Source of the DNA: Warburgia ugandensis
Taxonomy: Eukaryota; Streptophyta; Magnoliopsida; Canellales; Canellaceae
Reading direction: 5' to 3'
DNA: 64,000 nt
Assembly: GCA_035236585.1 (NCBI GenBank)
Contig: CP141128.1
Span: forward strand, 51,759,257 to 51,823,256
In this document: positions 1 through 64,000 of the stretch, piece by piece
Numbering within the stretch: the first letter of the stretch is position 1
How the letters are laid out: every line of letters starts with the position of its first letter
The notes under the pieces: model-generated
Told to the model about the DNA's origin: nothing
Database searches by the model: none
The model's input: only the letters and a program-made list of their open reading frames with translations
Program-made: the position numbers and the translations under genes

Positions 1-230
1 GAATTTAGCATGGACAAATTGATCTATATAGAATTATCATGATTTTATTTATATAAAATTGTGTCTTATTCTACTTACACAAGCGATTGCTTGCTGAGGC
101 ATTGCTTTGGTTTGTAATGCCTTAGATTCACTATTAGTTACTCTTTAAAAATGATTTTTATTGGAGATCGATTTTGTTATGACAATGTTTTTTGTATTTA
201 AAAAGTGTTAGAAAAACTTGGGTCATCACA
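1..230 (+). repeat. 3' end of an LTR-B copy, cut by the window edge
   Basis: The stretch ends in AAAACTTGGGTCATCACA, a close match to the LTR-B/LTR-A 3' terminus, and holds the conserved LTR hairpin at 94-125. The start lies left of the window, so a target duplication cannot be tested. No primer site follows, so it may be a solo LTR. Confidence 0.7.
94..125 (+). other. Conserved LTR hairpin (GAGGCATT variant)
   Basis: CTGAGGCATT pairs with AATGCCTTAG across a 12-nt loop. The preceding GCTTG and the position before the LTR end match the other LTR-B copies, but the stem sequence is the GGC/GCC variant rather than GAT/ATC. Confidence 0.7.
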
Positions 231-594
231 GTAAATGTATTGATGAAAGGGTCTCTTGTCCTTATTGGGCTGACCTAAATTATTCATGTTTTGAGTCTTT
301 GCAGTCAGCCCTGGTCCTATGAGAATCCCTCTTTACATAGATGCTATGTTTGCCACCTTGCTACCAGTGTAGGACGCGCCACAATCACTAGATTTCACAA
401 CACAGGTATCAACATATCATAATCTATCTATAGTCTCCTTCTTCATGGTGAAGGAGTTAGGGGTAAGTCTCCTCAACTGTGTATACTGGTTCAATACCAT
501 TGAACTGTCTTATTTCTCTGCTCTATATTAACAAACTCTCTCACAGTATCACTAAATGCTCATAAAGCAAAGATATTGATCATTATAAGCCTTT
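231..594. other. Unassigned sequence between two LTRs
   Basis: No open frame of note, no primer site and no recognisable repeat. It could be internal sequence of the minus-strand element whose LTR lies at 6,026-9,978, since the solo LTR at 600-4,550 separates it from 4,556-6,025. That link is inference. Confidence 0.35.
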
Positions 595-1249
595 CTAAGT
601 GTAACAACCCTAAAATTTTGCTATTCCATGATCAGGTTATGAGTTTTCAAGAAGTATATTTGTTAATAGGATAATAATTTGGAACTAAAACTAAAACCAT
701 TAGATAGTACTCAGAAAATGAGATCCAACGAGCCAAAGAATGTTGAAAACAGAGTCCAAATGAGGAAGTTATGGGACTTTGAAGTAAGGGGCAATACGAT
801 AATTAAAAGATTAAAAAAAACTAAGAACATGAAATTGAAATTATAAAAATTGGATTCTACTCGTTAATACTAATCCAACGACACTAAGATTGCTGAAAAC
901 GGAGTTCGGACGTATAATCGTTAATTTCCTTATGAAGGGTAATTTGGTAATTATACCAATGGGCCCCCCCCCACTTGTAGAAATATGGGTTCGATGATAA
1001 TTAAATGTTAGTTAAACATCACGTGTAGGAATCGTGTCTTATGTTTGAAAGCATGTTGGGAGGAAGGATGAGGAAAAACATTATGATTAACAGCAAACAT
1101 AAATTAATTAAAGGAAAAGATGAATAGAAAAGAAAATAATAAAAGGAGGGGTCATAATAAAAATAGATCGTATGATCTGTTGTCAAACCAAGAAACCTAG
1201 TAGCCATGAACTCGACAGAATCGAGGAAAAATCCAATGTGGAGAGGGGA

Positions 1250-1276
1250 GAAGGAAGAAGAAGAAGAAGAAGAAAA
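1250..1276 (+). repeat. (GAA)n microsatellite in the LTR
   Basis: Run of GAA/AAG triplets ending in an A-tract, within the 5' third of the solo LTR. A CTT tract lies in the matching part of the inverted LTR at 59,229-62,414, so purine-rich triplets recur at this LTR position. It produces spurious Glu-rich reading frames. Confidence 0.9.
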
Positions 1277-1649
1277 AAGGAGTAGGGAGATCTGTGCACG
1301 GGTAAAACCCAGTTATGTTGGAGAAGAAGAGTTGGGCGGGGATTTTTGTGTTGCTAGAAAAGATGGAGTTTGTCGGCAACAACGATGGAAAATAGCATTA
1401 TTTTTGGATGATTCAAATATAGGCATGCATTTTTCTAGTTTTTTTGATGATTGATTTCATTCTTCTTCCAAAAGTGGCTTGGATCTCACTATTACTTTTG
1501 TAAAAGTGGGTGTTGGTCAATTAGCATATGTTTTAGTTTTCGATTGTGGGTTTTTTTGGAAAGTAGTGTGGAAATCTCTATCTCAGATCTGAAATTAGCA
1601 TTTCAATATGTGCAAAATGTATGATGGAAGCTAAAAATCTATTTTTTCA

Positions 1650-2255
1650 TTTTTCTTCTGTCATTAGGGGGTTTGTAGATGAAAGATTGGGAAGAAAAAT
1701 CTTGTACTCTTGATAAATCTAAGAAATTGAGATCTTTGGATCTCTAGAGCCTTCAGAAATCCAAAACTTCTAGTGGGGAGGAAGATGCTGGTTTGAAGAA
1801 GAAATGTGGTTCCTTATTGAATGATGAATGGAACAGTTTGGGACAAGTCAGGAAGAGAATGCAAGGAAGGAAAGAGACTCTTTGTTAAAATCTGCGAATG
1901 GGACATTAGTTTCCCCATTGTTTGACTGGGAATTAAAGAGTTTGGGCATTAATGGTTCAGTGGACCTGGGGACTGCTTATGGCAGAGTGTTGCGGCCAAG
2001 GGCACAATACAAACAGGATGGCTTTGTCAGGAGAAGGCACCACTTTTATGAGATCTATTATAAGGACTTAGACGTACATTGGGTTGTAAAGCAAAGGATC
2101 TGTTGCTTGCTAGTTTGTTCCAAAATTTCTTACTTGTTGAGCGGATTATGAGAGTTACTAATTGTTCTCTAGTTTCATTTCTAGGGCTGCTTTCAACTTA
2201 TCAGCACCATATGTGGGATGCTTGGGATGTGGCTACTAAAGTCTGCTTTCCTCAG
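1650..2255 (+). other. Unidentified, possibly captured sequence upstream of the ATP2 fragment
   Basis: This part of the solo LTR is less AT-rich than its surroundings and holds an open frame of 107 codons (1,828-2,151) that I do not recognise. The last bases before 2,256 (a pyrimidine run ending TTTCCTCAG) look like a splice acceptor, so part of it could be intron carried with the ATP2 fragment. I see no clear counterpart in the other LTR-B copies. The function and origin are unknown. Confidence 0.3.
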
Positions 2256-2550
2256 CTCATGTTATTCATTGACAACATTTTTCGCTTCACCCAAGCAAAT
2301 TCTAAAGTGTCTGCTTTGCTTGATTGTATCCCATCTGTTATTAATTACCAACCAACTTTGGCTACTGATCTTGGAGGTTTGCAAGAACGTATTACCACCA
2401 CAAAGAAGGGTTATATTACCTCAGTTTAGGCTATTTATGTACTTACTGATGACTTGACAGATCTAGCTCCTGCAACCACCTTTGCCCATCTAGATGTCAA
2501 TGACATTCATGCCAGATTAGTTCCCCAATGAATATCTATCCATGCTTGGA
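2256..2550 (+). pseudogene. ATP2: Fragment of mitochondrial ATP synthase beta subunit gene captured in an LTR
   Basis: The plus-strand frame beginning at 2,256 reads [16 protein letters not shown], then [20 protein letters not shown], then, past an in-frame TAG at 2,427-2,429 standing where the enzyme has Gln, DDLTD.APATTFAHLD. These are core segments of the catalytic F1 beta subunit, which makes ATP from ADP and phosphate in the mitochondrial matrix. FTQANS and [18 protein letters not shown] fit the nuclear mitochondrial type rather than chloroplast atpB, which has FVQAGS and STEMGSLQERITSTKEG. Only about 80-95 residues of roughly 550 are present. After about 2,496 similarity weakens, though a stretch near 2,510-2,550 still resembles the ..RQI....IYPA region. 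It lies wholly inside a solo LTR and cannot be functional. Identification is strong; whether it was captured from genomic DNA or mRNA is open. Confidence 0.9.
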
Positions 2551-3388
2551 AATAGAAAATGACATGCATTGTGAGAATCCTCCATTGATGTTTATGAAAT
2601 CTTCAGACACATATTAGTTTACCTAGGCATCTATTCTTTGATGGATTCACTAACGGTTGTCAGCATAAAAGCCATTGGTATTGCCATAAAGCTTGCAATA
2701 GAGAAAATAAGGCAAGTTGCTTATCCTAAAACATGTTTTGTTTTTTTTTTGTTGCTATAGCAGTTGTGTGCATTCTAACTCAATTGAATTATCTTAATAA
2801 TATTGAAGCGCATGGTGGGTCATGAAGAAGAGGGCGATTAAAGCTAGTGGAATTCGATAAATGCATCACACGAGGTAGGTGGAAATTTAAGACAACATGT
2901 CTAAATCATAAGATGAATGTTTTAAACATGATCTTATTTCTAATTATAGATGTTATGACACTAAAATGGTATGATTGATATTCAATGTGCTTTAAATTAA
3001 AATGATGAAATAATGTTAATTAAAATAACTGCTTGTTATAATTGGTGCTTACGACTTGGACACCATATATGTGAATTGTGAAATTATGTTTATGGTACAT
3101 GGGTACCATGTTAGTATTGATGATGTATGAGTCTAGGTTTATAGGTTAGATCCTTGGTGGGTTATCACCAAATAAGTGAGGATGTTATTCTTGTTATGAA
3201 ATATATAAACAGGTGAATTGCCTACTATTATGATTATCTTACATCCAGGCATGGAGGCATGAGAGTTTTGTTTTATACAGGCATATGCCTGGGGGTGCTA
3301 TGCTAGGTAAGTTATGAGGGTTTGGCCACCTGCTTCCCAAAATTTGATTATATGATGATACCTTGCCTTATGAGAGGTTAAAAGTCAG

Positions 3389-3414
3389 GTGGGGCAATTA
3401 TGGGAAGGCCCCAC
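3389..3414 (+). other. Hairpin in the GC-richer block of LTR-B
   Basis: GTGGGGC pairs with GCCCCAC around AATTATGGGAAG. In the tandem copies the same loop is closed by GTGGTGGC/GCCACCAC (49,153-49,180), so both arms differ together between copies. Confidence 0.6.
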
Positions 3415-4137
3415 TGTGAAAGTCCTGTCTCCCCATATTGGTAGTGACACAATATTTTCCACCATGGTATCAGTGGTGAACAGGGCATTTATCTGAGTGT
3501 GCTAGTAAGGATCAAACTACACCATGGTATTCCTTATATTTGATGCACTATCGTGCTTATATTATGCATTATGATATGCCTTATATTGTTTTCCCAGCAA
3601 TGGCTAGAGGATTGTGGACCCCATATAGTGGGGGGCATGAGGATTATATTGATACACCAGCAGAGGCTGGATGACTATGAACCCCACATGATCAGGGGTA
3701 TGATTTTGAAACTCAGTATAGTCAGGGAATGCAAATTAGATGACATTGATTATATTCATAATTTTGTATGTCCTTTAACAATTTTCATATATGTGTATTA
3801 TTGCTATTTGAATATGATTGAGGGAGTAGTTTCATATATGTTTTCATATGGGTCAATGAATGGGTAGATTTGTTATGCAGAGTATGGTTCATGGAATTGA
3901 AGTATTTTGTTTTAATGATAAATAATAAGTAAATATATTTGATTTATCAATGAAATTATTGATAATTACGAAAACGTGTAGATATTTGGCTTACAAATGG
4001 ATTGTTGCGATATGAAACATATTGTAAATTCAATTTAACATAATTGCTATGGAAGTGAATATCCTAATTAGTATTGAATAATTAATGCATCTTAAGATTT
4101 AGCATTCTTCTTAAACTCCCCTACCAAGTATAGCTTG

Positions 4138-4176
4138 CTGAGATATTGTAAATGTTTTATGTTTTCAATATCTTAA
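4138..4176 (+). other. Conserved LTR hairpin (GAGATATT variant)
   Basis: CTGAGATATTG faces CAATATCTTA, 375-410 bp before the LTR end, preceded by CCCCTACCAAG and GCTTG as in the other copies. Confidence 0.75.
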
Positions 4177-4555
4177 ATACAGATAGACAGGAGAAGATGT
4201 ACACAAGAAGAGGAATTCAACAACCATACTTTTGCACTCAAGTATACATTTTATTTAAGCTTTTGTACTGTGTAGTTAGTCATTTGAATTGTCGTATTGG
4301 ACATTTAATATAATGTTTATAGGGGCTGTGTAAGTGAACCACTGGATGGGTCCTATTTTTTAAGAAATGCATGTCTATCTTCTACAAAAACTATATATAT
4401 GTATAGTGTGAGCATGAAGGTGACATCCGGGTTTTTGGAAAAATGAACTTCAAAGTAAAATCTTCCATTGTTTTTAATTTTAAAAATTTAGAGTGGCCAC
4501 CTTTCGAAAACAAATGTGAAAAATATTCACGAAAAACCTAGGGTGTCACACTAAG

Positions 4556-6010
4556 AGCCTTCTAGATAAAATCCTCAATAATGGAGGAACACATCCTCTC
4601 AAACGACCATCATCAAAATCCTCATAATTACATTTTTAGTGTCCTCTTCTCCACCATTCCATTACCTTTAACTAATGAATTATTTCATGGTCATATCTAG
4701 AAAAATCATTTACAACTCTGTAAATCTCACACTAAATGAAATTGATCTTTTATAACACTTCCTTAGTCACCAGAAACCACAATATCATCACTATCAGTGT
4801 TAGGTGTAAAACAAGTACAATCAATTTCGTCTTACCTCATTCACTTCTTCTGTCTTTCTTCCTAGTTGATTCATTGCAAAATTATCACTATTTGATAATT
4901 ATTCTTATAAAATATTTGCCATGTCCTTCAGGCAATATGTACCTCAAATTATAATTAAAACCCCCAGTATAATTTATAAGAATTCACCCCTCATTGATGT
5001 CTGACATCAATATTTTTATGTGCATAACAGCTCATGAATTTTTATCTCACCTTATTCTCATAGCAATATCTTTTCTCCATATTTAGTTTAATCAGTATCT
5101 CTCCCTACTAGATTCACATCATATGATAGAATCTCTAATTTGGAATCAAATAACCAATCTTATCAAATACTCATATACATCATGATATTCAATTTAACCT
5201 TTTCTACCATCCCTTCCACTAATTAGGATATTGTTTGATATCATCCCTTATGAATAACTTGATTTACATCATTACTAGTAACTATTATCATAAAATAGTT
5301 GCTTTATCCTCCAAGTGCTATGTATCTTCAAATCATAAATAAAATCCTCAGAATAATTCATAAGCATTTATTTCTCATTGATGACTAGCTTTCAATATTT
5401 TTGTATATACAAATAGTCATTAGCTTTCACCTTAAAATTAGATATTCCACCCATAGAACATTTAAAATCTTATTCTATCATGTTTTCAATGATTTTTTCC
5501 ATACCATAACTTTGTTCTTCAATTCATTTGACCACCATTTGACTATACTAAAATTCTTTGAATTTTCCCGAGTTCTATTTGATTGTTATCATTCTGACCC
5601 TTTTTCATTATTATCTCACTATTGTCGTACAATAGTTGTTATGCCTTTTCGCATGTGTATACATACCATCTGATTTAGGACTTGAACTCTCATAGCGTAG
5701 TCTGTGTGAATAGATCTTCTATCATATGATAAAGTTCTCATTAGAAATTATCAATTAAACTCTCCATTTAGATTCTATACCATAAGAATCACACACTTTC
5801 CCTAAAAGTGCATCTCCTCATACTCATATGAGGATTAAGGTCTCGTATTCTCAAAGAAAATTTGCCAACCTTCATGGCATCATCTATTTTGCAATCCTCA
5901 ATATCCCCCATATGAGTTATCTCTGTAACTCATATTTATGAATTACCTCAATCAATGGACTGTATGTGACCTTTGGATTTTTTGGAATGGCTATGTTGGA
6001 GTAAACCTAG
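4556..6010 (-). other. AT-rich noncoding internal part of a minus-strand LTR element
   Basis: Lies downstream, on the minus strand, of a primer binding site and LTR (6,011-9,978), so it should be the leader or start of the internal region. I found no gag-like motif. Two diverged copies of one segment occur at about 4,890-5,065 and 5,268-5,440. Several short frames here are AT-rich and look random. Confidence 0.5.
4890..5440. repeat. Diverged direct repeat, about 378-bp spacing
   Basis: Both copies contain, in order, a CTTATAAAATA/CATAAAATAG-like start, (A)ATATGTA/CTATGTA plus CTCAAAT, AAAACC/AAAATCCTCAG.ATAAT, and (C)TCATTGATG followed by TCAATATTTTT. They look about 75-80% alike by eye. A weaker third match may lie near 5,600-5,760. 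Confidence 0.55.
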
Positions 6011-6022
6011 GCTCTGATACCA
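6011..6022 (-). other. Primer binding site, initiator-Met tRNA type
   Basis: GCTCTGATACCA is the reverse complement of TGGTATCAGAGC. It sits 3 bp from the inverted LTR terminus at 6,026, the expected place for the minus-strand primer site. Confidence 0.85.
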
Positions 6023-6025
6023 AAC

Positions 6026-9000
6026 TATGACATCCTGGGTTTTTCACAACAATATAATAATAAATTTTAAAATGTGTTGGGATCCCCATTTTAAAACTTC
6101 AATTTTAAAATAAACTAAAAACAAAAACTCAAACAAAAAGCATTTATTTCAAAAATTTGGAAGTCATACAGCCACAAATTTACATATTTAATGGTGAAAT
6201 GATATCCCCATTTCTATAGAAAATTTGACAGTCTCTCTATTTTGGACTATCGCACATAACATATGTGATACAACCACCACCTAATAAATACAATAACATG
6301 GCATGAAACTTAGGAGACCCAATCTCCATGCCCATCCATCAAAATCAAATACAATATTCAATAAAAACATATATTCCAATGGTGGATAAGAAAATCAAGA
6401 TATGACAACATTACCTAGGTCCTATCCATAAACAGCCATCACATCCAACATGAATCTATATCCTTACATCCAAGTCACAAAATAAATCATACTAAAGTAC
6501 ATCCCATAAGTCATAAATGAAGCAAGGTCTAAACAAACCTTATAGTTTCTAAAATATCAGCTATACATTACTGGAAGTCGCCATCACCTTTGTCTGCTTT
6601 GTTAATATGTTAAACCTGCTGCCGCTACTCTCTCTATCTGAGGCATTGCAAACCAAAGCAATGCCTCAATAAGAAATTACTTATGTACATGACCACATTT
6701 AATATCAAATAAAGAATGGGTAGTATGACGTATAAAGACCAGGGTTTATGGTAAGGCTCATGAATGCAAAACGTTCATATAAGAAGCTGAATCATTAGAT
6801 ATAAAAAGTAATACAATACATGAATAAGGAGTCAAAATCAAATATAATAACGGATGAAGATATGATTTAGTGCCTAAAATGTACAAGAATCATAACCAAA
6901 TACCATGGCATATATAACATGAATAATGCAAGCTTATGTAACTAGTAGAGTGAAATACCATCAAATCCATCATATCAAAGCATGAATGCATATCATGAAT
7001 AATAGAGCATGTAAGCCAACCATGTCTCTCGAGTGTCTCACCACACTCTCATATCTGGTCATGAGTACTCATACCAACCCTTTGGCTTCCTCACCTGTAG
7101 CTTGCTCAGCCCGTAGGCCCGTCCACATTTGGCCGCTCACATAGACTTCACCCTGAGGATGTGTCATTACGTTGTGGGTGCATTTAAGTATAATCATCCA
7201 GATATGTCTATAACTACATGTGCACATAGAATAAGTGCATGGATCACTATGCTGTAGTGGCAACCACTTCAGGGTATAAACCACTATTGCTCACCGTTAA
7301 CACCAAAATAGGAGACTACTATCTACCGAGGCATGGGAGTCAGTTGAACGTGTGTGGGTGGCCTGCCCATGATTATCACAAACAGCATGCAGTTTGCCCA
7401 CATATTAGGGCGGGTGCCTATAATATGTAAACTTAGAGGGTGAGTGGCCAACCCTATGACCATCCTAGCATAGCATCCATCGAGCAGGAACACCCACCAT
7501 AAATTAGCGAAAACTTAAAAATCAAGTATTTGAAATCCATGCATAATCATCCTCAATAAAATCAAGTCAATGAGGTATTTTAATGTATCGATAATTGTGC
7601 ATAAAAAATTCGCACATAACATCCTCAAATAATCCAAATCGATGTAGCATACAATGTATCAGGAACAGTGCATGAATCATGTAAATAAAAAACATGGTAT
7701 AAACATAGGTAACACATGCTAAATGATAATCTCAGGAGAATCATGAGGTTGGCATACATATCCATGCGTCAAACTATCCATGTCAATAAGGCCGTCAAGT
7801 GAGCTATCATGGTTTATAAAATCATAGAAATACTAAACATGGTCACCTACCTCAGATGAAGAACCATTTGTCTGTACCTCTCCAATCAATAGAACTCTGA
7901 ATCTAGCTCAGTTCACCATAGTCCCATCACCTAGATACATATCACAGGTCATACTTAGAATCTAAATTATCTAAGTTGGATTCTTAATTACAATGACATT
8001 ATACTTTTGCATCTCAATATGTAATGTTCCATATAATCCAAGGGATCAAAACCATGGAATTTTAAGGTGGGGCCCACCCTAATTGGGTAATCATTCAAAT
8101 GACACTGCTTTAGGCCCTCATTAACCATTTGAATACCATCATGTATTTCAGAGCTATTAGGTTGAGATAATGTAAATCTCAGGTAATTTATTATTTAATT
8201 AACCAATCAAACATTATGACATGAAATTCATGCTCAATCTTATTTAATTATAGTCAAATCAACCAATCAAATGGCTAAGATAGTAATCTTACCTTGTACA
8301 AGTCAATCTGAATAACATCTAGCTATCTGCTTAACTAGATCGTCAACCGATCGCTTTAATAGTGCCCGATCTCAGATATTCAAGTTGACCTAACCATAAT
8401 TCTCTACCTAATCACCCCAAATCGAATAAAAAATTAGTTATTCTAGATAAATAGTCCAATTAAATAAATCTGAGTGGTATAGATTATTGAATTTGATCCA
8501 ATTTCATAGCTAGATCTTTAGTTGATCTTAGCCATTGATCAAATAAGCTAAATCATCTCCATAAATGCGTCAAATCCAACATATCTCTTATGGATCTTTA
8601 TCTACACTTTATAAGGATCTTAACATACTATTTAGATTAGAAAATAAAGTTAGATTATCTCAGAACAAACAATTTTAAGTTCTATTAATGGTCTGATCAA
8701 ATCGGCAGTTCAATCTTCCCTGATAAACAATTGGTAAGATGGGTTTTATTCCTTACATTACAAGGATCATCTCGCATCTCTAAGATCCTTCCTAGATTGG
8801 TCAAAATCAAAGATTGAAGGTCCAAGTGTAATAGGGATACTGGGTCAACTTGCTTCCCCAAAATGAGTAGGGAATGAGTTGACTTTATGAGTCGACTCAC
8901 CCTAACTTGCTAGGTGAAAGGGGAAACAGGGGGAGGAGGTGGCCGGTGGTAGCTGTGATGAGGTCACCAGCTAAGCCTAATCTCAAGGGGAAGACCGGGG

Positions 9001-9978
9001 GAAGAAGGGTCCTAGCTAGCTGACCTTATAGTGGACTAACTGAGTCGGTGACAGGGAAAAGCAAGGGGGAAAAAGGGATGTTGGTGCTTGCACATGGCTA
9101 GCCTGAGCATGCTGGTGTCACAGGCTGGCTGCACTACAAAGAACCCTGATTAGGGAGGGAAAAAGGAAGGGAGATGGGGGATCTGGCTAGAAAAAGGAAA
9201 GGAGTGGGACACTGGGGACGTGACCAAGTCTTCGCCCATCACCAGTGAATAGCACTAGGGGGAAAAATCAGGTGCATGGCTTGAAGGGAAACTTGATCTT
9301 AGTTCCTGCCAACGTCAGAGAAGGGAATGGCTGCTTACCAGTGAAACCAGCTCTGGTTTTTTTTTTTTTCAATGCTAGAAAAAGGGAGGACAATGGGGGA
9401 GGAGATATCGTCAGAGAATAGGGGAAATTTCAGGGAGGGGAATGGTTTTTGAAAAACCAAATAGGGGCAGGGCCACCTGTTGGAGTCGAGAACGGGGAAA
9501 CTACTAGGGACAAGGGCATCACATGCTAGAAAATGGGGATTTGAGGAAAGGAGACAGGAAGATCAGAGAGAGAGGAGGGTTTTTGGGTCACTGAATTTTT
9601 TGGTAACCCCCCTCTCCCCTTTTCCACTTCCATCTTAGGCCATACAAACTAAGGGGGAAGACGAGTAGGCGACGCATGGTGATTCAGTTGTTGCATCACA
9701 TGTCAAACAATTAGGGGTGTCAATATCAATTTTGACCCCCCTGATTACTAAAATCCTGACATTTTCCTACTTCGATGTTCATATAATGCAAAATTATTGT
9801 CGTTGGAATTGTATCGATGCGTACATTCCAAATTTGACAGTCCCAAGTCCAAACTTTGAGTTTATAAGGAGGTCATTTTCATGAAATACAATTTCCACTA
9901 AATTAAATTCTGATTTTTTTTTTCATCAAAATTATAATCTAATATATAGAAAATGACCCAAAATTGAGGGTCATTATA
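6026..9978 (-). mobile_element. LTR-B, 5' LTR of a minus-strand element
   Basis: On the minus strand it starts TATAATGACCCTCAATTTTG at 9,978 and ends near 6,026, next to a Met primer site, so it is a 5' LTR of about 3.95 kb. It contains the hairpin at 6,639-6,668 and, at 8,890-9,600, a purine-rich G/A block unlike other copies. It has the family's conserved GC-richer block (7,020-7,480), more diverged than elsewhere. The reading frames inside (for example 7,069-7,284 and 8,697-8,900) match nothing I know. The partner LTR is not in the window. Confidence 0.75.
6639..6668 (-). other. Conserved LTR hairpin (GAGGCATT variant)
   Basis: TGAGGCATTGC and GCAATGCCTCA form a perfect 11-bp stem around AAACCAAA. 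It is the inverted copy of the LTR hairpin, with the GGC/GCC pairings also seen at 94-125. Confidence 0.8.
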
Positions 9979-10288
9979 GAACTTGACATAAACTAAATTT
10001 TTTTTAAAAATTTTCAATTTTAAAGAAAATTTTTACAAAAGAAATGAAAGATGAACACATCAAATTTTAAATACCCCAAACCCTAAATTAATTCAAATAT
10101 TGTCCTTAGTGTTTTAGAATGAAAAACCATGGGTCAATGAAAATTATAAATCTAAGAGAAAAGAGCGAGAAAAATGGTACTTGCACACATATGATGTTAC
10201 ATTGATCTAATGATGACAATGAAATGCTAAATGCATATGCAATTATATGATACTAAAATAGACTACTTACAATTGACATGCTATGGAT
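9979..10288. other. AT-rich spacer between an LTR and the pol relic
   Basis: Contains A/T runs and no recognisable coding or terminal repeat. On the minus strand it lies past the integrase end of the Athila/Tat pol, so it may be that element's untranslated 3' part. Confidence 0.4.
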
Positions 10289-11060
10289 TTAATCTTGATA
10301 CACATGTTTATTATGGTGAATTTCATTCTCATCAGGATTTCTCAACTTTAAGAACAATTTTAACTGTTGCTTATTGACATTGGAAATAACTCCACCATTC
10401 TCAATCTTAATAGCCTCATGAGGATAAATAGTGGGCACAATAAATGGGCCAATGCATAGAGATCGTAACTTCCTTGGAAAGAGATGTAAGTGAGAGTTAT
10501 ACCAAAGGACCTTTTGACATGATTGAAAAGATTTTCCTAGAGCATTCCAATCATGAACCAATTTCATTTGATCCTTATACTATTTTGCACTATTATAACA
10601 TCTCTCCTAAGTTCTTCTAGCTCTTAGAGTTGGAGCTTCCTATTGGCACTAGCTTTGTCATAGTCAAAATTGAGCTGTTTGATTGCCCAATATGCTTTAT
10701 CTCTAGCTCAACTAGGAGATGATAAATCTTCCAAAAACTAAGCAGTAGGGTGACGTTCTAATAGGAGCCTTGAGAGTAGTACAATAAGCTTATAATGCTT
10801 CACTAAGTCTTAAAGACCAATCTTTTCTCCAAAATACACTTGACGTCCTTATTGGATGCCTCTACTTACTCTAGATTGTGGATGGCAGGGTATTACAACC
10901 TTATGGGTAATACCATATTTTTTCATTAAGGCTTCAAAAACTAAGTTGTAGAAATGTTTTTCACTATTGCTAATGATAGGGCGTAGAGTACCAAAGTGTG
11001 AAAGGATGTTATCTTTTAAGAACTTGACCACTACCTTGTGGTCATTAGTCTTATACATTA
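10289..11060 (-). pseudogene. Integrase and pol C-terminal region of the Athila/Tat relic
   Basis: The distal part carries SQK..LWYNSHLHLFP.KLRS and GPFIV near 10,400-10,560, the typical end of Athila/Tat pol just after the integrase. The integrase core is represented by the stretch around 10,860-11,050, with a SHFGT.RPIIS.S..HF-like second-Asp region and a PCHPQS motif. It is a broken fossil, placed by order and wording rather than by an intact domain. Confidence 0.8.
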
Positions 11061-11447
11061 TTTCCTTTGCCCATTTTTGGACACATATTCCACTCCCACA
11101 ATAATATATAAAATTTCAAAAGAGTTAGGAAATGGACCCATAAAGTCCATGCCCCAAATGTTAAAGAGCTTAACCCCCAATATAGGGTTTAAGGGCATCA
11201 TGTTCCTATGAGCCATGCTTCCTAACTTCTGACACTTGTCACATGTATTGAAATAAATGTGAGAACCCCTAAAAATAGTTAGCCAATAGAATCTACATTA
11301 TAAAATCTTTCTAGCCTTCTTTTTCTCATTGCAGTAGCTTCCACATGCATGGTCGTGACAAAAGGAGATGATACTTTGACGGTCACTATCTAGGACACAA
11401 CACCTAATGATTTGATGAGGATATTACTTGAAAAAGTATGGATCATC

Positions 11448-11860
11448 CTAGAAAAAGTACTTAACCTCCACTAAAAATCTAGTTTTATCATGTTTTGACA
11501 AATGAGATAGCATTTGACTTGTAATAAGATTTCTAACATTGGAAAACCAAGGCAACTGAGAAACCTGTAGCAATTGCTTATCTAGAAAACACTCGATAAT
11601 GGGCACAAGTTCACTAGTAGATTCAACAATTAATCTAGATAAGTGGTCTGCTATGAAATTATTGGGACCTTTCTTATCTTGTATTTTAATATCAAATTCT
11701 TGTGGCAATAATAATCGGTGAATAAATCTTGGTTTAGCATCCTTCTTTGAAAGAAGGTACTTAAAGGTAGTATGGTCCAAGTAGATAATCATCTTAGATC
11801 CTAAAAGATAAGAACAAAATTTATGCAAAGTGAACACAGCAATTAACAACTCTTTCCCAG
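11448..11860 (-). pseudogene. RNase H region of the Athila/Tat relic
   Basis: Contains KFCSYLLGSKMIIYLDHTTF, KYLLSKKDAKPRFI and FIADHLSRL, the end of the RNase H domain and the linker towards the integrase in Athila/Tat elements. It lies between the RT end and the integrase, as expected on the minus strand. Confidence 0.85.
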
Positions 11861-12448
11861 TGGTGGAGTAATTGAGTTAGGCATAATTCAAAGTCTTATA
11901 GGCGTAGCATATCAGATGAGGTAATTTGGCAATATACTACCTCAAAAATAGCACTGATCGCATAATCAGAAACATCACATAGAATTTCAAATGGTGCACT
12001 CCAATTCAGAGGTTGAATGATGGGTATAGAAGTCAAAATGCTATCTCGTTTTGGGGTAAATTGTAATGGGGTCTAGAGATTTTACTGAAATCCTTGATGA
12101 ATTTTTGACAAAACCTAGCATGCCCTAAAAAAGAGCTATATCTCCTTCATTATTTTATGAGGGGGAAGATTAGATACAAGATCTACTTTCCCTTTGTCAA
12201 CCTCAATACTGTGTTGTGATATAATGTGCCCTAATACTATTATACCTAATACTAAAGCTAAATGGTCTAAGCATTCATCAAATGATGATCCAAAGCCCAA
12301 AACATCTTCAATAAACACCTTGAGGAATTAGTCTACCTTATTTGCGAAGATATTCATCAGACACCTTTGAAAATTTGTTGATGCATTACATTGCCCAAAA
12401 GGCATGCGTAGATAAGAAAAAGTTTCAAAGGGACAAGTTGTAACAACC

Positions 12449-12892
12449 TGAGGGCCCACACATGCAACAATATTGTCCACTTTGGCAAACTGGCAGCCCA
12501 TATAACCAGCCCATTGCATGATTTTGTTCTTTCCCCTTAGGGAAAAACTGGTAGTTGCAAGGAAAGTCCTCACCACTCTTATTAATAGCCTAGTTTCTTT
12601 CTCCTTAGGGATGTGGGACTAACTCTTAAGGTTTCTTTCCTCACAATTACCTAGCCAGTGCTAAGGGGTGAGCCAAGAGAGGCTGGTTAGGCAGTTGTGA
12701 GGCAAGAGACCTTAAGAGTTAGTCCCACATCACTAAGGGGAAAGAAACTGAGCTATTGATAAGAGTGGTGAGGACTTTCCTTACAACGACCGATTTTTCC
12801 CTAAGGGGGAAGAACAAAATCGTGCGGTGGGCTAGTTGTATGGGCAGCTAGTCTACCAAAGCAGACAATATCGTTGCATGTGTGGGCCCTCA
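12449..12892. repeat. Long hairpin of TRIM-like sequence, arms about 210 bp
   Basis: The left arm (12,449-12,658) is the inverted copy of the right arm (12,683-12,892), with a loop of about 24 bp. The right arm matches 16,240-16,465 in direct orientation: (T)TAAGAGTTAGTCCCACAT, then GAGTGGTGAGGACTTTCC, then GCATGTGTGGGCCCTC. So two copies of one short element face each other with almost no spacer. Confidence 0.85.
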
Positions 12893-14748
12893 TATGTCAT
12901 AGAAATTTATTTTCTTTAGCTAGTCTTTAGACTTACCAAATTTGGTAAACATTTTAATTCATGAGGTTTCAAAGTAAATCCATATATCTTCAATACATAC
13001 TATTTCTCATTTATCCAAAAAAACTTTCCTTCATCGAATTCATAAATATCATTTATCCCAAAAATATAACTCAAAATTTTTATTGAGTTCTTAATGATGT
13101 TTTTCATTTCCAACTCACATTTTATGAGAGTTGAGGTTACTTAACCTCTTTACTAACCTTATTTATCAGTGCATAATCACAATAATCCATTGGTGATATC
13201 ATGATAAGGGAACATGAGATCATGAGTTGGATGTGATTGATTTGGAGTAAATTAATAAATTTAGCCTTAATTGATGAAAAATCATAAAAATAACCACATA
13301 ACTACTTGATCTTAAAGACCCAACATGATCAAAACATGTAAATTAGTTTGAATGGATATCTAATAGTAAAATAATATGAATGGAAGGGTTTGATGTAACT
13401 GATTTGGTAGATCTTAAGATCTTGACCATTAAAAGTAACAAAATCCTTGAAAATACATAATAATGTCCTAAATCAGATTGATCAAGGATGATAAAAAACC
13501 ATGAATCAGTATGGATGATGATCTAATGATAAGATTATGAGAAATGAATGGCCTGATGTTGCTAATTTGGGATAGATCGAGATCTGTGCCCTTAATTTTA
13601 AGATCTTCTTGATCGATTGGATCAAGAAAGATCAGATCATATGATAAGATGCATCAATGATCTAGTGATGATATCATATTAAGAGAATGTGAATTATTAT
13701 ATTCTATTATAAATGTTCTTTTAATTGCTTAGTAGATTTAATTATTAGATTTACTTATTTATGCTTTAATGTTCATGTTATGTAAATTACATGAAAAATG
13801 TAATTAAATGAAAATAGATATTGATGAACATTTACAATGAATATGGACATGGACTTAATGATAGTAAGGGCTATAGTTAGTAGGACAATATAAGAAATAT
13901 CATTTCCTTGGCCCAATTTAGGAGAATAATAAACAACCATGAATGACATTTTAAATGTTCATGGATTTAATTAAAATCAAATAGCAAGAGTACTTAGGGT
14001 TTAATGCTTATTGGAACCTTATGAAGGTTGAGCTAAGGTCACTCCTATAAATGCTGAACGTGGTGGTTAAGGGGGTTCTCTAATAAAGCCTCACTCTTCC
14101 CCCACCTTCTAGCGACGTTTGTTGAGGTTTAAACCCCTCCTTACAGGAGGATTGAATTAACCACTATGTGAGCAGCTTTTAACTGGTAAGCCTTAGTCAA
14201 TTCTGAAATAAGTAACTATCTTATATTAGGAAAGAAATAAACTATCTTCAACCAGTATGACAATAACTAGTTGAATAATAATAAGAAGAAGAACATAAAA
14301 GATAGTAAATTATATTATCTTAATAAAAATTGTAAGAAGATAAGGATGATCTAACAAGATCCATGATGAGATCTTGAATGATCAAGAATAATGAACAGAA
14401 TTATAATTTAGATTAAATGTTTGATTTTGTATAGATGTTAGATTTAAATGTAGATCAATAGATTAGATTCTTGATCAATACGATCCAAGGAAAAGATCCA
14501 AGTCATCCTATGTAAGGATGATAATATGAACAACTAGGAAGTATAAATGAGTTGAGGAATGACTATATACATATGATTTGGTAGTTATATGAAGTATATG
14601 ATGATCAAGATCAATGAGATGGATTGTGAAAGTAAAGGTAGGTAGAGCTTAAGAATATATTTAATATATAACATACATGTATTTTACACATGATCTTATC
14701 ATGATAACTATAGATTGATTATAATTGCCTTGGAATTGTTTATGAATC

Positions 14749-14857
14749 AACAAATGATGTTGAAATGAATACAAAGTGATTGATTAAGTAATAATAAAAT
14801 TACTTAAGGCAATAAATGATGTTGAAATGAATACAAAGTGATTGATTAAGTAGTTAT
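14749..14857 (+). repeat. Short tandem duplication, unit about 62 bp
   Basis: AAATGATGTTGAAATGAATA followed by CAAAGTGATTGATTAAGTA appears at about 14,752 and again at about 14,814, nearly unchanged. Confidence 0.8.
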
Positions 14858-15683
14858 GAAATTACTTAATGGGTAGAATGAGAAGATTTGAACTATATTA
14901 GTTGGACCCCCAAATCTTAAGGAAATAAGTTATAGGCATGTCCTATTATAACTAGACACATAGTTTGTAAGTATGAAATATTATTTTTTGTATAAGCATG
15001 GAGGCTTGTGATTTTTTTTTAAGATAGGCTTATGCTTGGGGATGCCAATGCTAGAAGAGTTATGAGGGTTTGGCCACCCACTCTCCAAAACTGATTATGA
15101 TGATACCTTTCCCAAAGAAAAGAAAAATGTAGCGTGGGGCAATTATAGGAAGGCCACCACTGTGACAACCATTGTTCCCCCCATATGAACATGGATCTGT
15201 ATTTTCTACTGTGGTATTAGTGGAGTATTGAGCAGTTATCCGAGTGTGCTGTACAAATTGAGACTGCAAGCATAGTAGTCCTTTGATTATATTTTGCATT
15301 ACAATGTAATTGATTATGGTATGATGAGATGCCTTTTGTTATGGCATGATGAGATGCCTTATTTTATGGCACGATGAGATGCCCCATAAAAGTTATTACT
15401 GATGTTGTCTTGGAGGATGATTTCTAATACAGTATGATTATATATTAACAACTAGTGTTAATATTGAAATCAATTTGGAAATGAGATATTATTGATGATA
15501 GTGACTATATTCATGATTTTTAGTGGTTTTATTTATATTTAATATATACATATAATTCATATGATGAGTGAAGGATCAAATAGTTATCCAATTGTATAAA
15601 TTGATTTATATCATGGATATAAGAACTGTTGATTTTGAGATATATTGATTATATTTCTTAAATCCCCTACCAAGCATAGCTTG

Positions 15684-15723
15684 CTGAGATATTTTAAATG
15701 TTTGAATGTTTACAATATCTCAG
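15684..15723 (+). other. Conserved LTR hairpin
   Basis: CTGAGATATT...AATATCTCAG with extension of the stem by AAA/TTT inside; preceded by CCCCTACCAAGCATAGCTTG. Confidence 0.8.
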
Positions 15724-16103
15724 ATATAGTTAAGGAAGATTGAAAGGTCAAGACTTGAGGATAATCATCACCGAACTACTACTCAGGTATTTACTTTGAA
15801 GAGGATTGTATTGACTATTTTGTAATATATAGACAAGGTATGTAATGACTACTGGGGTTGTGTATGTGAACCACTAGATTGATCTTGATTTAAATAAAAG
15901 TATTTCTATTGATATTCAATGGAAATTTTATTTTATACAAAAATCTATGTATGATAAGTAATTCGAGGTGGCACTCCGATTTTTGACAAATAAATTTCAA
16001 AGAAAATATGTTTCTGCTATTTGTGTTTTAATTTTTTTTTAAATCAGGGCCCTACCTTTGCAAATATTTATAAAAATGTGTTTTAAAAACCTGGGTCATC
16101 ACA

Positions 16104-16475
16104 ATTGGTATCAATAGCCCAGTTTCTTTCCCTTTAGCGATGTGGCACTCGGGCTGTTACAGTGGTATCAGAGCTGACCCCTGACTCGGTGTGTGTCTGG
16201 CCGGTAGACAAGGACATCTATTACCTAGTGGGGGTGAGGGGTGAGCTAAGAGATGTTGGTTAGGCAGTTGTGAGGCAAGAGACCTTAAGAGTTAGTCCCA
16301 CATTGCTAATGGGAAAGAAACTGGGCTATTGATAAGAGTGGTGAGGACTTTCCTTGCAACGACCGATTTTCTCCTAAGGGGGAAGAACAAAACTGTGTGG
16401 TGGGCTGGATGTATGCGCAGCCAATCTGCCAAAGCGGACAATATCAATGCATGTGTGGGCCCTCGGGTAGTTACA
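16104..16475 (+). mobile_element. TRIM-like short retroelement piece
   Basis: An LTR-like end (GGGCTGTTACA, ending 16,161) is followed by one base and a Met primer site (16,163-16,174), about 110 bp of internal sequence, then TTAGTCCCACATTGC onward to GGGTAGTTACA at 16,475. No coding capacity. Layout and size fit a terminal-repeat retrotransposon in miniature. The first 50 bp (TATCAATAGCCCAGTTTC) are an inverted match to part of the same element, so the piece is rearranged. Confidence 0.65.
16163..16174 (+). other. Primer binding site in TRIM-like piece
   Basis: TGGTATCAGAGC, complementary to the 3' end of initiator-Met tRNA, one base after a TGTTACA LTR-like end. Confidence 0.75.
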
Positions 16476-17129
16476 CAAGTGAAGGCAGTCTTCTCTTGAT
16501 CTTTGGTGTTATAGGAATCTAGCTATAACTAAAATTACCATCAAGAAAGCATTAGTACTGATGTTTGACTAACCTTTCTTGCATTTAGTCAATAAATGGG
16601 AGAGGAAAGTGGTTGTTCTTCATGACCTAGTTCAATCCTTGGTAGTCTATAGACACTCTCAACCTAGTGGTCATGTGGATGGGTATTAATTCATTATTTT
16701 CATTCCTAACTACTACTACTACACTAGACTTATTGGGTACAACTTGAACTGGGCTGACCAAAGAACTATTAGAGATGGGAAATATGATGCCTACACCTAA
16801 CAACTTCAAAACCTCCACCCTTACAACTTCTTCATATTAGGGTTTACCTATCTTTCTATTTTCCTTGAAGTTTTTGTATTCTCTTCAAGTTGGATGTAGT
16901 GCATACAAATGGTTGGGCTGAAATCCTTAATGTCTATTATGGACCACCGTATGGTTGTCTTATGTTTGAGAAGAGCCTTAAGCAGCTTACCCTCTTATTC
17001 TTGATCAAGATCAAATGCAATAATGATAGGCAGGGTTTCAAGAGGACCTATAATTGCATATTTCAAACTTTCGAACAAACTTTTTTAGGTTTAGAGCAAG
17101 TGGTTTAACATTAGAAAAACCTTGAGTAG

Positions 17130-18960
17130 TGACTAGAAATGGGCCCATGCAAAATCTACCACCTTTGAATGAGAATTCAAGCCATGTAAGCCACCTAAAC
17201 CATGAAGAAATGACTAGAAGATGCTAAGCCATACAAACCATGAAGTTGAGGGAGCAAGCCATTGAAGCCACCAAGAAGAAGCCATCAATGGGAGCCATGA
17301 ATTCATATGAGCCAATATCACTTGGGTCCACATGAACTAAGAGGAAAACCATGGTTTTGCAAGCTACAAAAACTATGTTCTAAAGAGATAAATAGCAAGG
17401 AAACGAGTGTGAGTATCAACATGGGTAGTGGCATGCAAGGTAGACCAATAAGAGAAAAGAAACCATTCCTAATTCCCTCCTCTATCTATCTTTCAATCTC
17501 TCTTTCCTAAGTTTTCCAAATCCAAATCCCCTTCTAATCCTTTCCCAAGTCTGTCCATGTTGCACTTTCCTAGATCATCCTTGCAATCCCCTTTCTTAGG
17601 CGTCCCAACTTCCATGCAATTTCTTTCTTAATTCCCATCCTCATCTACACAATTTCCTTCTAATCCTCTTCATAGTTTTCCACTGTTCACTCCCATCTTT
17701 GAGTTCTACTTCTAATTCCCTCCTTTTCTTATCTCATCCCAAGATCCATTTCTTTTAGAAAGGTGTGAACCATCTAAAACAAAGAGAGGCATCCCATAAG
17801 ATACATAGAAAATTCACCTCCTTCAAAGGCTAATTTCCATGCTTCCTTGCTAGGGTTTGGGTGTGTCTTTCTTGCTCTTCACCATGCCTCTTTCCATTCA
17901 AGGTTTCAACTCATCACTTAAGTCTTTCAATGCCTTTTTCCATGTTGCTTTCAAGCAAATTTTCTTTCCTTTTTGCTAAGCCTTACTCTTTGGTTTCATG
18001 CACATAGTTGTAGGGTTTTTTCTATTATTGTTTTGATCCTATTTTTTTCTTCATTATTTGCTTGTTCTCTTCTAATAATTTCCTCTCTTTTGATTTCATT
18101 CTCATCTCTCTTTCATTGATTCTCTTTTGGGTTCACATGCATGCCATCTTTTGGATGTTGGATCACCTTAGATTTAAGTTAGGATCTTGTATTACATGCT
18201 ATGAATGTTGCATACCATTGCTTTACATGTTACTAATGTTTAAATGCAAGACGTGCCTCTTTCTTGTAAAGATCTTAATTCAATTCAACAACTTGGTCCA
18301 TCTACACCTTTCTTAAATATTTCTAATGTTTAACTTTTATTGAATATTGTGTTTCATGCTTGTGGTTCCATGTGCACTTTTCTAGTTTAGTTCCATGCAA
18401 ATTTTTTAGATACTTCCACTCTATCATGCATGCTTTAGCTGACCATCTTTTCTCTCCTTTGGATACTTTAGTTGATCATGTTAATGAATGTTAAATCTTA
18501 GTTTTTGATCCATGCAAAACCTTTCCTGGTTCATATACACTTTTTTAATCCATACTTATTTAGTTGCATTGTTTGTTTCATGGATTTAAATGTTAGATTT
18601 CATGGCTTATGTTAGTTTACGTCCTTAGATTAAAGCTTAGTTTTTGGTTTTAATTTTAGAAAGTTTTTACTTTTAGAAAGTTTTCTTAGTTTAAGTTTCT
18701 AAATTCTTGCATGTTTCCAGTTGCTTGTTATTTAAGTTACTAGATTAATCACAACCTAATCCATTTGGCTAGGATAATTAATCTAAATAAAATTCCAATT
18801 GTATAACAATCTATGAGACTCCTCATGGAATCGACCTCACTTGTGTACATCTTACTACTTTGATTCATGTGCTATCATACTACTTTGATTCATGTGCTAG
18901 TGATTAATATTTAAAATACCTCACTAGCCACCATCTTGCACTCAAAAAAAGGATTTAATG
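17130..18960 (+). repeat. Plus-strand Athila/Tat-like LTR or leader copy 1
   Basis: Begins TGACTAGAAATGGGCCCATG, matching the start of the copy at 20,447. Both then have AGCCA/AAGCCA-rich purine sequence, then a long T/C-rich part, and near the end the stretch CTCATGG.ATC.ACCTCACTTG, which in Athila/Tat elements lies shortly before the LTR end and primer site. No coding signal. The right end is approximate and no target duplication could be fixed. It lies against the Athila/Tat pol relic in opposite orientation. Confidence 0.5.
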
Positions 18961-20446
18961 TGTTTTGCATGAAATTTAGAAGGAGGCATCATTTTCCAAG
19001 GTGATGGGATTTTGAGATAAAACTTGGAGGAAGCTTCATTAACCATGCCATGATCTTCACCCCCTCATCTTCACCACTCAAGGAAGAAGGACATTGATCC
19101 AATCATCCATCCATAACAGCTCATCTAAACTTTCCCAACACCAGGTTATCCATCTTATCTCTTTCCATTCCCCTTTATCCCCTTTATCCCCTTCATTCTT
19201 TCTTCTTATCCTTCCCCATCTCTTTCCTTTCTTCTTATCCTATCTTTCCTTCCCATGCTCATCAATATCCCACTTCCCAATTTCCTTTCATTTTCCCTTA
19301 AAATTCATCAAAATTTATCACAATCCCATGCATTCCATGCCCCCCTCTACCCATTTTTCCTTCCTTGCCTCCATTCTCACTTACATCTCACCCACTCTTC
19401 ACTTGCTTCTCCTCATGATCTCAAACATCTATTCCATAGGGCATTCACCCTAGAATTTTATAAATAGAGACGAGGAGAGGTTAAGAAGGATCTCTCATTT
19501 TCTCCAGAACTTAAAGCCAAAATATGGAAAAACAGAGCTAGAGAGATCACTCTTACCATCTCTCCCTTAAAGCTCTATGACCACACCCCTAGAGAAGAGG
19601 TGAGAGTCTCAACTTATAGTCCCTCATCCCTTCCTTCTTCTCCCATCCTCTCTTTTCTTTTTTTCTTTCACCTACGTCCCTCTCTATCCTTCTTTTCCTT
19701 ACATGCAACATCCTTTCTCATCTCACTTGCTTGCCTTCTCCCCTTACCTTTTCATGCACCTTCCACCACCTTCCTTTTAATCATACACATCCCCCCTCCT
19801 TCCTTTAGATCTACACACCCTTCTTCTTAACCTTCAACCTTTATTTTGCATGGGATTTTGGAAATACTTGAAAAGGAAGAGAACCACCTCATGTCACTTT
19901 CTATGGGAGCCAAAGTCTCTCCTTCCTAGAAGTGGGTTTGTTATGGTTTGAGGTTTTCTTTATGGATGTGGCAGGTTGGGTGATTCCCGCTTTAATTGTC
20001 AGCTACCACTCATGTGCCTAAGAGAGTCAAAGGAATCGAATTGATGGTATTAGCATAGTGATGATTGTTCAATTTTGCATAAAAAGTACCCAATCAATAG
20101 TCCATGTGTTATAAAATATAGTGTTATTTCTAGGATTTTTTTGAAAATTCATACACATGCATTTCTAACCTAATAATTCAAAATTTTGATATTTTATACT
20201 TCAAAATCTAATCCAGAATCATCATAATTTTCTAGGATTTAATTAGTTTTTTTATTTAATCTTTTATAGGAGAAAATGATCCAATGGCCTTTAATGATTG
20301 GGATAAGAATTGAGGCCATTCATGAGGTTTCCTAGTCTAACTAGGAAACCCAAGCAAGCTAAAGCCTAAATATAATTAATCTAAGATGTGATTAAGGTTC
20401 AAAACTATCTTAGGAAAAGCTTGAAGGCAATTGAAGACGAAAAAGT
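18961..20446 (+). other. Pyrimidine-rich noncoding stretch with a TATA-like site
   Basis: From 19,090 to 19,850 the plus strand is strongly C/T-rich, which explains its open frames rich in Ser, Leu, Pro and Phe. A TATA-like TTATAAATAGAG lies at about 19,457-19,468 and is followed by GAGGAGAGG and pyrimidine tracts, like the promoter and transcript start of a plant LTR. I see no gene. It may be LTR promoter sequence belonging to the flanking plus-strand copies. Confidence 0.4.
19457..19468 (+). promoter_or_regulatory. TATA-like site
   Basis: TTATAAATAGAG followed by a purine then pyrimidine-rich stretch. Plausible LTR promoter, no further support. Confidence 0.4.
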
Positions 20447-22687
20447 TGACTAGAAATGGATGCAAGCCCAATCCATGCATTTCCACAACCTCTGCAACGG
20501 AGCGATTCAAGTCACTTTAGCCATTAAAGCCATGAAAAAGGGTGATAAGACATATAAGCTACTCCAGCCTTGACGCGACTTAAGCCACCAAATAATGAGC
20601 CATCAAGCCAAGGAAGAGTTCCACATGGAGCCACATGATTGGAGCATCAATTCAAGCAACTTTCCAGTGTTAAAAGTGCAATTTTTAAGAGATTTTGAGA
20701 TATTAACATAAAAGGTAAGATGATCATGCATTAAGGAACCCATCAATAGAGAAAAATACACTTTCCTAACTCATTTCCCATCCCTAATCCACCATTCATT
20801 CTAGGGTTCTATGTTTTTAACTCAAAGAGGAAGCCACCCTCCTAGAAAAGGATGCCCTTCTCTTACTTAGTTGGTAAAATTCAAGTGGTTTCCTACTTAG
20901 GAGACCTTAGATCTAAGTCCATGCAAACATGCAAAAACCCTGAGTGTTTTCCTAAAATTTCGTTCCAAATTTCCTTTCAATCTTCCTATCTCTTCAAACC
21001 ATTAAAATTGCACCTAAATTAGGAGAGTGGAATTCCACACCACCCTCCTCAAAAGGTGACTCCCTCGCTTTACTAGTTTGGAAACCAGCCTACTTACCTC
21101 TCTTTCTTATCTCATCATGCTTACCTCACTCTTCACCTAACCTTCCTCCTTCAAAACCCCAGAACTAGATCTACTTTCCTCCTTAATTCAAACCTTGCCT
21201 AAGTTAAAAACTAAAGCATCTATGTATCTCCCATGATTTCAACAAAATTTTCAAGTAGAGGTGGGTGAGACACCTCGAAACATTACCTTCCTTTGGTGGT
21301 CTTTATTGCTGGACTTGGGCATTCTTTTGGTGATGTTCTTCCTTTTAATTTCTTGGTATTTCCTTTATTATTTGCTCTCCAATTCTATGTTAGTGATTTA
21401 ATTTCTTTGCTTTGATTTCATTGTGTTTTCTTATATTGTTTGCTCTTTATTTCCAAACAACTTTTTCCATCCCTCTTGCTCTCTCCTTTTCACTCTATTC
21501 CTCTAGTTTTTTTTTTTTTTGTTTTGTCATTCAATCAAGATTCAAGTTAGTTCTTCTCTGATAGTGACAGCCAACAAAAGAAATAACTTGCAACCTTAAT
21601 TTTCCCCTTAGGAAATTCGCGTTTTCTATTTTGTTTTTCATCCTAGCTTTAGGTCCATTTTCCTTGCTTTTAGTTCATCATCTTAGCCATCTTCTCTCTT
21701 GAATTCATTTTTGGGTTTTCTTTACATGAGAGCTTAATTTAGTTTGTGATCATTATATTGAAGTTTTCTTCTTTTTTTTTAGATTAGGATTTAGGCCATA
21801 GTTTATTACAAAATTTATAGAATTTTTGCACTTGTTTATGCATAGAAAATTTGATGTAATTTGGCATTGATTCAATAAAGTTTCTTGAGGAATCTTGTTA
21901 TGAAATGTTTCCTTCATTAAATTACTTTAGATCCCATTTTTATAAAGCATAAAAATTGTTGTTTTAGATGCTTTATTATGCATAATTTAGTTGATGTTTT
22001 CAAGTACTCGAAATCTAGAAATTTTCTCTCCTTAACTTTGTGCTTTATTTTTAGCCATCCAAACACCTTATCTGCTTAAATCCTTAGGGATGCATTTATA
22101 TTTTTAGGTTGTTTGTCTAGTTCCTAGCTTATTTTTCATGTTTTTTTCCATTAAAGAGTCAAATCTGATCACTTTTTTACCTTTGAACCATGCGCACAAT
22201 CCATGGATCATGCACATGGTACATATGGTGATTCACCTTTTATTCTTACTTCACTCACTTTCTTAATTTATTTTTAGCAGTAGTTAATTCATTGTATGCA
22301 TCTTGGTTTGGGTTTAGAAAGTTTCTTTTTGATTTTTTGAAAGTTCCATCTTTAGGAATTTTTAGGAATAGATAGTGTTAAATTTAGAAAGTCTTTTTAA
22401 TTGTAGTTTCCATTCACATGTATGTTTCTAATTTCTGGTTAAATCTAGTTAGACCTCATTGGTTACTTGTTTTTTATTGTTGTATTAATATTAAAATTTT
22501 TCTTAATTTGGTTTTAGAAAGTTTCTAATTTTAGTCCAAGAAAGTGTTAATTTAGTAAAGTTTCAATTTTAGTAGTTTAATTAAGATAAGTTGCCTAATT
22601 TGATTCATTCTAATTGAGCATTAGTTTCCCTAAGTTGCTTGCATATTAGATTAATAAGTTTCTATTTTCATTGCTTAGACTTGGTTT
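20447..22687 (+). repeat. Plus-strand Athila/Tat-like LTR or leader copy 2, left part
   Basis: Starts TGACTAGAAATGGATGCAAG and follows copy 1 (17,130) through the AAGCCA-rich and T-rich parts. It is interrupted at GGTTT (22,683-22,687) by the Tekay element and resumes at 35,077. Noncoding. Confidence 0.55.
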
Positions 22688-23115
22688 TGTAATGACTCCA
22701 ATTTTGTAATATTAAAATCCCAAGTTAGCAATGAAAAGTTCAGTTTTTGAAGATAAGGGCATTTTGGTCATTTCACAATTCACCTTGACTGAACCCAGAA
22801 AATTGGTCTTGAAAATGGTACCATTAGGTGCGTCTCAGAAAAAGGAATCCAACAAGACCAAAATCACCCAAAACGGAGTTAAAATGAGCAAGTTATGGCC
22901 CTTTGAAGTTCAGGGGCAAAAATATAATTTTTATTAAAAAACGGATTTAGCCTGCAAAACACAGGGGCCCGTTTTGATATTGGCACCCTTCATCTTCAAC
23001 CTCCTAGAGGGTTCTAGAACGGCAATGATTGGAGGAGAAATCATAGCCATTCTGGAGGTTTCTCCACTGCCATTCAAGGCCGGTGAGAGCCCCCTCCAGA
23101 ACCCTCTTATAGCTC

Positions 23116-23123
23116 TATAAATA
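23116..23123 (+). promoter_or_regulatory. TATA box of LTR-A
   Basis: TATAAATA embedded in AGCTCTATAAATAGAGCT. The same arrangement occurs at 32,895, 63,017 and, inverted, 29,186, so it is the likely core promoter of this family. Confidence 0.75.
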
Positions 23124-23289
23124 GAGCTCTTTGGCACCTCTAATGGCAGCCCAAAAGCTTGAAGAAAACCCGTTTTGGAGAAGCAACCTAGAGGGGAAAT
23201 GAGGAGAAAAACCCAGCAACGAGCCAAGTATGCCCAAGATCCCTCAAAACCCGTCTTCACAGTAGTCCTAGGCTCAGTTTCCCTAAGTT

Positions 23290-23640
23290 TTTGCATGAAA
23301 AATCATGCAAAATAGAGCCCTGGAGAGTCACCAAGGACCCAGGGAAGTTCCCTAGGCCGCACTGGTTCAACAGGGTCAAACCAGGGTGTCCTGAGGATGC
23401 CCCGGTCCCCCAAATGAGCAGAACGTCCCACCTGGACGAAAAGCGTCGACCGCGTTCAATAGAACCAAACGGATGCGCCCGCAAAAGGGAAAGACGGGCG
23501 GGAAACCCAGACGCGCCCGCTGAGGCGCATGCCGCAGATGCATAGCATGCTAGTGATCCGAGATTTTCTGTTTCTTAAAGCAGCTGGGGCGCATGCCACT
23601 GACGCACAGTGCGCTAGCATTCCGCCTTTTCACTCTTAAG
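23290..23640 (+). other. GC-rich, CpG-containing island in LTR-A with an internal repeat
   Basis: Much richer in G+C and CpG than the rest of the window. Two related motifs follow each other about 75 bp apart: GCGCATGCCGCAGATGCA, then GCGCATGCCACTGACGCA, each followed by a (T/G)GC(T/G)CTAG-type string. Present in all four LTR-A copies (also about 28,660-28,990 inverted, 33,080-33,450 and 63,200-63,500). Confidence 0.7.
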
Positions 23641-24539
23641 GTCCTTATGTACGTGTGACACTAAAAAGCTTATAACTTGAGATCTAGAGCTCCGATTGAG
23701 GTGCTGCAAAAGGCGTTGTGTCCGTGTCAATGATGCGGACACACCTAAACTATAAAATCCCTGATCAAGGCCCAATCAAAGGTGTGCATGACCCTTAGAA
23801 TAGGATGGTGGCGCGTGGCCGCTAGACCTATGGAAAACTGATGATACCAAGGCCCAATTAGGACCTTAGGACACCCATAAGCATAGGGATGGACCCTTAA
23901 TGCCTAAGTAATAAGACCAACAACTCTAAAACCTATAAAAGATAGGCCAAACTAACCTTGATTCCCCAAACCATGTTCAGGAGCATACGAGGACAAAGGG
24001 GTTAGCGTGACCTAGCTAGGTAGGTGCTCTATCGCTACTAGATTCTTTTAAAAGAACTATGATTGTTTTGCGAATACTTGTTTTAAGTATATGACTTGTT
24101 TAGCATGACTTAATTCAGCATGCATGTGATAAATGCTTTATGCATAGACATGTTTTGTAAATAATTGCATATACATTATGTATAGATATGTTTTGCAAAC
24201 TATTGCATACATTGCATGATTTGTGAGCATTAAGTTCTTGCAAAAATTGCATGTCCTTGAGGGTTACCAAAAGACGCTGGAGTGCCGAGGGCCAGGCAGT
24301 TGTGACTGACCCAAAGAGGATAGGTTTTTGCTTGTTTGATCGTATATGATTTGGGCTAGTAAGCTCGTGGGCACTATGCCGAGAGGTTGGGGTGGCCTCC
24401 CAGCCTCTACCACTACTAGGTGGATTGGGTACCACGCCCAAAAAGGGCATGTCCCTACGCCGACTACATGTGGTACAGGGGGCTACCACTGGTGTCACGG
24501 CACTGGGTTGATGTGTCATATGCCCCGTGGAGGCTATGA

Positions 24540-24574
24540 CGCTGTGTCCCTAGGTACCCGGGGACCACACAGCG
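24540..24574 (+). other. GC-rich hairpin in LTR-A
   Basis: CGCTGTGT pairs with ACACAGCG around a loop that itself contains GGTACCCGGGG. In the 3' LTR the right arm reads ACACGGCG, which still pairs in RNA through a G-U pair. Confidence 0.55.
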
Positions 24575-24893
24575 GTGAGGTCGTGGGCATAATTGGACCC
24601 TATGGTTTTGTGGACTTGTTTACATTGCATATGGCATGATATGAGGTTGGTCGACCATACCATACTAGATATCCATGAGTTGGATTCAATGAAGCATCTT
24701 ATGCATATCATTATGTTATGATATATATGATACTTTCGACTTGGTTTGTGAGATTCTTTAAGTCGTTAGTGTTTCAATTTGAAAATGGTTTTTGATATAT
24801 TGAACTTGAGTGTTCAGACATGCACATGTTTTGAAAGAGCACATGATTTTAAACATCGCATGCATTATAAAACTAGTAGTGATAGGCTCCTAC

Positions 24894-24912
24894 TGAGTAT
24901 AGTATATACTCA
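24894..24912 (+). other. Conserved LTR hairpin, LTR-A type
   Basis: TGAGTATA and TATACTCA form a perfect 8-bp stem with loop GTA, 351 bp before the LTR end. It is preceded by GCTCCTAC, similar in place and lead-in to the LTR-B hairpin. Confidence 0.8.
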
Positions 24913-25265
24913 CCCAATCCTCAACATTTTTCAAACACAAAGTAAACACTTAAGAGCAAGGAACGCTTGTGACAGAAGATACCCAGACTAAGTGCAAGTA
25001 AGTAAACCCCTACCTTATCTTTCAATGTCACTTGATTGTAGTTACTCTCTAATAGTTGAGGCTGTGACTAACACTTTCTTGGGAATAATGTTGATTTAAC
25101 ACTTTGCCATGGCTAGATAATTTGAGAATGTGTTTTGACACTCGGGGTTTTTATGAAAGATTGTTTTCCAAAACAAAAATATTTTCATGCATTTCATACT
25201 TATAAAACAAGAGATCCCGCCTTTTTATCAAAATTGCATCATATAAAAACCTGGGTCATCACAAT

Positions 25266-25277
25266 TGGTATCAGAGC
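25266..25277 (+). other. Primer binding site of the Tekay-like element
   Basis: TGGTATCAGAGC, two bases after the 5' LTR end; complementary to initiator-Met tRNA. Confidence 0.95.
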
Positions 25278-25403
25278 GCGGTTTAACGTTACTCACAGCC
25301 CAGTTATGAGGAGAATAACTTATAATCAAGCTTCATCCATGAAAGAGTAAGGGGTAATAGGATAACACATACTAAGATTTGGTAAATTACCTTGTGATTA
25401 TAG

Positions 25404-26390
25404 ATGCCTAGGAAGAAAGGAAGCAATGCTCCAAAACCTGAAGCCCCACCAGTGGACTCCACTGGATCGGGCAACGGGATGGCTGAGTTATTCCAACAAT
25501 TCTTACAGAATATGGGACAATACATGAATAGTCAAAGCCAAACTCCTACCACCCGAGATCCTTCCCCTGATAAAGTAATAGATAGGACTGAGGTCCAGTT
25601 AGAAAGGTTTCAGAAATTAGCTCCCTCATTCACAGGAGAAGATGAAGCATCTATAGCTGAAAAATGGTTAATTGATATTGAAAAGATATTTAAAGCCATG
25701 AACATAGCTGAAGAAAGAAAAGTACCCATGGCCTCATTTGTGTTTAGGGGAGAGGCTACCTTTTGGTGGGAAACAGCAGAAAGGACTTATTTTGACCAGC
25801 GAGAAACAATAGGATGGGAAGAGTTTAAAAGGGTCTTTAATGACAAATATTATCCTAAACATGTAAGAAAACAGAAGGAAAAGGAATTTATGGACTTAGA
25901 ATAAGGGAATATGACTATCCAACAATATGAAAATAGATTCATCAGCCTCCAAAGATTTGCACCGCGTTCTTGTGCTGATGAGGAAGATGCAGCAGAAAGA
26001 TTTGTAGATGGGCTCAACCCAGGACTCAGGAGCAGAGTTCTAGGTTTCCAACCTTCCACCGTAGCCAAGGCAGTAGAGATGGCCTCCCTATACGAAAAAG
26101 ATTACCAAAGGAATCAGGCGATGAAGGAAACTAAGAACATCAACACCATGAGAAATAAAGGAAAGAGACCATTTCAGTCATCTGGACCCAGGCCACCTTT
26201 CAAGAAGCCGTTTGAAAACAAAGGAAGAAGACTAGACTGGAAAACATGCCCTAAGTGTAACAAGAGTCATTTAGGCAAAACATGTCCCATTTTCAACATC
26301 ACTTGCTATCTTTGTGGAGAACCAGGACATTTTGCTAAGGATTGTTCTAAAAAGAAAGTTGAAGAGCATAAAGGAGATCAAGTTCCAAAA
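25404..26390 (+). pseudogene. gag region of the Tekay-like element
   Basis: Encodes a capsid/nucleocapsid relic. The start at 25,404 opens MPRKKGSNAPKPEAPP. A Retrotrans_gag-type segment contains WLIDIEKIFKAM, FVFRGEATFWWE and the EFKRVFNDKYYP motif, followed by LQRFAPRSCADEEDAAERF. A basic stretch leads to a CCHC zinc knuckle, CYLCGEPGHFAKDC, at 26,304-26,345, which in this family binds the element's RNA. The length and order are normal for a chromovirus gag. It is a fossil and not intact. Confidence 0.93.
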
Positions 26391-26429
26391 AGCCAAGGAC
26401 GTGTCTTTGCCCTCACTTCCAGTCAAGCC

Positions 26430-26977
26430 CAGGCTTCAAACGCAGTAGTTGAAGGTATTCTTTCTATCTATGATATACCTGCTAAAGTTCTATTCGATAC
26501 AGGCACCACTCATTCTTTGGTATCCTGGGAGTTTGCATCATCCTTGGACATTATACCACAGGACCTGGACTTCACTCTAGAAGTCATGACTCCTGTAGGC
26601 CAGGCACTTCCCACCTATTCTTATCTCCAGGATGTCCCCATTTTGATTAAGGATCATTTGCTACATGCCAATCTCATTCACTTAGATATGAATGACTTCA
26701 ACATCATCCTAGGTATGGATTGGCTAGCCTTTCATCAAGCCTTTGTTGATTGCCACCAGAAACGTGTCACCTTTACCCTACCTAATGGAGATACTTTCAC
26801 CCTCCAAGGAAGAAAGGATTATTCTAGAGCGTGTGTTATTTATTCCATGAAAGCAGTTAAGCACATTGCACAGGGATGCCCCTTCTTCTTAGCCAAGATT
26901 GAATCTGTCGAGAGTTCCCAACCAAAGCTAGAGGATGTGGAGATAGTCTGAGAATTTCCTGACGTATTCCCTGAGGA
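26430..26977 (+). pseudogene. Aspartic protease region of the Tekay-like element
   Basis: Contains the active-site motif LFDTGTTHSLVS (Asp codon at 26,496-26,498) and the downstream hydrophobic ILGMDWL motif typical of Ty3/Gypsy proteases, fused behind the zinc knuckle. The coding sequence leads towards the [18 protein letters not shown] linker before the RT. The nested solo LTR sits in that linker. Confidence 0.93.
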
Positions 26978-27358
26978 CTTACTACGACGACCCAGGTTTT
27001 TTCATGCATTTTTAAATGAAAAATCTAAATTCTTAAGGCGGGATCCCTATTAAAAAAACAATGCAGTGCAGCGAAAAAATCTTTTATTTGAAATTCAATT
27101 TGAAAACCCCGAGTGTCATTTTCTTTCACAACAACCAAGGTAGTTTTTGAAAAGCCTTAGAAATCATAAGTGTTTTTCCCTAGATCTATCCAGTCATAGC
27201 ACACAGCCCAACTGTAATTAAATACAAATACATGTCCAAAGGGTTGAGAATTTACTTACATGTATAATTGTTTCCTTTTTGATTCACTTGCTCGTAGTAC
27301 CAACATAGATGTCCTCTACTCGTGGATGGAATTATCCTGAAAAATGTTAAGGATAGGA

Positions 27359-27377
27359 TGAGTATATACTATACTCA
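27359..27377 (-). other. Conserved LTR hairpin, LTR-A type, in the nested solo LTR
   Basis: TGAGTATATACTATACTCA is the exact inverse of the 24,894 hairpin. Confidence 0.8.
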
Positions 27378-27545
27378 GTAGGAGTCTATCAATACTAGTT
27401 TTATAATGCATGAGATGTTTTAAAATCATATGCTCTTTCAAAACATGTGCAAGTCTGAATACTCAAGTTCAATATCGATATTAAAATCCATTGTCAAATT
27501 GAAATACTAACGACTTAAAGGATCATATAATCCAAATCGAAAGTA

Positions 27546-27572
27546 TCATATATACATATATATATATATATC
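27546..27572. repeat. (TA)n microsatellite
   Basis: CATATATACATATATATATA-type run. The other LTR-A copies have only a short ATATATGATAC here, so it expanded in this copy. Confidence 0.85.
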
Positions 27573-29185
27573 ATAACATTATGATATGCATAAGATGCTT
27601 CATTGAATCCAACTCATGGATATCTATCATGGTATGGTCGACCAACCTCATATCATGCCATATGCAATGGAAATAAATCCATGAAACCATAGGGTCCCAC
27701 TATGCCCACGACCTCACCGCCGTGTGGTCCCCGGGTACCTAGGGACACAGGACCATATACCTCCACGGGGCATATGACACTTCAACCCAGTCCCGTGACA
27801 CTAGTGGTAGCCCCCTGGACCACATGCAGTCGAAGCAGGGACATGCCCTTTTTGGGCGTGGTACCCATCCACCTAATACTGGTAGAGGCTGGGTGGTCAA
27901 CCCACACCCCTCGGCATAGCACCCACGAGCTTACTAGCCCAAATCATGTACGATCAAATAAGCCAAAAACCTCTTTTCAAAAGCTGTCGTCTTTGGGTCC
28001 CTCACAACTGTCTGGCCCTCGGTACTCTAACGTCTTTTGGCAACCCTCAAGGACATGCAATCTTTGCAAGAACTTAATGCTCATAGATCATGCAATGTAT
28101 GCAATAGTTTGCAAAACATATCTATGCATAATGTATATACAAAACATGTCTATGCATAAAGCATTTGTCACATGCATGCTAAACAAGTTATAGACTTAAA
28201 TCATGTATTTGCAAAATAATCATAGTTCTTTTAAAAGAATCTAGTAGCTATAGAGCACCTACCTGGCTAGGTCGCGTTAACCCTTTTGTCCTCGTACGCT
28301 CCTGAACATGGTTTGGGGACTCAAGGTTAGTTTAGCCTATCTTTTATGGGTTTTAGAGTGGTTGGTCTTATTACTTAGACATTAGGGGTCCATCCCTATT
28401 CCTATGGGTGTCCTAAGGTCCTAATTGGGCCTTGGTATTCTCAGTTTTCCAAAGGTCTAGTGGCCATGCGCCACCATCCTATTCTAAGGGTCATGTCCAC
28501 CTTTGATTGGGCCTTGATTAGGGATTTTATAGTTTGGGTATGTCCGCGTCGTCGACACGGACACAATGCCTTTGGTGGCGTCTCAATCGGAGGTCTAAAT
28601 CTCAAGGTATAAGCGTTTTAGTGTCACACATACATAAGGGTCTCAAGAATGAAAAGATGGAATGCTAAGGCGCTGTGCGTCTGCGTCATGCGCCCCGGCT
28701 TCCTTAAGGAATGAAGAAATCCCATAGCACTAGCATGCTGTGCGTCTGTAGCATGCGCTTCAGCGGGCGCGTCGGCAGACGCGGCAAGTTTTCCCGCCCA
28801 ACTCTCTCTTTTGCGGGCGCATCCAAGGACGTGCCCGTTTGGTTTTTCAAATGGGAACGACGTGTTACGTTCCGACTAGAACGTTTCATCCTCTGGGGTA
28901 CTGGGGCATCCTCAGGACACCCTGGTTCGACCCTGTTGAACCAGTGCGGCCCAGGGAATGTTCCTGGGTCCTTGGTGAGTCTCCTGGGCTCCATTTTGCA
29001 TGGTTTTTCATGCAAAAAAAACTAGGGAAACTGATCTTAGAACTACGGTGGAGATGGGTTTTGAGGGATCTTGGGCATACCTGGCTCCTTACTGGGTTTT
29101 TCTCCTTGTTTTCCCCTCTAGGTCACTCCTCCACAATGGGTTTTCTCCAACCTTTTGGGCTGCCATTAGAGGCGCCCAAGAGCTC

Positions 29186-29193
29186 TATTTATA
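29186..29193 (-). promoter_or_regulatory. TATA box of the nested LTR-A
   Basis: TATTTATA is the inverse of TATAAATA, within the same AGCTCTAT..ATAGAGCT palindrome. Confidence 0.7.
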
Positions 29194-29592
29194 GAGCTAT
29201 GAGAGGGTTCTGGAGGGGGCTCTCACTACCTTTGAATGGCGGTGATTTCACCTCCAATCACCACCATTCTAGAACCCTCTAGGAGGTGGAAGATGAAGGG
29301 TGCCCGTATCAAAACGGGCCCCTGTGTTTTGCAGCTAAATCCGTTTTTGTAAAAATTATAGTTTTGCCCCTGAACTTCAAAGGGTCATAACTTGCTCATT
29401 TTAACTCCATTTTGGGTGATTTTGATCTTGTTGGATTCCTTTCTCTGAGACGCACCTAATGGTACTATTTTTAGGACCAAATTTCTGGGTTTAGTCAAGG
29501 TGAATAGTGAAATGACCAAAATGCTCTTATCTTCAAAACTGAACTTTTCATGGGATTTTTAATATTACAAAAATTGGGGTCATTACACTTAC

Positions 29593-30260
29593 CAGGTCTA
29601 CCTCCACCAAGGGAAATTGAGTTTATCATTGACCTTATACTCGGTACTTCCCCCATTTCCAAAGCTCCTTACCGAATGGCTCCTGCAGAACTAAAAGAAC
29701 TGAAGACCCAGTTACAAGAACTACTTGACAAAGGGTTCATACGACCTAGCGTATCTCCGTGGGGAGCTCCAGTCCTTTTTGTTAAGAAAAAGGATGGCTC
29801 CATGAGATTGTGCGTAGACTATCGGATGCTAAATAGGGTCACCATTAAAAATAAGTACCCCCTTCCTCGAATTGATGATCTTTTCGATCAACTTCAGTCA
29901 GCCAGAGTCTTCTCTAAGATTGATCTGCGATCCGGATACCATCAGCTTCGAGTTAGAGAAGAAGATATCTCCAAGACAGCCTTCAGGACTCGATACGGCC
30001 ATTATGAATTCAGAGTGATGTCCTTTGGTTTAACTAATGCTCCAGCCGCGTTTATGGACCTCATGAATAGGGTGTTCAAGGAGTACTTAGATAAATTCAT
30101 CATAGTGTTTGTGGATGATATCTTAATATATTCTGAAACTTCTGAAGACCATAAGGAACATCGAAGGATAACATTAAGCACCCTACGAGCACACAAGTTA
30201 TATGCAAAATTCAGTAAGTGTGAGTTTTGGCTGGAAAAGGTTAATTTCTTAGGACATATT
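29593..30260 (+). pseudogene. Reverse transcriptase region of the Tekay-like element
   Basis: Shows the chromovirus RT series: [75 protein letters not shown] and the catalytic box FVDDILIYS (30,108 onward). Wording such as [15 protein letters not shown] before the RT is typical of Tekay/Del. Copying element RNA into DNA is the known role of the family. The region belongs to a broken element. Confidence 0.95.
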
Positions 30261-30499
30261 ATTTCTCAAGATGGCATAGCAGTTGACCCCACTAAGGTTG
30301 AATCAACACAGAACTGGGAAAGACCTAAGACAGTCATAGAAATAAGAAGCTTCTTAGGGCTTGCCGGATATTACAGGAGATTCATCGAGGGTTTTTCACA
30401 AATTGCTTTACCTCTAACTAAGCTGACCAAGAAAGACACAAGATTTGAATGGACTGATAAATGTGAGGAAAGCTTCCAAGAACTAAAAGAAGGTTAACT

Positions 30500-30860
30500 A
30501 CAACACCTATCCTTACCTTACGTTCAGGAAATGGCAGATTTGAGATATACAGCGATGCCTCGCAACAAGGGCTAGGCTGCGTACTTATGCAACATGGGAA
30601 GGTAATTGCTTATGCTTCTCAACAACTCAAGAAGCATGAAGTCAATTACCCGACCCATGACTTGGAATTAGCGGCCATAGTCTTTGCCTTGCGAATCTGG
30701 AGACATTATTTATATGGGGAAAAGTTTGAAGTTTTTACTGATCACAAGAGTCTTAAATATATCTTTTCCCAACAAGACTTAAACATGCGACAAAGAAGAT
30801 GGATGGAATACTTAAAAAGACTATGACTTCTCCATTCATTATCACTCTGAAAAAGCTAAT
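30500..30860 (+). pseudogene. RNase H region of the Tekay-like element
   Basis: Carries the [13 protein letters not shown] first-Asp motif, [20 protein letters not shown] (Glu and Asp region) and [11 protein letters not shown], then RRWMEYLK, in the standard spacing after the RT. In the family it removes the RNA strand during reverse transcription. Part of the same fossil. Confidence 0.93.
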
Positions 30861-31129
30861 GTGGTAGCTGATGCATTAAGTAGAAAAACCCAAGGGATGT
30901 GTGCAAGTTTATTAACTAAGAGATGGAAGTTATTACAAGAAGTAATCACATGGAAACCAGACATAAGTAAGCACAAGATCATTATGGCAGGTCTAACAAT
31001 AAAATCGGCTGTTAATGAAAAGGTTAAGCAAGAACAAAAAGGAGATATGGATATACAAACTTTCATAGGAAAACCAGGGTTTACAAAAAGGGAAGATGGT
31101 AGCGTTTACATGCAAGGAAGATTAGTGGT

Positions 31130-31920
31130 ACCGGCTAATGAAGAGTTAAGACAAGAAATCTTAAAAGAGGCTCATCGGTCTAAGTATACTATACACCCAG
31201 GAGGAACTAAGATGTATCAAGACTTAAAGAAACAATATTGGTGGGATGGTATGAAAAGAGACATGGGGGAATTTGTGGCAAAGTGTCTAACATGTCAACA
31301 AATAAAGGCTAAACATCAAAGACTTGTGGGATTGTTACAACCCCTTGAGTTACCCGAATGGAAATGGGACCATATTACAATGAACTTCATCGTAAGGCTA
31401 CCCAGGACCTCTAAGGGTCATGACATGATCTGGGTAATTGTTGATAGATTAACTAAGACAGCCCATTTCCTTCCTATACGTCATACCCAATCCACTGACA
31501 GCCTATCTCAGCTATACATCAAAGAGATAGTAAGTCTACATGGTATACCCCTTAGTATCACTTCAGATAGGGATAGCCGCTTCACTTCGCAACTCTGGAA
31601 GTCTGTCCAAAAATCCTTAGGATCTTCCTTGAACTATAGCACAGCCTTCCATCCACAGACCGATGGACAGTCAGAGCGCACAATCTAGATAGTTGAAGAT
31701 ATGTTCTGAACTTGTGCCCTCGATTGGAAGCAGAGCTGGGATGGAAACCTACCGCTAGTCTAGTTTGCATACAACAATAGCTTTCAGTCGAGCATTGGCT
31801 TGGCTCCATACGAGGCACTCTATGGGAGACCTTGTCGATCACCCACCAGTTGGAGTGACGTTGGAGAGTCCAGGGTGCTCCAGTCCGAGCTGGTAGAGCA
31901 ATGAGCTGAGAAGGTCAAAC
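31130..31920 (+). pseudogene. Integrase region of the Tekay-like element
   Basis: An HHCC zinc module (H.....H then KCLTCQQIKA) at about 31,170-31,310 is followed by the catalytic core: WKWDHITMNFIVRLP (first acidic position region), IWVIVDRLTKTAHFLP, ITSDRDSRFTSQ (second Asp) and AFHPQTDGQSERT (third acidic residue). The remainder is recognisable up to the LAPYEALYGRPCRSP-type motif. Broken, but all parts are in order. Confidence 0.93.
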
Positions 31921-31984
31921 TCATAAGAAGACGCCTCCTCACAGCTCAAAGCCGCCAAAAGAGCTATGCTGATCGAAGGAGGAG

Positions 31985-32384
31985 ACCATTGGAATTTGAC
32001 ATAGGAGAGCACGTTTTCCTGAAGATATCTCCCACTAAAGGAGTTATGCGGTTCGGTATCAAAGGCAAGCTTAGTCCGCGTTACATAGGACCTTTCGAAA
32101 TCCTGGAGAAAGTGGGAAAAGTGGCCTATAGGATCGCACTACCCCCTCAGCTATCTGAAGTGCATAACGTATTCCATGTATCTATGCTAAGGAGGTACGT
32201 GCCTGACCCCACTCATGTCATCAACCAAGTACCCATAAAGTTGACGGAGGATCTCAAGCTAGAGACAAGACCAGTTGAGATCCGGGATCGTAAGAGTAAG
32301 AAGCTTTGGAACAAGGACATACCCTTAGTCAAAGTTTCGTGGAGAAATGCGCACATGGAAGAAGAGACTTGGGAACCGGAGTAA
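31985..32384 (+). pseudogene. Integrase C-terminal GPF module and chromodomain-like tail
   Basis: VFLKISPTKGVMRFG, KLSPRYIGPFEILEKVG, VAYRIALPPQLS and VHNVFHVSMLRRYVPDP form the GPY/F module after the core. The tail has KSKKLWNKDIPLVKVSW and EEETWEPE, the usual shape of a chromovirus chromodomain, thought to steer insertion into heterochromatin. This supports placing the element among the chromoviruses. Confidence 0.9.
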
Positions 32385-32455
32385 AAAATACGAGAAAAGT
32401 ACTCCAAGATCTTTTGACTATATATATAGTAGAATTTTGGGGGCGAAATTCCCCT

Positions 32456-32468
32456 AAGGGGGTAAGAA
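32456..32468 (+). other. Polypurine tract
   Basis: AAGGGGGTAAGAA directly before the 3' LTR; preceded by AATTTTGGGGGCGAAATTCC, a stretch typical of Tekay/Del elements. Confidence 0.85.
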
Positions 32469-32894
32469 TGTAATGACTCCAATTTTGTAATATTAAAATC
32501 CCAAGTTAGCAATGAAAAGTTCAGTTTTTGAAGTAAGGCATTTTGGTCATTTCACTATTCATTTTGACTAAACCCGGAAAAATGGTCCTTAAAATAGTAC
32601 CATTAGGTGCATCTTGGAAAAAGGAATCCAACAAGACCAAAATCACCCAAAACGGAGTTAAAATGAGCAAGTTATGGCCCTTTGAAGTTCAGGGGCAAAA
32701 ATGTAATTTTTATTAAAAAACGGATTTAGCCTGCAAAACACAGGGGCCCGTTTTGATACGGGCATCTTTCATCTTCAACCTCCTAGATGGTTCTAGAACT
32801 GCGATGATTGGAGGAGAAATCACCGCCATTCTAGAGGTTTCTCCACTTTCATTCAAGGGCGGTGAGAGCCCCCTCCATAACCCTCTTATAGCTC

Positions 32895-32902
32895 TATAAA
32901 TA
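32895..32902 (+). promoter_or_regulatory. TATA box of the 3' LTR-A
   Basis: TATAAATA within the AGCTCTATAAATAGAGCT near-palindrome. Confidence 0.7.
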
Positions 32903-34706
32903 GAGCTCTTGGGCGCCTCTAATGGCAGCCCAAAAGCTTGAAGAAAACCCGTTTTGGAGAAGCAACCTAGAGGGGAAACGAGGAGAAAAACCCAGCAACG
33001 AGCCAGGTATGCCCAAGATCCCTCAAAACCCATCTTCACAGTAGTCCAAGGCTCAGTTTCCCTAAGTTTTTGCATGAAAAATCATGCAAAATAGAGCCCT
33101 GGAGAGTCACCAAGGACCCAGGGACGTTCCCTGGCCCGCACTGGTTTGACAGGGTTGAACCAGGGTGTCCTGAGGATGCCCTGGTCCCCCAAATGAGCAG
33201 AACGTCCTACCTGGACGAAACGCATCGACCGCGTTCGATAGAACCAAACAGTTGCATCCGTGGACGCGCCCGCAAAAGGGAAAGGCAGGCAGGAAACCCA
33301 GTGCATTTGTAGACGCGCTCGCTGAGGCGCATGCCGCAGATGCACAACGCGCTAGCGATCCGGGATTTTCCATTTCTTAAGGCAGCTGGGGCGCATGCCA
33401 CTGACGCGCAGCGCGCTAGCATTCTGCCTTTTCACTCTTAAGGTCCTTATGCACGTGTGACACTAAAAAGCTTATAACATGAGATCTAGAGGTCTGATTA
33501 AGGCAGCGCAAAAGACGTTGTGTCCATGTCGATGACACAGACACACCTAAACTATAAAATCCCTAATCAAGGCCCAATCAAAGGTGGGCATGACCCTTAG
33601 AATAGGATGGTGGCGCGTGGTCGCTAGACCTTTGAAAAATTAATGATACAAAGGCCCAATTAGGACCTTAGGACACCCATAGGCATAAGGATGGACCCTT
33701 AATGCCTAAGTAATAAGACCAACCACTCTAAACACATAAAAGATAGGCCAAACTAACCTTGATTCCCCAAACCATGTTCAGGAGCGTACGAGGACAAAGG
33801 GGTTAGCGTGACCTAGCTAGGTAGGTGCTCTATCGCTACTAGATTCTTTTAAAAGAGCTATGATTGTTTTGCGAATACATGTTTTAAGTATATGACTTGT
33901 TTAGCATGACTTAATTCAGCATGCATATGATAAATGCTTTATGCATAGACATGTTTTGTAAATAATTGCATATACATTATGCATAGATATGTTTTGCAAA
34001 CTATTGCATACATTGCATGATTTGTGAGCATTAAGTTCTTGCAAAATTTGCATGTCCTTGAGGGTTACCAAAAGATGTTGGAGTGCCGAGGGCTAGGCAG
34101 TTGTGAGGGACTCAAAGAGGACAGGTTTTGAAAAAGAGATGTTTTTGCTTGTTTGATCGTATATGATTTGGGCTAGTAAGCTCGTGGGCGCTATGCCGAG
34201 TGGTTGGGGTGGCCTCCCAGCCTCTACCACTACTAGGTGGATTGGGTACCATGCCCAAAAAGGGCATGCCCCTATGTCTACTGCATGTGGTACAGGGGGC
34301 TACCAGTGTCATGGCACTGGGTCGATGTGTCATATGCCCCGTGGAGGCTATGACGCTGTGTCCTTAGGTACCCGGGGACCACACGGCGGTGAGGTCGTGG
34401 GCATATTGGACCCTATGGTTTTGTGGACTTGTTTGCATTGCATATGGCATGATATGAGGTTGGTCGACCATACCATACTAGATATCCATGAGTTGGATTC
34501 AATGAACCATCTTATGCATATCATTATGTTATGATATATATGATACTTTCGACTTGGTTTGTGAGATTCTTTAAGTCGTTAGTGTTTGAATTTGACAATG
34601 GTTTTTGATATATTGAACTTGAGTGTTCAGACATGCACATGTTTTGAAAGAGCACATGATTTTAAACATCACATGCATTATAAAACTAGTAGTGATAGGC
34701 TCCTAC

Positions 34707-34725
34707 TGAGTATAGTATATACTCA
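34707..34725 (+). other. Conserved LTR hairpin, LTR-A type
   Basis: TGAGTATAGTATATACTCA, unchanged from the 5' LTR copy. Confidence 0.8.
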
Positions 34726-35076
34726 CCCAATCCTCAACATTTTTCAGACACAAAGTAAACACTTAAGAGCAAGGAACGCTTGTGACAGAAGATACCCAGA
34801 CTAAGTGCAAGTAAGTAAACCCCTACCTTATCTTTCAATGTCACTTGATTGTAGTTACTCTCTAATAGTTGAGGCTGTGACTAACACTTTCTTGGGAATA
34901 ATGTTGATTTAACACTTTGCCATGGCTAGATAATTTGAGAATGTGTTTTGACACTCGGGGTTTTTATGAAAGATTGTTTTCCAAAACAAAAAGATTTTCA
35001 TGCATTTCATACTTATAAAACAAGAGATCTCGCCTTTTTATCAAAATTGCATCATATAAAAACCTGGGTCGTCACA

Positions 35077-35340
35077 GGTTTTTAGTAAGTTTCTCTTAAT
35101 TCTAGTTTCTAATTCCATGCATGCTTCTTACTTTAATTTCCTAGTATGATGACAACTCTTTCTCTTTGGCTAAAGTTAATTGATCTAAATACAATCCAAA
35201 CCATTGCAAATATGTAGGATTCCTCATGGGATCAACCTCACTTGCATACATATACTACAATTTATTCATGTGGTTGCGAGTAATTTTAAAGCTACAGCAC
35301 TTGGTTATAATCTAGTGTATTTTTGGTTGCAAAGATGCGT
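35077..35340 (+). repeat. Plus-strand Athila/Tat-like LTR or leader copy 2, right part
   Basis: Continues the sequence broken at 22,687 after the GGTTT duplication. Contains CCTCATGGGATCAACCTCAC and a TTTTTGGTTGC string near 35,320 that may be a decayed Asp-type primer site. Noncoding. Confidence 0.5.
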
Positions 35341-35672
35341 ATAAGCTCCTGTTGAGTGACACAACATAAGAGCATTACAACAGAAGTTCAAGCTTAGAAA
35401 CAAGAAGTGGGCATGTTGAGTGACATAATGAAAGAGTCCCAAAGTGGACACTCCAACCATTTAATGGAGTTTTCATTATTTTATTTACTTTGTTTCATTT
35501 TCTTTTCCTCATGTATTCTATTTCATTGTAAGCAAGTTATGTTAATGGAACTAGTTCTTATTTAAGTTCTTAATTAGTTTGATCATTTTCTTGCTTTATT
35601 TTAATTAATGCATAGAGTTATTTGCTTTCTTTGATCTAGATTAAAGTAGATTAACTTAGGTTTTAATTGAAT
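35341..35672. other. T-rich noncoding sequence
   Basis: Contains two GTTGAGTGACA strings (about 35,352 and 35,414) and otherwise T/A-rich sequence. No frame or RNA gene is evident. The junction with the minus-strand gag-pro relic is at about 35,650-35,672. Confidence 0.4.
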
Positions 35673-36485
35673 TCAGTTAATTATAGAGTTTTCATGAGCC
35701 AATGCTACAATAGACCCATACACTTGCGGAAGATTATGCCATAGACCAATAGGGGATAGACATGCTACAAGTGGGTTAGAGTTAGATGACGCTAAGAATG
35801 TGTCATGAACAAGACTCTCAATTACATTTATTGGAAAAGAATCTACAAAGTCCATTTGTTGTGTAGCATTAAAAATATTAAACTTAAGTTTCATATTATC
35901 AAAAGACAATTTCATGACTCCATTATTATAGTTAATAGTAGCATTAGAAGTGATAAAAATGGTCATTCCAAAATGATAGGGATCTCATTATTTGGATCAG
36001 ATGTAGGTTTGGCATCTATTACAAATGAAGTCCATTAGAAATAGAAAATTTTCCACTTGTATCAAGACATCATCAACCATACTATGAGGAATTTTGACAA
36101 ATATGTCTTTTAATTGGAGTGTGGCATGAGTTGGATTTAACTTGTTGAAACCTAGTTGTTAATAGACAAAGTATGGTAATAGGTTAATATTGTCGCTAAA
36201 TTGAGTAATGCCTTATCAATTATTGTGCTCCCCAATGACACGTGAGATAGTGGGGCATCCAGAATCCCCATACTTAGGTGGGGTTTTGTATTGTATGATT
36301 GAACTTGTTGGTTCGGTGAGAATGGCCTTCTTGTACACATTAAGTTTACACTTTTGGGTGTAGAGATCCTTTAAGAAATTGGCATAAGGGTAAAATTCGT
36401 TAATTACATTGAGTAATGGAATTTTAATATTTACCTATTTGAAAATATCCATTATCATCATCATATTAAGATCTTATGCTAATTA
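35673..36485 (-). pseudogene. Protease region of an Athila/Tat-type element
   Basis: On the minus strand are recognisable NFLKDL, a YKTPPKYG-type stretch, C.TISRVIGEH, a decayed protease box followed by NLLPYFVY, LQLKDIFVKIPHSMVDDVL, and SNATINYNNGVMKLSFDNMK near 35,880-35,960. These are the landmarks of the Athila/Tat aspartic protease domain and its C-terminal flank. It is followed towards lower coordinates by plus-strand insertions and may continue in the pol relic at 17,124. Broken fossil. Confidence 0.8.
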
Positions 36486-36499
36486 GGGATTGGCTAAAT

Positions 36500-37330
36500 T
36501 AATCTTGTTCCTCCAAACCACTTTACTAAGTATCATGGCTTCATTTAGTCCTAAAGTTTAAAAATTCTTCCTCACTGCTTCTATCAATTTTCTTTTGGGT
36601 CTTCCCCTTGACCTTTTGGAAGATTCAACTTGCTTTGCCTCACTCCTTCTAATCAGTGTATTTTTGGTCTCCATTGGATATGTCCAAGCCATTTAAATTT
36701 AACATCCCTCATCTTGTTACCTATCAGTGCTACTCCTAAGTTTCCTTTAATGTTTTTGTTCCTAAATCAATCCTTTCTTGACCTGCCACTAGTACATGAT
36801 GTTCCTTAACTACCCAATACTGATCCATAGAGCATGGCTGACCTTATAGCCATTCTAGAGAATTTTTCCTTCAGTTTGAGTAGCACCTGTTGATCAAAGA
36901 AAACTCTAGAGGCATATCTCCATTTCTTCCAACCATCTTGGATTCTCTAGGTAACCTCTCTCTCAATCTCTCTACTCTATTGAATCATGGATCCTAAGTA
37001 TCGAAAGTGGTGTTTTAGAGGGACTTCTTTGTTATCAATCTTTACTAATGTTCTACTCCTAGTCCTCTCCTTGATAAAATTGCATTCCATATACTCTATC
37101 TTAGTCTGACTGATTTTAAATCTTATTGATTCTAATGTTTCTCTCCATAACTCTAGCTTTGTGTTTACACCCTCCTTTATCTCATCAATTAAAACTATAT
37201 CATCTGCAATAACATGCACCATAGAATCTCCACACGTAAATGTTTTGTTAACTGATCCATAACCAACATGAAAAGATATGGGTTCAATGTTGATCCTTGG
37301 TGCAATCCTATAGTGATAGGAAAATCAACA
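36500..37330 (-). pseudogene. LINE reverse transcriptase, C-terminal part
   Basis: Motifs in order on the minus strand: FPITIGLHQGS, ADDIVLIDE (catalytic Asp pair), ELWRETLES..FKISQTK.EY, PLKHHFRYLGSMI, and in other frames RRSEASQVESSKRSRGRPK and VVWRNKINLANP close to the 3' end. These match the plant RTE-clade RT and its tail. The longest intact frame is 81 codons (36,977-37,222). Frameshifts and stops separate the pieces, and the N-terminal fingers and palm are missing. Confidence 0.88.
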
Positions 37331-37373
37331 GTCTTAATGGACTTAGTCATATTAATCCACATAGTGTTTAATT

Positions 37374-38190
37374 CTATTTAATTGTTCCATTTCCTTCTAT
37401 CATAAACTTGTTTGTGAATGATGTTATTCTCTCCCCTTTTGAGTTCCAGCACTTAGTTTTTAGACACTTATTAAGTTCATTTTCTTTCTTCCATCTTTTA
37501 ATGTAAATATCTGTAACCATTAAGATATGTTGTGAGGTTAAACTCTCACTTGGTATCACCTTGCAATCCTTACACATTGATATTTTGGTATTCTTAAGTA
37601 TAAAAAAGTCTATTTCACTTTTATAAAGTCCACTTTTAAAGGTTATTAAGTGTTCATCCCTCTTCTTAAAGAATGTGTTTTCTAGAGCTATGTTATATGA
37701 CAAAGCAAAATTGATATAACTTTCTCTCATCTCATTTCATTCCCTGATACCATACCCCCATGTACCTTATCATATCCTTCCTTTTGTTCTCCTACATGAC
37801 CATTTAAGTCTACTCCTATAAATATCTCCTCTGTGTTGGGAATTTTTTGCATGACTTCCTCCATATCTTCCCATAATTATCTCTTGATTCTATCTTCTAA
37901 CCCTACTTGCAGTGTGTATGCACATATAAAATTTATGATCCTCTCTCCTAGAACAAGTTTTATTATGGCTTTATAACTAGTTCTTTTAATGTCTATAACT
38001 TTATCCTTTAATTCTTTATCCACCACTATCCCTACGTCGTTTCTATTATTGTCCTTTCATATGTATTAGAGCTTATACCCCTTAATTTCTCTACTTTTAG
38101 CCCCTTCCAACTTGGTTTTTTGGATACAAGTGATGTTGACTGTCCTAAATTTCATCGTATCTACTAACTCTAGACTCTTACTTTAAATGT
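37374..38190 (-). pseudogene. LINE endonuclease (apurinic-type) domain
   Basis: The 118-codon frame at 37,374-37,730 reads FALSYNIALENTFFKKRDEH, then LITFKSGLYKSEIDFFILK and CKDCKVIPSESLTSQH, the C-terminal half of the plant RTE endonuclease (ID-FF and SLT-QH are the conserved Asp and His regions). Upstream, other frames give ELVDTMKFRTVNITCIQ.TK, NDVGIVVDKELKDKVID and FIGVDLNGHVG, the N-terminal half. At least two frameshifts and stops lie between them. In the family this domain nicks target DNA. Confidence 0.88.
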
Positions 38191-38249
38191 GCCTACATTC
38201 TATGTGGCTATACCCCATGACGTAAACCCATGCCTACTTTACACTGCCC

Positions 38250-38435
38250 TTGGGTTTCAATGCAGCATGTCACTTCTAAGGGAAGACTCTAGCAGCCCTT
38301 GCCCATTATCCACTACACCCTGTATCTGATGTAGCATGTAGCTTCTAAGGGAATGCCCTAATATCCCTTGCCCATTTTCCACTATACTAGGGATCTAATG
38401 CAGCACATCTCTTATGGGAGATGCCCTAGCTTGAG
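38250..38435 (-). repeat. Short tandem repeats at the 5' end of the LINE
   Basis: Two to three copies of a unit of about 80-90 bp containing ATGCAGCA(T/C), CTTCTAAGGGAA, CCC(T/A)...GCCCTTGCCCATT and CCACTA. They are diverged and may be 5' promoter or spacer repeats of the LINE. Confidence 0.6.
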
Positions 38436-38439
38436 GGAT

Positions 38440-40150
38440 GTCAATTATTGATTCATGTCATAGTAGGTTTTCCATATGTGAAGAAGTTGAAGATGATTTT
38501 CATTATTTTCTTTTCTTACTTCAAAAAATTTTGTTTGACAGCTAGTACTTGAAGTAAAACCCTCCTCTCTTCTATTTGGTCTAAGGATTGGCAATGACGG
38601 AGTTAACATATCCATTATCTCATTAAAATTATTATCTTTACTTGCCATGTTTAGTTGTTGAGGTTAAGGAGCTTTTGGTATATAGGATGCCTCAGGACTA
38701 GGTCAATAGAAGTAGGACGTGACTGACACTTCTCATTTCCCTTCTAATTCTTTACAAGGATCTCCTTTTCCTCAATTATTGGGGATTCCTTAGTTTAGCC
38801 TACTTGATTATCCAGTTGCTTACCAGTCTGAAGGGTGGTTATAGATTTGGCCTACTCATTTGATGCTAAGCTAATACCAAACTGACCCTTGGGGTTTGGG
38901 ATTTCCTTTCTCCCTCTCATTCAGTGCATCAAAAAGTTGTTCCATTTAATATTCCAACTTTGCATTAGATTGTGAGTTGGCTTGCAAAGTTTGTTTTGTT
39001 TTGTTCTGGAATTGTAATGAGCTTTGCATAAATAAATTTAACGTCTCCTCAATTGATTGTTTCCTTGGTTGTTGTGGAAACTTTTAAGGAGGTGGTTGCT
39101 ATTGTGGCATTATAGCTCAAGGAAAAGGTTGATGATGGGTGGTCCCTGATGGACCCCCTTAGTGGTTATTCTTAGACCTAGAAATTTTTGAATGCCTAAC
39201 CCATTTAGGATTATGGGTCTTAGAATATGTCTTATTGCTAGGATTTCTAAATGCATTTATAGCATTCACTTGCTCTAAGAAATATTCAAGGAAACTAGAG
39301 CTTGATGGATACAATGTAGTTGGATGTGTGGGACTAGAGCAGATTGAACAAACCTCAAATTAAGATTACATAGAATATCTATTGGTCATTATAAAAACAT
39401 TTAGACATTGAGTGAGATCATCTATCTTGTCTACTTTATGGGCCAACATATCTATCTTACTATATATATTTGGAGTGAACCTTATTTCATATAGACTATC
39501 TTTCATTAGAGGTATTAGATGTCTCTCCATCCGTGTAGGGTAGTCTCATTACTAGGAGTTTTTTGAGAGAGAATTCGAGAAATTCAAGGCCTCTACATCA
39601 CTTTTTATCATGAATGCCCCACCAATTGTGGACTCAATCATACGTCTATTTTGTGGGATTAGACCTTCGCAGAAATATTGTGCCTATTACCATTTTTCAA
39701 AGTCATTGCATGGACATTTTAACAATAAGTCCTTCTAACATTCCCAAAATTGATAAAAATGCTCCCCCTCTCTTTGTTGAAAATTTATCCTTCAAAGAGA
39801 AGGGGAATACCCTTAACCTAATAGGGTCATCTAAAAAAATATGGTATTCAAATATAGCACTGATGTTAAGAAATTCCTTAACATGGTGATACGGTTTCTC
39901 CTTGTCTAGCCATTGGAAAGTTCACAGAAGTTAAATAACCCCTGACTTTAACTCAAAGTAATCTACTTTAGTCGTAGAAAGCACTATACATGATGGTGAG
40001 TTATACTGGACAGGAGTAGAGTAATCTTTCAATAGGTTAACTTGTACTACTTCATCATCCATGTCTTTTGCAAGGTTATTTAAATCTACTTGATTCATTA
40101 CCCTTACCTAGCGGTCTATTCGATCTCAATGTCTAAGACTACTTAGATCT
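38440..40150 (-). pseudogene. gag region of an Athila/Tat-type element
   Basis: The clearest part, 39,560-40,090, gives on the minus strand the start of the capsid domain: DYSTPVQYNSPSCIVL, then decayed KSGVI and a KEFLNISAIFEY-type stretch, then PIRLRVFPFSLKDK, landmarks of the Athila/Tat gag. Downstream, 38,870-39,200, Gln- and Asn-rich sequence (QANSQSNAKLEYQMEQLFDA) matches the usual coiled region before the protease. The 67-codon frame at 38,445-38,648 is not recognised. Broken fossil, interrupted by the LINE on its pro side. Confidence 0.75.
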
Positions 40151-40245
40151 GGATTCAATCATAGATGACCATGCATACACCAATGTATGGTGTAGTTGAC
40201 TCAACTTTATATATAATGAAAACAAGTCGTTGTTTATAATGAAAG

Positions 40246-40277
40246 AGTATTTATTTATTTATTTATTTATTTATTTT
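40246..40277. repeat. (ATTT)n microsatellite
   Basis: About eight TATT/ATTT units between the gag start and the leader. Confidence 0.95.
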
Positions 40278-40279
40278 CT

Positions 40280-41480
40280 TCTAAACTAATCTAAAGAAAC
40301 CCTAAACTAAATGATGTGTCCTATATGCAAGTGACACATGACAAAAAGTACACATAATAAATCTATCCCTAAAGCACAATAAGGTGAGATTTATTTTTCT
40401 TTATTCTCTACACAAGAAGAGGGCTTTAGATTATTTCTAACCTAAGTAGCTCATCCTACCTTTCAAACTTGTCTTACTACTTGCAAATTAGATCCTATCT
40501 TAATCAATTGCTTCACACCTTCCTTAATTAGCCGTAGGTAATCTAAGTCATTGACTGTGTTGGTAGAGCTAGTTGTTTAAATACCAATGTAGTTGATCAA
40601 GTAGGGGCTACTAGAATGACAGTAATCGGCCTCCTTTTAAAAGTGTATTATGAGCTTGTGGGCCACTATAGGTATCTTCTAATTGATTTTAAATTAATTT
40701 ATTGAAGGATGGGGTATATTAGGTGATAATTAGCCTAGTTGGGCTAAGAGGAGTTGATGAGATCATTCCTTGATGTGTAGGGATGATTACCCTTATTAAT
40801 TAATTTATCATTCCTATGGCAGTTACATCATCATATACATGACCTTAAAGCAATAAACATGCCCTTAAAAATGCAAGAAAGTAGAAAACTAATGCAACTA
40901 CATATATGCTACTTAATAAAAGGTCTAGACTTCTACAGATTGGACACTATAACCCTGATAGGCTATGTCTGTGAGTTATAGTTAAGCTTAAGTGATCCCT
41001 TGTTAAGTAGCTGTTGACTAATGTAAGAATCCTAAGTAATATACAATAGTTAAAAAAATGAATATAAGCTATATGAGTTACACTACCAATCAAATAATGC
41101 AAACACTGATATAGGATGCTCACATTGGGGTCTTAGACAAAGTCTTCTCATACAAGGGTGAGATCATGCACAAACCACCTCCTCTTCCAAGTTAGGATGG
41201 CTCACGCTTGACCTGTATTACTGCAACCCTTATAATTTGAATGAATCATGATTAGAATAAAGTTACAACTTGTCCTCATTACAATTCACTCAAAAATAAA
41301 AAGTAAGCTATCCTAATGTCTCCTCCAAGTCCTTCTCCAAATTCCTGCATAAATAAAAAAAAAAAGAAGTGAATACCAAAAATCATAGGAATTAGGGAAA
41401 ATATGCAAAAAAGTATGCAACCCTACAAACTACAACTGGTGGCAAAGTATGTTAACCTAGATTCCAACTAAAGTTCTGTT
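40280..41480 (-). other. Noncoding leader between primer site and gag
   Basis: About 1.2 kb with no reading frame of note and no recognisable repeat. The position (minus-strand leader of an Athila/Tat element) is inferred from the gag on one side and the primer site on the other. Confidence 0.45.
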
Positions 41481-41484
41481 GCGA

Positions 41485-41504
41485 GTCCTCGACAACAATG
41501 GCTA
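41485..41504 (-). other. Decayed Asp-tRNA-type primer binding site
   Basis: The minus strand reads AGCCATTGTTGTCGAGGAC, about 13 of 19 positions matching the Athila/Tat primer site TGGCGCCGTTGTCGGGGAC. On its other side, the inverse of GGATCAACCCACCTTG (41,553-41,571) is the string usually seen shortly before that LTR end. Confidence 0.6.
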
Positions 41505-41785
41505 AAACATGATATGCTTTAAGTTTAACTTTCCATAAGTGCAAGGGTTTGTTGTAGAATAGACAAGGTGGGTTGATCCTAAAGAGACTCTTTGGAAATT
41601 GAAATTTCCATTAGAATCTTAAGTTAATGTACTTTATCCTAGCCAATAGAATTTAAACAAGTAAATAAATCAAAAGCTACTAAAAAACTTAAACTAGAAT
41701 GGAAAAGTAAATTATAAAAGTAAAGAACAAGAAAACAACTAACTACTTAATTAATGAAATAAATTTACAATATCAATAAAATACA
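41505..41785 (-). repeat. LTR end of the minus-strand Athila/Tat element (partial)
   Basis: Sequence on the outer side of the primer site, containing the GATCAACCCACCTTG-like motif on the minus strand. It is cut at about 41,785, where LTR-B sequence begins. Confidence 0.5.
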
Positions 41786-43122
41786 ATGCTTGTCCAAATT
41801 ACATAATCCAAATTTCAAAGCTCACCATACAATAAAACTCTCAATACAATACAATGCTCTCAAATAAAAATACATGTCTTCAACGGGCATACCCTGATGA
41901 TTATTCTCCCAAATCTTCTTCAATCTTGAGCTCCTAACTCTCCTTCTCTGTATCTGAGATATTGTAAACATTCAAACATTTACAATATCTCAGCAAGCTA
42001 TGCTTGGTAGGGGATTCAAGAAGCATAACAATTTGACAGTATAATCCTAATACTTCATAATCCCATTATTCATACTCATGGATCAATCTCTTTACATGGT
42101 CATATATGTACATCCATACACATACAAACTATATACTTTGTATATAAATATATATGGTCAAAATAGTGAAAAATAGTTAATATCTAAAAGCATAATCATA
42201 CCCAGTTTATACTGAGTTGATAGATCATCCAGACTCTGCCAGACATACTCCCTCATTTGGGCAGTATCCGTAATCCACGATTACCCGGCATCTCATCATG
42301 CCATAACATAATCCATTTCACTATGCCATGCATCATAATGCAAAATACTCAAAGGACTACTATGCATGCAGTCAGAATCCATACTAACACGCCCAGATAA
42401 CATGCTTAATAATCCACCTATACCATCCTTGGTGGAAATCACAATATCCATGTCCATATGGGGGGGCCCATGGCTGTCATAATGGCAGCCTTCCCATAAT
42501 TGCCCCACCTGACTTTTAGCCTCACTTATGCTTGGTATCCATATCATAACAAGTTTCGGAGAGCGAGTGGCTAATCCCTACTAACTCTCTTAGCATAGCA
42601 TCCTCAGGCATGTGCCTGTTTAAAACAAAACCACAAGCCTCCATGCTTGTATGTAAAGTAATTCTATTACATACCAGACAATTTGTGTGTTTACTTAGGG
42701 CTGGAATATCTTCTAGTTCCATATTCACTTAGAGTTTTTTCCTCATTTCTAACTTGACCATTTCTTATGTGTTTGGTTGGATCATAAGGGTTTTCAAGGG
42801 ATTTTATACAAGTATTTACATTACACTTGTCAACATTTCTAGACATAAGATCATGTATTCAACATGTATATCTCATGTAGATGCATTCTTAAAATCCACC
42901 TACCTTGAAGTAGTGATCCATCTCTTCAGATCTTCCATGATCCTGACTGACATATGTAATCTATAAATCCATACATACTATCAATATTTATACAATCTGA
43001 ATAATCCTATACTTTTTATCCTATCTATATTCTTTGTTTAATCTTGTCCTTTGATATAAAGGATCTAGATCTTTTGTCCAATCATGATCTATCTTCCTCA
43101 AATAGTGTTTATCCTATTGATC
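41785..43122 (-). mobile_element. Inverted, truncated LTR-B copy
   Basis: Follows LTR-B in reverse, from the part near its 3' end (41,785, truncated) through the hairpin (41,954-41,993) and the GC-richer block (42,420-42,640) to the mid-LTR part near 43,010. It is more diverged than the copies to its right. It joins a forward copy at about 43,123 through the shared letters CAC. Confidence 0.75.
41954..41993 (-). other. Conserved LTR hairpin, 15-bp stem
   Basis: CTGAGATATTGTAAA and TTTACAATATCTCAG pair perfectly, the longest uninterrupted stem among the copies. Confidence 0.85.
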
Positions 43123-44374
43123 ACCCATTCAGCTAGTAAGCCTTAGCCAATTGGAAATAAGAGGGGCAGTTTAGATTTAGGCTTGAATAAGCTACCTTCA
43201 ACCAGCACATTAACTGGATGAATAATAATAATAAGAGCATAAAAGGTTAGTAATTTACCTAACTTTAATAAAAATAGTAAGTAAGATAAGGATGATCAAA
43301 CAAGATCCATTAGATCTTGGATGTTCAAGAACAATAAGAATAAGAACACTATATTGTACTTGGTATGCATGTTTATTAGTATACTTGTTATAGTTCATTA
43401 GATTAGATAATCCAAACCCTTGATCAAAGATGATTCAAGGAAGAAGACCAAGATCATCCTCCATAGGGATGATCCAATGACTAAACTTAGATCAAAGAAG
43501 AACTAGATGATAGAAGATCTAGGACCTTGATCTTTATCAACATGTGTAGATTGTCAATCAATGGATCTATGAAAGATCAAGATCAAGGAGATGGACATAC
43601 AAAGACTTAGAGATATAAAAATACTTAGATATGAATGATCTAAAGATCATTCTAATCATCATATCTAGTGATCAATAGGATTGTTCATAATTTATATATT
43701 GACAATATGTATGGATGTACAGATTACATACATCAGTCAGGATCATGGAAGATTGGGGAAAAGAGATCAATCCTTAAAGGTAGGAGGATTTGATGAATGC
43801 ATACATGATTGTACTCATGATCTTATGTTGACAAGAGTAATGATAATACTTGTATTAAATCTCTTAAAAACCTTATGATCCAACCAAACACATATAAGAT
43901 AGTTAAGGACTAAACTATAAGTGAATAGGGAACTAGGAAATATATCAGCCCTAAGTAAATAGATATATGGTCTGATATATATGAAATCTATTTTACATAC
44001 AAGGTTGGAGGCTTGTGAGTTTGTTTTAATAGGCATAAGCCTAAGGGAATGTTATTGCTAGAGTTATGAGAGTTTGGCCACCCTCTCCTTGAAATTTGAT
44101 GATGTGATAATACCTTGCCCTAAGAGAGGCTAAAAGTCAGGTGGTGGCAATTATGGGAAGGCCACCACTGTGAAAGTCTTGCCCCCCCATACGGGTAGTG
44201 ACATAATATTTTCCACCGTGGTATCAGTGGTGAACAGGGCAGTTATCCGAGATGGGAAATTTCCAGTATAAGATTAACTGTAATACTAAATTCTCAAAAT
44301 AAAGAGAATTGATCAGCTTAGTTGGGAATGATATTTGACTACTTTCACAAATTTAACTGGTTTACCCATGAAGG

Positions 44375-44394
44375 GTATGTATGTATGTATGTAT
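44375..44394. repeat. (GTAT)n microsatellite
   Basis: GGTATGTATGTATGTATGTA run; the other copies have (TA)n here. Confidence 0.85.
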
Positions 44395-44510
44395 ATAAAT
44401 ATACATAACTTACAAAGTAAAGAGTATGTTTAAGGATAATGAGATTATGAAGTATTGGAATTACCTTGTCAATTATTATGTTTCTTGAATCTCCTACCAA
44501 GCATTGCTTG

Positions 44511-44541
44511 CTGAGATATTGTACTTGTTGCAATATCTCAG
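44511..44541 (+). other. Conserved LTR hairpin
   Basis: CTGAGATATTG and CAATATCTCAG form an 11-bp stem; the loop is TACTTGTTG. Confidence 0.85.
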
Positions 44542-44948
44542 ATACAGGGAAGGAGAGTTAGGAGCTAAAGACTATAGAAGAGTTGAAGAGAATAATCTTC
44601 AAGGTATACCCTTGAAGACATGTATTTTTCTTTGTTGAGAGTTTTATTGTATGGTGAGCTTGAGTTTTGGATTATGTAATTTGGACAAGTATTATACTAG
44701 ATTTGGCTGTACTATGAACCCATGGATGGATCTTGGAGTTTAATAAAAGTATATTCCTTTAATGGAATTTTATTTTGTACACAAATTGTACTTATGTTAT
44801 GTATGAAGTGGTGACTTGGGTTTTCAAAACAAGTTCTAAAGAAAAGAATTTCCACTGCTTTGTTTTGCGAAAATTTTTTACACTCTTAAGGGCCCTGCCT
44901 TTCAAAATACTTTACAAATCATGTTTCAAAAACCTGGGTCGTCACAGT

Positions 44949-44960
44949 TGGTATCAGAGC
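44949..44960 (+). other. Primer binding site, initiator-Met type
   Basis: TGGTATCAGAGC two bases after the LTR end. Only about 65 bp of internal sequence follow before an inverted LTR begins at about 45,028. Confidence 0.9.
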
Positions 44961-45027
44961 AATTCATCCAATCACAATACAGTACAAATATGTCCAAAGG
45001 AGAGATTATAATCCAAGTCTAGATGTT

Positions 45028-47123
45028 GATACCACGGTGGAAAATATTATGTCACTGCCCGTATGGGGGAGCAAGACTTTCACAGTGGTGGCCTTCCCAT
45101 AATTGCCACCACCCAACTTTTAGCCTTTCTATGGGCAAGGTATCATCATATCATCAAATTTCAAGGAGCGGGTGGCCAAACCCTCATAACTCCTCTAGCA
45201 ATAGCATTCCCCTAGGCTTATGCCTATTAAAACAAACTCACAAGCCTCCAAGCTTGTATGTAAAATAGATTTCATATATATCAGACCATATGTCTGTTTA
45301 CTTAGGGCTGAAATATTTTCTAGTTACCTATTCACTTATAGTTTAGTCCTTAACCATCTTATATGTGTTTGGTTGGATCATAAGGTTTTCAAGAGATTTA
45401 ATACAAGTATCAACATTACTCTTGTCATCATAAGATCATGAGTACAATCATGTATATCTCATGTAAATGCATTCATCAAATCCTCCTACCTTTAAGGATT
45501 AATCTCTTTTCCCCAATGTTTCATGATCCTGACTGATGTATGTAATCTGTACATCCATACATATTGTCAATATATAAATTTTGAACAATCCTATTGATCA
45601 CTAGATCTAATGTTTAGAATGATCTTTAGATCATTCATATCGAAGCATTTTTCTATCTCTAAGTCTTTGTGTGTCCATCTCCTTGATCTTGATCCTTCAT
45701 AGATCCATTGATTTATAATCTACACATGTTGATAAAGATCAGGGTCCTAGATCTTCTATCATCTAGTTCTTCTTTGATCTAAGTTCAGTTATTGGATCAT
45801 CCCTAAGGAGGATGATCTTGGTTTTCTTCCTTGAATCATCTTTGATCAACTGTTTGGATTATCTAATCTAATGAACTATAACAAGCATACTAATAAACAT
45901 GCATACTAAGTATAATATAATATTCTTATTGTTCTTGATCATCCAAGATCTAATGGATCTTGTTTAATCATCCTTATCTTACTTATTGTTTTTATTAGGG
46001 TTAGGTAATTTACTAACCTTTTATGCTCTTATTATTATTATTCAACCAGTTAATGTACTAGTTAAAGGTAACTTATTCAAGCCTAAATCTAGACTGCTCA
46101 TCTTATTTCCAATTGGCTAAGGCTTACTAGTTGAATGGGTGAACACAAAGTGGTTACTTCAATCCTCATGTAAGGAAGCATTTAGACTTCACAAACATCA
46201 ACGGAAGGTAGGGGAAGAGCAAGGCTCTATTAGATAACCCCCTTAACCACTATGTTCATCATTCACTAGAATAACCATAGCTCAACCTTTCATAAGGTTC
46301 CTATAAGCATGTTTACCCCAAGTACTATTTCTAATGGATTTTAATTAAGCACATGAATATTTGTAATGTCATTCAGGGCATTTATTATTCTTTTCCTAGT
46401 TTGGGCCAAGGAATTGATAATCCTTATATTGTCCTACTAACTATAGCCCTTACTAATTAAGTCCAAAGTACTCCATTCTTATTTGTCTCATGAAACTCTA
46501 ATTTCTCATTAGATTACATTTTTTATGTTTTATGCTCTTTATCTCATAACAAGTAGATCTACTAATAACATTTAACCATAAATGAATTATAAATTCAAAG
46601 CATAAAACTACATAATTTAACATTTAATGATAATGAGGCAAGGTACTTAAAATTACTCTAACATGATTTCCAACTAATATACCTTAATAACTCAATTTAA
46701 ACTAACATGGACTCAATTTAAACTACCTTGTATGAAATTCTAGCATTGTCCTAAGTTAGAATGGCATGAAATCATACTAAAGTGCCCCTAAGATAATTAA
46801 ATCTAGCACCTTATGATAACAATGAAATCACATATCATGCTAAAGTCTAAATGTTATACTAGCATGCTTTATAACATAATCATATTTAAAATGCTATTAT
46901 ATAAAATGATACTAATTGCATTAACATTTTTAGAAACCTTTACTTATGATCCAACCATTAGATCTTAGATCTTTTCCTTTGATTAAGGGTATTAGTTATA
47001 TTTAGGGGATTTTCTTTGTTAAGGTCCAAAGATCATATTGATCCATTTTTGTCATAATCCATTCATGATTTCTTGGATTTTATAATATCAACATTCATTT
47101 TATCCATCCCAAGGATCTGATCA
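45028..47123 (-). mobile_element. Inverted LTR-B copy, left arm of a palindrome of about 4.2 kb
   Basis: Reads as the reverse complement of 47,137-49,240, from TGATACCACGGTGG at 45,028 to the centre. The arms look about 93-97% alike by eye, with few gaps. The truncation at 45,028 lies in the GC-richer block (the GGTATCAG...GTGAACAGGG part), so its LTR end is missing. Confidence 0.88.
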
Positions 47124-47156
47124 ATGAGATCAAGTGTGATCAGATCCTTGGGATGG
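47104..47156. repeat. Centre of the large palindrome
   Basis: CCATCCCAAGGATCTGATCA, a 13-bp spacer (47,124-47,136) and TGATCAGATCCTTGGGATGG: a perfect 20-bp inverted repeat at the very centre. Confidence 0.95.
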
Positions 47157-49658
47157 ATAAAATGAATGTTGATACAATGAAATGCAAGAAATTATGGATG
47201 GATTATGAAAAAAATAGATCAATATGATCTTTGGACCTTAACAAAGAAAATCCCCTAAATATAACTAATACCCTTAATCAAAGGAAAAGATCTAAGATCT
47301 AATAGTTGAATCATAAGTAAAGGTTTCTAACATTGTTAATGCAATTAGTATCATTTTAAATATCATTATGTTATAAAGCATGCTAGTATAACATTTAGAC
47401 TTTAGCATGATATGTGATTTCATTGTTATCATAAGGTGCTAGATTTAATTATCTTAGGGGCACTTTAGTATGATTTCATGCCATTCTAACTTAGGACCAT
47501 GCAATAATTTTATATAAGTTTATACTATAGTATGAGATTATACCTTAAGTCCATGTTAGTTTAAATTGGGTTATTAAGGTATATTAGTTGGAAATCATGT
47601 TAGAGTAATTTTAAGTGCCTTGTCTCATTATCATTAAGTGTTAAATTATGTAGTTTTATGCTTTGAATTTATAATTCATTTATGGTTAAATGTTATTAGT
47701 AGATCTACATGTTATGAGAGCACAAAACATAAAAAATGTATTCTAATGAGAAAGTAGAGTTTCATGAGACAAATAAGTATGGAGTACTTTGGATATAATT
47801 CGTAAGGGCTATAGTTAGTAGGACAATATAAGGATTATCAAATCGTTGGCCCAAGCTAGGAGAAGAATGATAAACCCCATGAATGACATTATAAATATTC
47901 ATGGACTTAATTAAAATCCATTAGAAAGAGTATTTAGGGTAAACATGCTTATAGGAACCTTATGAAAGGTTGAGCTATGGTCATTCTAGTGAATGATGAA
48001 CATAGTGGTTAAGGGGGCTATCTAATAGAGCCTTGCTCTTCCCCTACTTTCCGTTGATGTTTGTGAGGTCTAAACGCCACCTTACATGAGGATTGAAGTA
48101 ACTACTTTGTGTTCACCCATTCAGCTAGTAAGCCTCCAATTGGAAATAAGAGGAGCAAATTCGCATTTAGACTTGAATAAGTTACCTTCAACCAACACAT
48201 TAACTGGTTGAATAATAATAATAAGAGCATAAAAGGTTAGTAAATTACCTAACCCTAATAAAAATAGTAAGTAAGATAAGGATGATCAAACAAGATCCAT
48301 TAGATCTTGGATGATCAAGAACAATAAGAATAAGAATATTATATTGTACTTAGTATGCATGTTTATTAGTATGCTTGTTATAGTTCATTAGATTAGATAA
48401 TCCAAACCCTTAATCAAAGATGATTCAAGGAAGAAGACCAAGATCATCCTCCTTAGGGATGATCCAATAACTGAACTTAGATCAAAGAAGAACTAGATGA
48501 TAGAAGATATAGGACCCTGATCTTTATCAACATGTGTAGATTGTAAATCAATGGATCTATGAAAGATCAAGATCAAGGAGATGGGCACACAAAGGCTTAG
48601 AGATAGAAAAATACTTAGATATGAATGATCTAAAGATCATTCTAAACAGTAGATCACATTAGGTCCAGTGATCAATAGGATTGTTCAAATTTATATATAA
48701 GAATACGTATGGATGTACAGATCATATACATCAGTCAGGATCATGGAAGATTTGGGAAAAGAGATCACTCCTTAAAGGTAGGAGGATTTGATGAATGCAC
48801 TTACATGGGATATACATGCTTTAACTCATGATCTTATTATGACAAGAGTAATGTTAATACTTGTATTAGATCTCTTGAAAACCTTATGATCCAACCAAAC
48901 ACATATAAGATGGTTAAGGACAACTATAAGTGAATAGGGAAGTAGAAAATATTTCAGCCCTAGGTAAATAGACATATGGTCTGATATATATGAAATCTAT
49001 TTTACATACAAGCTTGGAGGCTTGTGAGTTTGTTTTAATAGGCATAAGCCTAGGTGAATGCTATTGCTAGAGGAGTTATGAGGGTTTGACCACCCGCTCC
49101 TTGAAATTTGATGATATGATGATACCTTGCCCAAAGAGAGGCTAAAAGTCGGGTGGTGGCAATTATGGGAAGGCCACCACTGTGAAAGTCTTGCCCCCCC
49201 ATATGGGCAGTGACATAATATTTTTCACCATGGTATCAGCAGTGAACAGGGCAGTTATCCGAGCACGCTAGTATGGATCAGACTGCAGAATAGCAACCTT
49301 TCTGATTATTTTGCACTATGATGCATATGAGAATAGGCATAGTGAAATGCCTTATGTTGTAGCATAATGAAATGCTAAGTAATTGTATATTACCAATATT
49401 TCCCAAGAAGGGAAATTCCCAGTATAAGATTAGTTGTAATACTAAATTCTCAAAATGAAGAGTATTGATCAGCTTAGTTGGGAATGATATTTGACTACTT
49501 TCACAAATTTAACTTGTTTACCCATGAAGGGTATGTATATATATAGATAGACATAACTTACAAACTAAAGAGTATGCTTAAGGATAATGAGATTATCAAG
49601 TATTGGAATTACCTTGTCAATTATTATGCTTCTTAAATCCCCTACCAAGCATTGCTTG

Positions 49659-49689
49659 CTGAGATATTGTAAATGTTGCAATATCTCAG
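49659..49689 (+). other. Conserved LTR hairpin
   Basis: CTGAGATATTG and CAATATCTCAG, 11-bp stem with loop TAAATGTTG. Confidence 0.85.
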
Positions 49690-50082
49690 ATACAGGGAAG
49701 GAGAGTTAGGAGCTGAAGACGATAGAAAACTTGAAGAGAATAATCTTCAAGGTATACCCTTGAAGACATGTATTTTTCTTCGTTGAGAGTTTTATTGTAT
49801 GGTGAGCTTGAGTTTTGGATTATGTAATTTGGGCAAGTACTATAATAGATTTGGCTGTACTGTGAACCACTAGATGGATCCTAGAGTTTAGTAAAAGTAT
49901 ATTCCTTCAATGGAATTTTATTTTGTACACAAATTGTACTTATGTTATGTATGAAGTGGTGACTTGGGTTTTCAAAACAAGTTCTAAAGAAAAGAATTTC
50001 CGTTGCTTTGTTTTGCGAAAAAAAATTTTACACTCTTAAGGGCCCTGCCTTTCAAAATACATTACAAAACATGTTACAAAAA

Positions 50083-50112
50083 ATCTGGGCCATCCATTCC
50101 TTGGGCCCAGAT
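50083..50112 (+). other. Inverted repeat at the LTR-spacer junction
   Basis: ATCTGGGCC and GGCCCAGAT pair around about 11 bases, exactly where the LTR end should be. Repeated at 53,439-53,468 in unit 2 and absent at the end of unit 3. Confidence 0.7.
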
Positions 50113-50456
50113 CAAATCCAAGCCCTAAGAAGGACTATGAACTTCCAGATCACAATCTGGAGTCATCTGAACTCCAAATTGAGATCGGAAAAAGCTATGG
50201 AAAGCTTGAAACCTCTATTTTCTGATGAAATGATAAAATGGACATAATATTCAGTAAAAATTTCTGTATTAAAGAAACAAGTTTCCAATTACCTAGATCT
50301 TCAAGGTCTGAGATGATCAGATCTTGAAAATATGTTTTAATAATGATATACTATTTAAATAAAGTGATATATACGGTTTATTTGGACATAAATGAGATAT
50401 ATTAAGGGATCTACCCATTATGGTAGAAAAACCCCAAAAATACAAAGGGACGCACT

Positions 50457-53400
50457 TGATCAATGAGATCAAGTGTGATCAAATCCTTGGGATGGATAAA
50501 ATGAATGTTGATATAATAAAATCCAAGAAATCATGAATGGATTATGACAAAAATGAATCAATGTGATCTTTGGACCTTAATAAAGAAAATCCCCTAAATA
50601 TAACTAATACCCTTAATCAAAGGAAAAGATCTAAGATCTAATGGTTGGATCATAAGTAAAGGTTTCTAAAAATGTTAATGTAATTAGTTCATTTTACATA
50701 ATAGCATTTTAAATATGATTATGTTATAAAGCATGCTAGTATAACATTTAGACTTTAGCATGATATGTGATTTCATTGTTATCATAAGGTGCTAAATTTA
50801 ATTATCTTAGGGGCACTTTAGTATGATTTCATGTCATTCTAACTTAGGACTATGCTAGAATTTTATATAAGTTTATACTATAGTATGAGAATATACCTTA
50901 AGTCCATGTTAGTTTAAATTGAGTTATTAAGGTATATTAGTTGGAAATCATGTTAGAGTAATTTTAAGTGCCTTGTCTCATTATCATTAAGTGTTAAATT
51001 ATGTAGTTTTATGCTTTGAATTTATAATTCATTTATGGTTAAATGTTATTAGTAGATCTACATGTTATGAGAGCACAAAACATAAAAAATGTATTCTAAT
51101 GAGAAAGTAGAGTTTCATGAGACAAATAAGTATGGAGTACTTTGGATATAATTCGTAAGGGCTATAGTTAGTAGGACAATATAAGGATTATCAAATCGTT
51201 GGCCCAAGCTAGGAGAAGAATGATAAACCCCATGAATGACATTATAAATATTCATGGACTTAATTAAAATCCATTAAAAAGAGTATTTAGGGTAAACATG
51301 CTTATAGGAACCTTATGAAAGGTTGAGCTATGGTCATTCTAGTGAATGATGAACATAGTGGTTAAGGGGGCTATCTAATAGAGCCTTGCTCTTCCCCTAC
51401 TTTCCGTTGATGTTTGTGAGGTCTAAACGCCGCCTTACATGAGGATTGAAGTAACTACTTTGTGTTCACCCATTCAGCTAGTAAGCCTTAGCCAATTGGA
51501 AATAAGAGGAGCAAATTCGCATTTAGACTTGAATAAGTTGCCTTCAACCAACACATTAACTGGTTGAATAATAATAATAAGAGCATAAAAGGTTAGTAAA
51601 TTACCTAACCCTAATAAAAATAGTAAGTAAGATAAGGATGATCAAACAAGATCCATTAGATCTTGGATGATCAAGAACAATAAGAATAAGAATGTTATAT
51701 TGTACTTAGTATGCATGTTTATTAGTATGCTTGTTATAGTTCATTAGATTAGATAATCCAAACCCTTAATCAAAGATGATTCAAGGAAGAAGACCAAGAT
51801 CATCCTCCTTAGGGATGATCCAATAACTGAACTTAGATCAAAGAAGAACTAGATGATAGAAGATATAGGACCGTGATCTTTATCAACATGTGTAGATTGT
51901 AAATCAATGGATCTATGAAAGATCAAGATCAAGGAGATGGGCACACAAAGGCTTAGAGATAGAAAAATACTTAGATATGAATGATCTAAAGATCATTCTA
52001 AACAGTAGATCACATTAGGTCCAGTGATCAATAGGATTGTTCAAATTTATATATAAGAATACGTATGGATGTACAGATCATATACATCAGTCAGGATCAT
52101 GGAAGATTTGGGAAAAGAGATCACTCCTTAAAGGTAGGAGGATTTGATGAATGCACTTACATGGGATATACATGCTTTAACTCATGATCTTATTATGACA
52201 AGAGTAATGTTAATACTTGTATTAGATCTCTTGAAAACCTTATGATCCAACCAAACACATATAAGATGGTTAAGGACAACTATAAGTGAATAGGGAAGTA
52301 GAAAATATTTCAGCCCTAGGTAAATAGACATATGGTCTGATATATATGAAATCTATTTTACATACAAGCTTGGAGGCTTGTGAGTTTGTTTTAATAGGCA
52401 TAAGCCTAGGTGAATGCTATTGCTAGAGGAGTTATGAGGGTTTGACCACCCGCTCCTTGAAATTTGATGATATGATGATACCTTGCCCAAAGAGAGGCTA
52501 AAAGTCGGGTGGTGGCAATTATGGGAAGGCCACCACTGTGAAAGTCTTGCCCCCCCATATGGGCAGTGACATAATATTTTTCACCATGGTATCAGCAGTG
52601 AACAGGGCAGTTATCCGAGCACGCTAGTATGGATCAGACTGCAGAATAGCAACCTTTCTGATTATTTTGCACTATGATGCATATGAGAATAGGCATAGTG
52701 AAATGCCTTATGTTGTAGCATAATGAAATGCTAAGTAATTGTATATTACCAATATTTCCCAAGAAGGGAAATTCCCAGTATAAGATTAGTTGTAATACTA
52801 AATTCTCAAAATGAAGAGTATTGATCAGCTTAGTTGGGAATGATATTTGACTACTTTCACAAATTTAACTTGTTTACCCATGAAGGGTATGTATATATAT
52901 AGATAGACATAACTTACAAACTAAAGAGTATGCTTAAGGATAATGAGATTATCAAGTATTGGAATTACCTTGTCAATTATTATGCTTCTTAAATCCCCTA
53001 CCAAGCATTGCTTGCTGAGATATTGTAAATGTTGCAATATCTCAGATACAGGGAAGGAGAGTTAGGAGGCGAAGACGATAGAAAACTTGAAGAGAATAAT
53101 CTTCAAGGTATACCCTTGAAGACATGTATTTTTCTTCGTTGAGAGTTTTATTGTATGGTGAGCTTGAGTTTTGGATTATGTAATTTGGGCAAGTACTATA
53201 ATAGATTTGGCTGTACTGTGAACCACTAGATGGATCCTAGAGTTTAGTAAAAGTATATTCCTTCAATGGAATTTTATTTTGTACACAAATTGTACTTATG
53301 TTATGTATGAAGTGGTGACTTGGGTTTTCAAAACAAGTTCTAAAGAAAAGAATTTCCGTTGCTTTGTTTTGCGAAAAAAAATTTTACACTCTTAAGGGCC

Positions 53401-53812
53401 CTGCCTTTCAAAATACATTACAAAACATGTTACAAAAAATCTGGGCCATCCATTCCTTGGGCCCAGATCAAATCCAAGCCCTAAGAAGGACTATGAACTT
53501 CCAGATCACAATCTGGAGTCATCTGAACTCCAAATTGAGATCGGAAAAAGCTATGGAAAGCTTGAAACCTCTATTTTCTGATGAAATGATAAAATGGACA
53601 TAATATTCAGTAAAAATTTCTGTATTAAAGAAACAAGTTTCCAATTACCTAGATCTTCAAGGTCTGAGATGATCAGATCTTGAAAATATGTTTTAATAAT
53701 GATATACTATTTAAATAAAGTGATATATACGGTTTATTTGGACATAAATGAGATATATTAAGGGATCTACCCATTATGGTAGAAAAACCCCAAAAATACA
53801 AAGGGACGCACT
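50457..53812 (+). mobile_element. Forward LTR-B plus spacer, tandem unit 2
   Basis: Same layout as unit 1 with an exact 3,356-bp offset across the second half (the 79-codon frame at 50,008-50,247 recurs unchanged at 53,364-53,603). Starts in the palindromic CACTTGATCAATGAGATCAA. Hairpin at 53,015-53,045. The 79-codon frame has no recognisable family and is probably chance. Confidence 0.9.
53015..53045 (+). other. Conserved LTR hairpin
   Basis: Identical to 49,659-49,689. Confidence 0.85.
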
Positions 53813-56807
53813 TGATCAATGAGATCAAGTGTGATCAAATCCTTGGGATGGATAAAATGAATGTTGATATAATAAAATCCAAGAAATCATGAATGGATTA
53901 TGACAAAAATGAATCAATGTGATCTTTGGACCTTAATAAAGAAAATCCCTAAATATAACTAATACCCTTAATCAAAGGAAAAGATCTAAGATCTAATGGT
54001 TGGATCATAAGTAAAGGTTTCTAAAAATGTTAATGTAATTAGTTCATTTTACATAATAGCATTTTAAATATGATTATGTTATAAAGCATGCTAGTATAAC
54101 ATTTAGACTTTAGCATGATATGTGATTTCATTGTTATCATAAGGTGCTAAATTTAATTATCTTAGGGGCACTTTAGTATGATTTCATGTCATTCTAACTT
54201 AGGACTATGCTAGAATTTTATATAAGTTTATACTATAGTATGAGAATATACCTTAAGTCCATGTTAGTTTAAATTGAGTTATTAAGGTATATTAGTTGGA
54301 AATCATGTTAGAGTAATTTTAAGTGCCTTGTCTCATTATCATTAAGTGTTAAATTATGTAGTTTTATGCTTTGAATTTATAATTCATTTATGGTTAAATG
54401 TTATTAGTAGATCTACATGTTATGAGAGCACAAAACATAAAAAATGTATTCTAATGAGAAAGTAGAGTTTCATGAGACAAATAAGTATGGAGTACTTTGG
54501 ATATAATTCGTAAGGGCTATAGTTAGTAGGACAATATAAGGATTATCAAATCGTTGGCCCAAGCTAGGAGAAGAATGATAAACCCCATGAATGACATTAT
54601 AAATATTCATGGACTTAATTAAAATCCATTAAAAAGAGTATTTAGGGTAAACATGCTTATAGGAACCTTATGAAAGGTTGAGCTATGGTCATTCTAGTGA
54701 ATGATGAACATAGTGGTTAAGGGGGCTATCTAATAGAGCCTTGCTCTTCCCCTACTTTCCGTTGATGTTTGTGAGGTCTAAACGCCGCCTTACATGAGGA
54801 TTGAAGTAACTACTTTGTGTTCACCCATTCAGCTAGTAAGCCTTAGCCAATTGGAAATAAGAGGAGCAGTCCAGATTTAGACTTGAATAAGTTGCCTTCA
54901 ACCAACACATTAACTGGTTGAATAATAATAATAAGAGCATAAAAGGTTAGTAAATTACCTAACCCTAATAAAAATAGTAAGTAAGATAAGGATGATCAAA
55001 CAAGATCCATTAGATCTTGGATGATCAAGAACAATAAGAATAAGAATGTTATATTGTACTTAGTATGCATGTTTATTAGTATGCTTGTTATAGTTCATTA
55101 GATTAGATAATCCAAACCCTTAATCAAAGATGATTCAAGGAAGAAGACCAAGATCATCCTCCTTAGGGATGATCCAATAACTGAACTTAGATCAAAGAAG
55201 AACTAGATGATAGAAGATATAGGACCCTGATCTTTATCAACATGTGTAGATTGTAAATCAATGGATCTATGAAAGATCAAGATCAAGGAGATGGGCACAC
55301 AAAGGCTTAGAGATAGAAAAATACTTAGATATGAATGATCTAAAGATCATTCTAAACATTAGATCACATTAGGTCGAGTGATCAATAGGATTGTTCAAAT
55401 TTATATATTGAGAATACGTATGGATGTACAGATCATATACATCAGTCAGGATCATGGAAGATTTGGGAAAAGAGATCACTCCTTAAAGGTAGGAGGATTT
55501 GATGAATGCACTTACATGGGATATACATGCTTTAACTCATGATCTTATGATGACAAGAGTAATGTTAATACTTGTATTAGATCTCTTGAAAACCTTATGA
55601 TCCAACCAAACACATATAAGATGGTTAAGGACAACTATAAGTGAATAGGGAAGTAGAAAATATTTCAGCCCTAGGTAAATAGACATATGGTCTGATATAT
55701 ATGAAATCTATTTTACATACAAGCTTGGAGGCTTGTGAGTTTGTTTTAATAGGCATAAGCCTAGGTGAATGCTATTGCTAGAGGAGTTATGAGGGTTTGA
55801 CCACCCGCTCCTTGAAATTTGATGATATGATGATACCTTGCCCAAAGAGAGGCTAAAAGTCGGGTGGTGGCAATTATGGGAAGGCCACCACTGTGAAAGT
55901 CTTGCCCCCCCATATGGGCAGTGACATAATATTTTTCACCATGGTATCAGCAGTGAACAGGGCAGTTATCCGAGCACGCTAGTATGGATCAGACTGCAGA
56001 ATAGCAACCTTTCTGATTATTTTGCACTATGATGCATATGAGAATAGGCATAGTGAAATGCCTTATGTTGTAGCATAATGAAATGCTAAGTAATTGTATA
56101 TTACCAATATTTCCCAAGAAGGAAAATTCCCAATATAAGATTAGTTGTAATACTAAATTCTCAAAATGAAGAGAATTGATCAGCTTAGTTGGGTATGATA
56201 TTTGACTACTTTCACAAATTTAACTTGTTTACCCATGAACGGTATGTATATATATAGATATACATAACTTACAAACTAAAGAGTATGTTTAAGGATAATG
56301 AGATTATGAAGTATTGGAATTACCTTGTCAATTATTATGCTTCTTAAATCCCCTACCAAGCATTGCTTGCTGAGATATTGTAAATGTTGCAATATCTCAG
56401 ATACAGGGAAGGAGAGTTAGGAGCTAACGACGATAGAAGACTTGAAGAGAATAATCTTCAAGGTATACCCTTGAAGACATGTATTTTTCTTTGTTGAGAG
56501 TTTTATTGTATGGTGAGCTTGAGTTTTGGATTATGTAATTTGGACAAGTACTGTAATAGATTTGGCTGTACCGTGAACCACTGGATGGATCTTGGAGTTT
56601 AATAAAAGTATATTCCTTCAATGGAATTTTATTTTGTACACAAATTGTACTTATGTTATGTATGAAGTGGTGACTTGGGTTTTCAAAACAAGTTCTAAAG
56701 AAAAGAATTTCCGCTGCTTTGTTTTGTGAAATTTTCTTTTACACTCTTAAGGGCCCTGCCTTTCAAAATACATTACAAAACGTGTTACAAAAACCTGGGT
56801 CATCACA
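53813..56807 (+). mobile_element. Forward LTR-B, tandem unit 3 with a normal LTR end
   Basis: Nearly identical to unit 2 for its first kilobase, then slowly more different. It ends with the proper terminus AAACCTGGGTCATCACA at 56,807 and has no spacer. Hairpin at 56,370-56,400. The following 5 bp are GGTGG; no matching duplication was found at the left end of the cluster. Confidence 0.9.
56370..56400 (+). other. Conserved LTR hairpin
   Basis: CTGAGATATTG and CAATATCTCAG, 11-bp stem, 407 bp before the LTR end. Confidence 0.85.
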
Positions 56808-57634
56808 GGTGGGAAGTTTTGGACGGTGGAATTGATAAAATTAGATCTGGAACAGAGTGCCTAATTGATTTTAGGTCTCTTGTTCCAGTCTAAAAAAGAA
56901 AAAGAAATTGCAAAGAGAGATATCTCTTGAAAATTTTGGATTTTTGGGGAGGGTTCTAAGTCTAATTTTTCAGGGAGAGTGAAAAAAATTTCATGGGGAT
57001 TTTATAAGAATTTTTGGAGGGTTTTTGGGGTTGTATTTATAGGCATTTTGGTCCTTTTTTCATGATTACAATATTAAAATTTTTATTATTAAATGGCATG
57101 AAAGTCTCCCATGCTCCATTTTTCTTTCCCAAGACCAGCTAGTGTTTTTTGACCCATGACTTCACGTGGGCTGCTCATAAGATTCATTTTTGGGTCCCTT
57201 ATGGGCCCCATGTGGGCCCCACATGGTGTAAAAAGACCGTTTTGCCATTTATGTATAAAATTTTGTTTTATTCCCATGATCTCAGATTTGAGTGTACTTA
57301 GTGGCGTTGGATTCATATTTCGTAGTACATTCTATATTTTGATATCTCATATTTTGATTTTTGGGAGATTTTGATTTTTGGGTAAAATTACTATTTTACC
57401 CTTTTGTCCAAGAAATGAAAAAACTTAAGGATTTTTCATTCGAATTCAGAATTTGTCATCCTTACAGTCATTTTGAAGGGTTTGCTAAGTTTAATTTCAA
57501 TTTTACATGTCTTATTATTTGATTATACTTTTATAAAAATATATTCTAAATAACCCTAGTATTTCAGCCCAAAATATCTGAAACTCAAACTTTATTGATT
57601 TTCTCAATCAATTACAAAAATTGGGGTTATTACA
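56808..57634 (-). mobile_element. Inverted LTR 5' part (LTR-B-like)
   Basis: The minus strand starts TGTAATAACCCCAATTTTTG at 57,634, the family's LTR start, and runs 0.8 kb, with a TATA-like CTATAAATA (inverse at 57,034-57,042), until it meets the end of tandem unit 3. The rest of this LTR is missing here. Confidence 0.65.
57034..57042 (-). promoter_or_regulatory. TATA-like site in the inverted LTR
   Basis: CTATAAATA on the minus strand, about 595 bp from the LTR start. In LTR-A the TATA lies about 430 bp from the start. Confidence 0.5.
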
Positions 57635-59228
57635 AAGGAGAATCAAAATTTCAGACAAAATAAGAATTGACAATTCTTGGTAGAATACCTCTACTTATTT
57701 TTGAATATTTTGAATGTCCTTATTTTCCATTTGTTTTATAACCCTGTCCTAAGCCTACATTACATCCTAGTATAAGATCTATGTAATCTAAGAGGAATAT
57801 GGATTTGATGAGGATATGAATAGATAGAAATTAGGGATCATTATTCCTCAACTTCCTTGGTAATGGTGTCCTTCCCAAAGGGATAAATAAAAATAATTTC
57901 TCAGTAACTCCCATTCTTTAATGAGTATATGTGAGATATTTTTGTGTTATTGATTCTACTCGCATAAGAAAGAGGGGTATGTTTTACCCTTTTTTCTGAA
58001 AGTTTTAATTAGTGTGTATGTCTATTAGTGAGGATGGATATCAAAACATATTTCAGATGGAGTTTTTAAGTTGTAGTCTACTTAAGAGTCAAGATCTATT
58101 GAAATCTAAATAAGATATCTTTAGCATATGAGTAGGGTTTTGAATTGTTCATTATTTTTTTTTATCAACATAATAAAGTAGTAATTTAAGTTGAGAGAAA
58201 ATGAAAATTCTCATAGATAAATTTAGGAACTGTATTTCTTGAATTTTGTGGGTAAATTCTTTGCAAACTCTCATGAGGCTAAACTCATATACTAGTGTAA
58301 CATGGGAGATTGAAGGATTGTTGCATGTGCTAAATGCAACCATGAGTTCCTACAAAAATGGCATTTTGCATTACTTTCTATGAATTGGTTTGTCACATAT
58401 TTTACTCTAGACTAGAAAATTTCAAGTTGGGGTGTGTGGAGTGTCTACTTTTGTATAAATTAGAATGATTTATAATGATATTTCATTTACTTTAATGCCA
58501 TTATTTAGAAATTTATTTGAAAAATATATCATTTGAAATTTTTATCATCTTATAGTAATTTTGTGTTTTTTTAGGGTTAGATCGATATCCAAGGTAAGTA
58601 TATGCAAAACTAAATGTTGTATGATACAAATTAGGACTTTTTCTTATTTTATAGATTATAGATAAAAATTCAAATGGTTAGATCAAGTTGATCCAGCTTA
58701 AATAAAAATGAATGGATCATATTGATGTAAGGTGTAATTTGGATGATAAGGAACAAGTGGTGATGCAAGTGTTATCCATAGCTATATCCAATGTTCTTCA
58801 CATTCAATGAACTAGTCATCTCAAATTCATATCATATGTGTTACTTTATCTTACATATGATCTTAATAATCCTTTCTAGAAGTCCAAACTTTCTCATTCA
58901 ACAACCATCCAACTCATATGTTACAAGAGGAGAAAATTACCATTTTCTGACTTGACGTTTTTTTGGCCACATGCACTCGTGCTAGTGTGTGGGTTAGGGT
59001 GTACTGCAAACATAGAGTTTTAGAAGACCTTACGCTTGTGGTATGGAGAGTAGTAAAAATGTTGGTGCTAGAAGATAGGCAATTGCATTGACTCTTTTGT
59101 TTTGGAGATAGAAAGTAAAGATATTAAATGGGAAAAGTGGGAGATGAGATATGGACCCTTCTATTGAGAATGATGATGATAAGTGATAAGAAAAGGAGGA
59201 AAGTTCATAAGTTTCAAAACAATTAGCG
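57635..59228. other. AT-rich noncoding sequence
   Basis: No coding motif. The string TTTCAAGTTGGGGTGTGTGG (58,417-58,437) resembles the untranslated internal part of Athila/Tat elements. That is the only clue, and it is weak. Short frames here (for example 58,152-58,343) match nothing known to me. Confidence 0.35.
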
Positions 59229-59830
59229 TGACAGCCTAGGTTTTTGACGAATTTTCTATAAATCCTTTTCAAATGTGGGGCTCCAATTTTAAAACAAGTT
59301 TAAGAGAACAAACAATGGAAAATATTGTCTATGAAAAGACTTTCAAAATCCTAAGTGTTATTTTTTTCGCAAAACATGAATTTTGGGTAAAATGATCGTT
59401 CCATTTCTACCAAAAATTCTACAAAGTTTCCTTTGTTTAGGCTTTGTGCATTTTTTGCATGCAATGCGATGTCCCTGATAAACCAAAATATAGTAAGATA
59501 AGTACAAGAGAAACTCTTTCTCCTTCTAATCACATGTATATACACATATGTATATATGTTTTTGAAAATCGGGCTTTAGTAATGCCAAAAACACTTAGAA
59601 AACTAAACCAGTTCTACCAAAATCATTCCAGTCATAGCCACACATCTAGGGTTTAATATTGCATGTCAACATGTCCAAGTAACAAAAGTCATAATAAATC
59701 AACCTACTAACTTCAATTTTAGGATAACCTCAACAAGGTTGTATACTTGTTTGGCATTACCTTTATTGAATTCTTCTGTAACTCCTAGCTCGGTTTTCTT
59801 CTTCTTTTCCTCTAATCTATTTCTTTGAAC

Positions 59831-59862
59831 CTAAGATATTTCAAATAAGTATAATATCTCAG
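59831..59862 (-). other. Conserved LTR hairpin, diverged copy
   Basis: On the minus strand CTGAGATATT faces AATATCTTAG around a 12-nt loop; preceded by AGCTTA, as elsewhere. It lies about 600 bp from the LTR end, farther than in other copies. Confidence 0.7.
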
Positions 59863-62035
59863 TAAGCTTGTACTTGTATAGGTAGTTTTATCATTGAATA
59901 TGACAATTTATTTTATTTCAAATATAATTGAAAATCACAATTATATGTCATGTGGTTCTTAAGAGTGGGATGTATAATAAATAGTATAATAAAACACTAA
60001 AATTCCAATTTCAATTCCGTATGAAACAAACCATTTCAAGTTTCATCATTTTAAAGCATCCACACATGCTATATCAAAAGTAATATTGATCATAAGTATT
60101 TATGCAAAGTCACAACATATCTCATATCATGCATCATCTCATGCATATGCTCATCCAAACATGGATTGTAAATCATCCTCAAATAATGAATAGATGAGAA
60201 GGAATAAAATCACAAAATCCTTTAAACACAGTAGTGTATCTCATAATATATATTTAGCCAATATCCTTGGAGTTGCCTTCTAACTAAGGTCTCTGGAGTG
60301 TAACATCACTCAAAGTCTAGATATCTACCGTTGGTCATGACTACTTATTATTGACCTAAAATCTTGGAGTGTCGCACACTGCTCGTGCTATCCCCTATAT
60401 ACATATGAGCATTAAATCTCAAAAATAATGGACCATCTTTGCAGCAGACAAGATTATATCATGTCCTAGCTACCTACCAATATGAGAGAATATGCCACCA
60501 TATGCATGGGAAACATGGTCTACAAGCCATGACCTGCCCATGATGTCATCTTAACCAGGTTTGGCCTATTATGGCCAAGTATTTACATGAAATTTTGAAG
60601 GAAGGGATGATCAGTCTCAAAAGTCTCCTAGCACAGCATCCACTGGGTCCCATATACTCATCATAACATAATATAACTAGGCATCATCATGTGCTTACAA
60701 CTTATAAAACAATAAAAAATCATGCATTGGTGAAGTAATGCAAATCAAATCTCACAACATTACAGTAAAAGCATCATCACAAGGGTCGAGTCTGAGGATT
60801 CTACACAATAATATCAATCATAATCATTTCACAAACCATACAACCAAAGAATTTTCAAACATACATCCATGCAATAAGTTCTTAGTAGTATAAATAGACA
60901 AACGTGGTATTTTACAATTGATGTTTGTACAAATTTCAAATTTGCTCAACTACATGCAATTTAGAAATCACATGGGAAATTTTTTACTATTCTTAAAGAA
61001 ATAATTTCCATTGTTTGTACTCTTATAAAAAGCATATCGATGTTAAACTATTTGCATCTTCTAACATTATCCTCAATTCATTTGTGTCCCCTCCTTCAAC
61101 TTGATTTATCAATTGACCAAAAGAACATGTTGATATTCTAATTTTAGAATCCTTTAACTAATTTTTTATGTTATAACTTTGCAATGCAAGCATATGATCA
61201 CTGATAAGTGATCCAATTGATGTTAAGAGTTAGTCAATTCACCAATCAGTGAAATTTGATCTTAATTAGCCAATGGATGATTTAGGTTGAGATTAGAGGT
61301 CATATCAATTACATATGGGAAATTGGTCACATGTGTATAGATGAATAATCTAAATCTACTTTAAAGTAGTATGCTAAAGTAATCTAGGATCTCACCCCAT
61401 TTTGTTGCATGGGTCATGTGAAAGTATGCTAAAAACCATGATTTTTGAGTGAAAATGTAAGGTTGTCAATGATGAATGACTATCATCAGAGAAGGTGACC
61501 ATAGACTTTGTCACCTATTGCCATTTCTGCTCCAAACTTCAAATTTTCTTTAGGGGAAATGGAGTTCAAGGTCTTACCCACAATCCCTTCACTGAAAAAC
61601 TAACATAGTCGCTTACATTGGTCTCCTATCCATATCTTTGTCATTCCTTCTCTGATCTTCAATCCACAAGATATCTTTTTATCTCTACACATAACATGGA
61701 AGAAAATGAATGGTTTTGGTCATCATTTTTCTACATGTTTTCCTTGTTCTTTGACTCATTTTTCATAGTTGGTGAAAACAATGATGCGACTATTCCATGC
61801 ATGATCGACGTCCTACTTCAAAGCTAACCAACTTGATTTTTTGTGGGTTGGATCATCTTGATGATGATAATGTGCTGAATGGATTGGATCATAATTTCGC
61901 CACATTGATTTTCCAATACATATTTATTATCATGCGCCATTCACATTCTTCCTCAGTTACCAATTTTAATGGCTATGGGTGCAACGGTAGTGAGCTTTCT
62001 TCTCCCCATCTCTCTTTCTCTCTTCCTTCCTCTCT

Positions 62036-62101
62036 TCTTCTTCTTCTTCTTCTTCTTCTTCTTCTTCTTCTTCTTCTTCTTCTTCTTCTTCTTCTTCTTC
62101 T
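62036..62101. repeat. (CTT)n microsatellite, about 21 units
   Basis: Uninterrupted CTT/TTC triplets, GAA on the LTR's own strand, about 315 bp from its start. It explains the poly-Leu and poly-Arg frames here. Confidence 0.97.
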
Positions 62102-62414
62102 TTGTTTTCTCCTTTGGTCTATTCCCATTTCAATAGTAGGGAGTTGAGCTCCATGTGTGTGTCGATCCTCCACGAGTCAAGCTCCTCCCCTTTAGTTGTT
62201 TAGTTAAGTGAATAAGACAGTGGAGGAGTGTCCTTATCAAATTCAACCACCCTCAAATTTGTAAAATTTTGAGGTTTCCAAATCTAATTTTAAGTTTTAA
62301 AAAAAATTAATTTCACAAAAGTCAGATTTTGACAAAATTTGATTCCTCATTTCATTTCAACAATAAAGTATGATAAAAATTCATTAAACAAAAACAAAAA
62401 TTAGTGTTATTATA

Positions 62415-62601
62415 GTTATTTTCTAATCTAAGAGGTTTCTAAGTAGAAACCAAGTCAAATTAGATATCTACTTTGATTAGATTGGGGGGAAGAAATATGA
62501 GGAAGCTTCCAAATAGACCTACACATGATCTATAAATATCAATTTGAAGCAAAGCTCAAAAAAAAATGAGAAAAACAAAGGAAGAACAAAGAAAGAATAG
62601 G
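62415..62601. other. Short spacer with TATA-like site
   Basis: 187 bp between two LTRs. TCTATAAATATCAATTTG at about 62,529 looks like a plant TATA box followed by an A-rich stretch. It may be the remains of another LTR promoter. Confidence 0.35.
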
Positions 62602-64000
62602 TGTAATGACCCCAATTTTTGTAATATTAAAATCCCATGAAAAGTTCAGTTTTAAAGATAAGGGCATTTTGGTCATTTCACTAGTTGCCTTGACAGAACC
62701 CAGAAACTTGGTCCTAAAAATGGTACCATTAGATGCGTCTCAGAAAAAGAAATCCAACAAGACCAAAATCACCCAAAACGGAGTTAAAATGAGCAAGTTA
62801 TGGCCCTTTGAAGTTTAGGGGCAAAATGTAATTTTATTAAAAAACGGATTTAGCAGCAAAACACAGGGGCCCGTTTTGATACGGGCACCCTTCATCTTCA
62901 ACCTCTAGAGGGTTCTAGAACGGCGGTGATTGGAGGTGAAATCACAGCCATTCTGGAGGTTTCTCCACTGCCATTCAAAGGCGGTGAGAGTCCCCTCCAG
63001 AACCCTCTCTTAGCTCTATAAATAGAGCTCTTGGGCGCCTCTAATGGCAGCCCAAAACGTTGAAGAAAACCCATTGAGGAGCAGTGACCTAGAGGAGAAA
63101 ACAAGGAGAAAAACCCAGCAACGAGGCAGGTATGCACAAGATCCCTCAAAACCCGTCTTCACAGTAGTCCTAGGATCAATTTCCCTAAGTTTTTGCATGA
63201 AAAACTATGCAAAATGGAGCCCGGGAGAGCCACCAAGGACCCAGGGACATTCGCTGGGCCGCATTGGTTTGACAAGGTCTAACCAGGGTGTCCTGAGGAC
63301 GCCCCGGTCCCCCAGCGGACACGTCGAACGCATCTGAAGAAAACCAACGGACGCGCCCGCAAAAGAGAAAACGAGCGGAAAAGTTCAGTGCGTCTGCAGA
63401 CGCGCCCACTAAGGTGCACGCTACAGATGTGCAGCGTGCTAGCACTACGGGACTTTTTCGTTCCTTAAGGAAGTCAGGGCACACGACGCAGACGCGCAGC
63501 ACTCTATCATTCCATCTTTTCACTTTTAAGACTCCTATGTACATGTGACACTAAAATGCTTATAACTTGAGATCTAGAGCTCCGATTGAGGCGCCGCAAA
63601 AGGTGTTGTGTCCATGTCAACAATACGGACACACCCAAACTATAAAATCTATGATCAGGGCCCAATCAAATATGGGCATGACCCTTAGAATAGGATGGTA
63701 GCGCATGGCCGCTAGACCTTTGGAAAACTAATAATACCAAGGCCCAATTAGGACCTTAGGACACCCATAGGCATAGGGATGGACCCCTAATGCCTAAGTA
63801 ATAAGACCCAACTAGTCTAAAACCCATAAAAGATGGGCCAAACTAACCTTGAGTCCCCAAACCATGTTCAGGAGCGTACGAGGACAAATGGGTTAGCGCG
63901 ACCTAGTCAGGTAGGTGCTCTATCGCTACTAGATTCTTTTAAAAGAACTATGATTGTTTTGCAAATACATGATTTAAGTATATGACTTGTTTAGCATGCA
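62602..64000 (+). mobile_element. LTR-A copy running off the window
   Basis: Starts TGTAATGACCCCAATTTTTG at 62,602 and follows the 22,688 LTR to the window edge, about 1.4 kb. It has TATA at 63,017-63,024 in the same palindrome and the GC island at about 63,200-63,500. If whole it should end about 1.2 kb beyond the edge; the preceding 5-mer is ATAGG. Whether it is solo or a 5' LTR cannot be seen. Confidence 0.93.
63017..63024 (+). promoter_or_regulatory. TATA box of the right-edge LTR-A
   Basis: TATAAATA within AGCTCTATAAATAGAGCT, fourth copy of the conserved site. Confidence 0.7.

Follow-up and report, generated by a model that had tools for sequence, protein, structure and literature searches.

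A conserved two-stem hairpin module at the probable U3/R border of long Ty3/gypsy LTRs

LTR families and hairpin copies in the window

The window (the whole stretch of 64,000 nucleotides that was analysed) carries a long LTR retrotransposon, the LTR-A element, and copies of two further LTR families, LTR-B and C (Table 1). The domains of the LTR-A element lie between its LTRs in the order of Ty3/gypsy elements. Retrotrans_gag, RVP_2, RVT_1 and Integrase_H2C2 scored above the Pfam cut-off, rve fell below it (23.5 versus 32.6) and the match to the chromodomain PF00385 was weak, covering profile positions 7-36 of 53 and interrupted by a stop (E 0.01, 16.2 bits versus a cut-off of 25.1). The LTRs are bounded by TG...ACCTGGGTCRTCACA and followed by the PBS TGGTATCAGAGC; the long LTRs and this PBS suggest a Tekay/Del-like lineage, and the host is probably a plant.

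Ten LTRs contain a two-stem module in which HP1 (CAAGC/GCTTG) is followed, with zero spacer, by HP2 (CTGAG.../...CTCAG). Eight of the copies are in LTR-B, for which an earlier note on this DNA had given about 10, and two are in family C. The B stem was confirmed at all five positions that it named (15,684, 41,954, 44,511, 49,659 and 56,370), and we add LTR-B copies at 53,015 and, in decayed form, at 4,138 (3′ arm AATATCTTAA) and 59,831-59,862 on the minus strand (3′ arm AATATCTTAG). Both 10-nt arms of HP2 are exact in six of the eight LTR-B copies, and the loops show no conservation. A search with a module model, which had been built from 7 of the 10 copies, gave one match per B/C LTR, with the best score of all 10 in the sense orientation of the LTR. 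In LTR-A the stem is single, 8 bp long and entirely Watson-Crick, and it occurs in three copies. These lie where they had been reported (24,894, 27,359 on the minus strand and 34,707), but their supposed equivalence with HP2 is uncertain, MAFFT having set the 5′ arm on HP1. As three B copies (49,659, 53,015 and 56,370) lie within tandem repeats of 97-98.5% identity and two A stems come from the LTRs of one element, the copies represent about nine lineages.

Table 1. Positions of hairpins, the LTR-A element and the A1/A2 breakpoint in the window
Feature	Position	Strand	Remarks
HP1+HP2, family C copy 1 (C1)	76-125 (HP2 94-125)	+	TATATAAAA 44 nt upstream of HP2; LTR end 230
HP1+HP2, LTR-B lineage B4	4120-4176	+	LTR end 4550
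HP1+HP2, family C copy 2 (C2)	6638-6687	-	exact PBS TGGTATCAGAGC at 6022 (minus) after LTR end
HP1+HP2, LTR-B lineage B3	15666-15723	+	LTR end 16103
LTR-A element	22688-35076	+	LTR 22688-25263, PBS 25266, gag, protease, RT, integrase, weak truncated chromodomain, LTR 32469-35076
LTR-A single stem TGAGTATA/TATACTCA, 5′ LTR of element 22688-35076	24893-24912	+	TTATAAAA 28 nt upstream
A1/A2 LTR breakpoint	24930-24940		upstream 92% identity, 331 aligned bases; downstream 56%, 318
LTR-A single stem, nested LTR copy (26983-29587)	27359-27378	-	
LTR-A single stem, 3′ LTR of element 22688-35076	34706-34725	+	
HP1+HP2, LTR-B lineage B2	41954-42011	-	sense RNA: 18 consecutive pairs including 2 G.U
HP1+HP2, LTR-B lineage B1	44493-44541	+	LTR end 44946; exact PBS 44949
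HP1+HP2, LTR-B B1, tandem unit 1	49641-49689	+	
HP1+HP2, LTR-B B1, tandem unit 2	52997-53045	+	
HP1+HP2, LTR-B B1, tandem unit 3	56352-56400	+	LTR end 56807
HP1+HP2, LTR-B lineage B5, decayed	59831-59880	-	

Hairpins with perfect arms of at least 11 bp and loops of 3-24 nt number nine in the window, versus 0.8 expected from 30 Markov-simulated windows, and six of the nine are copies of the module hairpin. A looser scan for TGAG...CTYA hairpins gave 36 matches, 23 of them at the named copies; the 13 elsewhere (for example at 5,913, 8,875 and 11,917) are taken as chance, since random windows averaged 9.6 matches, with a maximum of 18. Rfam gave no match at the curated gathering score anywhere in the window, and an inserted MITE was considered and dropped as an account of the module. 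Neither viral_contigs nor genome_contigs contained a match to exact patterns covering the LTR end with its PBS or the 5′ side of HP1/HP2, and an RT piece had no relative in viral_contigs. In the window the four exact patterns match 2, 5, 1 and 6 times, so that each detects only close relatives, and as the two collections hold bacteria, archaea and viruses, these nulls say little on plants. We found no published description of the module in the literature searched.

Conservation and pairing of the stems

Among four LTR-B lineages, the 30-nt window over HP1/HP2 has the highest identity in the final 558 bp of the LTR (0.83 versus 0.52 overall). Pairwise sliding comparisons place the maximum at the module for B1/B3, B1/B4 and B3/B4 (0.88-0.94); for B1/B2, which reaches 0.96 at the hairpin and 0.98 at +100, the peak is not unique. 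The conserved LTR-B block also takes in some 25 nt before HP1 (TTCTTAAA.TCCCCTAC). LTR-A has no such peak, the A1/A2 identity of 0.94 in the hairpin window being matched by 21% of windows.

Across seven B/C lineages, 68 of 69 HP2 cells are paired, a level reached by 4 of 500 shuffles, as was the covariation score. These counts were made on alignment A2, which excludes LTR-A and the three repeats of the B1 row; alignment A1 was not used for them because LTR-A is misaligned in it. Among the same shuffles, 161 had at least as many pairs with both sides changed, and all 500 had at least as many pair types. RNAalifold returned the identical stem from the same B/C alignment. Fold z-scores for HP1+HP2 ranged from -2.8 to -7.3 in all seven B/C lineages (-2.4 for the A stem), and the sense RNA folded more stably than the antisense in eight of eight B/C hairpins. 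By hand count, one-sided changes mostly retain a G.U pair on the sense strand (7 versus 2, p = 0.09, or 10 versus 2, p = 0.02). The B/C stems are thus maintained in the sense RNA; the LTR-A stem is intact in all three copies, without sense bias (-6.2 sense, -6.9 antisense). In predicted folds of the leaders of B1, A1, B3 and C2, HP2 pairs 2-8 form at probabilities of 0.76 to 1.0; HP1 is weak by itself (-0.3 to -4.9 kcal/mol), and the predicted leaders of B1, B3 and C2 rearrange it. Six of the 10 HP2 pairs are invariant despite flanks of about 50% identity among the four B lineages. The proposal of the earlier note that the element keeps a structure is therefore supported by the pairing, the LTR-B identity peak and the tolerance of sense-strand G.U in B/C, and the retention of a fold-back through changed surroundings and some changed stem letters points to a possible use of the folded shape as such.

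Families B and C differ at two adjacent base pairs, with both arms changed, as had been noted for stems at 94-125 and 6,639-6,668, but neither C stem (94-125 and, on the minus strand, 6,638-6,669) pairs perfectly: the first has one G.U (3′ arm AATGCCTTAG) and the second one U.G (5′ arm TTGAGGCATT). No intermediate state of the two pairs occurs within the window. Four fixed changes among 20 stem columns would form two whole pairs with p = 45/4845 = 0.009 if independent, or about 0.05 when adjacent changes count as one event. Eight of the 49 gap-free columns distinguish B from C; they make 28 column pairs, of which 9 are complementary in every row. The set, seven lineages with one B/C branch, would give a covariation test of the R-scape type little power. 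Letter by letter the changes are compensatory, as claimed; judged from the sequences, the double change is one or two events on one branch, possibly a single template switch, and falls short of demonstrating covariation above the phylogeny. A single event comes close to the one conversion event that the earlier note had itself named as counting against its reading. A second both-sided change, at the outer pair of HP1 (C-G in C1, U-A in C2), adds a little to the compensatory interpretation. Differences between LTR-A and B/C were dropped as further compensatory pairs, their register being uncertain, and pair 12 (U-A, U.G or C-G) was dropped as a fixed B/C change because B1 and C share the G.

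Position within the LTR

From the start of HP2 to the LTR end, four LTR-B copies measure 412-437 bp, within the 375-440 bp previously given, but a fifth measures 635 bp and three are not measurable. The distances in family C are 136 and about 640 bp, the latter with the C2 LTR end taken as 6035 (the PBS at 6022 implies about 6025); those from the hairpin start in LTR-A are 370, 370 and 395 bp. TATA-like boxes lie 28-44 nt upstream of the site in 6 of 13 copies (-28 in three A copies, -44 in C1, -34 in B3 and -30 in B5), which gives it a promoter-proximal appearance; the motif scan had no match in the other seven (B1 four times, B2, B4 and C2). AATAAA, if present, is 95 to 521 nt downstream, at no fixed distance. 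These positions do not support the role in 3′-end formation that the earlier note had considered, and the site, which it had placed near the 3′ end of the LTRs, is not 3′-terminal; the module sits instead at the probable U3/R border. In LTR-A, TATATA lies within the hairpin (24903) and a TCA at 24931-24933, an arrangement in which the start would lie downstream and the hairpin in U3. Identity between A1 and A2 drops some 40 nt after the hairpin begins. A breakpoint and a TCA after the hairpin are expected if the U3/R border follows it, and the drop, a single case, looks from the aligned sequences like a signature of U3/R-U5 exchange.

Possible roles of the module

Our preferred reading, to which we assign a probability of roughly 0.45, is that the module is a conserved structure near the U3/R border of long Ty3/gypsy chromovirus-type LTRs, most likely a TAR-like R hairpin. 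Transcription would start at or just before the module, so that genomic RNA would begin with it and carry a second copy in the 3′ R, and the fold, rather than the letters, would be what is kept. By analogy, a terminal R hairpin would organise the 5′ end of the RNA and help minus-strand DNA to leave the 5′ R and continue on the 3′ R; dimerisation or packaging would be related possibilities. The module may thus be an RNA element that perhaps aids first-strand transfer, a use that the earlier note had listed and that has some support from the single LTR-A breakpoint just past the hairpin.

Known systems, compared here through excerpts of the papers cited, offer partial parallels. In HIV-1, each end of the genomic RNA carries the TAR hairpin of R, and both dimerisation and packaging are disturbed when one side of its stem is opened (PMC3432602); here, however, the position of R is deduced, the loop is not conserved, the element is Ty3/gypsy and a Tat-like protein is not known. 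In long retroviral R regions, residual conservation is likewise tied to stem-loops, although the chromovirus model of that study was trained mainly on fish (Danio) LTRs and not on long plant chromovirus LTRs (PMC3601003). In the genomic RNA of Ty3, a member of the chromovirus clade, the palindrome PAL6 likewise lies close to the 5′ end, but it is 6 nt long (nt 391-396) and apical in a short hairpin (PMC11381356); in the present module the palindrome is formed by the arms, and the loops vary. Palindromes near the promoter occur too in the LTRs of the Ty1/copia Sireviruses, as many short repeats that precede the TATA box and almost all have a CGG-CCG core (PMC2829016). The present elements are Ty3/gypsy, with one long-stem module per B/C LTR, no such core and, in copies with a TATA-like box, a position downstream of it, and the Sirevirus class was rejected for the module.

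Two rivals to an R hairpin are live. It is possible, though we consider it doubtful, that selection acts on DNA, the palindrome being a binding or bending dyad of the core promoter that spans the start site or lies directly before it, and the RNA fold a by-product. The conserved block upstream of HP1, the unbiased Watson-Crick stem of LTR-A, and its internal TATATA with a TCA and the A1/A2 breakpoint about 30 nt on would all fit a dyad, as would the regulatory palindromes of Sirevirus LTRs (PMC2829016). Against this, inter-arm spacing differs by family, and long arms with a G.U bias in B/C (8 of 8 hairpins) are not expected of a protein dyad. A point for the dyad is that the B arms contain AATATCT, the core of the plant evening element; the B-to-C change, however, destroys this motif and the A stem lacks it, yet pairing stays, and an evening-element reading was dropped. 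Less probable again is upkeep by mutation alone, in which template switching at a quasi-palindrome during DNA or cDNA synthesis would copy one arm to the other without selection on RNA. The joint change of two neighbouring pairs without intermediates, a pattern elsewhere attributed to such switching (PMC8794818), and the p of 0.009 or about 0.05 for two whole pairs are in its favour. It does not predict, however, that one-sided G.U pairs persist (pair 3 in three of seven lineages, pair 11 in C1), that HP1 changes separately or that six HP2 pairs stay invariant between diverged flanks.

Simple inheritance of an old, unconstrained palindrome carried along with the LTRs seems improbable: the copies within each family are all homologous, independent lineages are few, the B/C differences share one branch and LTR-A has no conservation peak, but the LTR-B peak over its flanks and paired changes at two sites speak against it. 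Most improbable is a hairpin that feeds small-RNA silencing and is kept only through overlap with an essential promoter. At 8-18 bp the stems are short substrates for dicing. Predicted hairpins of maize LTR elements show a 2.9-fold higher small-RNA density, but the same study describes no evident positional peak for these structures in Ty3 elements (PMC10760457).

Chromoviruses with long LTRs account for large fractions of many plant genomes and, to our knowledge, little is known of their RNA signals for strand transfer, dimerisation and packaging. A conserved, foldable module near the U3/R border is a concrete candidate for such signals, and it may explain the recombination of LTR halves at that border. 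An extension that we consider unlikely is that the module is a docking structure shared across chromovirus families, through which minus-strand DNA would finish on the RNA of another family, so that U3, with the promoter, and R-U5, with the leader, would evolve as exchangeable cassettes that meet at the hairpin.

Build and conservation of the hairpin module

Searching the window with a covariance model trained on seven lineages yields ten copies of a two-stem module, seven of which are the model's own input; all ten have E below 1e-10 and reach their best score on the sense strand of the LTR. Ranked after them are the same hairpins on the opposite strand (E 0.0015 or worse), followed by chance-level hits. 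The first stem (HP1) is CAAGC-loop-GCTTG in most copies and the second (HP2) follows directly, with no spacer, reading CTGAGATATT...AATATCTCAG in the LTR-B family and YTGAGGCATT...AATGCCTYAG in family C. Pairing extends to 18 consecutive bases, two G.U among them, in the best LTR-B copy, while the LTR-A family has a single 8-bp stem, TGAGTATA/TATACTCA, in three places. The hairpin coordinates of the earlier note are correct and the copies it named are present, but it left out one well-preserved copy, at 53,015, and two decayed ones; the family C stem also exists, although neither C copy pairs perfectly. An additional 9-bp hairpin, TCTTCAAGG...CCTTGAAGA, lies 85 nt past the HP2 start (44596-44618, 49744-49766, 53100-53122 and 56455-56477) and was picked up by a perfect-arm scan only in the four copies of the B1 lineage. 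The LTR-A U3 keeps another hairpin, TTTTGCATG...CATGCAAAA, at 23289-23312, 33068-33091 and 28994-29017.

Inverted repeats whose arms match perfectly over at least 11 positions occur nine times, against 0.8 expected. As six of the nine are this hairpin, its mode of evolution is the useful test. Among four diverged B lineages, mean identity is 0.52 over the last 558 bp versus 0.83 in the 30-nt HP1/HP2 window, the top of all windows. Sliding identity for B1/B3, B1/B4 and B3/B4 is at its maximum at this site (0.88-0.94); for B1/B2 it is 0.96 at the hairpin and higher (0.98) at +100. No conservation peak was found at the LTR-A hairpin, where the LTRs of the full element (A1) and the nested copy (A2) have an identity of 0.94, equalled or exceeded by 21% of windows.

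The module is real and foldable, and is conserved in LTR-B and C. HP2 is paired in 68 of 69 cells across the seven B/C lineages, and their alignment gives this ten-pair stem in RNAalifold as well. Folding z-scores for HP1 and HP2 together range from -2.8 to -7.3 in all seven lineages, and that of the LTR-A stem is -2.4. HP2 bears most of the case because it remains folded in the predicted leaders of B1, A1, B3 and C2, whereas HP1 by itself is weak (-0.3 to -4.9 kcal/mol) and is rearranged in the predicted B1, B3 and C2 leaders.

Paired changes and strand bias

At pairs 6 and 7 of HP2, five B lineages have A-U and U-A, where the two C copies have G-C and C-G. This change is genuinely both-sided, yet it is confined to one branch; the compensatory changes claimed earlier are present between B and C, but their independence had been overcounted. 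When the 3' letters of HP2 were shuffled, a control that takes no account of relatedness among lineages, the observed pairing was reached in 4 of 500 shuffles and the covariation score also in 4 of 500. The count of pairs changed on both sides was reached by 161 of 500 and the number of pair types by all 500. Four fixed B/C differences among the 20 stem columns form two whole pairs, with a probability of 45/4845 = 0.009 for four independent changes but only ~0.05 if adjacent changes are one event. In all, B and C are told apart by eight columns; these can be combined into 28 pairs, 9 of which are complementary in every row. A second both-sided change is found in the outer pair of HP1, which is C-G in C1 and U-A in C2. 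Template switching between the arms, which is able to produce paired changes (PMC8794818), would yield them without selection on RNA, and we retain it as a rival explanation.

There is a strand bias in B and C. By a hand count from the HP2 pairs and HP1 sequences, one-sided changes mostly retain a sense-strand G.U: the tally is 7 against 2 (p 0.09) and, when repeated states are scored separately, 10 against 2 (p 0.02). The sense RNA is more stable than the antisense RNA in 8/8 B/C hairpins, with a margin in C2 of only 0.6 kcal/mol. The LTR-A stem has no sense advantage (-6.2 sense versus -6.9 antisense).

Position in the LTR and a mosaic border

The earlier note had placed the hairpin near the 3' end of the LTR, a misplacement given TATA-like boxes 28-44 nt upstream of it (see table). 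The set of TATA-like motifs scanned for gave no match in 7 of 13 copies (four B1, B2, B4 and C2). AATAAA occurs downstream of the hairpin at 231 nt (two B1 copies), 209 and 305 (B3), 95 (B5), 290 (A2) and 521 (C2), and a scan found none in the remaining copies. With boxes upstream and scattered AATAAA downstream, the module therefore looks promoter-proximal, and it probably lies at the first bases of R.

Coordinates of elements, primer-binding sites (PBS) and TATA-like boxes
Feature	Position	Strand	Remark
LTR-A element	22688-35076		LTRs of 2.6 kb each; interior gag, protease, reverse transcriptase, integrase, the Ty3/gypsy order
LTR-A copy nested in the LTR-A element	26983-29587	minus	between protease and reverse transcriptase
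Exact PBS TGGTATCAGAGC after LTR-B	44949
Exact PBS TGGTATCAGAGC after family C LTR	6022	minus
TATA-like box TTATAAAA	28 nt upstream of the single stem		three LTR-A copies
TATA-like box TATATAAAA	44 nt upstream of HP2		C1
TATA-like box TATATT	34 nt upstream of HP2		B3
TATA-like box GATAAAA	30 nt upstream of HP2		B5

A competing reading leaves the LTR-A hairpin in U3, and in its favor TATATA lies within the LTR-A stem, with TCA ~30 nt further on. A comparison of A1 with A2 bears on both positions. Identity is 0.84-0.98 per 50-nt window over the 575 bp upstream of the hairpin and drops to 0.3-0.5 beginning 35-45 nt beyond the hairpin start; from there to the LTR end it is 56% over 318 aligned bases, versus 92% over 331 upstream. 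Shorter dips further up in U3 (0.44 near 23038 and 0.64 near 24088) do not last. Such a lasting step is expected when two elements exchange U3 against R-U5 in the course of reverse transcription. With the hairpin in R, the jump would have preceded arrival at the RNA 5' end, in keeping with pausing at the stem; a jump from the very end of the RNA would set the start site at ~24,933 and place the hairpin in U3. No comparable step was found in the B pairs, which leaves the A1/A2 border as the only case. LTR elements of a plant family are already known to recombine (PMC5668417). The nested copy itself has a U3 that closely matches its host element and an R-U5 that matches it poorly.

We favor a module that acts as an RNA element near the genomic RNA terminus, where it would be present in both R copies; start site and use are both inferred. 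First-strand transfer would be the leading use, with dimerization or packaging as alternatives. Conservation in long retroviral R regions is linked to stem-loops (PMC3601003), TAR is placed at both ends of HIV-1 RNA (PMC3432602) and Ty3 RNA dimerizes in vitro via a palindrome of 6 nt close to its 5' end (PMC11381356). Sirevirus LTRs have many palindromes upstream of the TATA box, with a CGG-CCG core in nearly all (PMC2829016), and predicted hairpins of maize Ty3 elements have no obvious positional peak (PMC10760457). The module is ordinary in kind, as an R or promoter hairpin, though no description was found for these elements. Titles and abstract openings among the matches listed describe no hairpin of such build in plant chromovirus LTRs, which, for a search that covered mostly open papers, is weak evidence of absence.

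Elements in the window

A+T is 64% over the 64 kb, and long LTRs are numerous. We take the elements to be probable chromoviruses of the Tekay/Del kind in a plant. The chromodomain match in the LTR-A element is weak and truncated (E 0.01, under the cut-off). A PBS, TGGTATCAGAGC, lies 2 bases past its 5' LTR, and the LTR ends of LTR-B and C resemble AAAACCTGGGTCATCACA with up to several changes.

A second exact PBS occurs at 16163 (16151-16174), with CTGTTACAG just before it, ~60 bp past the B3 LTR end; this is perhaps another LTR terminus. Three LTR-B-like units stand in direct tandem at 47118-56812 (period ~3355 bp, identity 97-98.5%), the first two ending before the LTR end (~50094 and ~53450) and followed by ~360 bp of other sequence. 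Where a minus and a plus LTR-B copy join, at 47086-47174, an inverted repeat of 38 bp without mismatch flanks a spacer of 13 nt. A self-inverted repeat of ~445 bp with 84% identity is found at 12449-12892, with related pieces at 16220-16475.
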